Shown here: positions 1 to 44,315 of the stretch, in pieces
How the letters are laid out: each line of letters opens with the position of its first letter
Position numbering within the stretch: position 1 is the first letter of the stretch
Origin: Gammaproteobacteria bacterium
GTDB taxonomy: Bacteria > Pseudomonadota > Gammaproteobacteria > Methylococcales > Methylomonadaceae
NCBI GenBank assembly: GCA_018830325.1
Contig: JAHJSQ010000032.1
Coordinates: 1-44,315, forward strand
Length of the DNA: 44,315 nucleotides
Direction of reading: 5' to 3'
Program-made: the position numbers and the translations under genes
The notes under the pieces: model-generated
The model's input: only the letters and a program-made list of their open reading frames with translations
Databases searched by the model: none
Told to the model about the DNA's origin: nothing

Positions 1-131
1 CGGATAGATTCATCAGGAGTCCTGAGGCAATAAAGCCTCTGTTGAGAGACCGGATATATGGCTGCAATCTTGATCTCTGTTTTGACATCAATTTTTGAAA
101 ACTTGGCTTGCAATAAACGAGGAGTCCATAT

Positions 132-203
132 ATGGGTATAGGTAAGTGTGTTAGCTATGGCGGTCTTTATGAGTTATCAGCGGATTCAGATAGATTCAGC
201 TAA
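132..203 (+). CDS. possible 23-codon small ORF upstream of gpmI
   Basis: An ATG at 132 opens a 23-codon frame ending in TAA. It is preceded by a good Shine-Dalgarno-like GAGGAG at 119-124 with 7 bases of spacing. The peptide (starts MGIGKCVSYGG) has no recognisable domain. It could be a leader peptide, a real small protein or chance. The rest of 1-272 shows only a short hairpin (GAGGC-AATAAA-GCCTC near 24-39) with no T-tract. Confidence 0.2.
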   Translation: MGIGKCVSYGGLYELSADSDRFS

Positions 204-272
204 CGTATCATTATCGATGTTCATATTGAAACCGAATTAAATAGTCTTAGCGTATCTCTAAAGGAGTTTGAA

Positions 273-1925
273 ATGATTGAATTAAAAAAGAATAAGGATT
301 TTGCAGGGCCTAAGGGACCTTTGGTATTGGCCATTATGGATGGTATAGGAATTGGTAAAAACCCGGAAAGCGATTTTGTGTTGCAATCTGCGACCCCAAA
401 TTTGGATTGGCTGCGAGAACAAGCCTTATATACTGAGTTACGTGCTCATGGCGTTGCAGTGGGTTTGCCGGATGACGGCGACATGGGCAATTCGGAAGTC
501 GGCCATAACGCCATTGGTTGCGGTCGTGTTTTTTCTCAAGGGGCATCCTTGGTTGGCAAGGCGATCGAATCCGGGGCTATGTTCGCGCCCGAGTCGGTTT
601 GGGATGAGCTTATTCGAAACGTCATTAACAAAGAGTCGACTTTACATTTTATAGGCTTGTTTTCAGACGGCAATGTGCATTCCAATCTGAATCATTTGGA
701 AGCGATGTTGCGGAAAGCCAAGGCACAAGGCGTTAAAAAGGCGCGAATTCATGCCTTGATCGATGGTCGCGATGTGCCTCCGACCTCGGCGCTGGAATAT
801 GTCGAGCGCTTCGAAGCCTTTTTGAACGAGATCAATTCCGACGGCAGCGTCGATTATTGTGTCGCATCTGGCGGCGGACGCATGAACATTACGATGGATC
901 GTTATAATGCCAATTGGGATATGGTGCGGCGCGGTTGGGATACGCATGTGAAGGCCGAAGGCCGGCGATTTGCGTCGATGAAGGAAGCGATAGAAACCTT
1001 CCGTAAAGAAAAACCCGGCATTTTGGATCAAGATTTGCCTGCGTTCGTCATCGAGCGTGACGGAGCGCCGGTCGGACCGATTGTCGATGGCGACAGCGTA
1101 ATCTTCTTTAACTTCCGAGGTGATCGGGCATTGGAAATTACCAAGGCTTTTGAAGCGGACGAATTGACCGAGTTCGATCGTGGTCCGAAACCGGATGTAT
1201 TATATGCGGGTATGATGCAATACGACGGCGATCTTGGTGTGCCCGAGCGTTATTTGGTAACGCCGCCCGCGATCGATCGTACGATGAGCGAATATTTGTC
1301 GAACGCCGGCGTAAAGCAGCTGGCGATTTCCGAAACCCAGAAATTTGGACACATGACCTATTTTTTCAATGGGAATAATTCCGGCAAATTCCCGACCGAG
1401 ACATGGGTGGAAATTCCGTCGGATTCCTGTCCGTTCGAGGAAGCGCCGCGTATGAAAGCGGACGAAATCACCGATGCCGTCGTGCAGGCGATCGAGAGCA
1501 GGGAATATAAATTTATCCGCTTAAATTATCCGAATGGCGATATGGTCGGTCATACCGGCGATGTTAATGCGGTAAAGGTGGCTGTCGAAGCCGTCGATCA
1601 AGGTATCGGCAGGATTATCGAGGCGCTGAAAAAGACCGGCGGAATTCTGGTGTGTTCGGCAGACCACGGTAATGCGGACGACATGTGTGAGTTGGATAAA
1701 AAGACAGGTAAGCTTGTGCTCGACGATGAAGGTAAGTTCAAGCCGAAAACGGCGCACTCGTTGAATCCGGTCCCGGCAATCATTTACGATCCTTCAGGGG
1801 CGGCGCATGCGAGTTTGGCCGGAGTGCCAAACGCCGGTATTGCGAATCTGGCGGCGACTTGCATCTCGTTGTTAGGCTTCGAGCCGCCTGAAGATTATGT
1901 TCCAAGCCTCGTGAAAGTCGGTTAA
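273..1925 (+). CDS. gpmI: 2,3-bisphosphoglycerate-independent phosphoglycerate mutase
   Basis: Interconverts 3- and 2-phosphoglycerate in glycolysis and gluconeogenesis; a cytosolic, Mn-dependent enzyme of the alkaline phosphatase superfamily. Visible landmarks are the N-terminal metal site IMDGIGIG (D23), the phosphoserine motif DMGNSEVGH (S74), the substrate-binding ASGGGRMNITMDRY segment, NLPNGD-like LNYPNGDMVGHTGD, and the C-terminal SADHGNADDM metal site. The start ATG has AAGGAG six bases upstream (261-266). At 550 residues it is longer than the roughly 510-residue E. coli enzyme. Motifs such as AHGVAVGLP, RYLVTPP and SETQKFGH resemble the plant/kinetoplastid branch of iPGM rather than the usual bacterial branch. 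The gene stands alone, convergent with the ligase gene. Function is secure; the subfamily assignment is from memory of the sequences. Confidence 0.95.
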   Translation: MIELKKNKDFAGPKGPLVLAIMDGIGIGKNPESDFVLQSATPNLDWLREQALYTELRAHGVAVGLPDDGDMGNSEVGHNAIGCGRVFSQGASLVGKAIESGAMFAPESVWDELIRNVINKESTLHFIGLFSDGNVHSNLNHLEAMLRKAKAQGVKKARIHALIDGRDVPPTSALEYVERFEAFLNEINSDGSVDYCVASGGGRMNITMDRYNANWDMVRRGWDTHVKAEGRRFASMKEAIETFRKEKPGILDQDLPAFVIERDGAPVGPIVDGDSVIFFNFRGDRALEITKAFEADELTEFDRGPKPDVLYAGMMQYDGDLGVPERYLVTPPAIDRTMSEYLSNAGVKQLAISETQKFGHMTYFFNGNNSGKFPTETWVEIPSDSCPFEEAPRMKADEITDAVVQAIESREYKFIRLNYPNGDMVGHTGDVNAVKVAVEAVDQGIGRIIEALKKTGGILVCSADHGNADDMCELDKKTGKLVLDDEGKFKPKTAHSLNPVPAIIYDPSGAAHASLAGVPNAGIANLAATCISLLGFEPPEDYVPSLVKVG

Positions 1926-1958
1926 AAAATGAGTACGAATTAACTTAGGCTTTTGATT

Positions 1959-1981
1959 CCCTCTTCCAGAAGGGAAGAGGG
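1959..1981 (+). terminator. hairpin after gpmI
   Basis: A perfect 9-bp stem (CCCTCTTCC / GGAAGAGGG) with a 5-base loop lies 34 bases after the gpmI stop. There is no clear T-tract, so it may be a Rho-assisted terminator or just a repeat. The 17-mer before it (TAACTTAGGCTTTTGAT, 1941-1957) recurs with one mismatch at 8105-8121 after another gene end, also followed by a small hairpin. Confidence 0.4.
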
Positions 1982-2012
1982 GGTATCTATTGTTCCCACG
2001 CAGAACGCTGAT

Positions 2013-2180
2013 TGTTATAAATAAGTTTTAAAAGGCGTCTTTCCGTCTTAGCCAATGTGACTTCGATACCATTTATTGTCACCTAACGTTCATGAAGAAG
2101 CTGCCATCACCCCGGATAATGAAAGTTCTCGGGGTGGTGAGGTTGCGGTCATTCGCCCGACAGGACGCCGTGAACCCAGC
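2013..2180. repeat. dispersed intergenic repeat, related copy at 14022-14282
   Basis: Two blocks recur near 14.0-14.3 kb. The first, with CTTAGCCAATGTGACTTCGATA and CATTTATTG (about 2013-2080), matches 14208-14282. The second, CTAACGTTCATGAAGAA followed by GCGGTCATTCGCCCGACA (2081-2173), matches 14025-14100. The order of the two blocks is reversed in the other copy. They flank the 67-bp palindromic unit in both places. No protein is supported here. Confidence 0.6.
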
Positions 2181-2240
2181 ACCTAAATTATCCAAGACAA
2201 TTAACCATAGCCAATTGGCTATGGAATTTAGGTACTGGGT
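2174..2240. repeat. 67-bp palindromic repeat, copy 1
   Basis: Terminal repeats ACCCAGCACCTAAATT at 2174-2189 and AATTTAGGTACTGGGT at 2225-2240 bound a 67-bp unit with an inner palindrome around CCATAGCCAATTGGCTATGG. It is flanked by GGACGCCGTGA on the left and GAATACGTCC on the right, as in other copies. The following 2241-2455 has no supported gene; it contains a GC-rich imperfect inverted stretch around CAGATTTTGCAGG / GCAAAAATCTG (about 2299-2323). Confidence 0.8.
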
Positions 2241-2455
2241 GAATACGTCCTTGTAGGCTCGACGGCGGAATCTGATTGCCATGGATGGCATGAATGCAGA
2301 TTTTGCAGGAGCAAAAATCTGCCCTGCCGCCGACGCCTGCCGGTCGAGCAACCGCACTCTCTTCGGAAGCGGCTGAGGTTTAATATCCGCAGACTTATTA
2401 AGCAACCTCGTTCCTAAATACGGCGATAAATGCTCAATCTGGGTGTCAGGCAATT

Positions 2456-4405
2456 CTAATGACCTATTAAATCCAGATATTCGGCTTCGCTCAGTATGCG
2501 AACGCCGTGTTTTTCGGCGGCATTTAATTTTGTTGCGCCTACCTTTTCCCCGATGACTAGGTAGTCGGTTTTACCGCTGACCGCGCTACCGACTTTCGCG
2601 CCCATTGCTTTGGCTTCGCGAATCATATCCTCGCGCGAGCCTTGTTGCATCGTGCCGGTGAACACCAAGGATTTGCCGGCGATAGGGCTTTGTCCCTCAG
2701 GCATTTCCTGGGTTTTGGTTTCGTTCAATGCAAAACCTAAACGATATAAGCGGTTGAACAACGGTTTGATTTTTTTCAAACCTTTCAGCACGACATCGGC
2801 GGTTTTTTCGGCGAAGCCTTCGAGCGCGACGATCTCTTCTTCGCTCAACGAAAAAATTTCCGGTAAACGGTAGTGCGCGAGCAGTTTTTCGCAGTTGCCC
2901 AGCCCCATTCGGAACACGCCGAACGCAGCCAGAAAACGCCAGTCCTCGATCGGTTCGGACAAACTGCGCTGCAATTGATCAACTAGATTTTGCGACTGTT
3001 TCGGGCCGAAACCCATCGCTTCGAAATCCGATGCGTTCAGTTGGTAGATCTTATCGATCGTTCGGATATCGTTATCGTAAAGCTTTGCGATCGTTGCCGG
3101 GCCGAAGCCGTCGTTATTGCCGAGTACCCGAAAAAAGTGTTCTATCGAATGACTGACTTGGGCGGGGCAGTCGAAATTGTTCGTGCAGTATAAAAAGTCG
3201 CCATCCCAAACCAACTCGCTGCCGCAACTCGGGCATTGTCCCGGAAGGTCGGGTTCGGCCGGTGTGATGACTTCCTCGATTTTGGGGATTACTTCGCCAC
3301 TTCGGGCGAGTTTAATCAGTGCACCGGGACCGATGCCTTTGTCGACGACCATTTTATAATGGTGAGCGGTCGCTCGTTGTAACAGTGCGCCGCTCAAGCG
3401 GATCGGTTCGACTTCGACGACCGGTGTGATGCGGCCTGAGCGCGAGGTTTGCGGTACGACTTGGAGGATTTTGACTTCGGCTGTCGCGACATTCTCTTTG
3501 TAGGCGATTTGCCAACGATGATGATGGCGGGTGGCGCCAATATGGGTTTTTATTCGCTCGTCGGTAATTTCCAGTATTACGCCGTCGACGTCATAATCTA
3601 CCGCATGCCAGATTTGTTTTACGATCTCATCGACGCGCTCGGAAAGTTCTGTCCAACTGCCTTGCCAAGCGGGGAGCATGGCAAATGGAAAAAAAACCGC
3701 GGCCCGATCCTTGATGGCCTGTTCGGCATGTTGCTCCAGTTCTTTTTCCTTGATGACGCTGGCCTGAAAATTACGCGTGTTATCGAAAAACTCGGATAGG
3801 TAACGCTGAAAATAGGTTTTGCTGACGACGATTTCGCCGGCGCCTAGTCCGCGGGAGCCATTATCCGCGACTTGTAAGCCGCGCTCGAAGACGCGTGTGA
3901 TGTCGGTGCCTTTTCTGCCGTCGCCGCGCGTATAAAGCCGTTCGCCGTCGTCATAGGCTGCATAGCCGTCCAGTTTCGGCGTTACCTTGAAAACGACCGA
4001 ATCGAAGGCTATGTCCAGTTCGTCGGCCGCTTTTTGGATACGCTTGGCCCAATTCTCGATTTCGCTCTGGCTATAAGCCTTGTCGGTCGATAGCATTCTG
4101 ACCGGTAATTCAACCGTCTTACCGGCGAAAGCCGATTCCGGTTCGACGCGCGTTACGAAAGGGTGGTTCGGATGACGGCGCTTCAGTTCGGCGATAAAAG
4201 TAAAGTCGTACTCGGCATCGCTAATCAGTGCATCGCCGCCTCGATATAAGGCATTGACTATCTCGATGAATTCGATGAGTTCCTTGTCATTGAGTTTCGC
4301 TTCGTCGGTCGCGCGCGAGGCGATTGCCCATAGTTTTTTTTCGTTTAGATGTTTTAATTGAACATTTGAGTGCTCGAGAATGTCTTTTTGATTATCGGTT
4401 AGCAT
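2456..4405 (-). CDS. NAD-dependent DNA ligase, divergent
   Basis: Seals nicks in duplex DNA using NAD+. The order of domains is that of LigA: Ia region with ISDAEYD (62-67), adenylation domain with the nucleophile lysine in KLDG (K144), TRGDGRKGTDIT, DVDGVIL (272-278), an OB-fold region, a Cys4 zinc site (C391, C394, C407, C413), helix-hairpin-helix repeats, and a C-terminal BRCT domain (about 573-649, with VFTGTM). Length (649) is typical or slightly short for LigA (about 670). Several usually invariant stretches are altered: the RW.IAYK motif is preceded by RHHH and the VGRTG motif reads TSRSGRI. It may therefore be a second, diverged ligase rather than the housekeeping copy, which would lie elsewhere. 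I leave the symbol empty for that reason; ligA is the alternative. The start has only a weak ribosome site. Confidence 0.85.
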   Translation of the reverse strand: MLTDNQKDILEHSNVQLKHLNEKKLWAIASRATDEAKLNDKELIEFIEIVNALYRGGDALISDAEYDFTFIAELKRRHPNHPFVTRVEPESAFAGKTVELPVRMLSTDKAYSQSEIENWAKRIQKAADELDIAFDSVVFKVTPKLDGYAAYDDGERLYTRGDGRKGTDITRVFERGLQVADNGSRGLGAGEIVVSKTYFQRYLSEFFDNTRNFQASVIKEKELEQHAEQAIKDRAAVFFPFAMLPAWQGSWTELSERVDEIVKQIWHAVDYDVDGVILEITDERIKTHIGATRHHHRWQIAYKENVATAEVKILQVVPQTSRSGRITPVVEVEPIRLSGALLQRATAHHYKMVVDKGIGPGALIKLARSGEVIPKIEEVITPAEPDLPGQCPSCGSELVWDGDFLYCTNNFDCPAQVSHSIEHFFRVLGNNDGFGPATIAKLYDNDIRTIDKIYQLNASDFEAMGFGPKQSQNLVDQLQRSLSEPIEDWRFLAAFGVFRMGLGNCEKLLAHYRLPEIFSLSEEEIVALEGFAEKTADVVLKGLKKIKPLFNRLYRLGFALNETKTQEMPEGQSPIAGKSLVFTGTMQQGSREDMIREAKAMGAKVGSAVSGKTDYLVIGEKVGATKLNAAEKHGVRILSEAEYLDLIGH

Positions 4406-4624
4406 CTGCGGAATGATTTAATAATTTTTATGCGGATAAGGACGAAATTATAGCCGAAATCTCCATATGACGCCTGAGTGGCTGCCGAGCGGTATGCGGA
4501 AGACACTAGGTTGAAGCAATCTTCCTATCGGATCAAAAAATATATCCATAATCGTTGTGCGGCACTTGCGTTTGTATGTTAGATTTAACGAAAATTTCGT
4601 AGCTATTAAGTCACCTTCAATTCT

Positions 4625-4649
4625 CGTTCCCATGCTCTGCGTGGGAACG
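4625..4649. repeat. CGTTCCCA palindrome
   Basis: A 25-bp near-perfect palindrome, CGTTCCCATGCTC then TGCGTGGGAACG, lies between the divergent ligase and HD-GYP genes. A variant full copy is at 14131-14155, with half copies near 1991-2005 and 14184-14203. The rest of 4406-4723 holds no gene I can support and presumably carries both promoters. Confidence 0.65.
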
Positions 4650-4723
4650 ATTAGGAGGGGGAATAATTACAAAATTTCAGGTGCTTGGAAGTTTTTAGCG
4701 CTCTACTCCATTTTCACTCATCC

Positions 4724-5836
4724 ATGAGCCTGTCAATGCCGGAAAACTCTAACGCTAAAATACTGATCGTCGACGACTCGCCGGAAAATTTATGCGTTCT
4801 CAGCGATTTGCTACAAACTCAATTTCAAGTTCGCGTTGCCACGTCCGGAGAGAAGGCCTTGCGTATTGCCGGTACTGCGCCGCATCCCGATTTAATTTTG
4901 CTCGATGTGATGATGCCGGGTATGGACGGTTATCAAGTATTTAAGCATTTACGAGCCGATTCAACCACGCGAGATATTCCGATTATTTTCGTGACTGCGA
5001 TGGACAGTGACGAAGCGCAACTTCAAGGTTTGGACTCCGGTGCGGTCGATTATATTACCAAACCAATTTCGCCTCCGATCGTCATGGCGCGCGTTCGAAT
5101 TCAATTAGAGCTTAAACAAGCGCGCGATCGCTTGTCGCATCAAAACGCCTGGTTGGAGGCGGAGATTGCCCGGCGTATGGCGGAAAACGAGTTGATACAG
5201 GAAGTCAGTATCAGGGCTCTCGCTCATCTGGCCGAAGCGCGCGATCCCGAAACCGGCAATCATATTTTGCGCACCCAAGGATATGTGCAGGAGTTGGCCA
5301 TGGCTTTGCTGGATTCCCCAGGATTTTGCGATGTGCTGACCGATAAATTTATCAAGCTATTAAGTCGTTCGGCGCCGTTGCACGATATTGGCAAGGTTGG
5401 CATTCCCGATGCTATCTTGCTAAAACCGGGACCATTGACATCTGACGAATGGGCCGTGATGAAGACGCATGCCCGTATCGGTAGCGAAGCGATAGAAATG
5501 GCCGAACAAGAAGCCGCAGGACAAGTCGAGTTTTTGTCTTTGGCTAAGGAAATAGCCCATTGGCATCATGAAAAATGGGACGGTTCGGGTTATCCGGATG
5601 GCTTGTCCGGCGAAAGCATACCGGCTTCGGCGCGCATCATGGCGCTGGCCGATGTATTCGATGCTTTGATTTCTCCGCGTGTTTATAAGGCGCCGATGAG
5701 TTACGCTGAAGCCAGGGATATTATTGCTTCGGGGAGCGGAAGTCATTTCGACCCGGTCATGGTCGATGTGTTTTTGAAGCATTTCGATGTGTTTTGCGAA
5801 ATCGCCGACCGATATAGCGATTCGGTAATGGTATAA
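4724..5836 (+). CDS. response regulator with HD-GYP c-di-GMP phosphodiesterase
   Basis: A two-component regulator that should hydrolyse c-di-GMP when its receiver is phosphorylated. An N-terminal receiver (about 11-130) has the acidic pair VDD, the phospho-acceptor Asp in LLDVMMPGMDGY (D61 from this start) and the Lys in ITKP. A short helical linker with QNAWLEAEIARRM follows. The HD-GYP domain (about 165-360) shows LHDIGKVGIPD (H220-D221), THARIGSEAI, HHEKWDGSGYPDGL and ALADVFDAL, all expected metal and substrate residues. The start is uncertain: 4724, 4736 and a TTG at 4685 are in frame and none has a strong ribosome site. A gap of four bases separates it from the next gene, so they are co-transcribed. 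Its receiver and linker closely resemble those of the REC-kinase at 14520, pointing to a shared origin. Confidence 0.9.
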   Translation: MSLSMPENSNAKILIVDDSPENLCVLSDLLQTQFQVRVATSGEKALRIAGTAPHPDLILLDVMMPGMDGYQVFKHLRADSTTRDIPIIFVTAMDSDEAQLQGLDSGAVDYITKPISPPIVMARVRIQLELKQARDRLSHQNAWLEAEIARRMAENELIQEVSIRALAHLAEARDPETGNHILRTQGYVQELAMALLDSPGFCDVLTDKFIKLLSRSAPLHDIGKVGIPDAILLKPGPLTSDEWAVMKTHARIGSEAIEMAEQEAAGQVEFLSLAKEIAHWHHEKWDGSGYPDGLSGESIPASARIMALADVFDALISPRVYKAPMSYAEARDIIASGSGSHFDPVMVDVFLKHFDVFCEIADRYSDSVMV

Positions 5837-5840
5837 GAAA

Positions 5841-8096
5841 ATGTCTCGTCGATACCGCCGGGCTGAAATCATCTGTGTCGTATTGACTTATGCGTTATGC
5901 GCAGCATTGTGGATATTCTTTTCCGATAGGTTGCTATCAAGGCTTATTGACGAACCGAATAAAATAGCGTTAATCAGCACCATTAAAGGCTGGGTCTTCG
6001 TTATTGTCACATCGTTGCTGCTTTTTCGATTAATGCACCGCTTGATGGACCGGGAAACCATTGCAGAAAATACCGAGAATAATCATTTCAATACAGGCTT
6101 GTATTGGACGGTATTGATTGTCGCCGTTTTCTTATTCGTATTTGCATATAGCCAATATCGATCTTTCGGCAATCAACTATTGCAATTATCGCCAATACGA
6201 TCGGCAACGATGCAAGACTCGGCTTGGTTGGGACTTGCCGGTTTAATCTCGATATTTACAATTGGGACGGGGTTCTTTCTATTACGCCAACAGGAACGTT
6301 TAGCCGAGTCTCAAGAAATACAACAGGCTCAAGCGGAGCGGTTGAAGGCGCTCGGTTTATTAGCCGCAATTGCCGACAGTTCTAACGATGCGATATTTGC
6401 AAAGGACTTGGAAGGTCGTTATACGCTTTTTAACCCTGCTTCGGAGCGTTTTACCGGAAAAAGGGCCGTCGATGTTTTGGGGCTTGACGATGCGGTGCTT
6501 TTTTCGCCCGAACAGGCCGAAATGCTTATCGCGAACGATCGGGCCGTATTGGAGAAAGGCCATACCATCACTTACTACGAGGATCTCGAAGTTTCGAACG
6601 AAAAACGTACATTTCTTGCCACTAAGGGGCCTTTGTTCGATAACGATAGCAATGTCATCGGGATCTTCGGGATTTCCCGCGACATAAGCGAGCTAAAGCA
6701 CGCGGAACAGTCGTTACGAAATAGCGAGGAGCGCTTTCGGGCATTGGTGGAGCAATCGCTAGCCGGTATTTATATCATTCAGGATAATCGATTTCGCTAC
6801 ATCAATCCTGCTTTTGCATCGATTTTGGGATATGACTCAACGCAGCATATTATCGACACATTGGCGGTCGACGATTTAATTAGCCCTGAGTATCGTGAGG
6901 AAGTCACCAATAACATCGCTAGCTTGATCAATGGAACGGTATCCTCGATCAGTAATTACCGTTTTACCGCATTACGCCGCGACCGAAGTCCTGTGTATAT
7001 CGAAGCGCATGGCAGTGCCTTCGACTATCAAGGCCGGCCGGCTGTCATAGGGCTCTTTCTAGACATCAGCGCGCGCAAAGCCGCCGAAGACGCACTTCGT
7101 GAAAGCGAGCGGCGTTTTTACGATATCGCCAATGTTTCTGCGGACTGGATTTGGGAAATCGACACAAACGCGCGTTACATTTACACATCCGACGGCGTAT
7201 TCGAAATGCTTGGATATGCGCCCGATGAAGTGCTAGGTAAGACACCCTTCGATTTTATGCCCTCCGAAGACGCCGACAAGCTACGTGAATGGTTTGCAGG
7301 AATTAAGACCCATCGTAAATCGTTTCGTGACATTGAGAACATGAACCGGCACAAAGACGGTCACTTACGTTGTATCATGTCTCACGGTACGCCGATTCTC
7401 GATGATGGTGGTCAATTGCTCGGTTTTCGAGGCCTCGATCAAGATATCACGGAACGAAAGCAAGCAGAATTGGCTCTGCGGCAAAGCGAAGCGTTTAAGC
7501 GTGCGATTTTGGACTCGGTTAATGCGCATATCGCCGTATTGGATAAACAGGGAATCGTTGTAGCGGTCAATCAACCGTGGCGGCGCTTTGCTCAGGACAA
7601 CGGACTGGCGTCCGGAGAGGCGTTTAATTCAGTTGATGTCGGCGTAAATTATTTGGACGTTTGTCACAGAAGCACCGGCCCATCGTCCGAAGGCGCGATG
7701 ACGGCAAGAGACGGAATTTTAGCGGTTTTGGAAGACCGTGTTCCAGTTTTTTACTTGGAATATGCCTGCCATTCGCCGGAACGGCAGCGGTGGTTTATGA
7801 TGACAGTCACTCCATTGGAGACAGAGGAACACTGCGTGGTTATCGCTCATACCGATATCACCGCTCGTAAGACCGTTGAAGAGACGCTCCGCCGGCAAAC
7901 CGAAGAGCTAGAGGATCGTAATCAGGAGTTGCAACGTTTTAATCGCGCGGCGGTCGGGCGTGAGCTCGAGATGATTGCTTTAAAGCAGAAAATCAATGAA
8001 CTTTCTAAGCGGCTAGGACACAGTCCGCCTTATCCGCTAGCTTTTCTCGATAATTCTCAGCAAGATACGCAGTTCAACGAAACCGGTAAGGAATGA
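5841..8096 (+). CDS. membrane multi-PAS sensor protein without an output domain
   Basis: A 751-residue protein with about four hydrophobic segments in the first 150 residues (near 8-28, 44-63, 85-105 and 128-147) and no cleavable signal. Four PAS/PAC units follow (about 170-285, 290-415, 420-540, 545-675), each closed by a DISxRK/DITxRK-type PAC end. The C-terminus is a coiled coil (RRQTEELEDRNQELQRFNRA) ending in VGRELEMIALKQKINELSKRLG. This tail recurs, from memory, at the end of other kinase-less proteobacterial PAS proteins. There is no histidine kinase, GGDEF, EAL or methyl-accepting domain, so output must go through a partner. The HD-GYP gene four bases upstream is the obvious candidate. 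The ligand is unknown. The structure is clear; the function is inferred. Confidence 0.85.
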   Translation: MSRRYRRAEIICVVLTYALCAALWIFFSDRLLSRLIDEPNKIALISTIKGWVFVIVTSLLLFRLMHRLMDRETIAENTENNHFNTGLYWTVLIVAVFLFVFAYSQYRSFGNQLLQLSPIRSATMQDSAWLGLAGLISIFTIGTGFFLLRQQERLAESQEIQQAQAERLKALGLLAAIADSSNDAIFAKDLEGRYTLFNPASERFTGKRAVDVLGLDDAVLFSPEQAEMLIANDRAVLEKGHTITYYEDLEVSNEKRTFLATKGPLFDNDSNVIGIFGISRDISELKHAEQSLRNSEERFRALVEQSLAGIYIIQDNRFRYINPAFASILGYDSTQHIIDTLAVDDLISPEYREEVTNNIASLINGTVSSISNYRFTALRRDRSPVYIEAHGSAFDYQGRPAVIGLFLDISARKAAEDALRESERRFYDIANVSADWIWEIDTNARYIYTSDGVFEMLGYAPDEVLGKTPFDFMPSEDADKLREWFAGIKTHRKSFRDIENMNRHKDGHLRCIMSHGTPILDDGGQLLGFRGLDQDITERKQAELALRQSEAFKRAILDSVNAHIAVLDKQGIVVAVNQPWRRFAQDNGLASGEAFNSVDVGVNYLDVCHRSTGPSSEGAMTARDGILAVLEDRVPVFYLEYACHSPERQRWFMMTVTPLETEEHCVVIAHTDITARKTVEETLRRQTEELEDRNQELQRFNRAAVGRELEMIALKQKINELSKRLGHSPPYPLAFLDNSQQDTQFNETGKE

Positions 8097-8259
8097 GCGT
8101 GAAATAACTTAAGCTTTTGATATCCTCAATACTCTCCCGGAGGGAGTTGTAGTGTATTCATCGTCACCACGCTCCGTGCTTGTCGTTATGCGCATTTCTT
8201 TTTCGATACGCTGCCGGCCTCCAGCGCGATGGCAAAATCATGCAAGCGCAGGAACTCTG

Positions 8260-8371
8260 TAGGGTACGCTGTGCGTACCAGGGTAACCCTGCCAATTTCA
8301 ACACAAGCCCTTATGGTTCGATCTAGGTAAGGATTCGGTGTTTAACGGCATGGAGGTACGCGCAGCGTACC
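8260..8371. repeat. TACGC/GCGTA inverted-repeat element, copy 1
   Basis: GTAGGGTACGCTGTGCGTACC at the left and GGTACGCGCAGCGTACC at the right are inverted to each other and each is itself palindromic. The same pair brackets a shorter spacer at 14314-14405. It looks like a small mobile palindromic repeat. It sits between the multi-PAS gene and the TATACC element. Confidence 0.65.
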
Positions 8372-8380
8372 GATAAAATA

Positions 8381-8678
8381 TATACCTTTCGCACTTCAAA
8401 TTTCGGCAGTGCCTAAGGAGGCACCGGGGTGCCTGGCAAAGGCTTTGCCAGCATGGATGCTGGCATAGAGCCTACATGGACGTATTTACCCAGCACCTAA
8501 ATTCCATAGCCCATTGGCCATGGTTAATTGTCTTGGATAATTCATCCAGCACCTAAATAAGCCATGATTTTGATTCATTGCCAAAGACCTATGGAATTTA
8601 GGTGCTGGATTTAGGTGCTGGGTTTACGGCGTCCTTTGACTGGCCCCCGGTGCCGAATTTTGATCTACGATGGGTATA
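8381..8678. mobile_element. MITE-like element with TATACC terminal repeats, copy 1
   Basis: The ends TATACCTTTCGCACTTCAAA at 8381 and, on the other strand, TATACCCATCGTAGATCAAA at 8678 are imperfect terminal inverted repeats of about 28 bp; both continue into a TTCGGCA. Related elements lie at 23041-23268 (inverted relative to this one) and, left-truncated, up to 37340. Inside is a 67-bp palindromic unit which itself carries a second one. No ORF encodes a transposase, so mobility would need help in trans. A TA target duplication is plausible from the TATA ends but cannot be proven. Confidence 0.75.
8488..8623. repeat. 67-bp palindromic repeat, copy 2, interrupted by copy 3
   Basis: The outer unit runs 8488-8542 and resumes at 8612-8623. 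Joining the two gives exactly 67 bp with complete ACCCAGCACCTAAATT ends. A second 67-bp unit sits in its right arm at 8544-8610, with ends ATCCAGCACCTAAAT and ATTTAGGTGCTGGAT and a different core. This is direct evidence that the unit has inserted as a discrete piece. Confidence 0.8.
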
Positions 8679-8852
8679 GCGACAAGGGCAGAGCGAGCTA
8701 ACCATTTGAAATGCTTATCTACGGCCGTGTCGGCAAGAACGCCCGATTGTAAAACCTACGCTACGCTTTAACGACTCATCTTAGATTAAGTTCCAGGATC
8801 TATTGAAATATGTTAAATACAATCCATTTTTTAGCCTTGATTCGGTGGCGTC

Positions 8853-10469
8853 ATGATCGATGAATTGAGCCAATTTCTGTCAACAAAGGGATTGCTCCCT
8901 CACGGTTATTGTTTAAGTTGGTCGCCGCCTTTAGTGATGACTTATGTCGTTAGCGAAACATTGATTTTTCTCGCTTATTTTTCCATGCCGGCCGCGTTGT
9001 CTTATTTCGCGAGACGACGCAAGGACTTTCCCTATCAATGGGTACTGTGGATGTTCGCCACGTTTATCATGGCTTGCGGACTGACTCATCTGATCGGGGC
9101 AGTCTTACTTTGGCAACCTTGGTATGGCTTGGATGTTATTTTCAAGTCGACTACCGCTCTGATTTCGATCGGCGCAGCCGTGTCGCTCTGGTATGTGCTT
9201 CCCGACGCGCTTAGATTACCTAGCCCCGCGCAATTGCGTCGAGTCAATGAGCAATTACAAGCTGAAATTATCGAACGAAGAAGGGTTGAAGAAGAGTTAA
9301 GGCAAGCGAAGTCTGAAATCGAACTAAGCTTGCACAAGGAACGAATACTTCGTGCGGCTATTGTCGAGTTTTCCGATGATGCGATTATTGGCGGCAGTGA
9401 CGATGGAGTCATAACGGATTGGAACAGGGCCGCTGAGGCGATGTTTGGCTATACCTCAAAGGAAGTTCTAGGGCAATCGCTGCTCTCGCTGATGGCGCCC
9501 GCACAGCGCGATCAAGAGCAGATGCTAGTCGAAATTGTCGGTAGGGGGCGATCGGTCAGGCAGCACGAATTACAGTGTTTACATAAGAATGGCAATTTGT
9601 TCGATGTGGCGATGACTATTTCACCGATTTTCGATGAAGAGAAAAAAGTGGTGGCTTTATCAACGATTGCTCGGGATATCACCGAGCGAAAGCGTAATGA
9701 GCTGGAGATACTGAGACTCAATGCCGATTTAGAACGACGCGTAAAGGAAAGAACCGCCGAACTGACCTTGGCGAACCGAGAGTTGGATAGCTTCGCTTAT
9801 GCGGTCTCCCATGATTTACGAGCTCCGGTCCGAGCATTGAATGGTTTGAGTTGGGCTTTGATCGAAGACTATGCGAATGAATTGCAAGAACAGGCACAAG
9901 AATATTTACAACAGATCGGTGTTGCGACCGGCCGTATGAATGATTTGATCGACGGCTTATTATCGTTATCGCGAAATACCCGTGGCGAGTTAAGCCGCGA
10001 TCGGGTTGATATTTCTTCGCTGGCGGTTCGCGTGCTCGCCGAACTGTCCGATAACAATCCCGGATGTCATGTCGATGTGCGGGTCGAACAAGGTCTGAAT
10101 GCTTATTGCGATAAACGCATGATCGAATCGGTCATATCTAATTTGCTCGAAAATGCTTGGAAATATACGACTAAACAAAAGACGGCGAGCATTCGAGTGT
10201 TTGCTCGAGATAGAGAAGGCGTCCGCTATTTTTGTGTGGCCGACAATGGTGTCGGCTTCAATATGGCAAATGCCGAACGCTTATTTCAGCCTTTCCAACG
10301 CTTGCATCATCAAAATGAATTTCCCGGAATTGGTATCGGTTTGGCTACCGTTAAACGCATCATCAATCGACACGGCGGCGTAATCGAAGCAAATAGCCAA
10401 CCAGGTAAAGGAGCTGAGTTTTGCTTTTCATTGCCTGAAATTGCGGTCGAAGGAAACGAGTCATCATGA
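8853..10469 (+). CDS. histidine kinase with ethylene-receptor-like membrane domain and PAS domain
   Basis: The first 115 residues form three membrane helices resembling the ethylene-binding domain of plant ETR1 and its bacterial relatives. Relative to ETR1, with a constant offset of 10, it keeps Tyr32 (Y42), Pro36 (P46), Ile62 (I72) and the copper ligands Cys65 and His69 (C75, H79 in CGLTH). Asp25 is Glu (E35) and Ile35 is Met (M45). An HGYCLSW segment typical of bacterial members precedes helix 1. A coiled coil, one PAS/PAC (about 160-285) and a kinase core follow: HisKA with SHDLRAPV (H320) and an HATPase with [15 protein letters not shown] and GIGIGLA. The stop overlaps the next gene by four bases (ATGA), so the hybrid kinase is its likely partner. 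Copper and ethylene binding are inferred from family knowledge, not shown. Confidence 0.88.
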
Positions 10470-13400
10470 ATGACGTACAAAAAATTCTTGTCATCGAGGA
10501 TAGCGAGGCAGATTTTTTGTTGTTGGAACGCTATTTGCGTAGGCATGGACTCGCGTCTGTGTGTTTTTGCGTAAGCTCCAATACGGAGTTGTGGCGTGCT
10601 TTGCAAAACGAATGGGATTTGGTTCTTTCCGACTATAATGTGCCCGGCATGAATTTTCAGTCGACGCTACAGTTTATTAAGGCACATCGGGGCGACTTGC
10701 CGATTATTTTAGTGACGAGTACGATCGGCGAAGAAGCCGCCGTAGACTTGTTATGGCAAGGCGTTAGCGATTTCGTACTCAAGGATAATCTTGCCCGCTT
10801 GCCTTCGTCCATCCATCGCGCTTTGAATGAAGTCAAAGAGCATCGCGCTCTGCAACAAGCCGAAGTCGCGTTAAAGCAAAGCCAGGCGAAAGCCCTCGAG
10901 GAGCAACGCCTAGCCCGTCTTGCCGCGTTGAACTTAATGGAGGACGCGATCGCGGCGCAAACTAGAGCGGAACAGGCGCATGCCGCATTGTTGGAGTCGG
11001 AAGCTAAATTTCGTTTGTTGGCTGAGAACTCTTCGGATTGTATTTTTTGGCTCGATCCTGATGGGCAATTCAATTATATTTCGCCAGGGTGTGCGCAAAT
11101 AACAGGTTACCCCGCTGATGCCTTTCTTGAGAATTCGAAGTTCATGGACGAGCTTGTGCATGAAGAGGATCGGGACAGATATCGACACTATCTGATGAGC
11201 GATAGTGAAGACAAAACGGGCTATTTGGAATTTCGAATCGTACACAAGAATGGCACTATCCGTTGGATCAGTCATCAGAATAAGGCGATCTATGACGAGA
11301 ACGGGGCTTATCTAGGCAAGCATGGCTGCCATCGCGATATTACCGCGCAAAAATCGATGGAGCAAGAGTTGCGCGATAGTGAGGCGCGTTTCCGGGTGGC
11401 CGTTGAGAACATTCGGGATGCCTTTATTTTAATGGATGCAGACGATAGGATAGTTATTTGGAACCCCGCAGCCGAGACAATATTCGGTTATACGCAAGAC
11501 GAAGTGAAGGGGAAGTTGCTTCATGCTACGATTGCGCCTTCTCGTTTACATGATTCAGCCTCAGCCGGGTTATCGAATTTCAAACAAACAGGGGATGGAC
11601 CGGTTGTCGGTCGTACTTTGGAATTGCCTGCCGTTCGCCGAAACGGCGAGGAGTTTTTGGTCGAGCTTTCCCTGTCGTCTGTCGAATTGGACGGGCATTG
11701 GTATGCTGCCGGTATTGTCCGCGACATTACCGAGCGTAAACAAACAGAGGAGCAGTTACGCAAGCTTGCACAAGCCGTCGAGCAGAGTCCCGAAAGCATT
11801 GTGATCGCTAATTTGGATGCCGAGATCGAATATGTCAATCAGGCTTTTGTGGCGAATACTGGCTATAGCCTTGACGAGGTAATCGGTCGTAACCCTAAAA
11901 TTTTACACTCCGGTAAGACGCCGCGTGAGACGATCATTCAATTTTGGGATGCAATGAGGCGCGGTGAAACTTGGAAAGGCGAATTTATCAACCGGCGCAA
12001 GGACGGTAGCGAATATATCGAGTTCGCTATCGTTTCGCCGCTGCGTCAGCCGGACGGTCGTATTACACATTATGTGTCGGTCAAAGAGGATATTACCGAC
12101 AAAAAACATAACGGCGAGGAATTGGACCGCTATCGTCATCATCTGGAAGAACTGGTCGCCGATCGAACGGCGGAGCTGGAAAAAGCGCGTGCCGCGGCGG
12201 ATGCGGCAAACAAGGCCAAGAGCTCGTTTCTGGCGAATATGAGTCATGAAATTCGCACGCCGATGAATGCGATTCTCGGCTTGACTTATTTATTAAAACA
12301 AAGCCCGTTGTCGCCCGTGCAAGGCGAACGCCTGACTAAAATCGAGATTTCCGCTCAACACTTGTTGTCGATAATTAATGATATTTTGGACTTATCCAAG
12401 ATCGAGGCAGGGCGTTTGCAATTGGAGCAAACCGACTTCGCGCTCGAGGCCGTGTTGGATCATATTAAATCGTTGATTGCCGATCAAGCCAAGCTCAAGG
12501 GCTTGTCGGTTATTTCGGATAGTGACGGCGTTCCTTATTGGCTTAGAGGCGATCCGACACGTTTACGGCAAGCGATGTTGAACTATGCGGGCAATGCTGT
12601 GAAATTTACCGAACAAGGTTCGATTGCCTTGCGCGCCAAACTGTTACAAGAGAGCGAGCAAGGCTTATTAGTTCGTTTTGAAGTTCAGGATTCGGGAATC
12701 GGCATCGCCGAAGAGCATTTGCCGTTATTGTTTGAATCTTTTTCTCAAACCGATGTGTCGATTACCCGAAAATACGGCGGTACCGGTTTGGGATTGGCGA
12801 TCACCAAAAGGCTTGCGGCTATGATGGGCGGAGACGTCGGCGTTGAAAGCCGAATTGGGCAGGGTAGTACTTTTTGGTTTACCGCTTGGCTTCGTCGCGG
12901 GCGTGGCGTGATGCCGGCGATACAAGTTGAAACAACCCAAGCTGTCGATGATCTATTGCGTCGCCGATATGCGGGCGCGCGTTTACTTGTGGCGGAAGAC
13001 AACCCGATTAATCGAGAAGTCGTTTTGGAATTATTACATGGTGTCGGTTTGTCGGTGGACACGGCCGAAAATGGTCGTGTTGCATTGGATAAAGTCCGGT
13101 CGAAACAGTACGATTTGGTATTGATGGATATGCAGATGCCCGAGATGGACGGTTTGGCGGCTACCCGGGTGATTCGTTCTCAGCCGGAGTATGCGCCGTT
13201 ACCGATTTTAGCGATGACCGCTAATGCTTTCGACGAAGACCGGCGCGTTTGTTTAGATGCCGGAATGAATGATTTCGTGGCCAAACCGGTGATTCCGCAG
13301 GTGCTTTATACTGTGGTGTTGCGTTGGTTGGCGCGCGCTAAACATGAATTGCCGGAGCTCGATAATCGATTTGAGGAGCCTCGACTAGTGTCCGATAAAT

Positions 13401-14026
13401 CGAATAGCCAAAGCGAGTTAGGGGATATACCGGGCGTGGATACGGTTAAGGGACTGCAGATGGTCAATGGCGATATCGGTAAATACCGACGGCTGTTACG
13501 TATGTTTGCGCAATCGCATCGGCAAGACATGAGTCTGGCACGGAAACAATTAGCCTCCGGCGATAACGAAGCCGTTCGTCGCTTAGCACATGCTCTTAAA
13601 GGTGTAGCGGCGACTTTAGGCGCTAGCGTTGTTGCCGATTGTGCGGAAGCATTGGACAATGCCTTACGGGCAGATGCCGGACTGGACGATTGTATGAAAT
13701 TGGCGCTTGTATGCGAACATGAATTAATACAGTTGGTCGAGGCAATTCAGTCTTTGCCCGAAGCAACCGAACAGGATGATGTCGAGTCGATTGATGTCGA
13801 TCCCGAACACTTGAGGAGCATCATTCAAGACCTTGAGCGCTTATTGGATGAGAGCAATGTTAAAGCCGGCAGTTTAAGCCGTGAATCGGCGGCGATGTTG
13901 CGGGTCTATTTAGGCGATCGTTTTGCGATGTTTAATCGGTGTATTGATCGGTTCGATTATGACGAGGCTTTACGGATATTGAGAAGAGTACCGGATAACG
14001 ATAATGACGGATTGTCGTTATCCTAA
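10466..14026 (+). CDS. hybrid sensor kinase REC-PASx3-HisKA-HATPase-REC-HPt
   Basis: A 1186-residue cytosolic phosphorelay protein with no membrane segment. Order: receiver (1-125, Asp56 in LSDYNVPG), coiled coil, three PAS/PAC units (about 175-300, 305-430, 435-555), dimerisation helix with SHEIRTPMN (H594), HATPase (about 700-815, with [14 protein letters not shown] and GGTGLGLA), a second receiver (D888 in [11 protein letters not shown]), and an HPt domain (about 990-1100) with [13 protein letters not shown] (H1042). An additional C-terminal segment of about 90 residues has no recognised domain. The N-terminal receiver can accept phosphate from the coupled ethylene-receptor-like kinase. 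The HPt would pass phosphate to a separate regulator; the REC-HD-GYP and REC-kinase proteins nearby are candidates. The ATG is fixed by the four-base overlap with the upstream gene. Confidence 0.9.
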
Positions 14027-14100
14027 CGATCATGAAGAACGGCAAATGAAAGCTCTTTGGTGACGGAGAGTGCGGTCACTCGCACGACATGATGCCGTGA

Positions 14101-14116
14101 ACCCAGCACCTAAATT
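14101..14116. repeat. half copy of the 67-bp palindromic repeat
   Basis: ACCCAGCACCTAAATT is preceded by GATGCCGTGA as in full copies, but no matching right arm follows. Instead the sequence runs into the CATTCCCAAG palindrome at 14131. This copy was truncated or replaced. Confidence 0.6.
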
Positions 14117-14130
14117 ACGCAAGTTTTGCT

Positions 14131-14155
14131 CATTCCCAAGCTCTGCTTGGGAATG
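14131..14155. repeat. CATTCCCAAG palindrome, variant of the element at 4625
   Basis: CATTCCCAAGCTC then TGCTTGGGAATG forms a perfect stem around a CTC-like loop. A half copy in inverted sense follows at 14184-14203. It is related to the CGTTCCCA palindrome near 4625 by sequence and loop. Confidence 0.6.
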
Positions 14156-14313
14156 CAGTTTCGGAACCTCCGCTTCCCGTGTCGTTTCCCAAGCAGAGCT
14201 CTCATCGTTATACATAAGTCAAAAATTACCCTTTTGCAATCTTAACCAATGAGACCTCGATAGCATTTGTTGCCACTTAACATTAGCGGATCACCTAACG
14301 CTAGACTAACCGC

Positions 14314-14405
14314 GTAGGGTACGCTGTGCGTACCATGGTAACCCCGCAATGTTCATGTGCCAACCGAGCCGCCAGGGCACGACTTTGGTACGCGCAGCGT
14401 ACCCT
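14314..14405. repeat. TACGC/GCGTA inverted-repeat element, copy 2
   Basis: GTAGGGTACGCTGTGCGTACC at 14314 and GGTACGCGCAGCGTACCCTAC ending about 14406 are inverted. The spacer is shorter than in the 8260 copy. The remainder of 14027-14519 is repeat-derived and holds no supported gene; the promoter for the REC-kinase should lie in 14406-14519. Confidence 0.65.
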
Positions 14406-14519
14406 ACAATTTATGTATAACGAAGAGAGCAGAGCTTGGTAAACAACGATGAATGCAAATTCACGAATTTTCACAGTAATTGCCGCAATTGATTCGGCCT
14501 GACAACGCGAGAAATCGTC

Positions 14520-15791
14520 ATGGATAATAAAAAAAAGCTACTGATCATCGACGATATTCCGGCTAATCTTGAGTTGATGGCTGGAGTTTTAAAAGATGAT
14601 TATAGTGTTCAAGTTGCTTCATCCGGTGAAAAAGGCTTGAAATTGGCGCGTGAGCACATGCCTGATTTAATATTGCTTGATGTGATGATGCCGGGAATGA
14701 GCGGTTACGATGTGTGCCGTCGACTGAAAGCCGAACCGGAACTTTGCGAAATCCCGGTGATTTTCGTAACGGCACTAGACGATCATGCCGATGAGGCATT
14801 CGGTTTGCAATTGGGGGCCGTCGACTATATCGTTAAACCGGTTGTGCCGGGCATCGTCATGGCACGCGTTAAAAGCCAATTAGCGCTAAAAAACGAGCGC
14901 GACTTACTGGCAAGTCAAAATGCATGGCTAAAATGCGAAGTCGAACGCCGTATGAACGAATTAAAAGAGGCTCAGGCGTTTTTATTCCAATCCGAAAAAA
15001 TGGCGTCATTAGGCTTGCTGGCTGCCGGTATTGTTCATGAGATTAATAACCCGTTGAGTTATGTCTATGCGAATTTGGAAGGCTTAAAAGATCGCTTACA
15101 GTCGGTATGGTCTATTTTCGAATTGACCGAAAAGTTTTCCCGGCAATTGCCGGAAGACCAGCCCGATGTGTTGTTTTTCCAGAAGCTTAAAGAAGAATTG
15201 GATTACGATAATTTTAAAGTCGATTTAGCCGAATTGATCGAGGAGTCGATCGAGGGGGCAGTGCGAGCTAGAACAATCATTCAGAATCTTCGCGAGTTTT
15301 CGCATATGAATGAGCGCGAAAACTGTCCGCATGATATTGAGTCAGGCATCGATGCAACACTTAACATCGTGAATAACGAGTTAAAGTATAAAGCGGAAAT
15401 TATCAAGGAATATGGTGGGCTTGAACCGATTAACTGCGTCGGTTCTCAGATTAATCAGGTCGTGATGAATTTACTGGTGAATGCCGCACAAGCCATCGAA
15501 AAATCAGGAAAAATAATGATAAGAACGGGCGGTCAAGGGCAAGACAGGGTATGGATAGAGGTTGAAGATACGGGTTGCGGCATGTCCGAGGAGGTTAGGC
15601 GGAAAGTATTCGACCCGTTTTTTACGACCAAGCCGGTCGGTCAGGGGACGGGCCTAGGTTTATCGCTGTCCTATAAGATCATCAAGGAGCATGGCGGGAC
15701 GATCGATTTGGCATCGGAATTAGGTAAGGGGACAAAATTCCGTGTCTATTTGCCTGTCAATAAAGAGGTGGAGCCTGGAGCTCCATTATAA
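14520..15791 (+). CDS. receiver-histidine kinase (REC-HisKA-HATPase)
   Basis: A soluble 423-residue kinase with its receiver in front: IIDD acidic pair, Asp54 in LLDVMMPGMSGY, Lys in IVKP. The linker has QNAWLKCEVERRM, almost the same as in the HD-GYP regulator at 4724, followed by a short coiled coil. The dimerisation helix reads AAGIVHEINNPLSYV (H173), typical of the HisKA group that phosphorylates NtrC-like or c-di-GMP regulators. The HATPase has NLLVNAAQAI, EDTGCGM, FDPFFTTKP and GTGLGLSLSY. A receiver on the kinase side lets it be a middle step of a relay, so the hybrid kinase HPt upstream may feed it. It has its own upstream region full of repeats and is convergent with the ABC gene. 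The start is the ATG at 14520; the ribosome site is weak. Confidence 0.9.
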   Translation: MDNKKKLLIIDDIPANLELMAGVLKDDYSVQVASSGEKGLKLAREHMPDLILLDVMMPGMSGYDVCRRLKAEPELCEIPVIFVTALDDHADEAFGLQLGAVDYIVKPVVPGIVMARVKSQLALKNERDLLASQNAWLKCEVERRMNELKEAQAFLFQSEKMASLGLLAAGIVHEINNPLSYVYANLEGLKDRLQSVWSIFELTEKFSRQLPEDQPDVLFFQKLKEELDYDNFKVDLAELIEESIEGAVRARTIIQNLREFSHMNERENCPHDIESGIDATLNIVNNELKYKAEIIKEYGGLEPINCVGSQINQVVMNLLVNAAQAIEKSGKIMIRTGGQGQDRVWIEVEDTGCGMSEEVRRKVFDPFFTTKPVGQGTGLGLSLSYKIIKEHGGTIDLASELGKGTKFRVYLPVNKEVEPGAPL

Positions 15792-15859
15792 AGGCCAGAA
15801 TACACTCATATTGACTCTATTTAGAAAGTCACAGCATGCCGTTAATAAATTTCTTATTA

Positions 15860-16795
15860 TCAGGATACGTTACGACGGCTCGATTCGGTCAGTTTGACAA
15901 AAACATCTTCAATCGATTGTTTTATTTCGGTAATTTCTATTAATCCCCAGCCCAGGCGAACGGCAGTTTCGGTAATATGTTCGTTAAGATTTTGCGTATT
16001 ATCGTGGTGTAGTCGCGTAATGTTTCCGGGTAGGCCTTCGACTGACAATATGCCGGGTATTGCTTTCAATGTGTTGAAATCGGCCGGCCGTCGAGTTTTG
16101 ATTTGCAGTATGCTGGTTTTCATCTGCCGGTTGAGTCCTTCGATCGTTTCGTGAAAAATCATTTTGCCGTGCTGAATGATTTGTACATGCGTACAGGACT
16201 CTTGGACTTCAGGCAGAATATGAGTGGACAGAATGACGCCGTGGTCTTGGCCTAATTCACGGATCAGGCTTCGAATTTCTCGGATTTGAATCGGGTCGAG
16301 CCCTACTGTCGGTTCATCGAGAATGACGACGTCGGGATTGTGCAAGATTGCTTGAGCGATGCCGACCCGTTGTTGAAAGCCTTTGGAAAGATTGCCGATG
16401 AGCCGGTTCGCGACTTCTCGCAGGCCGCAACGCTCCTTGGCCGTTTGGATGGCTTTTGATATATGTCCGCGCGTTAGACGATGGAGTCTCGCGCAATAAT
16501 GCAAGAATTCATTGACGGTTAATTCACGGTATAGCGGAGGTGTATCCGGTAAATAGCCGAGTTTCAGCTTGGCCGATTTCGGCTTATCGAGTATGTCGTA
16601 GCCGTTAATAGTAATGAGTCCGGCGCTGGGAGCAAGATTGCCGCAGAGCATTTGCATCGTCGTGGTTTTACCAGCGCCGTTCGGTCCTAAAAAACCTAGT
16701 ACTTCGCCTTTAGACAGGGTAAAACTAACATCGTCCACCGCACAAAGGTTGCCGTAATAACGGTATAAATGTTCGGCAATTATTAGATGACTCAT
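15860..16795 (-). CDS. ABC transporter ATP-binding protein (ABC-2 / GldA-like)
   Basis: A 311-residue ATPase that should energise an ABC-2 type exporter. Visible are Walker A GPNGAGKTTT, Q-loop region LGYLPDTPPLY, signature LSKGFQQRVGIAQAI (LSKGF for LSGGQ), Walker B VVILDEPTVGLDP and the switch His in STHIL. The C-terminal 80 residues match the extra domain of the GldA/CcmA-like group. The frame is open upstream to 16897, but the ATG at 16795 is preferred because the extension overlaps hflD and the family begins at MSHLIIAEHLYRYYG. No permease gene is adjacent, since the next gene downstream is on the other strand. It is the last gene of a minus-strand run; 11 bases separate it from hflD. 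Confidence 0.88.
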   Translation of the reverse strand: MSHLIIAEHLYRYYGNLCAVDDVSFTLSKGEVLGFLGPNGAGKTTTMQMLCGNLAPSAGLITINGYDILDKPKSAKLKLGYLPDTPPLYRELTVNEFLHYCARLHRLTRGHISKAIQTAKERCGLREVANRLIGNLSKGFQQRVGIAQAILHNPDVVILDEPTVGLDPIQIREIRSLIRELGQDHGVILSTHILPEVQESCTHVQIIQHGKMIFHETIEGLNRQMKTSILQIKTRRPADFNTLKAIPGILSVEGLPGNITRLHHDNTQNLNEHITETAVRLGWGLIEITEIKQSIEDVFVKLTESSRRNVS

Positions 16796-16806
16796 ACAGC
16801 AATTCG

Positions 16807-17436
16807 TTAGATTCGTTGGAGTAGTGCTTCGACTTCCGTTTGTAGTTTTTTTCGGAAGAACAAAAATTTCCAACGCGATCCGCCGCATTGCTTCCATAGG
16901 ATTGCCGAGCGTATGCCGGCGAGCAACAGAGCTCTGATTTTATTGACGATATCGGGTCTCGATAAATAATGTTGTTCTCCGTTGACCATGATCCTCGGTT
17001 GTAGCGTACTGATCGTATTGTGATAAATATCGCCGAGGTTGGCTAATACGTTTTCGTGCAAAAGCCCGAAAGTTTCGCTTTGCCGTTGGGCTTTTTCGAT
17101 GCCTTTGCCGATGACTTCCATTAAATCGGGACGGTTCGACACTTGTTTTTCAAGAAATACTAGCGATGCCGCATATCGTGCTTGTTCGGGATCTGCGATA
17201 TCGAAACCGGTCATTTGCCGGTTGAGTTGTTCCAATCCGAATTTGATACCGGCTAAGCCGCCATAAATATCTTCAACCGTATCCGAGTCGATTTTAAGAA
17301 TGCTGGCGATACTGGCTTCGGTTGCATCGGGATCTGATTTGCCGGTTGTTGCCAATTGCCTGACTAAAGCGGCTGCTTGGGCGATGCCTGCGAGTGCGAT
17401 CGCTTGGTTAGTAATGGTGTTGAGATTGTTTGTCAT
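16807..17436 (-). CDS. hflD: HflD-like lysogenization regulator
   Basis: A 209-residue, mostly helical protein of the HflD family. In E. coli it is a peripheral inner-membrane protein that binds phage lambda CII; its housekeeping role is unclear. Recognisable are ALAGIAQAAALVRQLA near the N-terminus, DIYGGLAGIKFGLEQL, RYAASLVFLE, LANLGDIYHNTISTLQPRI and AGIRSAILWKQCGGSRW near the C-terminus. The frame is open to 17496, but the ATG at 17436 overlaps the rhodanese stop as ATGA and gives the family N-terminus. In many gammaproteobacteria hflD lies between mnmA and purB. Here it sits between a rhodanese and an ABC ATPase, so the usual linkage is broken. Confidence 0.88.
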   Translation of the reverse strand: MTNNLNTITNQAIALAGIAQAAALVRQLATTGKSDPDATEASIASILKIDSDTVEDIYGGLAGIKFGLEQLNRQMTGFDIADPEQARYAASLVFLEKQVSNRPDLMEVIGKGIEKAQRQSETFGLLHENVLANLGDIYHNTISTLQPRIMVNGEQHYLSRPDIVNKIRALLLAGIRSAILWKQCGGSRWKFLFFRKKLQTEVEALLQRI

Positions 17437-17873
17437 TGTTTGCAAGCCAGTAAACCAGGGCAATGTTGAGTGGTGGCATAGCCAGCTTGAATCCAAGTCT
17501 GAATACCGTTTTGTAGATGATTGATGTTGCCTAAACCGAGCTTTTGCGTCAAGAGATTACCGGCTTTTTCACTTCGGTTACCGGAACGGCATACCAGCAC
17601 GACGGGTTGGTTCGGTGAAGTGCGTAATTTTTCCATTTCGCTTAGCCATTGTTCGGCATCGTATCGGCCTCGGTCATCGAAAAATTGCAGCCTTACGCTA
17701 TGAGGTATGGTCCCGGTCTCGGCCCATTCTTTTTCTGTACGAATATCGAGGATCAGCGCATTCTGCTTGGTTTTCATGTCGAGCATTTGCGGTATATCGA
17801 TAGCCTCAAGCTCACTCGCCGATAGTAACTGCGTATGGATCATCAATAAAAATAAAAATAAGAGCTTGTTCAC
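17433..17873 (-). CDS. exported rhodanese-like sulfurtransferase
   Basis: A single rhodanese domain of about 110 residues behind an N-terminal hydrophobic signal (MNKLLFLFLLM, likely cleaved near LLSAS-E). The active-site loop is CRSGNRSEKA with Cys95, the six-residue loop expected of an active sulfurtransferase. ILDIRTEKEWAETGTIP is the N-terminal family motif. The location should be periplasmic. The substrate is unknown; such proteins move sulfane sulfur or act in thiol handling. It lies 8 bases after the EAL-HDOD gene and overlaps hflD by four bases, so it belongs to the same transcript. Confidence 0.87.
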   Translation of the reverse strand: MNKLLFLFLLMIHTQLLSASELEAIDIPQMLDMKTKQNALILDIRTEKEWAETGTIPHSVRLQFFDDRGRYDAEQWLSEMEKLRTSPNQPVVLVCRSGNRSEKAGNLLTQKLGLGNINHLQNGIQTWIQAGYATTQHCPGLLACKQ

Positions 17874-17881
17874 GGAATCGG

Positions 17882-19081
17882 TTATTCGATGTTGTTCATT
17901 ATTTGATTTGCCCAGTTGATGCTTTCCAGATACGCATCATTAATCATTGCTGGCGTTAAAGTCTTAAAGTGTATCGATTGCGGCAACCATTGTTCGAAAC
18001 CGAGCACAAATTGAAGGATTTCTCCGCCCAATCCTTTTTTTTCCAAAATAGCAATCGCGACATCGGCCGTCAATGGTAATTGACCAAGCGCTTCATCGAT
18101 CGGCAAATCTAGAATACTGTCGAGACTCGATAGTATACCGATTAAAAAGTAATGTTCGGGTTCCTCGCAAAGGTGCCGGGCTAATAGTTCGCACATTTTA
18201 GCTCGAATCAAGGTTGTTTGAAGTATGGCTTTCGGTTTATTCGATAACGAGGCGAAGGTCAGAATATTACACCATCGTTTGATTTCATTCAGGCCAAGAT
18301 AAGAAACGGCATGCCGAATCGATTCGATGCGTCTTGGAATTGCAAAAAAAGCTGAGTTAATGTAGTGCAATAATTTAAAGCTTAATGTGACGTCTTGTGA
18401 AATGATTTGTGTCAGTTCGAGAAATTCTACGTTGGGATTATTGATCGCAGCCAACAGTCTGATTGCCGCTGTTTGGTTTATACCCAAACGTCGGCCTTCG
18501 ACTATGTTCGGTTTGCTGAGAAAAAAACCTTGAAAATAGTCGCAACCAAGTTCAAGTAGTTGTTCGTATTGTTGGTGGCTTTCGACTTTTTCGGCTAATA
18601 ACTTAATGGGGTAATGTTTGAGTTGTTTAATTATGCCGAGGGTTTCTTGCTCGGACATTTGCAATACATCGAGTTTGATGATGTCGGCGTACTCTAATAA
18701 AGGCCTCCATTCGTCAGTCAATACAAAATCGTCTAGTGCTACGGTATAACCGAGTTGCTTTAGCTCTTTAATATTGTTGATGATTCTTAGGTCGACTTTG
18801 ATATCTTCTAGTAGCTCGATAACAATGCGTTCTTTGGGGAGGCTTAGCGGCGTTTTTTCAAGTATATTTTGGCCGGTAAAGTTAATGAAGGCTTTGTGGC
18901 TTTCGACTAATTGATTAATGCCGAGTTCGAGTATCGTATCGGTAACGATTTGGTTCGTCGCTTGCGTGGCTTGGCTTTCTTGCGCCAAGTCGAATTCATG
19001 GCCTCGAAAAAGAATTTCATAGGCATAAATTTCAAGTTTTCTATTAAAAATTTGTTGGCGACCAATCAAAAAGTTTGTCAT
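17882..19081 (-). CDS. EAL-HDOD signalling protein (YuxH/CdgJ type)
   Basis: Residues 1-200 are an EAL-like domain and 200-399 an HDOD domain, the arrangement of the YuxH/CdgJ group. The EAL part has YAYEILFRG in place of YEALLR, FINFTGQNILE, ERIVIELLED, ALDDFVLTDEW, IKLDVLQ and LLAEKVES. Much of the site is degenerate, so phosphodiesterase activity is doubtful. The HDOD part shows ISQDVTLSFKLLHYINSAFF, RIESIRHAVSYLG and HYFLIGILSSLDSILD. In the family, such proteins bind rather than cleave c-di-GMP or control motility through protein contacts. It heads the minus-strand run with rhodanese, hflD and the ABC ATPase. Confidence 0.85.
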   Translation of the reverse strand: MTNFLIGRQQIFNRKLEIYAYEILFRGHEFDLAQESQATQATNQIVTDTILELGINQLVESHKAFINFTGQNILEKTPLSLPKERIVIELLEDIKVDLRIINNIKELKQLGYTVALDDFVLTDEWRPLLEYADIIKLDVLQMSEQETLGIIKQLKHYPIKLLAEKVESHQQYEQLLELGCDYFQGFFLSKPNIVEGRRLGINQTAAIRLLAAINNPNVEFLELTQIISQDVTLSFKLLHYINSAFFAIPRRIESIRHAVSYLGLNEIKRWCNILTFASLSNKPKAILQTTLIRAKMCELLARHLCEEPEHYFLIGILSSLDSILDLPIDEALGQLPLTADVAIAILEKKGLGGEILQFVLGFEQWLPQSIHFKTLTPAMINDAYLESINWANQIMNNIE

Positions 19082-19260
19082 TTAGATATGCCCATTGCTG
19101 AATATCCCGGTGCTTCTTTAAACCTGCGCCAAAAATGGAGTATAAAATAAAGTATGAAAGCATTGTATTTGGTTGTATTGCATTTGAGCGTTAGACTATC
19201 GCAAATTATTGTTTAAGTTTATATCATGTTTGACAAACAAGCGTCGATTGATGTGTAGGG

Positions 19261-19428
19261 CCAGCAATTCCCAATTTGAGGATAAAAAAGGGTGCGGGGT
19301 GTGCTTGGCGAGGATGTCGGCGGCAGGGGAGCCGCCGTCAAGCCCCCATGGATGGGTCTACGGCGTTCCTCGACAGGCATACCCCGCACCCTAAACACGG
19401 CGAAATTTCTTAAACTGGGAATTGCTGG
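19261..19428. mobile_element. MITE-like element with CAGCAATTCCCA terminal repeats, copy 1
   Basis: CCAGCAATTCCCAATTTGAG at the left and its near-complement at the right (two mismatches over 20 bp) bound 168 bp. A GC-rich palindromic core has GGCGGC...GCCGCC and an inner pair GGGTGCGGGGTGTGC / GCATACCCCGCACCC. A second copy is at 36903-37130. It lies just upstream of copZ-copA, so it may affect that promoter. The rest of 19082-19473 holds nothing else I can support. Confidence 0.75.
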
Positions 19429-19473
19429 TGTAGGGCGCTTCATTTAGAATTATTTAAAATTAGTGGAGAGGAA

Positions 19474-19683
19474 ATGAGCGAGAAAATTGTGCTGATGGTA
19501 ACCGGTATGAAATGCGGCGGTTGCGAAACCAATATCAGCGATAAATTAAAAACTTTGGATGGTGTGTTATCGGTTTCCGCAAGCCATAAAGACAATAAAG
19601 TGGAAGTCGACTACGAACCGGCTAAGATCGATGTCGAAGCAATAGAAGATGCCGTGATCGATGCCGGATTTTCAGTAGAATGA
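19474..19683 (+). CDS. CopZ-like copper chaperone (HMA domain)
   Basis: A 69-residue stand-alone heavy-metal-associated domain. The metal motif is TGMKCGGCE with Cys14 and Cys17. The order of predicted strand, helix, strand, strand, helix and strand is normal, ending in DAVIDAGFSVE. It should carry Cu(I) in the cytosol and hand it to the CopA ATPase encoded 107 bases downstream. The start has GGAGAGG upstream with good spacing. CGGC rather than the commoner CASC or CAGC is seen in some HMA proteins. Confidence 0.88.
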   Translation: MSEKIVLMVTGMKCGGCETNISDKLKTLDGVLSVSASHKDNKVEVDYEPAKIDVEAIEDAVIDAGFSVE

Positions 19684-19700
19684 GGGATTAAATTAGGTGA

Positions 19701-19759
19701 AAGGTTCAAGGTGAAAGATGAAAGGCGCTTTACCCCTTGAACCTTGCCCCTTGAACCTT
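19701..19759 (+). promoter_or_regulatory. inverted repeat between copZ and copA
   Basis: AAGGTTCAAGG at 19701-19711 is complementary to CCTTGAACCTT at 19735-19745, and the latter is repeated directly at 19749-19759. One left arm could pair with either right arm over 11 bp. It might reduce read-through, protect the mRNA or be an ordinary genomic repeat. No T-tract follows, so full termination is unlikely. Confidence 0.4.
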
Positions 19760-19790
19760 GATCCTTAATCACTTCTATTCGGAGATTATC

Positions 19791-22046
19791 ATGAGCACGC
19801 AAAACGAATCCGAGATGCCGATGCCCGAACTGCGCCTGTCGATTTTGGGTATGCGCTGTGCCGGATGCGTCGGTGCTGTTGAAACCGCCTTGGCGGAAGT
19901 TGAAGGCGTGGCCGAAGTTTCGGTCAATTTTGCCGATCATTCGGCTCAGGTCAAAGGCGATGCCGATCCGGACGCATTAACCAAAGCGGTAAAAGCGGCG
20001 GGTTACGATGCGGCCGTCATGGAAGGTTTGGATGAAGATCCCTCCGAACAAGAAGAGCTCGAACTCAAACGCTATCGTTCGTTGATGAAAAAAGCCGCAG
20101 CGGCAGCAGCGCTGGGTATTCCGTTAATGCTGGCCGATCACTTCGACTGGCTGCCCGAAATCGGTTCCGAAGCCGGACAATGGTTTTGGCCGCAACTTTC
20201 CTTGATGACCTTGGGTATTTTGATTTATTCAGGCTGGCATTTTTATAGCGGTGCGATCAAGTCGTTGTCTCACGGTCAGGCCAACATGGATACCTTAATC
20301 GCGCTCGGAACCGGTTCGGCTTGGTTGTATTCGTCGATTGTGATCGATTATTCCGATGCCTTGCCGTCGCTAGCCAAGCATGCTTATTTTGAAGCGGCCG
20401 TGATTATCTTGGCGTTCATCAATTTAGGTTCCGGTTTGGAAACTTTGGCGCGCGGCAAAACGTCGGGTGCGATTCGTCAATTGATCGGGCTTCAACCGCG
20501 TACCGCGAGAGTCATCCGTGACGGAAAGGAAAGCGATATTCCGATTCACGATGTCGGGCTCGGCGAAATCTTGCGGGTTCGTCCCGGCGAAAAAATTCCA
20601 GTGGACGGTACGGTGACCGAGGGGCATTCGTCCGTCGACGAATCGATGTTGACCGGCGAACCCTTGCCAGTCGAAAAAACGGAAGGTTCATCGGTTGCAG
20701 CGGGTACGATGAATCAAAAAGGAAGTTTTATTTTTAAGGCAACCCGTATAGGTCGCGATACCGCTTTGGCTCAGATTATTAAAAGCGTGCGTCAGGCGCA
20801 AGGCAGCAAGCCCGATATCGCGCGTTTGGCCGACAGGATTTCGAGTGTCTTTGTCCCGACCGTTGTCGCTTTGTCAATACTCACATTTTTTATATGGTTG
20901 GGTTTGGGGCCCGAACCGTCACTCGGGTACGCTTTCGTCACTTCGATGACTGTGTTGGTGATTGCTTGTCCCTGCGCCTTGGGTTTGGCGACCCCGATTT
21001 CAGTTATGGTTTCGGTCGGACGCGCGGCACAAATGGGAATTTTGATTCGCAATGGGGAAGCCTTGCAGACGGCCGGTAAGATGACTTGTGTGATTCTCGA
21101 TAAAACCGGCACGGTGACCGAAGGTAAGCCGTCGGTTTCAACAATCGAGGCAGTGAACGGGTTTTCCGAAGAACAAGTGCTGCAAATCTCTGCCAGTATC
21201 GAATCAGGTTCCGAGCATCCTTTGGCGGGAGCTATTTTGGCCGAAGCGGAGCGGCGCGGTATTAAGCCGTCACGGGCACGGCGTTTCCAAGCTGTGGCAG
21301 GTCACGGAGTTTGTGCTGAAATCGATAAACGTCAGGTATATTTCGGTAATACCGCGCTAATGGCGCAAAAAGACGTCGATTGCGCAGCTTATTCGGAGCC
21401 AATGCAAGCTTTGTCGAAGCAGGGGCAAACGCCGATGCTGTTGGCTGTCGATAATGAAATCGCCGGTATTGTCGCGGTAGCCGATCCGATTAAAAAAGAT
21501 TCCGAACAAGCGATTAAACAGCTTAAAGAGCAAGGCATACGCATTATTATGGTGACCGGCGATAACGAAGTTACGGCAAAAGCGATTGCCGGTCAGGCCG
21601 GTATTTCCGAAGTTAGGGCGCAAGTGCTGCCGCAGGACAAAGCCGCCGTCGTCAAGGAATTACAAGAGAGAGGAGAAAAGGTCGGCATGGTCGGTGACGG
21701 CATTAACGATGCGCCGGCCCTGGCGCAAGCCGATGTAGGTGTCGCGATCGGTACCGGCACCGATGTCGCGATAGAAAGCGCGGATGTCGTTATTTTGCAA
21801 GGTTCGTTGATGAAAGTGCCCGAAGCGATCGAATTGTCTAAGGCGACGGTCGTTAACATTAAACAAAATTTGTTGGGCGCCTTTTTCTATAATACGATCA
21901 GTATTCCAGTCGCGGCCGGCTTGTTGTATCCGTTGTTCGGGATTTTATTGAATCCGATGATTGCCGGTGCTGCGATGGCTATGTCGTCGGTCACAGTGGT
22001 GATGAATGCCAACCGGCTGCGGTGGGTTAAATTAGGAGGAAGGTGA
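19791..22046 (+). CDS. copA: Cu(I)-exporting P1B-type ATPase
   Basis: Pumps Cu(I) from cytosol to periplasm using ATP. A single N-terminal HMA domain (GMRCAGCVG, Cys23 and Cys26) is followed by eight predicted membrane helices. The actuator domain has MLTGEPLP. The intramembrane ion site is CPC (393-395, in [12 protein letters not shown]). The phosphorylation site is DKTGT (D437). SEHPLAGA gives the HP motif and [11 protein letters not shown] the hinge; the last helices carry [11 protein letters not shown] and [16 protein letters not shown], the N-Y-MSS pattern of P1B-1 pumps. The frame extends to a TTG at 19758, but the ATG at 19791 with GGAG at 19781 is the likely start (751 residues). The stop shares its last base with the ATG of the lipoprotein gene. 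Confidence 0.95.
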
Positions 22047-22558
22047 TGAATAAATTATTAAAGCTTATATTTTGTATGACTATTGTGTCAGTGGTAGCGG
22101 CTTGCGGTGATTCTTCCAGTAGCGCGAAACAAGTCGGGGTCAACTCCTCGCATGTTATTGAAGGAACCGTGACCGACCGAGACGAATTGATTGTTAGCGG
22201 AAAAATTGTCGCGAAGGATAAAAATGGAGCGACGATTGCCACTGCTGAACCTGATCAAGAAGCCCACTATTCGATAGCATTGCCGCCCGGGTCCGCTTAT
22301 CCGGTGACACTCGAGATTGCCGTCGACAAGAATACCTTACTGGAAGCGGTTGTTATGGATTCGGCATTGGCGATGCAGGATATTTCGACGATGTCGACGC
22401 TGGTTGTCGAATCGGCTAGAAATTTGGGCGGTTTGACCAAGCAAAACATGGCTCAGGCTGCTATTAATGCGATTCGGCAAAATAAAAAATCGAGTGGAAA
22501 AGGAACGTCTACCGGCTTTAAAGGCGACCCGACTAAGCAATACGGTGGCTGGCATTAA
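22046..22558 (+). CDS. small lipoprotein coupled to copA
   Basis: 170 residues with a lipoprotein signal: [10 protein letters not shown], hydrophobic stretch, lipobox VAAC (Cys20), then a Ser-rich linker GDSSSS. The mature part has a carboxypeptidase-regulatory-like beta segment (IEGTVTDRDELIVSGKIVAKD) and a C-terminal helical region ending in a Gly/Lys-rich tail. It lacks a His/Met/Cys cluster, so direct copper binding is not evident. AGGAGG at 22034-22039 and the one-base overlap with copA (TGATG) show translational coupling. I do not recognise the family. A role in the envelope side of copper handling is suggested only by position. Confidence 0.75.
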   Translation: MNKLLKLIFCMTIVSVVAACGDSSSSAKQVGVNSSHVIEGTVTDRDELIVSGKIVAKDKNGATIATAEPDQEAHYSIALPPGSAYPVTLEIAVDKNTLLEAVVMDSALAMQDISTMSTLVVESARNLGGLTKQNMAQAAINAIRQNKKSSGKGTSTGFKGDPTKQYGGWH

Positions 22559-22600
22559 TGGAGTACGAGCGCTCACTGATTGGTTATCCTGGCCGGGGTT

Positions 22601-22653
22601 TACTCCTCGGCAATTGTGCTCCTACATTGCCCTAATACACGCCATCCGAGGCG
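22601..22653. repeat. 53-bp repeat also found inside the 36903 element
   Basis: A stretch with TACTCCTCGGCAATTGTGCT and CCTAATACACGCCATCC matches about 60 bp inserted in the 36903-37130 element (near 36971-37030). It thus exists both alone and as an insert. Confidence 0.6.
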
Positions 22654-22716
22654 TAATGCATTTTCTACATTCGTGACATCCTAGTCACTCAGCAGTTGCC
22701 GAGGGACTAGGCATAG

Positions 22717-22881
22717 GTATCTACACAAGTACTTGCCCCTTTTTTCTTGCGGGAGAAGGTTGGGATGAGGGGAATATAAGTGGTTGTTTTTACTCCACCA
22801 CCGCAACCCTCTCCAACAGGAGAGGGTGCTAGGCCAGCTTATAACTCATTCTATTTATGATATAAAAACTTGTGTAGTTAC
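22717..22881. repeat. inverted-repeat element with CTACACAAGT ends
   Basis: GTATCTACACAAGT (22717-22730) and ACTTGTGTAGTTAC (22868-22881) are inverted with two mismatches; the flanks also match partly. Inside is CCCTCTCC...GGAGAGGG and a GGGAGAAGG segment, a type of repeat common between proteobacterial genes. A separate hairpin CCCTTTTC-AAAAGGG lies at about 22926-22940. No gene is supported in 22559-23040. Confidence 0.5.
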
Positions 22882-23040
22882 TTATGGGGACTAGGGGATA
22901 TTGTTAAAAAATCCCCTTTCAATTTCCCTTTTCAAAAGGGAGGCTAAATCAGCAACCTGTTTTATCGAAAGACCACCTGAGGGTGCCGTAAAACCTTTTT
23001 ATGGTTTTTGTTGCTATCTTTGTTCTGTCGAATATTTTTT

Positions 23041-23268
23041 TATACCTATCGCAGATCAAAATTCGGCACCAGGGGTCCGTCAAAGGACGCCGTGAACCCA
23101 GCACCTAAATTCCAAAGTCCATTGGCTATGGTTAACTATCTTGGATAATTTAGGTGCTGGGTGAATACGTCCATGTAGGCTCTATGCCAGCTCCATGCTG
23201 GCAAAGCCTTTGCCGCACACCCTGGCGCCTCCTCAGGCACTGCCGAAATTTGAAGTGCGAAAGGTATA
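23041..23268. mobile_element. MITE-like element with TATACC ends, copy 2
   Basis: TATACCTATCGCAGATCAAA at the left and GAAGTGCGAAAGGTATA at the right are the same ends as the 8381-8678 element in opposite orientation. At 228 bp it carries one 67-bp palindromic unit and the segment CGTCCATGTAGGCTCTATGCC. It lacks the nested second unit found at 8544. Confidence 0.75.
23096..23162. repeat. 67-bp palindromic repeat, copy 4
   Basis: Perfect ends ACCCAGCACCTAAATT and AATTTAGGTGCTGGGT bound exactly 67 bp. The core has ATTGGCTATGG and ACTATCTTGGAT. It lies inside the TATACC element. Confidence 0.8.
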
Positions 23269-23819
23269 CTTCCATTTTTTGAATCGATTTCGTCAATTAA
23301 TACCGGAATGATAAGGTTACGATAAATTATTAGTGGCTTGATTGAACAAAAAGGTTATACTTTATCCGTTAGAATTTTTTGCTTCAAAGGGTCTGTTATC
23401 ATATTATTCTGAGATTACATCCATAAACCTTTTATAAGTAATTGATTAATATAGTTAAGTTTGTTTAAAAAATAAATTAAACCAATTCAATTATCTTTAA
23501 TCCTAGAAACAGAAGAGACGGAAAGCGCGAAGTAACACCGTAGGGTTAAATAGGGTAAAAAGCGCTAAACTGCCGATTTTTGTTAAAACTTATCAGTTAA
23601 CTATTTTCAAATAGTTATATTCCTAATGTTTTAATTGCTCAATTGAAGTAATTCGGTCCGCATTGCCTTGTGTGACCGGCTACGATAAGCCAAGCAATAG
23701 ATTTCGGCAATGGTCAGATTGCTCTCGAATAGAGTATTTATTTCAGTTGAATCCGACGTCGCACTTTTTATGTCGTTCACTTTATGCGGAGCCATAATAT
23801 TCAGGTAATAGAGGTGTTT
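23269..23819. other. 551-bp non-coding leader region
   Basis: AT-rich at first (23320-23480) and then mixed. No ORF with a ribosome site is visible. A GC-richer block at 23510-23580 (AAAGCGCGAAGTAACACCG, AAAGCGCTAAACTGCCG) could be a structured leader or a small RNA, but I cannot match it to a known riboswitch. The promoter of the following sensor gene should lie here. Confidence 0.3.
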
Positions 23820-23840
23820 ATGTCATGGTTTGATTGGTAA
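23820..23840 (+). CDS. possible six-codon leader peptide
   Basis: ATG at 23820 encodes MSWFDW then TAA at 23838-23840. GAGGTG at 23811-23816 sits close upstream. The next gene starts six bases after this stop and has no ribosome site of its own. Translational coupling through this mini-ORF is a reasonable reading; chance is the alternative. Confidence 0.3.
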   Translation: MSWFDW

Positions 23841-23845
23841 GTCCG

Positions 23846-26641
23846 ATGGATGAAGCCCCTTTTTTCAGTTTGCGCTGGAAATTATCGATTTTATTCGGCA
23901 TAGGAATGTTGTTCGTTTATGGCGCTTATTTCTATTATGCTTATAACGAAGTGAATCGGGCTTTCAAGCTCGAACGCGAACATATTCAAAGCAAGCAATT
24001 CGACACCGCTCAGGTATTATCCAACGAAGCATTCCAAACTTTAGACCAGCTCGCCGAAGGTTTAGCTCTCTCGGTAGGGGATACTGATAAAGAAAAAAAA
24101 CTGTCAGAAATGTTGGAGCGAAATGGAGAGCAATTACAATTAATTTGGGATATTGAAAATGTTACTCTATTTGATGAGAGTGGGCGACTCATTGGTGCAT
24201 GGGGGCGTAAGCTGACAATATCCGATGCTGATGTGCATCAGGTTTTAAAGGTCGAAGAACCTGTTCACCGGCTTGTATGTCCCGATGCTTGTTTTCAACA
24301 AACGATGATTCCAATGTTGGGGCAATCAAAGTCGTCCGGTGTATTGAGTGTATCTCAGTCTTTTGCAGACATTATCATAAAATACAAAAAGCTAACGAAT
24401 AACGATATCGGCATTTTGGTCGAAGACTTCCTGACGTCTGAAGACCCAAATTATGCGGTCAAATTAACCGCTAAAACTTTTTCCGGTTTGGATTTCGACA
24501 TCTTAGGTATTTTATCCAAGAGCGATGCAGTCAGTCGTTTTGCCGATCGTAACGAACGATTATCTTTCGGAGACCGTTACTATGAGCTCGGTATGAGACG
24601 CATGAATCACTCGGAGACAAATCGTGCGCCATTTTTTGTTTTTGTTAACGATATCACTCACGAAATAGATGTTTTAAATGTCGAGCGGAGATCAATTTGG
24701 ATTCAAGTATTGATGAGTTTTTTCTTATCGCTACTTGTATTATTGATTGTTCTCCGGTTTTTCATTGGTCGCGTGGACAGACTATCAAAAGCGATTCCGT
24801 TATTGGCCGGTCGGCAATTTCCGGCATTCAGACAGCAAGTAAAGTCTAAAAGATTGTTTCCATTTTTTCATGATGAAATCGATCAACTAAATCATTCCGT
24901 ATTAGGATTGGCTCAACAGCTTGAGTTGGTGGAACAAATCGTAAATACTAATACGCTTGAAATCATAGAGCATAACCGGAATTTAGCCGAAGAAAGAGAT
25001 TTTATTAATCGTATGGTGAGTGCCGCTCCCGTCATAATGATTACGCAACGGATGAATGGATTGATTGCGAGTGCGAATCAGGCGGCGGCGGATGTTTTAG
25101 GCGAAGAAAGGGATTCGATTATCGGTAAATTATTTGATCTTTATTTGCCGTCTTCCGAGGAGCATCATCGGGCTCAATTAGCCCGGCTAAGAAGCGATAG
25201 GCATGCGCAACGGTTGCAAATAGAAGGTAGTTTGTCATCGAAGCTAGGCGGAAGTCGCGACATATTTTGGATTCATGCGCCATTTTATCAGGATGGCGAA
25301 AACCAAGAAGCATTTGTGCTTTCGATGGGCGTCGATATGAGTGTCGAACATATCGTTGAGCAAAAGTTATTAGTCATAGCAAATTTTGATCCGGTTACCG
25401 GTCTGGGTAATCAGAGGAGCTTTGAATCCGAACTAGCCGATCGGCTCGCATCGGCTAAAAGACATGGCGGCAAGTTAGCCTTGCTGGTATTTGATGTGAC
25501 TCCGCGCGGCACTGGCGATTTACGTTTCGATATATCTTACATGGTTCGTGTCGCAAGCAGGCTTAAGCCCATTCTGCGATCTTCCGATCGATTGTATCGT
25601 ATTGGCGATAATCGTTTTGCGTTGATCATGCCGAATTGTCAACAACGAGGGATTATTGTATTAGCGAATAAAATCATTGATGAAGTCGAATCACTCAATG
25701 TGGAAATTGATTCGCCAAACCTTTTCTTATCAACGGGTATCGGAATAGCGCTCTATCCGCAGCATGGCGATACGGTCGATCAATTAAGGGCTAATGCTCA
25801 TTCGGCGATGCATCATGCAAAAAAAGACGGCTTCTATTTATTTTTCGATCAGCAACGTAATAGTCAAGGCAACGGCAAGAGGCGAAGCGAATGGCAAGTT
25901 TTATTCGATATTGCTTTCGATAGGGATCGATTTGTGTTGAGTTACCAGCCGGTTTGGGATATCGATCAGCGTTGCGTAAGTTATTTTAAAAGTCGCTTAT
26001 GTATACGACGAGATGACCGTAGTTTGATTTCGCCGAAGGAATATTGGCTTTATGCTGAGCAATTAGGACTCGCGGCTCGACTGGAGCGCCTTCTAGTCGT
26101 TACAGCAATTAATGAACTTGCTTTTTATAATCAATCGGGGAATCGGATTAGCATCTCGATCGGTTTATCCGGTGCTTTGTTTTTAGATCCCGACTTTTGC
26201 TCGGATATGGCCGGATTATTAAACAAAAACGCGGTTGATCCGAGTCAGATCATGTTTGAAATCAGTGAGTCTTCGGTGATTGGACAGTTCGTTATCGCAC
26301 AACGTTTTGTAAGGCGCATTAAAGAATACGGTTGCCGGTGCGCATTAAACGATATCGGAATTGAGTTTTCATCGTTTTTTTACCTTAAACATTTGCCGGT
26401 CGATTTTGTTGAAATCGATGGGCAGTTCGTTGATCAAATTAAAAAGAACCAAGACAACAGAAATAATTTACAGCTGATGGTCGAAGTGGCACAAGCACTT
26501 GATAAAGTTACTATTATTGAGTCGGTAAGTACGCGTCGGATTTTCGATGTGGTTAGGAAAATGGGGGTTAATAACGTCGCTGGAGACTTAATCGGTAAGC
26601 CGAGCGAAACCCCAATCATTCAAACGAATCGAGTGGGGTGA
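23846..26641 (+). CDS. membrane sensor with degenerate GGDEF and EAL domains
   Basis: A 931-residue inner-membrane protein. Helix 1 (about 12-33) and a second helix (about 280-302) enclose a periplasmic sensor of about 245 residues with CPDAC in the middle. A PAS-like domain (about 385-500), a GGDEF-like domain (about 510-660) and an EAL-like domain (about 680-920) follow. GGDEF reads GDNRF (587-591), so cyclase activity is not expected, but the inhibitory-site motif RSSD (578-581) is retained at the right spacing. EAL reads FKS (714-716), DDFG reads NDIG, and the late EGVE reads ESVS, so phosphodiesterase activity is also unlikely. It should be a c-di-GMP receptor or a protein-contact regulator, as LapD or CsrD are. 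The ATG at 23846 is preferred over the in-frame TTG at 23834. Confidence 0.85.
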   Translation: MDEAPFFSLRWKLSILFGIGMLFVYGAYFYYAYNEVNRAFKLEREHIQSKQFDTAQVLSNEAFQTLDQLAEGLALSVGDTDKEKKLSEMLERNGEQLQLIWDIENVTLFDESGRLIGAWGRKLTISDADVHQVLKVEEPVHRLVCPDACFQQTMIPMLGQSKSSGVLSVSQSFADIIIKYKKLTNNDIGILVEDFLTSEDPNYAVKLTAKTFSGLDFDILGILSKSDAVSRFADRNERLSFGDRYYELGMRRMNHSETNRAPFFVFVNDITHEIDVLNVERRSIWIQVLMSFFLSLLVLLIVLRFFIGRVDRLSKAIPLLAGRQFPAFRQQVKSKRLFPFFHDEIDQLNHSVLGLAQQLELVEQIVNTNTLEIIEHNRNLAEERDFINRMVSAAPVIMITQRMNGLIASANQAAADVLGEERDSIIGKLFDLYLPSSEEHHRAQLARLRSDRHAQRLQIEGSLSSKLGGSRDIFWIHAPFYQDGENQEAFVLSMGVDMSVEHIVEQKLLVIANFDPVTGLGNQRSFESELADRLASAKRHGGKLALLVFDVTPRGTGDLRFDISYMVRVASRLKPILRSSDRLYRIGDNRFALIMPNCQQRGIIVLANKIIDEVESLNVEIDSPNLFLSTGIGIALYPQHGDTVDQLRANAHSAMHHAKKDGFYLFFDQQRNSQGNGKRRSEWQVLFDIAFDRDRFVLSYQPVWDIDQRCVSYFKSRLCIRRDDRSLISPKEYWLYAEQLGLAARLERLLVVTAINELAFYNQSGNRISISIGLSGALFLDPDFCSDMAGLLNKNAVDPSQIMFEISESSVIGQFVIAQRFVRRIKEYGCRCALNDIGIEFSSFFYLKHLPVDFVEIDGQFVDQIKKNQDNRNNLQLMVEVAQALDKVTIIESVSTRRIFDVVRKMGVNNVAGDLIGKPSETPIIQTNRVG

Positions 26642-26661
26642 TCGCTTTCTTGATTTGCAAT

Positions 26662-27201
26662 TTACGCGTAAAACTCATATGGGTTATCGACTGATTCTTG
26701 TTCGATAGACATAACGGCTTGATTCAGAGCGATCAATTTTTTTTCTTCCTCGATTTGTAGGCCGATCATATAGAAAATAGGCATCCACAACGGGTTGATC
26801 AATAATCCGCCGAGCACTGATTTAAAGGTACGCTTGATATTTTTAAAGGGATTAAAAGATTGACCGAGCGATTCATAGGGCGATGCTTTAAGCGCTGCTT
26901 GAATTGGTCTGAGTTTGGATTGTTCCGGTTCTTCAATCATCATTAGGAAATTCGTCAATTTCCGTTCGATTTTTCGATAATTTAATCGCGCCAGTCCCGC
27001 CGATACTGCGAATGTAATAGCGACGAAAGGCAATAATACTGCCGGAGGCGCTATCGGTGCAAAAAAAGTCGACATCATTACGATACATAAGCCTGCCATC
27101 ACAATGTCCTCTCCACGTTCGACATCACGATCAATGGACTCAACGATTTTAGTTACGTTATCGTCCAGACTATTAGCTGAATTGTCTGTTTCTCTATTCA
27201 T
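26662..27201 (-). CDS. small membrane protein of unknown function
   Basis: 179 residues from the ATG at 27201, which has GGAG eight bases upstream; the frame also opens from a TTG at 27246. Two adjacent hydrophobic segments (about 33-52 and 54-73) form a hairpin with a short loop APPAVL. The rest is cytosolic and helical. A third hydrophobic stretch (PLWMPIFYMIGL) lies near 145-157. No catalytic motif is visible and I do not recognise the family. It is convergent with the degenerate GGDEF-EAL gene and divergent from the GAF-GGDEF gene. Confidence 0.7.
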   Translation of the reverse strand: MNRETDNSANSLDDNVTKIVESIDRDVERGEDIVMAGLCIVMMSTFFAPIAPPAVLLPFVAITFAVSAGLARLNYRKIERKLTNFLMMIEEPEQSKLRPIQAALKASPYESLGQSFNPFKNIKRTFKSVLGGLLINPLWMPIFYMIGLQIEEEKKLIALNQAVMSIEQESVDNPYEFYA

Positions 27202-27640
27202 TTTGCATGCTCCACAAGAAGAGTCAAACTGAGAGTATCCATACAAAGCTTACCTCTTTAAAAGGTTATCATCAAAGTTTCAACGAACAAGTTGTGCTAT
27301 AAAAAATTATATCAATAAGAAAGATGACGGCATTCGTAAATTTTTATTTTACTGCTAATCTTAATGTGCGAACTGTAGAGATGGTTATTACTCCTTATCC
27401 GAGTGGAAAACGTCTAGTTTTCAGTTGGTTTTGGGCGCGTTTGTTGGGAATGGCGGTAGTATATCGGCTTTTGCTTCAGCAAAACTGGTATTTCCGTCAT
27501 CCTTCGTGGTTAGGATCTGCCGTCAAGTTCCCTAAAGATGAGTTTTTTCCGGCTCCTAAATCTTTCCATCTTTCTTATTGGATCGAATTTCGCTAAAACA
27601 TCGAACAGTTTTATTAATAGGGGAGTAGGGCTTTTTATTA
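27202..27640. other. 439-bp divergent intergenic region
   Basis: Lies between divergent genes and must hold both promoters. A 90-codon frame at 27324-27596 (plus) has no domain and no good ribosome site, so I do not call it. AT-rich DNA at 27290-27330 could contain a promoter. Confidence 0.3.
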
Positions 27641-28789
27641 ATGAGAGATTTAGCTTTGGAAGAAGATTTAACGACCGATTTGTCGATATTACAAAGTCAT
27701 TTAGATGGCATGATCAATCGGGTCCAACAGAACAGTAATGCCTTAAGGCGATTTCAAGCATTTGAAAGACGCTTGCTTAACTTAAATTCTTTATCCGAAA
27801 TGATTATTCATATCCTTGAAGACGGGAAGGCGTTTTTCGACCTCGATGCCATTAGTCTATGTTTGGTCGATAAAGAAAACGAATTATCGGAGTATTTGAT
27901 ACAAGACGGTTTCGATATCAAGGCCGCAAGGCAATTGACCTTGCTTAAAGATCGTCATCAGCTGAAAACTCTTTTCGGTTTTGCAGTAAAGCCCTATATC
28001 GGTGCCTATCATCCAAAATGTTCTGAATTTTTTAATTATACTGATCGAAAGCCTATTAGTGTCGCATTGATTCCGTTAATCCGACGGGGAAAATACCTCG
28101 GATCGTTGAATTTCGGTAGCTTTCAGCAGGAACGTTTTATTGATACGATGGCAACTGATTTTATCGAACATATGATTTCGGTGGTCAGTATTTGTTTGGA
28201 AAATAATCTCAATTTCGAGATGATGCGCAGGACCAGTTTTATCGATACACTGACCGGCGTCAACAACAGACGTTTTCTTGAGCAAAGACTTGGAGAAGAA
28301 ATCGATCGTTGCCAACGAAGCGGTGAGCCATTGTCTTGTTTGTTTCTCGATATCGATTATTTTAAGTCAATCAACGATACCCACGGACATCAAGCCGGAG
28401 ATTATGTTCTAAAACAAGTGGCCGGATCGGTAAAAAATCTGCTACGCAATAATGACGTTCTGGCTCGATACGGTGGAGAGGAGTTTGTAGCTTTGTTGTC
28501 GAACCTTAATGAAAGTAAATTAATAGCTATCGCTGAACGTATAAGATCTACGATTGAATCGCTCAATATGGTTTTTGATGGTAAACCGATTCAGGTGACT
28601 ATTTCGATAGGGGCCGCGTCTTACTCGGCATCTAAGCATATACTTTCGAGCGCAGCCGATATTGCGATGCGGCTAATTGAGTCGTCCGATGCTGCGTTAT
28701 ATCAAGCCAAGCACAACGGTCGCAATCGTATTGAAAATAATGGCTTTATTATTGACCGAACGCTAATGGAAAGCGCGGTATCCTATTAA
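27641..28789 (+). CDS. GAF-like plus GGDEF diguanylate cyclase
   Basis: A 382-residue soluble protein. The N-terminal 200 residues contain a coiled coil (LQSHLDGMINRVQQNSNALR) and a GAF/DUF484-like domain with SVALIPLIRRGKYLGSLNFGS. The GGDEF domain (about 205-370) has DTLTGVNNRRFLE, LFLDIDYFKSINDTHGHQAGD and an intact GGEEF active site (278-282), so it should make c-di-GMP from two GTP. The inhibitory site RNND (269-272) is present, which suggests product feedback. SDAALYQAKHNGRNRI is the usual domain end. The signal sensed is unknown. GGGGAGTAGG lies upstream of the ATG, spaced a little far. Confidence 0.9.
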   Translation: MRDLALEEDLTTDLSILQSHLDGMINRVQQNSNALRRFQAFERRLLNLNSLSEMIIHILEDGKAFFDLDAISLCLVDKENELSEYLIQDGFDIKAARQLTLLKDRHQLKTLFGFAVKPYIGAYHPKCSEFFNYTDRKPISVALIPLIRRGKYLGSLNFGSFQQERFIDTMATDFIEHMISVVSICLENNLNFEMMRRTSFIDTLTGVNNRRFLEQRLGEEIDRCQRSGEPLSCLFLDIDYFKSINDTHGHQAGDYVLKQVAGSVKNLLRNNDVLARYGGEEFVALLSNLNESKLIAIAERIRSTIESLNMVFDGKPIQVTISIGAASYSASKHILSSAADIAMRLIESSDAALYQAKHNGRNRIENNGFIIDRTLMESAVSY

Positions 28790-28894
28790 CCTAGAAAAAG
28801 TATTTAACCATCAAGAATAAGAAGTTAGGATTCGGTCAAAAAGTAGGTGTCGGCGGAAGGGAAAGCCGCCGTCTAGCCTTACACGGACGTATTC

Positions 28895-28961
28895 ACCCAA
28901 CATCTAAACTCCAAAGTCCATTGGCTATGGTTAACTATCTTGGATAGTCTAGTTGTTTGGC
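28895..28961. repeat. 67-bp palindromic repeat, copy 5, degenerate
   Basis: ACCCAACATCTAAACT begins a 67-bp stretch whose core (CCAAAGTCCATTGGCTATGG) matches copy 4, but the right arm is decayed (AGTCTAGTTGTTTGGC). It is flanked by ACACGGACGTATTC, the complement of the usual flank. A GGCGG...CCGCC stem lies before it (28852-28872). An old, drifting copy. Confidence 0.6.
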
Positions 28962-29263
28962 CTGGGCATGCCAAGCGAGCCGCCGAACTCTTAGCTCCAG
29001 GAAGTTATTTATCGCGAAATCCTTAATTGAATAGTTTGATATGCATTTGCAAAACAACTTCGCTATTTTGAACGGTTATTCATAGTTTATGAAAATATCC
29101 TCTTGAAGTACTTAAATAATCCCTCCAAGCTATCACTAGCCTAAGTATAAAATCACAACTTCCGCTCTGTGCGTTCAATATAACTTCTCTGTTCCGTGCC
29201 ACATGTCAAAAATTAGACTTTTTATCGGCTTAGACTTGTTATCATAATGTCATCTTACAATAT

Positions 29264-29269
29264 TATAAT
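29264..29269 (+). promoter_or_regulatory. candidate -10 box of the V-ATPase operon
   Basis: TATAAT lies 35 bases upstream of the first ATG in an AT-rich region. No -35 at 16-18 bases is convincing; TTGTTA at 29237-29242 is 21 bases away. The remainder of 28962-29303 has no gene. Confidence 0.3.
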
Positions 29270-29303
29270 CCGCTTATATTTAGCCTAATTTTCGGGGTAG
29301 CAC

Positions 29304-30665
29304 ATGATCGAGCATATGGTCAGACATTACAATATTTTGTCCATTGTCGGTAATATCATTACTGTAAATGTTGACAGTGCCTTTGCAAACCAAGAAATCA
29401 CGACTCGATTCGGGGATTTAGCCGAAGTCGAAGACGTCAACGGCAGCGAATCTTTGGCTCAAGTCATCAAAATCGATGGAAGCAAGGTGGCTTTGCAGGT
29501 TTTTTCAGGAACTCGGGGCATTTCGACCGCAGCTTCGGTGCGGTTTTTAGGTCATTCGATGCGAGTGACTTATTCGGCGAATATTCTCGGCCGGATTTTT
29601 AATGGTACGGGGGGGCCGATGGACGGTGGTTCGATGCTTAAACCGGACCCGAAAGTGACGATTAACGGTGCGTCGGTGAACCCGATGAAACGAGTGTTAG
29701 CTTCGAAAATGATCCGAACGCAAGTTCCGATGATCGACCTATTCAATTGTCTGGTGGAAAGTCAGAAAATACCGATTTTCTCGATTTCGGGTGAGCCGTT
29801 TAACGCATTTTTGGCTAGAATCGGTATTCAGGCCGATGCCGATATCGTAGTTTTTGCTGGCCTTGGCCTAATTTTCGATGATTTTCATTATTTTAGGTCG
29901 CAATTCGAGGAAGCGGGAGTCTTTGCGAGGACAGTGATGTTTTGCAATCTAGCTTCCGATCCTATCGTTGAACGCCTATTGGTGCCGGATATGGCATTGG
30001 CGGTTGCTGAACGCTTCGCAGTCGAAGAGGGTAAACGGGTATTGGTGTTGATGACCGATATGACCGCTTATGCCGATGCAATGAAGGAAGTCGGTATTTC
30101 AATGGAACATGTACCGTCGAATCGCGGCTACATGGGGGATCTCTATTCGCAGTTGGCGCGCCGATACGAAAAAGCCTGCGATTATAAAGGCGCCGGTTCC
30201 GTTACAATTTTGTCGGTGACAACGATGCCGGGTAACGATGTGACGCATCCGGTTCCGGACAATACCGGTTATATTACCGAGGGTCAGTTTTATTTGCATG
30301 ACGGCATGCTCGATCCGTTCGGTTCGTTGTCTAGATTGAAGCAGCATGTCATCGGTAAGGTCACACGCGAAGACCACGCACAAATCATGAATACGATGAT
30401 CCGTTTTTACGCGGGCTCGGTCGATGCCGAACAAAAGCAGGCAATGGCCTTCGATTTGTCCGATTACGATAAAAAACTGCTCAGATTCGGACAATTATTC
30501 AAAAAACGTTTCATGGACATCAATGTTTCAATTTCATTGGAGCAGGCCTTGGATTTGGGATGGCAAACCTTGGCCGAATGTTTTGAGGAAAATGAACTGT
30601 TGATGAAACAAGCGTTGATCGATAAATATTTCCCGAAGAAAAATTATGGCAAGACTGTCGCTTAA
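29304..30665 (+). CDS. V/A-type ATPase subunit B
   Basis: The non-catalytic nucleotide-binding subunit that alternates with A in the A3B3 head of a rotary ATPase. Family features are the N-terminal beta barrel, ANILGRIFNGTGGPMDGG, MIDLFNCLVESQKIPIFS, IVVFAGLGL, LASDPIVERLLVPDMALAVAERFA and GYMGDLYSQLARRYEKA. The P-loop position is altered (SGEPFNAFL), as normal for B. Length (453) is normal to short. GGGG lies six bases before the ATG. It is the first gene of a tightly packed operon B-D-I-K-E-DUF2764-A. In chlamydiae and spirochaetes the order begins with E, so this gene is in an unusual lead position. Confidence 0.93.
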   Translation: MIEHMVRHYNILSIVGNIITVNVDSAFANQEITTRFGDLAEVEDVNGSESLAQVIKIDGSKVALQVFSGTRGISTAASVRFLGHSMRVTYSANILGRIFNGTGGPMDGGSMLKPDPKVTINGASVNPMKRVLASKMIRTQVPMIDLFNCLVESQKIPIFSISGEPFNAFLARIGIQADADIVVFAGLGLIFDDFHYFRSQFEEAGVFARTVMFCNLASDPIVERLLVPDMALAVAERFAVEEGKRVLVLMTDMTAYADAMKEVGISMEHVPSNRGYMGDLYSQLARRYEKACDYKGAGSVTILSVTTMPGNDVTHPVPDNTGYITEGQFYLHDGMLDPFGSLSRLKQHVIGKVTREDHAQIMNTMIRFYAGSVDAEQKQAMAFDLSDYDKKLLRFGQLFKKRFMDINVSISLEQALDLGWQTLAECFEENELLMKQALIDKYFPKKNYGKTVA

Positions 30666-31248
30666 TAAGGCTTCATTGCATAAAGAAAGCGCTAAACTCA
30701 AGCGCTATCGACAGTATTTACCTTCGCTCGATCTCAAGCGAAGACAGTTGATGGCCGAGCGTGCAAAAGGCTTGGCACGGCTCAAAAATACCGAACTGCA
30801 AATCGAACAGTGCCGGCAAAAAGTTAGCGAAACATTACCGATGCTGTCTTATCGAGAGATTAATTTAAATAACCTGGTTAAAGTTTCGGGCGTTGAAATA
30901 GGCGAAGAAAATATTGTCGGTGTCAATGTGCCGGTATTGATCAATCACAAACTGGCGCTGATGGCCTATTCGCCTTACCTTAAGCCGCATTGGGTCGATG
31001 CGCTGGTTGTGCAATTAAAGATCATGTTGGAATTGAAATTGCGACAACAAGTCGATAGGCAGCGCTTGATGATTTTAGAAGCGGCAGTCAAAAAAGTAAC
31101 ACAAAAGGTTAATTTGTTCGATAAGGTGTTGATTCCTAAAACGGAGCGTAATATACGCAAAATCCGTATTTATCTCTCCGATGCCGAACGAGCCGATGTG
31201 GTCCGGGCTAAAATGACCAAACAAATCCGAATTAAACAGGGTGTTTAA
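30646..31248 (+). CDS. V/A-type ATPase subunit D
   Basis: The central-stalk rotor subunit, 200 residues and nearly all helical, with N- and C-terminal helices expected to form a coiled coil inside the A3B3 ring. It starts RLSLNKASLHKESAKLKRY, the usual LNKxxL motif, and ends VLIPKTERNIRKIRIYLSDAERADVVRAK. The ATG overlaps the end of subunit B by 20 bases, so translation is coupled. No separate F subunit, the normal D partner, is encoded in the operon. Confidence 0.9.
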   Translation: MARLSLNKASLHKESAKLKRYRQYLPSLDLKRRQLMAERAKGLARLKNTELQIEQCRQKVSETLPMLSYREINLNNLVKVSGVEIGEENIVGVNVPVLINHKLALMAYSPYLKPHWVDALVVQLKIMLELKLRQQVDRQRLMILEAAVKKVTQKVNLFDKVLIPKTERNIRKIRIYLSDAERADVVRAKMTKQIRIKQGV

Positions 31249-33045
31249 ATGGCAATCGTTAAGCTGAAAAAGATTACATTTTGCGGCATGCTACCTGATA
31301 AGCGTCAAATTTTGGAGCAAGTGCAAGCATTTGGCGGATTGCATTTGATTCCGCTCACCGATCCACCGGATCAGGAGTTCGGCGTACCTAAAAATACTGA
31401 GGGCGTGCTTGAAGCGCTTAAATATTTGAACGCTTGCGGAAACAAAAGACATCAGATCAGAGACAGTACTCGCTTCGATCTTGAGAAGGTTACCGAAGAA
31501 GTTTTGGCTATTAAATCGAAAGTCCGTGAATATACAGATACTTACGACACATTATTAAAGCGAATCGAAGAGGTCGAGCCCTGGGGCGATTTTCATTTGC
31601 CTGCCACAGAGCACTTGGCCGGCCACCGATTATGGTTTTACATCGTCCCGAAAAGAATGATGAAAAAACTCGAGGGCTTAGATTGGGTTTGGCAGACGGT
31701 TTACCAAAACAATTTGTATTGTTATGTCGTGGTCGTTGCCGAATCCGAGCCGCCCGAAAGTAGCATGCCGGTGGCAAGAACGCATACCGGATCCGTTCCT
31801 CTTTCGACGTTGAAAAGCCAGCTCAGTCAGGTCGAGTTGACGCTCGAGGATTTACAAGCCGAACGAGAGTCTTTAACTCGCTGGATAACTTTAATGACAG
31901 TGCATTTCAGCGAGGCGCTCGATCTAGCGGATTTGACTAAGGCACAAACTATCACGCACGACGAGGCCGGCGTGTTTGCATTGCAGGGATGGTTGCCCGA
32001 AGCACAAATCGATAAATTCAGCCGTTTTGCCGATAATCAAGGCTTGGCTTTATTGGTCGAAGACCCGTCGCCAGAGGATAATCCTCCGACCTTGCTTGAT
32101 AATCCCCGGCAATTGGCTGGCGGAGAAGACATCGTAAATTTTTATCAAACGCCGAATTATTACGGTTGGGATCCATCGGTTGTGGTGTTTTTTTCATTTA
32201 GCGTTTTTTTTGCGATGATTTTATCCGACGCCGGTTATGCCGCGGTTTTCGGATTTATATTGTTGTTTAAATGGCGCCGCCTCGGACAAAGCCTCAAGGG
32301 TCGGAGACTGAGGGTGTTGGCCGCTAATACGGTGGTTATCTCGCTCGTCTGGGGCGTTATTTCGGGCGGTTATTTCGGCTACAGTCCGCCCGAAGAAAGA
32401 TTAGTGTCCGCATTAAAGGTCATCGATATTAACGATTTCGATGGCATGATGCGCTTGTCGATCGCGGTCGGTGTCGGGCATATTGCGTTGGCCAATGCGA
32501 TTCGAGCCTATCGGCGATACCCTTCTTTAACGGCATTGGCCTCTGGCGGATGGCTGTTGGCAGTCGTTGGCGGATTTTGTTTTTGGTTGTCTGAGGCGAT
32601 AGATAGTGTGCTGTTGCGCCAAATGGGCATTATTTTGCCGAGCGTTGGTGGCGTTTTGTTGTTGCTTTTCAGTAGTGAACGCGGTTTAAAACGCTGGAAC
32701 GACTTGTTATGGCGTTTACTGGACGGTTCTAAGAGCTTGATCGGCATTACCCAATTATTCGGCGATGTACTCAGTTATATGCGTTTATTCGCATTGGGTT
32801 TAGCGAGTGCTTCGTTAGCGCTGACTTTCAATCAATTAGCGATGCAGGTTTATCATGCTTTACCCGGCCCCGGTTTGTTGTTTAGTATTTTGATTTTAAT
32901 CGTAGGTCATGTCTTGAATCTGATGCTATGTCTGATGAGCGGGTTAGTGCATGGCTTGCGTCTGAATTTTATCGAGTTTTATAACTGGAGCGTTTCCGAT
33001 GAAGGTTATCCCTTTAAAGCATTTTCCAAAAAAGGAGTCCGTTGA
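31249..33045 (+). CDS. V/A-type ATPase subunit I (a-type, membrane)
   Basis: The membrane stator subunit that provides the ion half-channels. The N-terminal half (about 1-290) is a cytosolic arm with helical hairpins. The C-terminal half has seven or eight membrane helices (from about 315). The essential Arg lies in VLSYMRLFALGLASASLA, the family hallmark. Length (598) matches the chlamydial/spirochaetal type. The ATG follows the subunit D stop directly, and the TGA overlaps the ATG of K by one base. A downstream GH...LMSGLVHGLRLNFIEFYNW segment is the typical end. Confidence 0.92.
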   Translation: MAIVKLKKITFCGMLPDKRQILEQVQAFGGLHLIPLTDPPDQEFGVPKNTEGVLEALKYLNACGNKRHQIRDSTRFDLEKVTEEVLAIKSKVREYTDTYDTLLKRIEEVEPWGDFHLPATEHLAGHRLWFYIVPKRMMKKLEGLDWVWQTVYQNNLYCYVVVVAESEPPESSMPVARTHTGSVPLSTLKSQLSQVELTLEDLQAERESLTRWITLMTVHFSEALDLADLTKAQTITHDEAGVFALQGWLPEAQIDKFSRFADNQGLALLVEDPSPEDNPPTLLDNPRQLAGGEDIVNFYQTPNYYGWDPSVVVFFSFSVFFAMILSDAGYAAVFGFILLFKWRRLGQSLKGRRLRVLAANTVVISLVWGVISGGYFGYSPPEERLVSALKVIDINDFDGMMRLSIAVGVGHIALANAIRAYRRYPSLTALASGGWLLAVVGGFCFWLSEAIDSVLLRQMGIILPSVGGVLLLLFSSERGLKRWNDLLWRLLDGSKSLIGITQLFGDVLSYMRLFALGLASASLALTFNQLAMQVYHALPGPGLLFSILILIVGHVLNLMLCLMSGLVHGLRLNFIEFYNWSVSDEGYPFKAFSKKGVR

Positions 33046-33494
33046 TGGCTGAGGTATTAGTGATTTTAGGATGGATCGGTTTATACGCCCCGATGGCCTT
33101 GGGCGCGATCGGCAGCATTATCGGTTGTGCGATCGCAGGTCAAGCCGCGATCGGTGCGATGCTCGATACCGAAACCGGGCACGGTCGCTATGTCGGCGTT
33201 TCGGCGATGCCGTCTTCTCAGGTGATATATGGCATTGTCGTGATGTTTACACTGAATCGGCCGATTACCGAAGCGAATGCTTCCGGTATTTTTGCGGTAG
33301 GCGTCTTGGCCGGATTCGCGCTGATGTTTAGTGCGATTTATCAAGGACAATGCTGCGCCTCGGCGATTCATGCCTCGAAAGCTAAACCTGAAATTTTCGG
33401 TTTATCGGTCGCTCCTGCCGCGATCGTCGAAGGCTTTGCCGTCTTTGCATTTATTTTCGCCCTCGTTATCAGCGGCGGAATTCCTCAATCTTAA
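33045..33494 (+). CDS. V/A-type ATPase subunit K (membrane rotor), Na+-type residues
   Basis: A four-helix proteolipid of 149 residues made of two hairpins fused in tandem, as in Enterococcus hirae NtpK. Helix 4 has the ion-carrying Glu (E129, AAIVEGFAVF). Helix 2 has SSQVIYG (S58, Q59) and helix 3 has YQGQ (Q100). E. hirae Na+ ligands T64, Q65, Q110 and E139 align to S58, Q59, Q100 and E129, with the same 29-residue spacing between the last two. This points to Na+ rather than H+ transport; Ser for Thr keeps the hydroxyl. The first hairpin lacks a carboxylate, so one ion per subunit is expected. AAAGGAG precedes the ATG; an in-frame TTG at 33042 is less likely. Confidence 0.9.
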   Translation: MAEVLVILGWIGLYAPMALGAIGSIIGCAIAGQAAIGAMLDTETGHGRYVGVSAMPSSQVIYGIVVMFTLNRPITEANASGIFAVGVLAGFALMFSAIYQGQCCASAIHASKAKPEIFGLSVAPAAIVEGFAVFAFIFALVISGGIPQS

Positions 33495-33505
33495 GAGTCG
33501 AGAGT

Positions 33506-34195
33506 ATGAAAGCGGAAAAAGCGGGAATCGCGTCAAGCGGCGTTGAGAAGCTGATCGAGCGCTTGAGAGATGAAGCGATTAATGCCGGACAAGCCAAAGC
33601 CGAGGATATCGTGCTTAATGCTCAAAAGCGTGCGGCTTGGATTATCGAAGAAGCCGAGCAAGAGGCACAGTTATTGATAGAAAAAGCTCGTGTAGAGGCT
33701 GATGCCCTAAAAGCTTCCGGTGTCGATGCTCTACGCTTGGCGGGCCGAGATGCGTTGCTTAAATTACGCGATACTTTGCTTGGCAGCTTCAGTCAGGAAG
33801 TCATGCGCGTGGTCGGAAAACAAATGGCGAAAAGTGAGTTCATCGAACAGTTGATTTTGGCGCTTGCAGGGCGTGTTCGGGAAAAAACCGGCCTTGATCA
33901 AAATTCTAAAATTATTTTTCAATTACCCGAAGACGTTGTCGGCGTCGAGGATTTGCGAAGAAATCCGGAAGAGCTCAAGCAAGGTGCCTTATCGCATTTG
34001 ACTGCCGCGATTGCATCGGATTTGTTGCGGGACGGTGTATCGTTTGAGGTTTCGGATCAAATTAAAACGGGCTTGGTAATCAAGCTCGAAGAGAACAATA
34101 TGATGATCGACTTTACAGATGAGGCGGTCGCGACATTGTTTCTCGAGCATTTGCAACCTCGCTTTAGAGCCCTATTGCAAGGTATCGTTAAGTGA
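33506..34195 (+). CDS. V/A-type ATPase subunit E
   Basis: A peripheral-stalk subunit of 229 residues. The first 90 residues are a long charged helix (KLIERLRDEAINAGQAKAED and then heptads of Ala, Glu and Lys), the C-terminal part a mixed head domain. It fits the short E subunits of chlamydial V-ATPases. The partner helix (G/H) is not encoded in the operon. The last four bases overlap the GTG of the next gene. Eleven bases separate it from K. In chlamydial order E is the first gene; here it follows K. Confidence 0.85.
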   Translation: MKAEKAGIASSGVEKLIERLRDEAINAGQAKAEDIVLNAQKRAAWIIEEAEQEAQLLIEKARVEADALKASGVDALRLAGRDALLKLRDTLLGSFSQEVMRVVGKQMAKSEFIEQLILALAGRVREKTGLDQNSKIIFQLPEDVVGVEDLRRNPEELKQGALSHLTAAIASDLLRDGVSFEVSDQIKTGLVIKLEENNMMIDFTDEAVATLFLEHLQPRFRALLQGIVK

Positions 34196-34878
34196 GCGGC
34201 TGGAATTTTAAATATACCTTGTTACTTAGCAGTCTGCCTGTCCACCCGGTCGATTTATTCGAAGCTCGCCAGCTTCCGGTTTCTCGAATTCAATTAGATA
34301 AACGTTTGGCTTTGTTAGATGCCGAAGATGCCCAGGATTTGGCGCGTATTGAAGCTTTGCTGCATTGGTCGAAAATGAAAGAGCTTGATGACGAAGCCAT
34401 AGTTAAGCAAGGTATGGCCGACTGGTATTCGATCAGGAGTCCGTTTTTAAAAGAGATCGTTATGTGGCGATTGGAATTAAGAACTATTTTATCGGCGCTT
34501 AGAAGAAGGCGGGACGGCATGAACTTAGCGCCGGACATGCCTTTTTACGGCTTTGGCGATCGGTTGCGATTCATTAGACAGCATTGGCGTGATGCCGCTT
34601 TCGGGTTAGATTCTATATTGCCCTGGGTTAGGCAAGCCAGTGAACTAATCGAACAAGATCGATCACTGGAATTAGAAAAACTGATGCTCGAGGTGGTTTG
34701 GCGACATTATCAAAGAGTTGGGCAGGGGCATTATTTCGATTTTCCCGCAGTCGTTATTTATGTATTGAAATGGGATGTCATCAGCCGTTGGTCGAGTTAT
34801 GACAAAGAGCATGCCATGCTGCGCTTCGACGAATTAATCTCGGCCGGACTGGAAGGCGTTTCGATTGAATTTGGATAA
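34192..34878 (+). CDS. DUF2764 protein, C-like subunit of the V/A-type ATPase
   Basis: 228 residues starting with GTG at 34192. Such a protein sits between E and A in chlamydial, spirochaetal and Bacteroidetes V-ATPase operons (DUF2764). It probably takes the place of subunit C as the link between rotor ring and central stalk. Seen here are LLSSLPVHP near the start, WRLELRTILSALRRRR in the middle and RFDELISAGLE near the end; it is largely helical. Assignment rests on operon position and length and on memory of the family; detailed similarity needs a profile search. Confidence 0.75.
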   Translation: MSGWNFKYTLLLSSLPVHPVDLFEARQLPVSRIQLDKRLALLDAEDAQDLARIEALLHWSKMKELDDEAIVKQGMADWYSIRSPFLKEIVMWRLELRTILSALRRRRDGMNLAPDMPFYGFGDRLRFIRQHWRDAAFGLDSILPWVRQASELIEQDRSLELEKLMLEVVWRHYQRVGQGHYFDFPAVVIYVLKWDVISRWSSYDKEHAMLRFDELISAGLEGVSIEFG

Positions 34879-34888
34879 AAACCCTACG

Positions 34889-36730
34889 ATGAATGAAAGC
34901 AAATTGATAGCTGATTTAGATCAAGCGTCGGCGAGAGTCGTCTCTGTTCAGGACGATATCGTTTCGATCGAGTCGGTTGCTGACACGCCGCTGACAAAAA
35001 ATGAAGTCATTTATATTTTGCCGAGCCGAAGCGAAGCTAAACATAAGGAGCGGCTTAAAGCAGAAGTATTGCGTATCTATGGTAATCGTGCCGATGCACA
35101 AGTTTATGAAAATACCTCAGGGGTTGGTGTTGGCGATCCGGTTGTACAAACCAGTGAATTACTGTCGGTCGAACTTGGGCCCGGGCTTCTGGGGCAAGTC
35201 TATGATGGCTTGCAAAATCCCCTCGATTTATTGGCAACCGAATACGGCTATTTTTTGCCTCGGGGCGTCGATTTGCCGGCTTTGGATAAAAATACCAAAT
35301 GGGCATTCACCCCGTGTGTGCAAACCGGTGCAAAACTGTATGCCGGCTGTGCAATCGGAGCCGTTCAGGAGCGACGCTTCAGCCATAAGATCATGGTGCC
35401 GTTCGACATCAATGGAGAGGTCGAGGTCACTTGGATTCAAGAAGGTAGTGTTACGGTCGATGAGGCTGTCGCAAAAATCAAACTGGCCAATGACAAAGAG
35501 CAAATCATTACGCTCAAACAACGATGGCCGATTCGCATGCCATTATCGCAACAATTACTACGCAATAATGTGGTGGAACGGCAATATCCAACCGATCCCT
35601 TGATAACGCATTTACGTTTGATCGATACTTTTTTCCCGATTGCCAGAGGCGGTACCGGCTGTATTCCCGGGCCTTTCGGTGCGGGTAAGACAGTTTTACA
35701 GAGCTTGATTTCGAGAAATTCGGAGGTCGACATTGTTATCGTAGTCGCTTGCGGAGAGCGAGCCGGCGAGGTGGTCGAGACCATTACCGAGTTTCCGTTG
35801 ACGATCGATCCAAAAACCGGCGGATCGTTGATGGACCGTACTATCATTATCTGTAATACTTCGTCGATGCCGGTTGCGGCTAGGGAGGCGTCGATTTATA
35901 CAGGAATCACGCTCGGTGAATATTATCGGCAAATGGGCTTGAATGTATTGTTGCTTGCCGACTCGACGTCACGTTGGGCGCAGGCGATGCGCGAAACCTC
36001 TGCGCGGCTCGAGGAAATTCCGGGCGAAGAGGCTTTTCCGGCCTATTTAGATTCTGCGATCAAAAATATTTATGAGCGAGCAGGCGTAATTCAAAATCGT
36101 GACGGAGGAATCGGAAGTCTGACTATGATCGGCACCGTTTCGCCGGCCGGCGGTAATTTCGAAGAACCGGTTACGCAATCGACATTGAGCACGGTCAAGA
36201 CTTTTTTAGGACTAAGCGCCGACCGGGCCTATAAACGTTTTTATCCGGCTGTCGATCCGTTGCTGTCCTGGTCTCGCTATTTAGAGCAGCTTAGGACTTG
36301 GTATGATCGTGAGCTTATTACAGGGTGGACTGAACTTGTATCTAAAATTTTAGAGTTGCTTGTTCGGGGCGACAGTGTTTATCAAATGATACAAGTTGCC
36401 GGTGAGGAAGGCGTGACTTTGGAAGATTTTGTGCTGTATCAGCAAGCCATATTCATCGATATGATCTATCTGCAACAGGATGCTTTCGACGATGTTGACG
36501 TGTCGGTGCCGCTTGAGCGGCAAAAAGAAATATTTATGCTGATTATCAAGTTGGTCGATGCGGAGTATCGCTTTACCGACCAAAACCATGTGCGGGATTA
36601 TTTTACTCGGCTGACCGGACTGTTCAAAAATCTTAATTATGCGGTTTGGCGTTCAACCGAATATAACGATTTACTCGCTAAAATAGAGAACTTGTATAAA
36701 TCGGCCGCTAATCAACAATTCCCGGCTTAA
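34889..36730 (+). CDS. V/A-type ATPase catalytic subunit A
   Basis: The catalytic ATP-binding subunit of the A3B3 head, 613 residues from the ATG at 34889. The frame opens at a TTG at 34865, which has GGAAGG upstream; either start is possible. The P-loop GPFGAGKT is at 261-268 (K267). CGERAGEV holds the catalytic Glu, and LLADSTSRWAQAMRE and EIPGEEAFPAYL are A-type motifs. VSPAGGNFEEPVTQ is typical of the chlamydial/Bacteroidetes branch. The gene overlaps or abuts the DUF2764 gene. It is the last gene of the operon, whereas in the chlamydial order A precedes B. Confidence 0.94.
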   Translation: MNESKLIADLDQASARVVSVQDDIVSIESVADTPLTKNEVIYILPSRSEAKHKERLKAEVLRIYGNRADAQVYENTSGVGVGDPVVQTSELLSVELGPGLLGQVYDGLQNPLDLLATEYGYFLPRGVDLPALDKNTKWAFTPCVQTGAKLYAGCAIGAVQERRFSHKIMVPFDINGEVEVTWIQEGSVTVDEAVAKIKLANDKEQIITLKQRWPIRMPLSQQLLRNNVVERQYPTDPLITHLRLIDTFFPIARGGTGCIPGPFGAGKTVLQSLISRNSEVDIVIVVACGERAGEVVETITEFPLTIDPKTGGSLMDRTIIICNTSSMPVAAREASIYTGITLGEYYRQMGLNVLLLADSTSRWAQAMRETSARLEEIPGEEAFPAYLDSAIKNIYERAGVIQNRDGGIGSLTMIGTVSPAGGNFEEPVTQSTLSTVKTFLGLSADRAYKRFYPAVDPLLSWSRYLEQLRTWYDRELITGWTELVSKILELLVRGDSVYQMIQVAGEEGVTLEDFVLYQQAIFIDMIYLQQDAFDDVDVSVPLERQKEIFMLIIKLVDAEYRFTDQNHVRDYFTRLTGLFKNLNYAVWRSTEYNDLLAKIENLYKSAANQQFPA

Positions 36731-36902
36731 ACATGTTCTCGCAGTTTAGGGTGGGTGTGGAGCATGCCTGTCCAAGAATGTCGTGAACTTAGCGCTTTAT
36801 CGCGTTAGCAGTTGAAACGGTTCTCTTTCCTACTAAATAAACCATTTAGGAAATAGTCAATGATTGCTTTCCAATACATTGATCGTGGAAGAGGGTACGA
36901 TT

Positions 36903-37130
36903 CAGCAATTCCCAATTTGAGAATAAAAAAGGGTGCGGAGTGTGCTTGGCGAAGATGTCGGCGGCAGAGGCTGATTTTTGCTCCTCGGCAATTGCTCCTG
37001 CATTGCCCTAATACACGCCATCCTTGGCGTTTAGCCGCCGCCAAGTCCCCATGGATGGGATTACGGCGTTCCTCGACAGGCATACCCCGCACCCTGAACA
37101 CGAAGAGATTTCTCAAACTGAGAATTGCTG
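36903..37130. mobile_element. MITE-like element with CAGCAATTCCCA ends, copy 2, with insertion
   Basis: CAGCAATTCCCAATTTGAG at 36903-36921 and its near-complement at 37112-37130 bound 228 bp. Compared with the 168-bp copy at 19261, it has about 60 extra bases in the core, and those match the stand-alone repeat at 22601-22653. It abuts the truncated TATACC element that ends at 37340. The DNA at 36731-36902 holds no feature I can support; no clear terminator follows the ATPase operon. Confidence 0.75.
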
Positions 37131-37340
37131 GGGTACGATTACTCGCTTGACAGGACGCCGTAAACCCAGCACCTAAATGCCATAGCCTATTGGCCATGAT
37201 TGGTTACATAGATAATTTAGGTCTGGATAAATACGTCCATGTAGGCTCAATGCCAGTCCTTCGCCTAGCGTTAGGTGAGGGGACCGAAAACCACTGTGCC
37301 TCCCTTAGGCACTGCCGAAATGTGAAGTGCGAAAGGTATA
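37131..37340. mobile_element. TATACC element, copy 3, left-truncated
   Basis: The right end GAAGTGCGAAAGGTATA and the inner segment CGTCCATGTAGGCTCAATGCC match the 23041 copy. The left end is missing where the CAGCAATT element joins. It contains the sixth 67-bp unit. It lies right at the end of the chemoreceptor gene. Confidence 0.65.
37164..37228. repeat. 67-bp palindromic repeat, copy 6
   Basis: ACCCAGCACCTAAATG starts the unit and AATTTAGGTCTGGAT ends it after 65 bp; two bases of the right arm are lost. The core has CCATAGCC and TTGGCCATG. Confidence 0.7.
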
Positions 37341-37353
37341 TTTTTGTATATTC

Positions 37354-39105
37354 TTAGGTTTTAAATTGACCGACCATTTCTTTTAATTGACTGGCTAAGG
37401 TCAACAATTCTCGGCATGCGGTCGTTGTGTTTCTAGCGCCGACCGATGTTTCATTGGAAACCGAGCTGATGTTGCTGATATTGCGGTTGATTTCCTCGGC
37501 GACCATGCTTTGTTGTTCGGCCGCGCTCGCGATTAGATTGTTCATGTCGTTGATTGTATCAATTTTGTCGCTGATGCTGGCGATCGCCTCGCCTGCCGAT
37601 GCGGCTTGATCGACGCTGGTTGTGGCTTGTTTTTTGCCGTTTTCCATAACTTTGACAGCTTGTTCGGCACGGGTCTGTAAGCGTTCGATCGTTTTTTGGA
37701 TTTCCAGCGTTGAATTTTGCGTGCGGCTTGCCAGTGTTCTGACTTCGTCGGCGACAACCGCGAATCCTCGGCCTTGCTCTCCGGCTCTAGCCGCTTCAAT
37801 TGCGGCATTCAGTGCCAGGAGGTTGGTTTGTTCGGCGATACCTTGAATGACGCCCAATACTTCGCCGATGCTATTGCTATCCGACTGTAGTTCATGAATG
37901 ACATGCGCGGCATTTTCCACTTCGGATGCCAACCGGTTAATGTCTGCGACGGCAGCCGTCACAACATTTTTTCCTGTCAACGCTTCTGCGTCTGCTTTTG
38001 ATGCGGCCTCTGAGGCTTTAACAGCATTGCGAGCGACTTCTTGAACGGTGGCTGTCATCTCTTCCATTGCTGTTGCCACTTGTGTGGTTTCGGATTGTTG
38101 CCTATCGACACCGTGTTCGGTTTCTTCGGAAATATTAGCAAGTCGTTGCGAGGCTTGAGTCAATTGTTCGCTGGTCGTGCTGATATGGTCGACTGTCTTG
38201 GCTATTTTTTTCACGAAATTGTTGAAGCTGTGCGCAACCCAAGCAAATTCTGTTTTTCCTTCGGTTTTTAGCCTGGCTCTGAGGTCGCCTTCTCCGCTGG
38301 CAATGTCCTGTAGTTTTATCGCCAGATCGGTTAGCGGTGCAATGATGATGCGGTTCATCGAAATATAACCGGCCGCACCTATTACGATCAATGTGATAAT
38401 CGTAAAGCCGATTGCGTAAAGTACATGGGTTCTTAGTTGTTCATTGACACGATTCAAAGGTGTAATGATTTCAAAAGCGCCATGAAGGTCGCCGGCACGT
38501 TTGTTTTCCATGCGATAACCAAGTATATCGCTTCCTGCATAATTGCCCCATAGTTCGCCTGAAGTAGCCGGATCGCCATGACAGACTTCGCATTGCTTGG
38601 CCAATCTTACCGGTCGAAAGTAACGGATTTCTTGGGTTTCTTCGTCGATGTAGGAGTATTCGGTGGACTGGGGATTATTTTGGAAAAACTGAAGGGCTTT
38701 TTGTTCCAGCGCATCGGCTTCGTTAGCAGGGTTCCGTGCTCCGACTCGAGGTGCTTTGAATCGGAAGTTCCCTTCTTTGGCTTTGGCTTCGACGACATCC
38801 ATTGCATTCATAACCGGGACCGTCGCCAAAATTTTTGCTCTGCGTTCGGGGTTAATGCTGTCGCCGGCCATTATTTTTACTAGCTCGACAGAAAAAATAC
38901 CGCTTTCCCATTTTTGATTGGTATTTTCCCTAACCGATTCGGAAACCAATAGCAGGTTCTTGGCATTTTGAATTTCGGATTCGATCAGTTTTTGTTTTTC
39001 CGATATCCCGTACGTTACCAATAAGCCGCAAGCTATGATTGCCAGTCCCGTAAGGGTGATAGCCACTACTTTAACGCCAACAGAGTTCCAATTCATCATT
39101 ATCAT
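37354..39105 (-). CDS. methyl-accepting chemotaxis protein with periplasmic c-type haem motif
   Basis: 583 residues. Helix 1 (about 11-33) and helix 2 (about 228-250) enclose a periplasmic domain of about 190 residues of the DUF3365/Tll0287 type. It contains a c-type haem motif CEVCHGD (Cys172, Cys175, His176), with [20 protein letters not shown] before it. A HAMP domain (about 250-305) and the signalling coiled coil follow, with the hairpin tip [32 protein letters not shown] split around the usual Glu. It should tune CheA in response to redox state, oxygen, NO or another haem ligand. There is no C-terminal CheR pentapeptide. GGAG lies seven bases before the ATG. No che genes are adjacent. 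Confidence 0.9.
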
Positions 39106-40620
39106 TTTTGTTCTCCAGCATATCCTGAGTAAGTATTATATGCGATATGCATTATCAATTGGCCGTACCGTCAAGCCTGGTTACGGATTTAGTTGTTAAA
39201 AAGTAATTCTTCGACGTAGGTTCTTTATTCATGGACAAGCTTGACCCGAGGCGCCGATTAGCTCGAAGCCGGTATTGTAAGTTTCAATCTAATCGACTTA
39301 AGTTCTTGCCTATGGACTGATTACAAATCCGACTGCCGAAGTAGCGGGTTTTGTATGATTAAAAAACAGCCTCGCCTCGGACCTCCTATAGAGTAGGCCT
39401 TTTTTCGATCGGATCAGGGTAATTTACGTAGAAAATAGTTACATTAAAAATTTAATTTTTACAGTACTTTCTATTACGTATTTATATCTAAAGAGCGGTT
39501 TAATGGAGCGGTCGCGAAGATCGCATCGTTAATTAGGATAGCTTATAAATCGGCTGATGAGTATTTTACTTTAATCGTCGTAAGGTTATGTCGCTAAATA
39601 ACGAATTTTATGAATCAAATCATAAAAATAACCTGAGTCATCAGGTGCGTAAACACGAATCCGGAACCGCTTTATTGATTTTTTATCATAAATAAATATC
39701 TTAACCTAGTCTTAATAAGTGCAGTGCCTATCGTCTAACATATTGAACTACATAAGTTAAAAGTCACCCTGGTTTTTAACCCGACGTTTAAAAGCATGAC
39801 TGGATTCTATATAGAGTTATAATATTTATTTTTTATTATTCAATGCTTTATAAGCGGAAGATGGTAAAGCTTGGTTGGTTTGTTTGTAGAAATCGCTTGT
39901 ATGCATCGTATTAGAGTATGCTCGCGGAAAAATCGGATCATTCGCATATCAAATTGCGGTTTTGTCTGAGTAGTCTGCTTCCAAGCGCGCCAAGATTTTT
40001 CGCGAAAGCTGAAATGGGGTCCGTCCGATTTCAGCAGAGAAAAATGACTTGGCGATTATTGCCTTCGGCGGCCCCGATTCGCCCTGCGTCCGTGCCACTA
40101 CGCCACATCATCGTAAACTCGATGCGGCTCCGTAGCACTCCCACAAATGGCTTTACGCCGTGTCGCGATGCTTTGTATTTTGCCTCCGCCCGCGCTATTC
40201 GCGCAGACTCCGGCAAAACACCCGGCGCTACGGCTATCGGGGACTAAAAATCTTCACTTCGCTGGCGCTCCGTTTCCAAGATTTTCAGCGTAAGTATTTA
40301 TACTTATTTCCTTTTTTTTGGGGGCTTGGGATAATCGAGAGCAATACATTTTTTGTGCATGAGTTGCTAGACCATGCAAATCGTTCAACCCTAGCTGAAG
40401 TTGAAAATAGCTTCCAATTTAAAAAATAACCCCGAATTCGCTTCGGATCCAGGACAATCCATCAATACGCTAAATTGCTCGGATCGTGACTTCAGGATTG
40501 TTTATTACAAGGCTAAAAAGCGAGGATTTGAGTGAGGCGACGAACTTGATGACTGGCTTGATGCGGTCTGTCGCGGCTTGGATCGATAATTTGTTGGCGG
40601 ATATCATTACGGAGGTCATT
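39106..40620. other. 1.5-kb region with no supported gene
   Basis: 39106-39900 is AT-rich with no frame that looks coding. A perfect 8-bp stem GCTGAAAT/ATTTCAGC with a 12-base loop lies at about 40007-40034. 40050-40260 is GC-richer with open but unrecognised frames in both strands, likely decayed or repeat DNA. A frame running into osmC from 40486 has no good start and no similarity I know. The osmC promoter should lie in the last 150 bases. Confidence 0.4.
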
Positions 40621-41046
40621 ATGTCAGTACGAAATGCATCAGCAATCTGGGAAGGCGATCTACAAGAGGGAAAAGGGAATATGCGATTGGGCAGCGGCGC
40701 CTTCGCGGGAGATTATTCGTTCTCCTCCCGATTTAAAGATGGAAAGGGGACGAATCCTGAAGAACTCATCGGTGCAGCTCATGCAGGGTGTTTTTCCATG
40801 GCGCTCGCTCATGGCCTTTCGCAGTCGGGGCATAAGCCCAATCGAATCGAAACGACGGCGAACGTTCATCTCGAAAAGGCCGGTGAGGGATTTAAGATTA
40901 CTGCGATTGACCTGAATACGGAAGGTGATGTTCCCGGGGTGGATTCAGCGACCTTTCAGAAATTCGCCGAAGACGCGAAAACCAATTGCCCGGTATCGCA
41001 ACTCCTCACCGGCGCTGAAATAACACTCCGGGCCAAGCTCATTTAA
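40621..41046 (+). CDS. osmC: OsmC-family peroxiredoxin
   Basis: 141 residues. OsmC reduces organic hydroperoxides with a thiol pair in a domain-swapped dimer. The two redox cysteines are Cys57 (AAHAGCFSMALAH) and Cys123 (TNCPVSQLL). DGKGTNPEELIGAAHAG is the family motif. The length matches E. coli OsmC (143). The frame is open to 40486, but the ATG at 40621 with GGAGG just upstream (ACGGAGGTCATT) and the normal N-terminus set the start. It stands alone among poorly coding DNA. OsmC itself and related Ohr-like branches are hard to tell apart by eye; OsmC fits better. Confidence 0.88.
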   Translation: MSVRNASAIWEGDLQEGKGNMRLGSGAFAGDYSFSSRFKDGKGTNPEELIGAAHAGCFSMALAHGLSQSGHKPNRIETTANVHLEKAGEGFKITAIDLNTEGDVPGVDSATFQKFAEDAKTNCPVSQLLTGAEITLRAKLI

Positions 41047-41570
41047 CGGCTGGCCAGGGTCTCGGGCTAGCAGCGGGTCATTTGGCAATGGCCTTTGGTA
41101 TCCGTTGCGCATCCGCCCTGGAGCCTTCGTGCTGACCGCCACACAGCGTTTCACCCCGTGTCGGCCAGCCCAGTCCGGGGAGCTGGCGCAGGATCCCTGC
41201 CGGTTGCCCATGCGGAAGCCGGAGATGTCATTTGCCGCAGCCCAATGTAGTGCCTCCCAACCAGCACATGCATATCGGCAATCCAGATCCGACTGTCTAC
41301 GGGACCGTGTGAAAACGGCTTCCGGGCCACCATCGATCCCTCATTCCGCTCGGCGACGCACATCTATGGGTGCCGAGTCATCGGCATGATTCTGTCGGCA
41401 ACGCTTGACGATCGCTAGGCGTATGCTTATCCAGGCTGGATGAAAGACTGCGAAGAAGCCGATTTCCTTGGATAAGGAGCTTGTTCTATAGGCCTTGACA
41501 TGCTAGCCGCCAGCTTTTGCCAGCGCAAAGTCGCAGCACGTTTTTCTCAACCTAAGGAGCGGGTATGAAA
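41047..41570. other. 524-bp region with no supported gene
   Basis: GC-rich at 41050-41400. A 70-codon minus frame (41151-41363) with MVARKPFSHGPVDSRIW is open but unrecognised. A remnant gene is possible. CCTAAGGAGCGGGTATGAAATAA near 41550 is a ribosome-site-like stretch followed at once by a stop. Confidence 0.3.
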
Positions 41571-41743
41571 TAAGTAAGGCAACCGACGTAGGATTTTTGT
41601 TCGTATTCAAGGCGCGCAAACAGGCGCATAGCAGGCTATGAAACTTTTTGCACAAAGCTTCCGCCCCTGCTTACGCCCCTTACCCATATCCATATAGGTA
41701 ACGCAGAAGACGGACAAAAGACCTACGTCGGTTGCATAACTTA
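41571..41743. mobile_element. 173-bp MITE-like element with GCAACCGACGTAGG ends
   Basis: TAAGTAAGGCAACCGACGTA at 41571 and its near-complement ending in TTGCATAACTTA at 41743 make terminal repeats of about 31 bp with few mismatches; the core GCAACCGACGTAGG is perfect. The inside has CGCGCAAACAGGCGCATAGC and no supported coding sequence. It lies 54 bp before the PfpI gene start. Confidence 0.7.
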
Positions 41744-41797
41744 AAAAATACACGTTCCTAATCAATATCCACCTAATTTCTTTTGGAGGACAAAAAC

Positions 41798-42319
41798 ATG
41801 AAACTGGCAGGTAAGAAAATCGCACTGTTCCTGGCGGAATATTATGAGGATTTGGAATTTTGGTATCCGCGTTACCGGATGATGGAAGAAGGCGCTGAAA
41901 TAGTCGTCATCAGTGTGGAAATAAAGACCTATCGTAGCAAGCATGGTCTGCCAGCGAAAGCGAATCGTGTAATCTGCGACGTGACACCCGAAGAATTTGA
42001 CGCCTTAATCATACCAGGAGGCTATGCCCCTGATCATATGCGGCGCAGTCCGGAAATGCTCAGATTCACTTATGCCATTCACCAACAGGAAAAACTTGTC
42101 GCGGCAATTTGTCATGGACCTTGGGTGCTTGTCTCCGCTGGCATACTCAAGAACAAAAAAGCCACTAGCTTTTATTCGATCAAGGACGACCTGACAAATG
42201 CTGGGGCCGAGTGGGTGGATGAACCGGTCGTTCGCGACGGCATGCTGATAACCTCGCGTCGTCCTGGCGATCTGCCGGATTTTTGCCGCACCATTATCGA
42301 TACATTGGCATCCCGTTGA
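41798..42319 (+). CDS. DJ-1/PfpI family protein
   Basis: 173 residues of the class I glutamine amidotransferase-like superfamily. The nucleophile elbow is AAICHGPWVL (Cys105, His106). FLAEYYEDLEFWYP near the N-terminus gives the conserved Glu, and DALIIPGGYAPDHMR and DGMLITSRRPGDLPDF are PfpI/YhbO-like. Members act as proteases, glyoxalases or deglycases; YhbO-type proteins protect from oxidative and acid stress. GGAGG lies nine bases before the ATG. Its neighbour OsmC is also a stress protein, but a MITE separates them. Confidence 0.87.
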   Translation: MKLAGKKIALFLAEYYEDLEFWYPRYRMMEEGAEIVVISVEIKTYRSKHGLPAKANRVICDVTPEEFDALIIPGGYAPDHMRRSPEMLRFTYAIHQQEKLVAAICHGPWVLVSAGILKNKKATSFYSIKDDLTNAGAEWVDEPVVRDGMLITSRRPGDLPDFCRTIIDTLASR

Positions 42320-42981
42320 GCGTCCTATGGTAATGTTGCTTATTTTTTATCCTGTTTTAATCGCCGCTTCCAATTGGAGAAGCTGGTGCCGCGTGTAGTG
42401 ACTGCATCGGTTCATAGGCCATCGATGCCCGGACGCCTGTTGAATTTGGCTGAAGTTTATTGGTAATCGGGTATGCTTGTGATGCTTGACATGGGTCGTC
42501 TGATTTTCGACCTCCATCATCGGCACGACTTAGGACGAGGAGTCGGTATCGCACACGGTGCGCTTATTGAACATCTAAGCTGGTCGCCTAAAATAAGTCT
42601 GAGCGTGTTAACCTGATTAGTTTATGAAGCATTAACGAGAAAGAGCGTCGAATACGCCTGATCGAACTTGGAAAAAGCGAAAAATTTAAACCGTGGTGAC
42701 TGCGTTTCAGTGATAATCCTTAGCCGCCGCGAGTCTGCATCATCCGGCGGCCGATTCCTGCGGGAATCGTGCAGACGTTTTTATCAACCCGGTCGGGTGG
42801 ACCTTAAGGGTTCCTTCGTAAATAAGTAACAATCAGGTATGCTTCAAATGAATAGAATGCAGACCAATATTTACACCTTGCGAATGTAGAAAACACCAAA
42901 TTGCCGCCATTGGATTACATCGAGTGGCAGGCAGCAACGGGCCGTTTTAAGCCTAAAACTATACCCATGTCCGCACAAAGT
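42320..42981. other. 662-bp region with no supported gene
   Basis: No frame has both a start with a ribosome site and recognisable content. A strong stem-loop is listed separately at 42733. Short frames such as the plus frame from 42483 (MLDMGRLIFDL) are unrecognised. Confidence 0.3.
42733..42783. terminator. two-part stem-loop with T-tract
   Basis: An inner perfect stem CGATTCC-TGCG-GGAATCG (42752-42769) is enclosed by GTCTGCA (42733-42739) and TGCAGAC (42770-42776), then GTTTTTA. It has the form of an intrinsic terminator on the plus strand. No plus-strand gene ends within 400 bases, so it could belong to an unannotated small RNA or a decayed gene. Confidence 0.5.
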
Positions 42982-43228
42982 TCACATGGGCTCCAACTCT
43001 ATTTTTACTTTTTTACCCAGTGCGGTAGCGGCGCTCACTAAGGTGGTCAAGGTTAAACTGGTATCCTCTTCATCCAGCAACCGATTGAGCGAAGCTCTGC
43101 TGGTGTGCATTTTTTTTGCCATGGCCGTTTGGCTGCTGCCGCTGTAATTTCATCAAGAATGGTTTTTTCGCTCAGGAAGTCATCGAAGTCATTGCCGATG
43201 TGAGGATTCTCTTTGTGCTGACGTTCAT
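42982..43228 (-). pseudogene. HigA-like helix-turn-helix antitoxin, frameshifted
   Basis: The minus strand from the ATG at 43228 reads MNVSTK, loses one base, then continues NPHIGNDFDDFLSEKTILDE; after ITAAAAK another base is missing, and the frame resumes as MAKKMHTSRASLNRLLDEED, followed by an HTH-like segment TTLVSAATALGKKVKIELEP and a TGA at 42982-42984. The 247 bases become 249, or 82 codons plus stop, if both lost bases are restored. It follows the toxin with an ATGA overlap, the HigB-HigA order. As written, it cannot make the full antitoxin. Confidence 0.75.
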
Positions 43229-43567
43229 TGTTTACCTCGTAATGCTTTTAATCTTTGTTTTGCCAAATCGAGTTCCTGCTTCGGTGTTTTTTGACTTTTT
43301 TGATAAAGCCATGCAGCAAAATCATCGTTTGTTTATCGATGACAAATAGAAAGCGCGCAATCCGGTTTTCAAGCTTAATTCGAACTTCCCAAATATCGCC
43401 TTCGAGATGATCGTCTAACGGCATGCCGAGAGGCCAACCAAATTGTACCTTTTAATATCTTCGCCAATCGTTTTTTTATCTTGGGCAGATAATCCTTTCA
43501 ACCATTCCCTTACAGGCTCGCTACCGGCTTCAGTGGCAAAAAATCTAATAGAGAGGATTGGATTCAT
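43225..43567 (-). pseudogene. HigB-like (phage Gp49 / RelE superfamily) toxin, frameshifted
   Basis: From the ATG at 43567 the minus strand reads MNPILSIRFFATEAGSEPVR, EWLKGLSAQDKKTIGEDIK; one base is then missing and the reading continues QFGWPLGMPLDDHLEGDIWE, VRIKLENRIARFLFVIDKQT, ILLHGFIKK; one base is missing in an A-run, then QKTPKQELDLAKQRLKALRG. WPLGMP, DDHLEGDIWEVR and LLHGFIKKSQKTP are the family motifs of ribosome-dependent mRNA interferases. The 343 bases plus two lost bases give 115 codons, a normal length. Its stop overlaps the antitoxin start. Confidence 0.78.
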
Positions 43568-44038
43568 TTATGCAGCGCACCAAAATAGATATACAACCCC
43601 GTTTCCATATTCCCCTCGGTCAGCGAGCCTATTTCAGGCACTGAGCTCTCGGATAAGAGATCAGACTTACGTCCACGGAAAGGGTAATACCCATCAGTTA
43701 AACCATGGCAAAAACCCGTAACTTCACTACCAGAATCTGGTCATCTCGAATTGAGCTTAACCGCGAACATCAACACTTGGGAGATGTTGGCTTCTCGGAT
43801 TAGTGTCTGAGTTCTTCCTTCACTTCCGAGCAAGCTAATTTTATGCACGGTGATAGTTACGTTATTATTTAACATGATAGTTCCATATTTATTGATTGGA
43901 TAAAAATTCGACACTGCTATCTAACCAAGTAGGCCCATCTCATATCAAAAGCGTGGTTAAGGCAGATCTTAAATGCATACATAAAATACCGAGCCCCTTT
44001 TAATCGCTATCTTTTTAATAAATTAACTGCCCTGATCT
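43568..44038. other. 471-bp region with no supported gene
   Basis: Upstream of the toxin-antitoxin remnant. It contains short unrecognised frames only. The promoter of the toxin-antitoxin pair should lie near 43570-43650 on the minus strand. AT-rich DNA at 43840-44030 precedes the cheB fragment. Confidence 0.3.
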
Positions 44039-44143
44039 ATGAAAATGAATCCATTAGAGCACAAAGATTTTCCTATTGTGGGTATTGGCGCTTCAGCGGG
44101 TGGCCTGGAAGCACTGCAACAGTTTTTTAAAGCCATGCCCCCA
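44039..44143 (+). pseudogene. cheB-type methylesterase start fragment
   Basis: The ATG at 44039 gives MKMNPLEHKDFPIVGIGASA, GGLEALQQFFKAMPP. This is the N-terminus of CheB or CheB-CheR fusion proteins, with the catalytic Ser motif GASAGG. The normal continuation (VVVQHL) is missing. After about 35 residues the frame runs into a palindrome and then into reversed transposase DNA. Whether the rest of the gene resumes beyond the right edge cannot be seen. Confidence 0.75.
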
Positions 44144-44176
44144 GCGGAATGTCTCAATGTCATTGACACATTCCGC
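44144..44176. repeat. 33-bp palindrome at the cheB/IS3 junction
   Basis: GCGGAATGT and ACATTCCGC close a nearly perfect palindrome with the inner TCAATG-T-CATTGA. It lies exactly between the cheB fragment and the transposase fragment. It could be a third mobile piece, an element end or a preferred insertion site. Confidence 0.6.
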
Positions 44177-44315
44177 GGGCGACTCCGCGAGGGCGTAACG
44201 CCAAGCTGTTGCAAGGTTGCCAGCAGCGTTGCCCCTCTCATCGGGCTGCCGTTGTCGGAATGTAAGACCAACTGATGTCGTGGAATGCCTTCACGTTGGC
44301 AGAGATCGTTGATCA
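44173..44315 (-). mobile_element. IS3-family transposase fragment (partial, runs off the right edge)
   Basis: The minus strand translates to INDLCQREGIPRHQLVLHSD, NGSPMRGATLLATLQQLGVT, PSRSRPR, the integrase-core segment of IS3-family OrfB with the second catalytic Asp in HSDNGSP. The usual continuation (VSNDNPYSES) holding the catalytic Glu is absent, replaced by the palindrome. It is therefore truncated at its C-terminus. The N-terminal part would lie beyond the window. Confidence 0.8.

Follow-up and report, generated by a model that had tools for sequence, protein, structure and literature searches.

The window analysed here is a 44,315-nucleotide stretch of DNA from a methane-eating gammaproteobacterium of the family Methylomonadaceae (contig JAHJSQ010000032.1), whose genome carries about 100 copies of a short palindromic unit, mostly at one loop position of several larger repeated hairpins. 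An earlier note described the unit as a 67-bp palindromic repeat lying between conserved flanks. The question raised by this arrangement is what the unit is, and how it came to occupy the same point of different repeats.

The palindrome is real and measures 65 bp, CCCAGCACCTAAAT-N-ATTTAGGTGCTGGG, the figure of 67 having counted one base of each 4-bp flanking repeat. The unit is short and non-coding and is bounded by terminal inverted repeats of 14-15 bp, which is the anatomy of a miniature inverted-repeat transposable element (MITE). A search of the whole genome recovered 104 units with exact arms and none when the same pattern was read backwards, indicating that the family is not a product of chance. 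Exact-arm units also occur in five other genomes of the genus (6-127 copies each), strains 5G and wino1 among them, with 9 in Methylotuvimicrobium buryatense 5G (G010), and in a genome of another genus (178 copies). Overall, 9 of 311 genomes of the order contain any exact-arm unit, and the host range is bounded only within these 311. The 182 copies collected for comparison, most of them chosen by exact arms, include 151 from this genus (g1).

Units reported at 2174, 8488, 23096, 28895 and 37164, together with a nested unit and a half copy at 14101, were all recovered. The first (2175..2239, forward strand) is a 65-bp unit in an H1-type host with TGAA at 2171-2174 and 2240-2243. An outer unit in an H2-type host (8489..8622, reverse strand; TTTA at 8485-8488 and 8623-8626) is split by the nested unit (TCCAGC..GCTGGA; 8545..8609, forward strand), which sits in its arm with TTCA on the left and TTTA on the right. 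The half copy, in an H1-type host, preserves only the left part of a unit (14102..14123, forward strand; TGAA at 14098-14101), cut off by other sequence. The unit at 23097..23161 (reverse strand) is intact, with both arms exact and TGAA at 23093-23096 and 23162-23165, within an H2-type host of approximately 23041-23268. Decay is seen at the right end of the unit at 28896..28960 (reverse strand) and in the right arm of the unit at 37165..37227 (reverse strand), the latter lying between TAAA at 37161-37164 and 37228-37231. Conserved flanks had been assigned to all but the nested and half copies; both flanks are indeed present at 2174, 8488, 23096 and 37164, but the unit at 28895 keeps the left one alone (GGACGTATTCA), and the half copy does possess its left flank (GATGCCGTGAA). 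The units are intergenic, as described, in that they sit between long open reading frames, but two short, mechanically called frames (2079-2453 and 36805-37197, minus strand) overlap units.

The flanks come from a number of distinct large repeats, all palindromic, one of which is the CAGCAATT element; what had been read as one wider repeat is a core common to several hosts. The same insertion position is used across hosts H1-H5, and within a given host type the filled copies differ from the empty ones by the unit plus 4 bp. The empty site, GGACGCCG-TNNA-TACGTCC (GGACGCCGTNNATACGTCC), occurs in 113 exact copies in this genome and 327 in G010, and it is also present in five genomes that have no exact-arm unit (G005, G032, G055, G061 and G094), indicating that the host does not need the unit. 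An H4 module (CCATGGATGGCATGAATGCAGATTTTGC..; 2279..2322, forward strand) is empty in the window and filled elsewhere (L161, L189 and L197). The earlier proposal that the flank belongs to a wider repeat, with the CAGCAATT element (H3) as its empty site, is supported by filled copies of this same host elsewhere in the genome (e.g., L136, L171, L173 and L192). Nineteen copies were classed as filled, five of them with TAAA on both sides. The two H3 copies in the window are empty: one at 19262..19427, with a 9-bp duplication (GTGTAGGGC) on each side, and one at 36903..37130, with a 10-bp duplication (GGGTACGATT), which lies within the host of the unit at 37165, in that host's left arm.

The H3 host is itself MITE-like. 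Twelve of 13 copies carry their own 9-10 bp target duplications, and the same ends (CAGCAATTCCCAATTT) are found on a gene-bearing element in G084 (L268) with a DDE_Tnp_1 match above cut-off. The transposase gene of this element looks frameshifted (overlapping frames of 327 and 176 amino acids), and its match to the NCBIfam IS4 model falls below cut-off (20.1 of 152 bits).

Comparison of related genomes reveals that the presence of the unit differs among sister species at the window's own loci, a variation that, like the empty flanks, bears out the earlier proposal. At 2174 the whole H1 host and its unit are present here and the unit is missing from all five sisters; at 14101 the matching H1 host in G037 and in G010 contains no unit; and the G037 host corresponding to that of the unit at 37165 carries a different unit subfamily. 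The H3 element at 36903..37130 is absent from the corresponding place in G037.

The junctions of the unit in this genus resemble those of a target duplication. Identical 4-bp flanks, mostly TGAA or TAAA, were found for 106 of 151 copies, and TRAA..TRAA flanks for 118 of 151. Within H1 and H2 hosts the flanks match in 90 of 101 copies, and 97 of 108 rows comprise the pairs TGAA/TGAA (71), TAAA/TAAA (19), TGAA/TAAA (7) and TAAA/TGAA (0), so that the G/A variant is common to both sides (Fisher p 9e-15). The TAAA/TGAA pair, which does not fit a duplication, is confined to five rows outside H1 and H2, three of which are nested composites. Both orientations of the unit are represented in these hosts (A, 78; B, 22; unclear, 8; n=108).

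With palindromic ends, copy number, filled and empty hosts, matching flanks, several hosts, both orientations and species differences all observed, the unit is probably a non-autonomous DNA transposon, a MITE, that inserts in the hairpin loops of other repeats and has partly spread together with them. Such a 65-bp MITE would be mobilised by a transposase supplied in trans, would insert at TRAA (TGAA or TAAA) where larger palindromic repeats form a loop or bulge, and would leave a 4-bp target duplication in the window's genus. In predicted DNA folds of one empty example per host (without a shuffled control), the target 4-mer is wholly unpaired in H1, H2 and H3, and the H4 fragment leaves three of the four bases unpaired. 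This is consistent with recognition of the target by its shape, unpaired or palindromic, and not only by its sequence.

A less probable explanation is co-amplification, wherein the unit colonised a small number of hosts in the distant past, the composites then multiplied, and recombination among repeats moved units from host to host. Chimaeric hosts do exist (H2 left with H1 right in three of 101, and H1 left with H2 right in two), unit-in-unit composites recur with an identical junction, and at 2174 the whole host is present together with the unit that all five sisters lack. Junctions also follow the sub-lineages of H3: of the eight TTYA..TRAA copies in g1, seven have a left flank similar in sequence to ctatcgaggaccgccg, and the TAAA/TAAA copies have ctgtcgaggaacgccg or a close variant. 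Against this reading stand the use of both orientations and of five host contexts, the finding that one corresponding host holds unit subfamilies that differ between genomes, and the matching of TGAA or TAAA on the two sides within H1 and H2. Unit and host distances were also uncorrelated in Mantel tests (r 0.03, p 0.27, n 35; r 0.13, p 0.12, n 29; r 0.01, p 0.36, n 9), a comparison with little power because the two host halves hardly correlate with each other (only 0.12, -0.06 and 0.49, respectively). For the left flank alone, the group of 29 gave 0.18 (p 0.06).

The 4-bp direct repeat is not seen in every genus. Direct repeats were found in 0 of 24 copies in genus g16, where 16 of 24 copies have TTCA or TTTA on the left and TRAA on the right and where empty sites read TAAA or TGAA, and in 0 of 7 copies in g17. 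Inverted-type flanks (TTYA..TRAA) occur in g1 as well (8 of 151). Plain target duplication does not explain the inverted left 4 bp (TTCA..TRAA) of this second genus, g16. One improbable alternative is mobility of a recombinase type. On moving, the element would bring along 4 bp of overlap with the site it last occupied (a coupling sequence, an idea that comes from conjugative transposons), so that junctions could be direct in one genus but inverted in another. The left 4-mer does depend on lineage, with TRAA in the majority of g1 copies and TTCA in g16 and one H3 sub-lineage of g1, and the right 4-mer matches the empty site. On the other hand, no recombinase is linked to the unit family, and an equivalent pattern would arise if the element were symmetric and 73 bp long or if its palindrome were corrected once inserted. 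It is also conceivable, and offered tentatively, that transposition of the unit follows a pathway dedicated to hairpin loops, which may act on single-stranded or cruciform DNA, and that the unit carries a 4-nt junction sequence whose orientation, direct (TRAA..TRAA) or inverted (TTYA..TRAA), depends on the lineage; unit and hosts would then make up a layered system in which the loop of each mobile palindrome is a safe landing site for another.

The mover of the putative MITE would be a DDE-type transposase. A 4-bp repeat combined with CCC ends hints at a transposase of IS1380/piggyBac type, but the corresponding family (PF13701) had no match in five genomes of the genus (G000, G010, G037, G060 and G078; G093 lay outside the search), and 20 PF13701 loci from G043 and G084 contained no arm pair around the gene. 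For DDE_Tnp_1 (PF01609), 30 loci and 20 stretches drawn from 127 matches had units near some genes, never paired around one, and the five matches to DUF772 (PF05598), all in G037, lacked an arm pair. Twenty stretches with single arms (a set that lay outside G149 and G099) contained no near-exact arm pair at insertion-sequence spacing; the partner was mostly a mutated arm about 40-50 bp off, and only weak, three-mismatch matches occurred at the larger spacing (e.g., L134, 1399 and 2206). Overall, a transposase with the ends of the unit was not found among the PF13701, PF01609 and PF05598 loci fetched or the single-arm stretches.

Transposition by Y1 enzymes is not expected to produce a 4-bp target duplication such as that seen in this genus. 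This argues against a very unlikely reading in which the unit, with its inverted conserved arms and variable interior, would belong with REPIN-like elements and be mobilised by a Y1 tyrosine transposase (RAYT). Three Y1-family matches are present in this genome, but two of the three loci have no arm, at up to three mismatches, in their 1.5-kb flanks, and the third has one arm approximately 1.4 kb upstream. The likeness is one of anatomy, as the REPINs described in PMC3116915 are inverted doublets with conserved ends that form a hairpin. They also share with the unit a variable interior and a high copy number (PMC3116915), but the unit does not lie beside a Y1 gene here, has a 4-bp duplication in this genus and uses a specific host site.

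Highly improbable, too, is a functional RNA or DNA hairpin kept by selection as a terminator, processing site or protein-binding site. The units are intergenic in the window and are predicted to fold strongly, with energies of -27 to -35 kcal/mol when either strand of four units is folded as RNA. In one group of 66 sequences with six interior pairs, the share of paired cells was 96.5%, higher than in any of 500 shuffles (which averaged 95.1%). Changes on both sides of a pair were seen in six cells, against an average of 2.4 in the shuffles, 7 of which reached six. The effect is small, however, and related sequences can exceed shuffles without structure. A conserved interior structure is weakly indicated by this single 66-sequence group, and the predicted interior varies among subfamilies and genera. 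The role as a terminator or processing site suggested earlier found no support: the units had no Rfam match at gathering score, and no terminator-like match fell on those at 23096, 28895 and 37164 when 20001-38000 of the window was scanned. Presence at corresponding loci is not conserved either. Two promoter-like consensus matches overlap units (23122-23149 and 28974-28946), and the region contains 23 such matches, fewer than its shuffles (30.8).

Among known systems, the unit resembles bacterial MITEs, described in part in PMC10969869, in being short and gene-free, with terminal inverted repeats, direct repeats and many, largely intergenic copies. The unit differs in its very small size (65 bp), in its confinement mostly to one position inside other repeats, in the absence of the direct repeat from the second genus, and in that no autonomous partner was found among the loci searched. 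IS1397, ISKpn1, IS621, ISPsy8, ISPpu9 and ISRm22, as described in PMC1525189, are insertion sequences that target REP palindromes and, like the unit, sit at a single defined point of an intergenic palindrome, flanked by a short direct repeat. According to that account, ISPsy8 and ISRm22 insert at the palindrome axis with direct repeats of 3 bp and 6 bp, and ISPsy8, ISPa11 and ISRm22 have 5-9 copies in the genomes quoted. These are full insertion sequences with a transposase, whereas the unit is gene-free (65 bp leaves no room) and has about 100 copies, and at least one of its targets (H3) is itself MITE-like. QMITE2 of Coxiella, also treated in PMC10969869, is a target of IS1111, a full insertion sequence having entered two MITE copies; it shares with the unit a mobile element inside a MITE, but here a probable MITE occurs inside other repeats, many times. 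No paper on MITEs in Methylotuvimicrobium or on nested MITEs was found in the open-licence literature.

The genome thus carries mobile elements inside one another, in the fashion of Russian dolls. That such elements may be largely harmless would have a simple explanation in their landing in the loops of other repeats, and the resulting mosaic helps explain why intergenic gaps differ greatly between species of this genus whose neighbouring genes are approximately 85-95% identical. As hosts and empty and filled sites are available by the hundreds in related genomes, the choice of target by shape or by sequence is directly testable.

The palindromic unit reported in the earlier note was found at each of the window positions named for it (2174, 8488 with a nested unit at 8545, 14101 as a left part only, 23096, 28895 and 37164). 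It is 65 bp long and consists of the arms CCCAGCACCTAAAT and ATTTAGGTGCTGGG separated by approximately 37 bp. A 4-bp sequence lies at either side, and the 67 bp originally given includes one base of each of these flanks. The arms are nearly invariant across copies, a measure biased by their use as the search key, and the interior differs among subfamilies and genera, with shorter forms down to 50–53 bp. Within the main subfamily, the one of three groups covered, 96.5% of interior cells pair, a slight but consistent excess over shuffles (mean 95.1%, maximum 96.2%), which served as the sole control; compensatory changes there are few. Near-invariant arms and a variable interior fit an element whose ends are needed by a transposase and whose interior is of little matter, with some interior constraint possible. 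A 53-bp near-perfect palindromic form without the 4-bp direct repeat is present at three loci of genus g17 (L009, L048 and L063).

The flank, previously taken as part of one wider repeat, is indeed repetitive but represents five host contexts, all of which carry the unit at one shared position. The unit lies between ..ACTCGC-TGACAGGACGCCG and TACGTCCATGTAGGCTTGACGGCGG.. in H1, between AAATTCGGCACCGGGG..GTCAAAGGACGCCG and TACGTCCATGTAGGCTCTATGCCAGC.. in H2, between GGAACGCCG and CCCATCCATGGGGGC in H3 (the CAGCAATT element), between CCATGGATGGC and TGCAGATTTTGC in H4, and between TTTCTAAGGACGCG and TACATCC in H5. A recognisable core is common to H1, H2, H3 and H5. H4 itself occurs within H1, H2 and H3 and, among the matches listed, some copies have a further module in H4's own loop. 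Folded as DNA, one empty example each of H1, H2 and H3 leaves the target unpaired, and an empty H4 fragment leaves three of the four target bases unpaired; the folds have no control for how often this holds for an arbitrary 4-mer.

The suggested empty site was borne out. Counts of the empty form GGACGCCGTNNATACGTCC, summed over both strands, are 113 in the window's genome, 327 in Methylotuvimicrobium buryatense 5G (G010), 77 in Methylomicrobium sp. wino1 (G078), and 201, 128, 58 and 2 in genomes G037, G060, G093 and G017, respectively. This form is also present, 1–16 times per genome, in five g6 and g11 genomes without any exact arm, so the host does not depend on the unit.

The junctions were examined in 182 copies with 40 bp of flank and at most two mismatches per arm, most loci having been chosen by exact arms. 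In the window's genus, the 4-bp flanks are identical in 106 of 151 copies and read TRAA..TRAA (R = A or G) in 118. When flanks were re-paired at random (2000 trials), 67.6 pairs were identical on average and 88 at most, an expectation that is high because TGAA dominates. The G/A difference provides a sharper test: H1/H2 pairs are TGAA/TGAA in 71 rows, TAAA/TAAA in 19, TGAA/TAAA in 7 and TAAA/TGAA in 0 (97 of 108 rows; Fisher p = 9e-15), the other 11 rows having other letters that fall outside this test. TAAA/TGAA is seen in five rows outside the H1/H2 class, three of them nested composites. Overall, the flank pattern in this genus is the outcome given by target duplication. At L209, L214 and L219 (G037) and L038 (G010), the left host flank stops at AAGG, GAGG or AGGA, with approximately 10 bp missing, including the left 4-bp repeat, and the unit subfamilies differ; either recurrent one-sided deletion or shared descent would account for these sequences.

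The direct repeat is found in 0 of 24 copies in genus g16 and 0 of 7 in g17. In g16, TTCA or TTTA on the left accompanies TRAA on the right in 16 of 24 copies, and the palindrome therefore extends 4 bp further. Empty hosts of the same kinds in the same g16 genome read TAAA (H3) and TGAA (H5-like). The window's genus has a similar inverted junction in 8 of its 151 copies, seven of which belong to one H3 sub-lineage. Three origins could each account for this junction, with none preferred: an imperfect palindrome that was corrected later, a symmetric form of 73 bp, or a 4-bp overlap that the element carries with it.

H3 is itself MITE-like, a remnant of a transposon. Duplications of 9–10 bp surround 12 of 13 copies checked (in the window, H3 lies at 19262–19427 and 36903–37130). 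The copy at 36903 interrupts the host of unit 37165 in its left arm and is bordered by a 10-bp duplication; in G037 the corresponding place has no H3. An element of approximately 1.4 kb in the g16 genome G084 (L268) combines the CAGCAATTCCCAATTT ends of H3 with a DDE_Tnp_1 match; its transposase gene looks frameshifted. Two H3 hosts of G084 (L145 and L156) lack the stretch from the unit's right arm to GGCTTGACGG, which looks like a deletion between two CTGGG repeats. The ends CACTGCCATTAAGTTAA are shared by a transposase-bearing locus of G084 (L257) and a short repeat of G037 (L233), perhaps one more MITE family.

Unit presence varies among relatives, as the earlier note had proposed to check: sister loci, scanned for arms and empty cores, contain hosts that are empty or filled otherwise, or no host. 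At 14101, G037 and G010 carry the H1 host without a unit; of two hosts in G060, one is empty and the other holds the same truncated unit as the window. The H2-type host of 8488 is empty in G037 and G010 (in the orientation opposite to the window) and absent from G078 and G060. At 37164, the same host carries another unit subfamily in G037; only empty cores are present in G010, a single degenerate arm in G078, and no good arm in G060. No arm was found at 2174 in five of five sister genomes, at 23096 in four of four, or at 28895 in G037, G078 and G010, the last locus being a nested composite in a different host in G060. A different repeat with many matches in the window's genome and G037 follows truncated unit 14102 (approximately 14184–14445), and positions 29304–36730 hold V/A-type ATP synthase-like operon genes, in a methanotroph; PF00006 matches two of the subunits, and the first of these matches the V/A C-terminal domain as well.

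The alternative to insertion is joint spread of unit and host. Relative to H1/H2, the unit lies in orientation A in 78 rows and B in 22 (8 unclear). Unit and host distances, compared per host type and orientation with H1 B (n = 6) set aside, are uncorrelated (Mantel r = 0.03, 0.13 and 0.01; p = 0.27, 0.12 and 0.36; n = 35, 29 and 9), which is weak evidence because the host's own left and right halves correlate at only 0.12, −0.06 and 0.49. Chimaeric hosts (5 of 101) and the lineage-specific H3 junctions speak against purely independent hits and indicate recombination or joint spread as well. On the opposite strand, the nested unit at 8545 has TAAA/TGAA flanks, which belong to the same target class apart from one difference; since this same arrangement recurs in wino1 and elsewhere in the window's genome, it was probably copied as a composite.

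The window's genome (4.80 Mb in 167 contigs, the window being contig 24) has 104 exact-arm pairs; the five other genomes of its genus have 127, 95, 94, 9 and 6, two g16 genomes 178 and 2, and one g17 genome, whose unit places match those in the MAG HGW-Gammaproteobacteria-3, has 11. The other 302 genomes among the 311 searched in the order have no such pair, and the backward-read pattern gave 0 throughout. Of 237 family genomes, 13 contain exact single arms, and four of these contain just one, no more than for the backward-read pattern, with one arm in each of six genomes. A lone arm in G215 (genus g20; L138, approximately 3095), which has no exact-arm pairs, is followed by AAGCCATTATTTTT, resembling the start of one unit subfamily, and may be a remnant or chance.

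No description of the unit was found in the open-licence literature searched, from which absence from print does not follow, and its identity as a REPIN is not supported. As the search for its transposase found none, we infer its mechanism class. The unit is probably a MITE whose targets are loops in other repeats, including at least one MITE-like element; it would work like the REP-targeting insertion sequences (PMC1525189), from which it differs in lacking a gene and in its far greater number of copies.

Follow-up and report, generated by a model that had tools for sequence, protein, structure and literature searches.

A Rotated Gene Order in V/A-Type ATPase Operons of the DUF2764 Type

Introduction

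The window analysed here is a stretch of 44,315 nucleotides that forms the entire contig C24 of a 4.8 Mb gammaproteobacterial assembly. At positions 29304-36730, it carries a V/A-type ATPase operon in which the genes run B-D-I-K-E-DUF2764-A. The host is a methane-eating bacterium, and the product of the operon is a rotary ion pump. The corresponding operon of Chlamydia has the order E-DUF2764-A-B-D-I-K. This raises the question of how one ring of genes came to be cut at two different points. The explanation favoured here, with a probability of roughly 0.78, is that an ancestral E-DUF2764-A-B-D-I-K operon underwent a single block exchange to the order of the window, which then spread between lineages.

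The Operon and Its Gene Products

Open reading frames and profile matches bear out the gene order given by the first-pass annotation, with all seven genes in line on the forward strand. The first gene (29304-30665) encodes the non-catalytic subunit B (PRK02118, 703.9 bits against a cut-off of 431; ATP-synt_ab). This is followed by the rotor shaft subunit D at 30646-31248 (ATP-synt_D, 128.3 bits; PRK02195, 191 bits), the stator subunit I/a, the ion channel half, at 31249-33045 (V_ATPase_I, 45.4 bits, cut-off 30.7) and the double-hairpin proteolipid K/c at 33042-33494 (ATP-synt_C in two stretches; PRK09621, 185.7 bits). The peripheral stalk subunit E (33506-34195) is assigned by its position, its homologues in other loci and weak scores to PRK01558 (85 bits, E 4.7e-24) and PRK01005 (68 bits), both under the family cut-offs. 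The DUF2764 gene resides at 34192-34878 (PF10962, 34.8 bits, cut-off 24.1), and the catalytic subunit A is last at 34865-36730 (PRK04192, 749.4 bits; ATP-synt_ab_Xtn, 86.7 bits). The start of A is a TTG at 34865, with an alternative ATG at 34889.

B and D overlap by 20 bases, D and I abut with no gap, I and K overlap by 4, K and E are separated by 11, and E and DUF2764 overlap by 4. The final junction is an overlap of 14 from the TTG start or a gap of 10 from the ATG. A promoter-like site lies upstream of B at 29239-29266 on the forward strand, although such sites are no commoner here than by chance (12 observed in 28700-37400, 12.0 expected); terminator-like sites number 15 against 10.1 expected (sd 3.0). 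As a consequence of the gene order, B would be made first and A last.

Together the seven genes make up an intact V/A-type ATPase operon, and it belongs to the DUF2764 (chlamydial/Bacteroidota) type. The V/A type is recognised by the additional barrel-sandwich domain of A, accompanied by B, D, I, K and E (E by weak scores and position), and the DUF2764 type in a PRK02118-family B and a DUF2764 gene within the operon. The order is not the E-DUF2764-A-B-D-I-K of that type, and the window represents a rotated subtype. The archaeal type is defined by subunits C and F; neither standard C (PF01992) nor F (PF01990) gave a match at E <= 0.1 in the window's own genome. The concern that a second E-DUF2764-A set might lie outside the window was not realised, as the 4.8 Mb assembly holds one DUF2764 match (E <= 0.001) and one A match (E <= 1e-60).

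The ion moved by this pump is probably Na+, judging from the residues of K. Q60, Y63, Q101 and E130 are common to the window protein and an Enterococcus K, and their columns are invariant in a five-sequence alignment. They match Q65, Y68, Q110 and E139, the Na+ ligands of the Enterococcus hirae K.

Gene Order among Relatives

Gene order was called by HMM in the 80 loci nearest to the window by subunit B, making 81 with the window itself; a sample chosen by likeness to the window B is biased toward the same order. The seven genes are contiguous as B-D-I-K-E-DUF2764-A in 56 of the 81, while 4 hold all seven but are disturbed by an insertion, a duplication or the splitting of a gene, and 21 are incomplete; none of the 81 has a different order. 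A further 33 DUF2764-type regions from other genomes, a count that excludes L183, comprise 21 with BDIKEUA (U denoting DUF2764), six with EUABDIK, one with DIKEUAB and five that are partial or split. Two of the loci, L232 and L053, are of equal length and probably represent one contig. BDIKEUA occurs in Gammaproteobacteria, Alphaproteobacteria, Cyanobacteria, Gemmatimonadota and a Lambdaproteobacteria-labelled genome, and EUABDIK in three Bacteroidota records, five Lambdaproteobacteria-labelled genomes and one gammaproteobacterium.

The window order is no oddity of this stretch: it is present outright in 56 of the 81 loci and in a clade that crosses several phyla. The reservation that it might already be common in Bacteroidota or other groups proved correct for other groups, but the three Bacteroidota records keep EUABDIK. 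Against these records, the proposal of an exact circular permutation, cut between A and B instead of K and E, holds, and the same permutation relates it to the chlamydial order.

The Bacteroidota/chlamydial/spirochaetal operon shares the same seven subunits with the window, has no recognisable F or standard C, and agrees in five of six neighbour pairs. It differs in its K|E cut, in its separate clade and in its longer DUF2764 protein (268-292 residues in five proteins of the Bacteroidota/chlamydial type, 228 in the window). The archaeal/Enterococcus/Clostridium operon, H-I-K-E-C-F-A-B-D, has the same cyclic order if DUF2764 is equated with C; it contains H, C and F, is cut at D|I, and is distant from the window in the tree. 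I-K-E-C-F-A-B-D is a further cut of the ring, as is the D-H-I-K-E-C-F-A-B operon of a Rubrobacter radiotolerans plasmid, which unlike the window is of the C/F type and cut at B|D. The cuts seen are D|I, K|E, A|B and B|D, the last of them twice (Rubrobacter and G348), whereas C-first operons are not cuts of the ring. PMC2936114 describes V-ATPase-4 of Kuenenia stuttgartiensis as without C, F and G and with an unknown protein at the place of DUF2764. Its table gives E-unknown-A-B-unknown-D-I-L, an order that is unpermuted and, unlike that of the window, has B separated from D by an additional ORF; its text likens the cluster to that of Borrelia.

Phylogeny of Subunits A and B

A joint A and B tree was built under a mixture model from 50 chosen rows, rooted on seven C/F-type rows. 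Fourteen of the 80 loci selected for their likeness in B entered it, the other 66 being excluded in part as incomplete, and the remaining rows came from other sources, with Chlamydiota and Spirochaetota not represented. Among the outgroup rows, L183 and L194 place C first and are so labelled, and L192 is labelled IKECFABD though no E was found in it; L190 (no C or F found) and L191 (weak matches, F before E) were omitted.

The permuted clade comprises 35 rows with support of 100/100, the branch above it has 99/95 and the DUF2764 type has 100/100; a 35-row tree agrees. All 33 BDIKEUA rows fall in this one clade. The grouping of permuted operons that the first-pass annotation had asked trees of A and B to reveal also appears in each gene separately (99 for A, 98 for B), as does a sister pair of G348 and G408 (99 and 98). 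In the joint trees, both branches of the deepest split within the DUF2764 type include EUABDIK rows. The nesting of the permuted clade inside an older EUABDIK type is well supported by these sequences, with the proviso that it hangs on a long-branched root.

Origin of the Rotated Order

It is proposed that the ancestral operon was E-DUF2764-A-B-D-I-K and that once, in the ancestor of the permuted clade, the block E-DUF2764-A exchanged places with B-D-I-K. This could have occurred through two adjacent inversions, each half being inverted in turn, because inversion of both halves gives the exact rotation read from the other strand. The sister pair within the clade hints at the same route: G408 has an inverted B before D-I, and G348, one inversion further on, has the full rotation D-I-K-E-U-A-B. 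Both are draft genomes, and G408 could be chimaeric, as its completeness is 80% and a single 3810-base contig carries the B-D junction. The flanks of the two operons were compared and gave no match. No intermediate of the older step from EUABDIK to BDIKEUA was found in the sampled operons. The inverted B of G408, the sole candidate intermediate, fits two inversions better than the duplication or circle mechanisms that had initially been put forward.

A rotation would be a cheap form of large rearrangement, since five of six neighbour pairs survive. Rotations make up only 6 of the 56 possible block exchanges with seven genes, and four of five order changes are rotations (binomial P 0.0006, an unreliable value as the changes were picked post hoc and the C-first operons pooled as one). 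A broader and tentative reading is that V/A-ATPase operons form a ring cut at four points by successive half inversions, with G408 caught half-way, and that operons in general may rotate to change their first product and still keep nearly all neighbours.

The same order would result if the whole operon had been duplicated in tandem and the outer halves had then been lost. The locus of Methylobacter marinus (L042) has an apparent B-D-I-B-D-I-K-E-U-A resembling half of such a state, and in L046 and L059 a short extra start of D precedes the full gene. However, L042 contains 100 N and its two copies of B and of D score identically, so it is probably a scaffolding artefact and was rejected as an intermediate. 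The D pieces of L046 and L059 adjoin inserted ORFs and are local. As duplicated half-operons are absent from the 81 loci and 33 regions and the window's genome has a single DUF2764 and a single A, this mechanism is considered unlikely.

The converse polarity, in which DUF2764-type operons began as BDIKEUA and EUABDIK arose from it, draws on the root. The tree tool warned of long branches joining there, between the Bacteroidota-type rows and the C/F-type outgroup, which makes the direction of change less certain than the clade itself, and the nesting is not forced by the starred branches of the trees of A or B alone. Nonetheless, EUABDIK flanks the deepest split of the type on both sides and the Kuenenia cluster is likewise EUABDIK-ordered (PMC2936114), which makes this polarity improbable.

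An operon that was excised as a circle and reinserted after opening elsewhere, for example through a plasmid, would also show the window order, and permuted operons are known on plasmid records. The plasmid operons share the cut of the others, implying that the plasmid does not rotate them, and circle excision does not predict the inverted B of G408; this origin is very unlikely. Repeated independent assembly, with operon ends free to move, is the least credible: there are two separate origins of the B|D cut, and within the permuted clade DUF2764 and A are set apart from each other in L107, L184, G1559 and G1560, A lies on a separate contig in G1558 and in G1557 some 14 kb separate B and D, but the one clade of all 33 BDIKEUA rows, recovered with A alone and B alone, refutes it for this cut unless new sequences break the clade.

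Distribution and Transfer

Single rotation followed by transfer is suggested by the permuted rows forming one clade inside the older type and by a patchy spread over phyla. In four samples of genomes, matches above the cut-off came from 10 of 369, 5 of 337, 2 of 194 and 6 of 52 members, with the seed included each time. In the order to which G348 belongs, 2 of 48 genomes had this operon type. The operon type is also present on three plasmid records, one with a broken operon. After its single origin, BDIKEUA would have passed between Proteobacteria, Cyanobacteria, Gemmatimonadota and others.

A special event in the window genome alone was rejected, as B scores above the family cut-off in all six sampled genomes of the genus and in 25 of 61 genomes (its own included in both). 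Phage transfer was likewise rejected: searching phage records with A by tblastn yielded 37 of them, none reaching 60% identity, with 16 of the 20 listed unannotated. A scan of viral contigs with a Bacteroidota B gave no match.

DUF2764 as a Possible Subunit C

A chain of profile matches through its relatives makes it probable that DUF2764 is a subunit C which has diverged and become shorter. The window protein itself has no sequence match to the subunit C family PF01992, while among 61 aligned DUF2764 proteins five have one at E <= 0.1, the best at 1.4e-7; in a control PF01992 search, Bacteroides ihuae also gives a signal, below the cut-off. Window-type DUF2764 matches the Bacteroidota type at E 7.9e-13, and the latter matches subunit C at E 1.4e-7 (probability 94). 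The direct comparison of the window type with subunit C reaches a probability of only 4.6, and a mixed DUF2764 set reaches 39.

Foldseek with the window model (pLDDT 91.8) returned no match at E <= 0.001. With a long-form DUF2764 model (pLDDT 72.8), the V-ATPase chains 9cf8_Q and 7uw9_d, both presumably subunit d, rank 12 and 16 among the 50 matches listed. Their TM-scores of 0.38 and 0.37 are the highest of those 50, at E-values that are not significant (3.1 and 3.6). The DUF2764 profile had a single match among solved structures, which was unrelated (E 0.25). DUF2764 would probably be placed where subunit C sits, between the rotor shaft and the ring. It has had no known function in the V-type pump and would now probably take the role of the absent subunit C. 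According to PMC10790697, B. fragilis requires its V-type pump in deoxycholate.

Implications

The rotated order seems to have arisen once and to be common to many unrelated bacteria. This provides a testable case of operon rearrangement, with a rotated clade, a sister with the original order and a nested pair holding a possible intermediate. The catalytic-ring partners A and B are now at opposite ends of the operon, and are separated in several genomes, which offers a natural test of whether gene neighbourhood aids the assembly of a complex.

Gene order in the window

The V/A-type ATPase genes of the window lie at 29304-36730 on the plus strand, where B, D, I, K, E, DUF2764 and A are read as complete, consecutive ORFs with tight junctions. 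Their identities, assigned through Pfam and NCBIfam, confirm the order B-D-I-K-E-DUF2764-A (BDIKEUA) proposed in the first-pass annotation. The window is the entire contig C24, from an assembly of 4.8 Mb, and its B shares 98% identity with the B of Methylotuvimicrobium buryatense 5G. The whole assembly holds one DUF2764 match and one A of this type (E <= 1e-60), and neither F nor a standard C is matched at E <= 0.1. On either side of the operon, at 27641-28789 and 37354-39105, are a GGDEF protein and a chemotaxis receptor bearing a Tll0287-like domain.

Occurrence of the rotated order

Relatives of B were confirmed 303 times in genome contigs; the best 80, a choice favouring close kin, were annotated with the window using profiles made from the loci's own genes. 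BDIKEUA without any gap above 1500 bases is found in 56 of these 81 loci, and four (L042, L046, L055, L107) have all seven genes in the same order but with an insertion, duplication or split gene. The other 21 are incomplete: in 14 of them the locus stops at most 350 bases from the last gene, in the other seven (L040, L058, L059, L097, L106, L108, L109) it does not. None of the 81 has a different gene order. Their record titles name methanotrophs, purple sulfur bacteria, cyanobacteria, Gemmatimonadota, one Rhodovibrionaceae genome and one genome of Candidatus Lambdaproteobacteria, a group also called SAR324.

A further 33 regions were cut from surveyed genomes, including all above-cut-off genomes of the phylum, class, G529-class, cyanobacterial, Gemmatimonadota and Lambdaproteobacteria samples not already covered. 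They comprise 21 BDIKEUA, six E-DUF2764-A-B-D-I-K (EUABDIK; DUF2764 matched weakly, at 26-59 bits, in L187-L189), one D-I-K-E-DUF2764-A-B, one with a gap before A, one with an inverted B and three partial operons. Six loci from a plasmid collection add three EUABDIK from Bacteroidota, which look like chromosome pieces labelled plasmid, two BDIKEUA, one of them with a split DUF2764, and a broken Halomonas operon.

Several loci carry peculiarities of their own. DUF2764 lies in two frames in Tateyamaria omphalii (L113, 13846-14537). On two alphaproteobacterial plasmids (L115, 2424-9001; L113, 8037-9011) the permuted operon has carbamate kinase directly upstream, in one of them together with the remaining arginine deiminase genes; arcA is also near the Enterococcus operon (L196). 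The apparent B-D-I duplication of Methylobacter marinus A45 (L042, 10013-17468), in a locus containing 100 N, is probably a scaffolding artefact. A partial D start, an inserted ORF and then a complete D occur in L046 (11343-13364) and L059 (6106-7450), the inserted ORF of L059 presumably resembling Rpn/PD-(D/E)XK transposase-family proteins. The permuted-operon contig of Thiocapsa sp. KS1 (L102, L194) bears, about 3.2 Mb along, two further V-type sets pointing apart, C-I-K-E-A-B and an I-K-F-A truncated where the retrieved sequence stops; this assembly may hold more than one organism, because its size is 10.4 Mb.

Phylogeny

A tree of A and B was built from 50 rows under a mixture model and rooted on seven operons with standard C and F; of its 47 inner branches, 26 are starred. 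The DUF2764-type operons form one clade (100/100), from which three EUABDIK rows, two of Bacteroidota and one of the Lambdaproteobacteria group, branch off first. The next split (99/95) separates the 35 permuted rows, themselves one clade (100/100), from the EUABDIK rows of three Lambdaproteobacteria-group genomes and a gammaproteobacterium, alongside which a partial A-B-D operon falls. A 35-row tree agrees. The first-pass annotation had asked whether permuted operons group together; they also do so in the single-gene trees (A 99, B 98), where the starred branches do not force nesting. Based on this branching, the older order is probably EUABDIK, rotated a single time, though the long branches that meet at the root make this polarity less sure.

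Several genomes of the permuted clade have A or B detached from the rest of the operon. In the tubeworm symbionts G1559 and G1560 about 6 kb separate DUF2764 from A; insertions part the two genes in L107 and L184, the latter holding a TnpB-like ORF as judged by eye. A is on a different contig in genome G1558, B is about 14 kb from D in G1557, and A is about 1.3 Mb from B in a Gemmatimonadota assembly containing N runs.

A possible mechanism of rotation

Two successive inversions, of the first part of the operon and then of the second, would yield the rotated order; by arithmetic, the product read from the other strand is the rotated operon. The sister rows G348 and G408 (100/99) lie within the permuted clade. 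G348 reads D-I-K-E-DUF2764-A-B, and in G408 B is inverted, head-to-head with D, the remainder I-K-E-DUF2764-A being on another contig. The G408 arrangement is what a half-way stage would be expected to look like; as it is based on a 3810-base contig from a genome 80% complete, and the operon flanks of G408 and G348 gave no match to each other, it is a lead. The ORF after the inverted B (L182, 1-814) matches stretches immediately upstream of B in several methanotrophs. For the tandem duplication with loss, or excision as a circle with reinsertion, first suggested for this operon, no support was found.

DUF2764 and the ring

Clusters of this kind have been described as lacking C, F and G (PMC2936114), and another paper gives DUF2764 no function (PMC10790697). 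Subunit C (PF01992) is matched by 5 of 61 DUF2764 members at E <= 0.1 (best 1.4e-7). In pairwise profile comparison the Bacteroidota-type set matches subunit C (1.4e-7, probability 94) and is itself matched by the window-type set (7.9e-13), which has no direct match to subunit C. The window DUF2764 is predicted confidently (91.8) as all-helical, and its fold search gave no significant match; for a long-form model, two V-ATPase chains have the top TM-scores among the matches listed, without significance. DUF2764 is probably a shortened subunit C.

If DUF2764 is read as C, the orders of Enterococcus and Peptoclostridium (H-I-K-E-C-F-A-B-D as annotated), Rubrobacter (D-H-I-K-E-C-F-A-B), Bacteroidota, the window and G348 are all rotations of one ring. 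Counter-examples are 4 of 15 C/F-type loci, each carrying a set that places C before I-K and A-B after, an order that no rotation gives (L183, L194, L203 and Streptomyces L202, 2096-9952, C-I-K-?-?-A-B-D). Among the 15, L191 has weak matches with F before E, and annotation is partial for L190, L192, L201 and L234.

The literature was searched for V-type ATPase circular permutation or gene order, rotated operons generally and DUF2764. Titles and abstracts among the matches listed do not describe the window's order or the ring, which may already be in print. A search for a methanotroph V-type ATPase gave no paper.

Spread and ion specificity

The B family, spanning both gene orders, is above cut-off in 25 of 61 relatives, 6 of 398 genomes of the phylum sample, 10 of 369 of the class sample, 5 of 337 in the class of genome G529, 2 of 194 cyanobacteria, 3 of 200 Gemmatimonadota and 6 of 52 in the Lambdaproteobacteria-labelled group, the seed genome being included each time. 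This scattered occurrence, together with the way the phyla branch among one another in the tree and with the copies on plasmids, speaks for horizontal transfer of the operon.

The genus of the window organism is haloalkaliphilic. Residues Q60, Y63, Q101 and E130 of the window K align with an Enterococcus K, and we take them to correspond to the Na+ ligands known from E. hirae. Since K keeps these residues, the pump of the window likely moves Na+.
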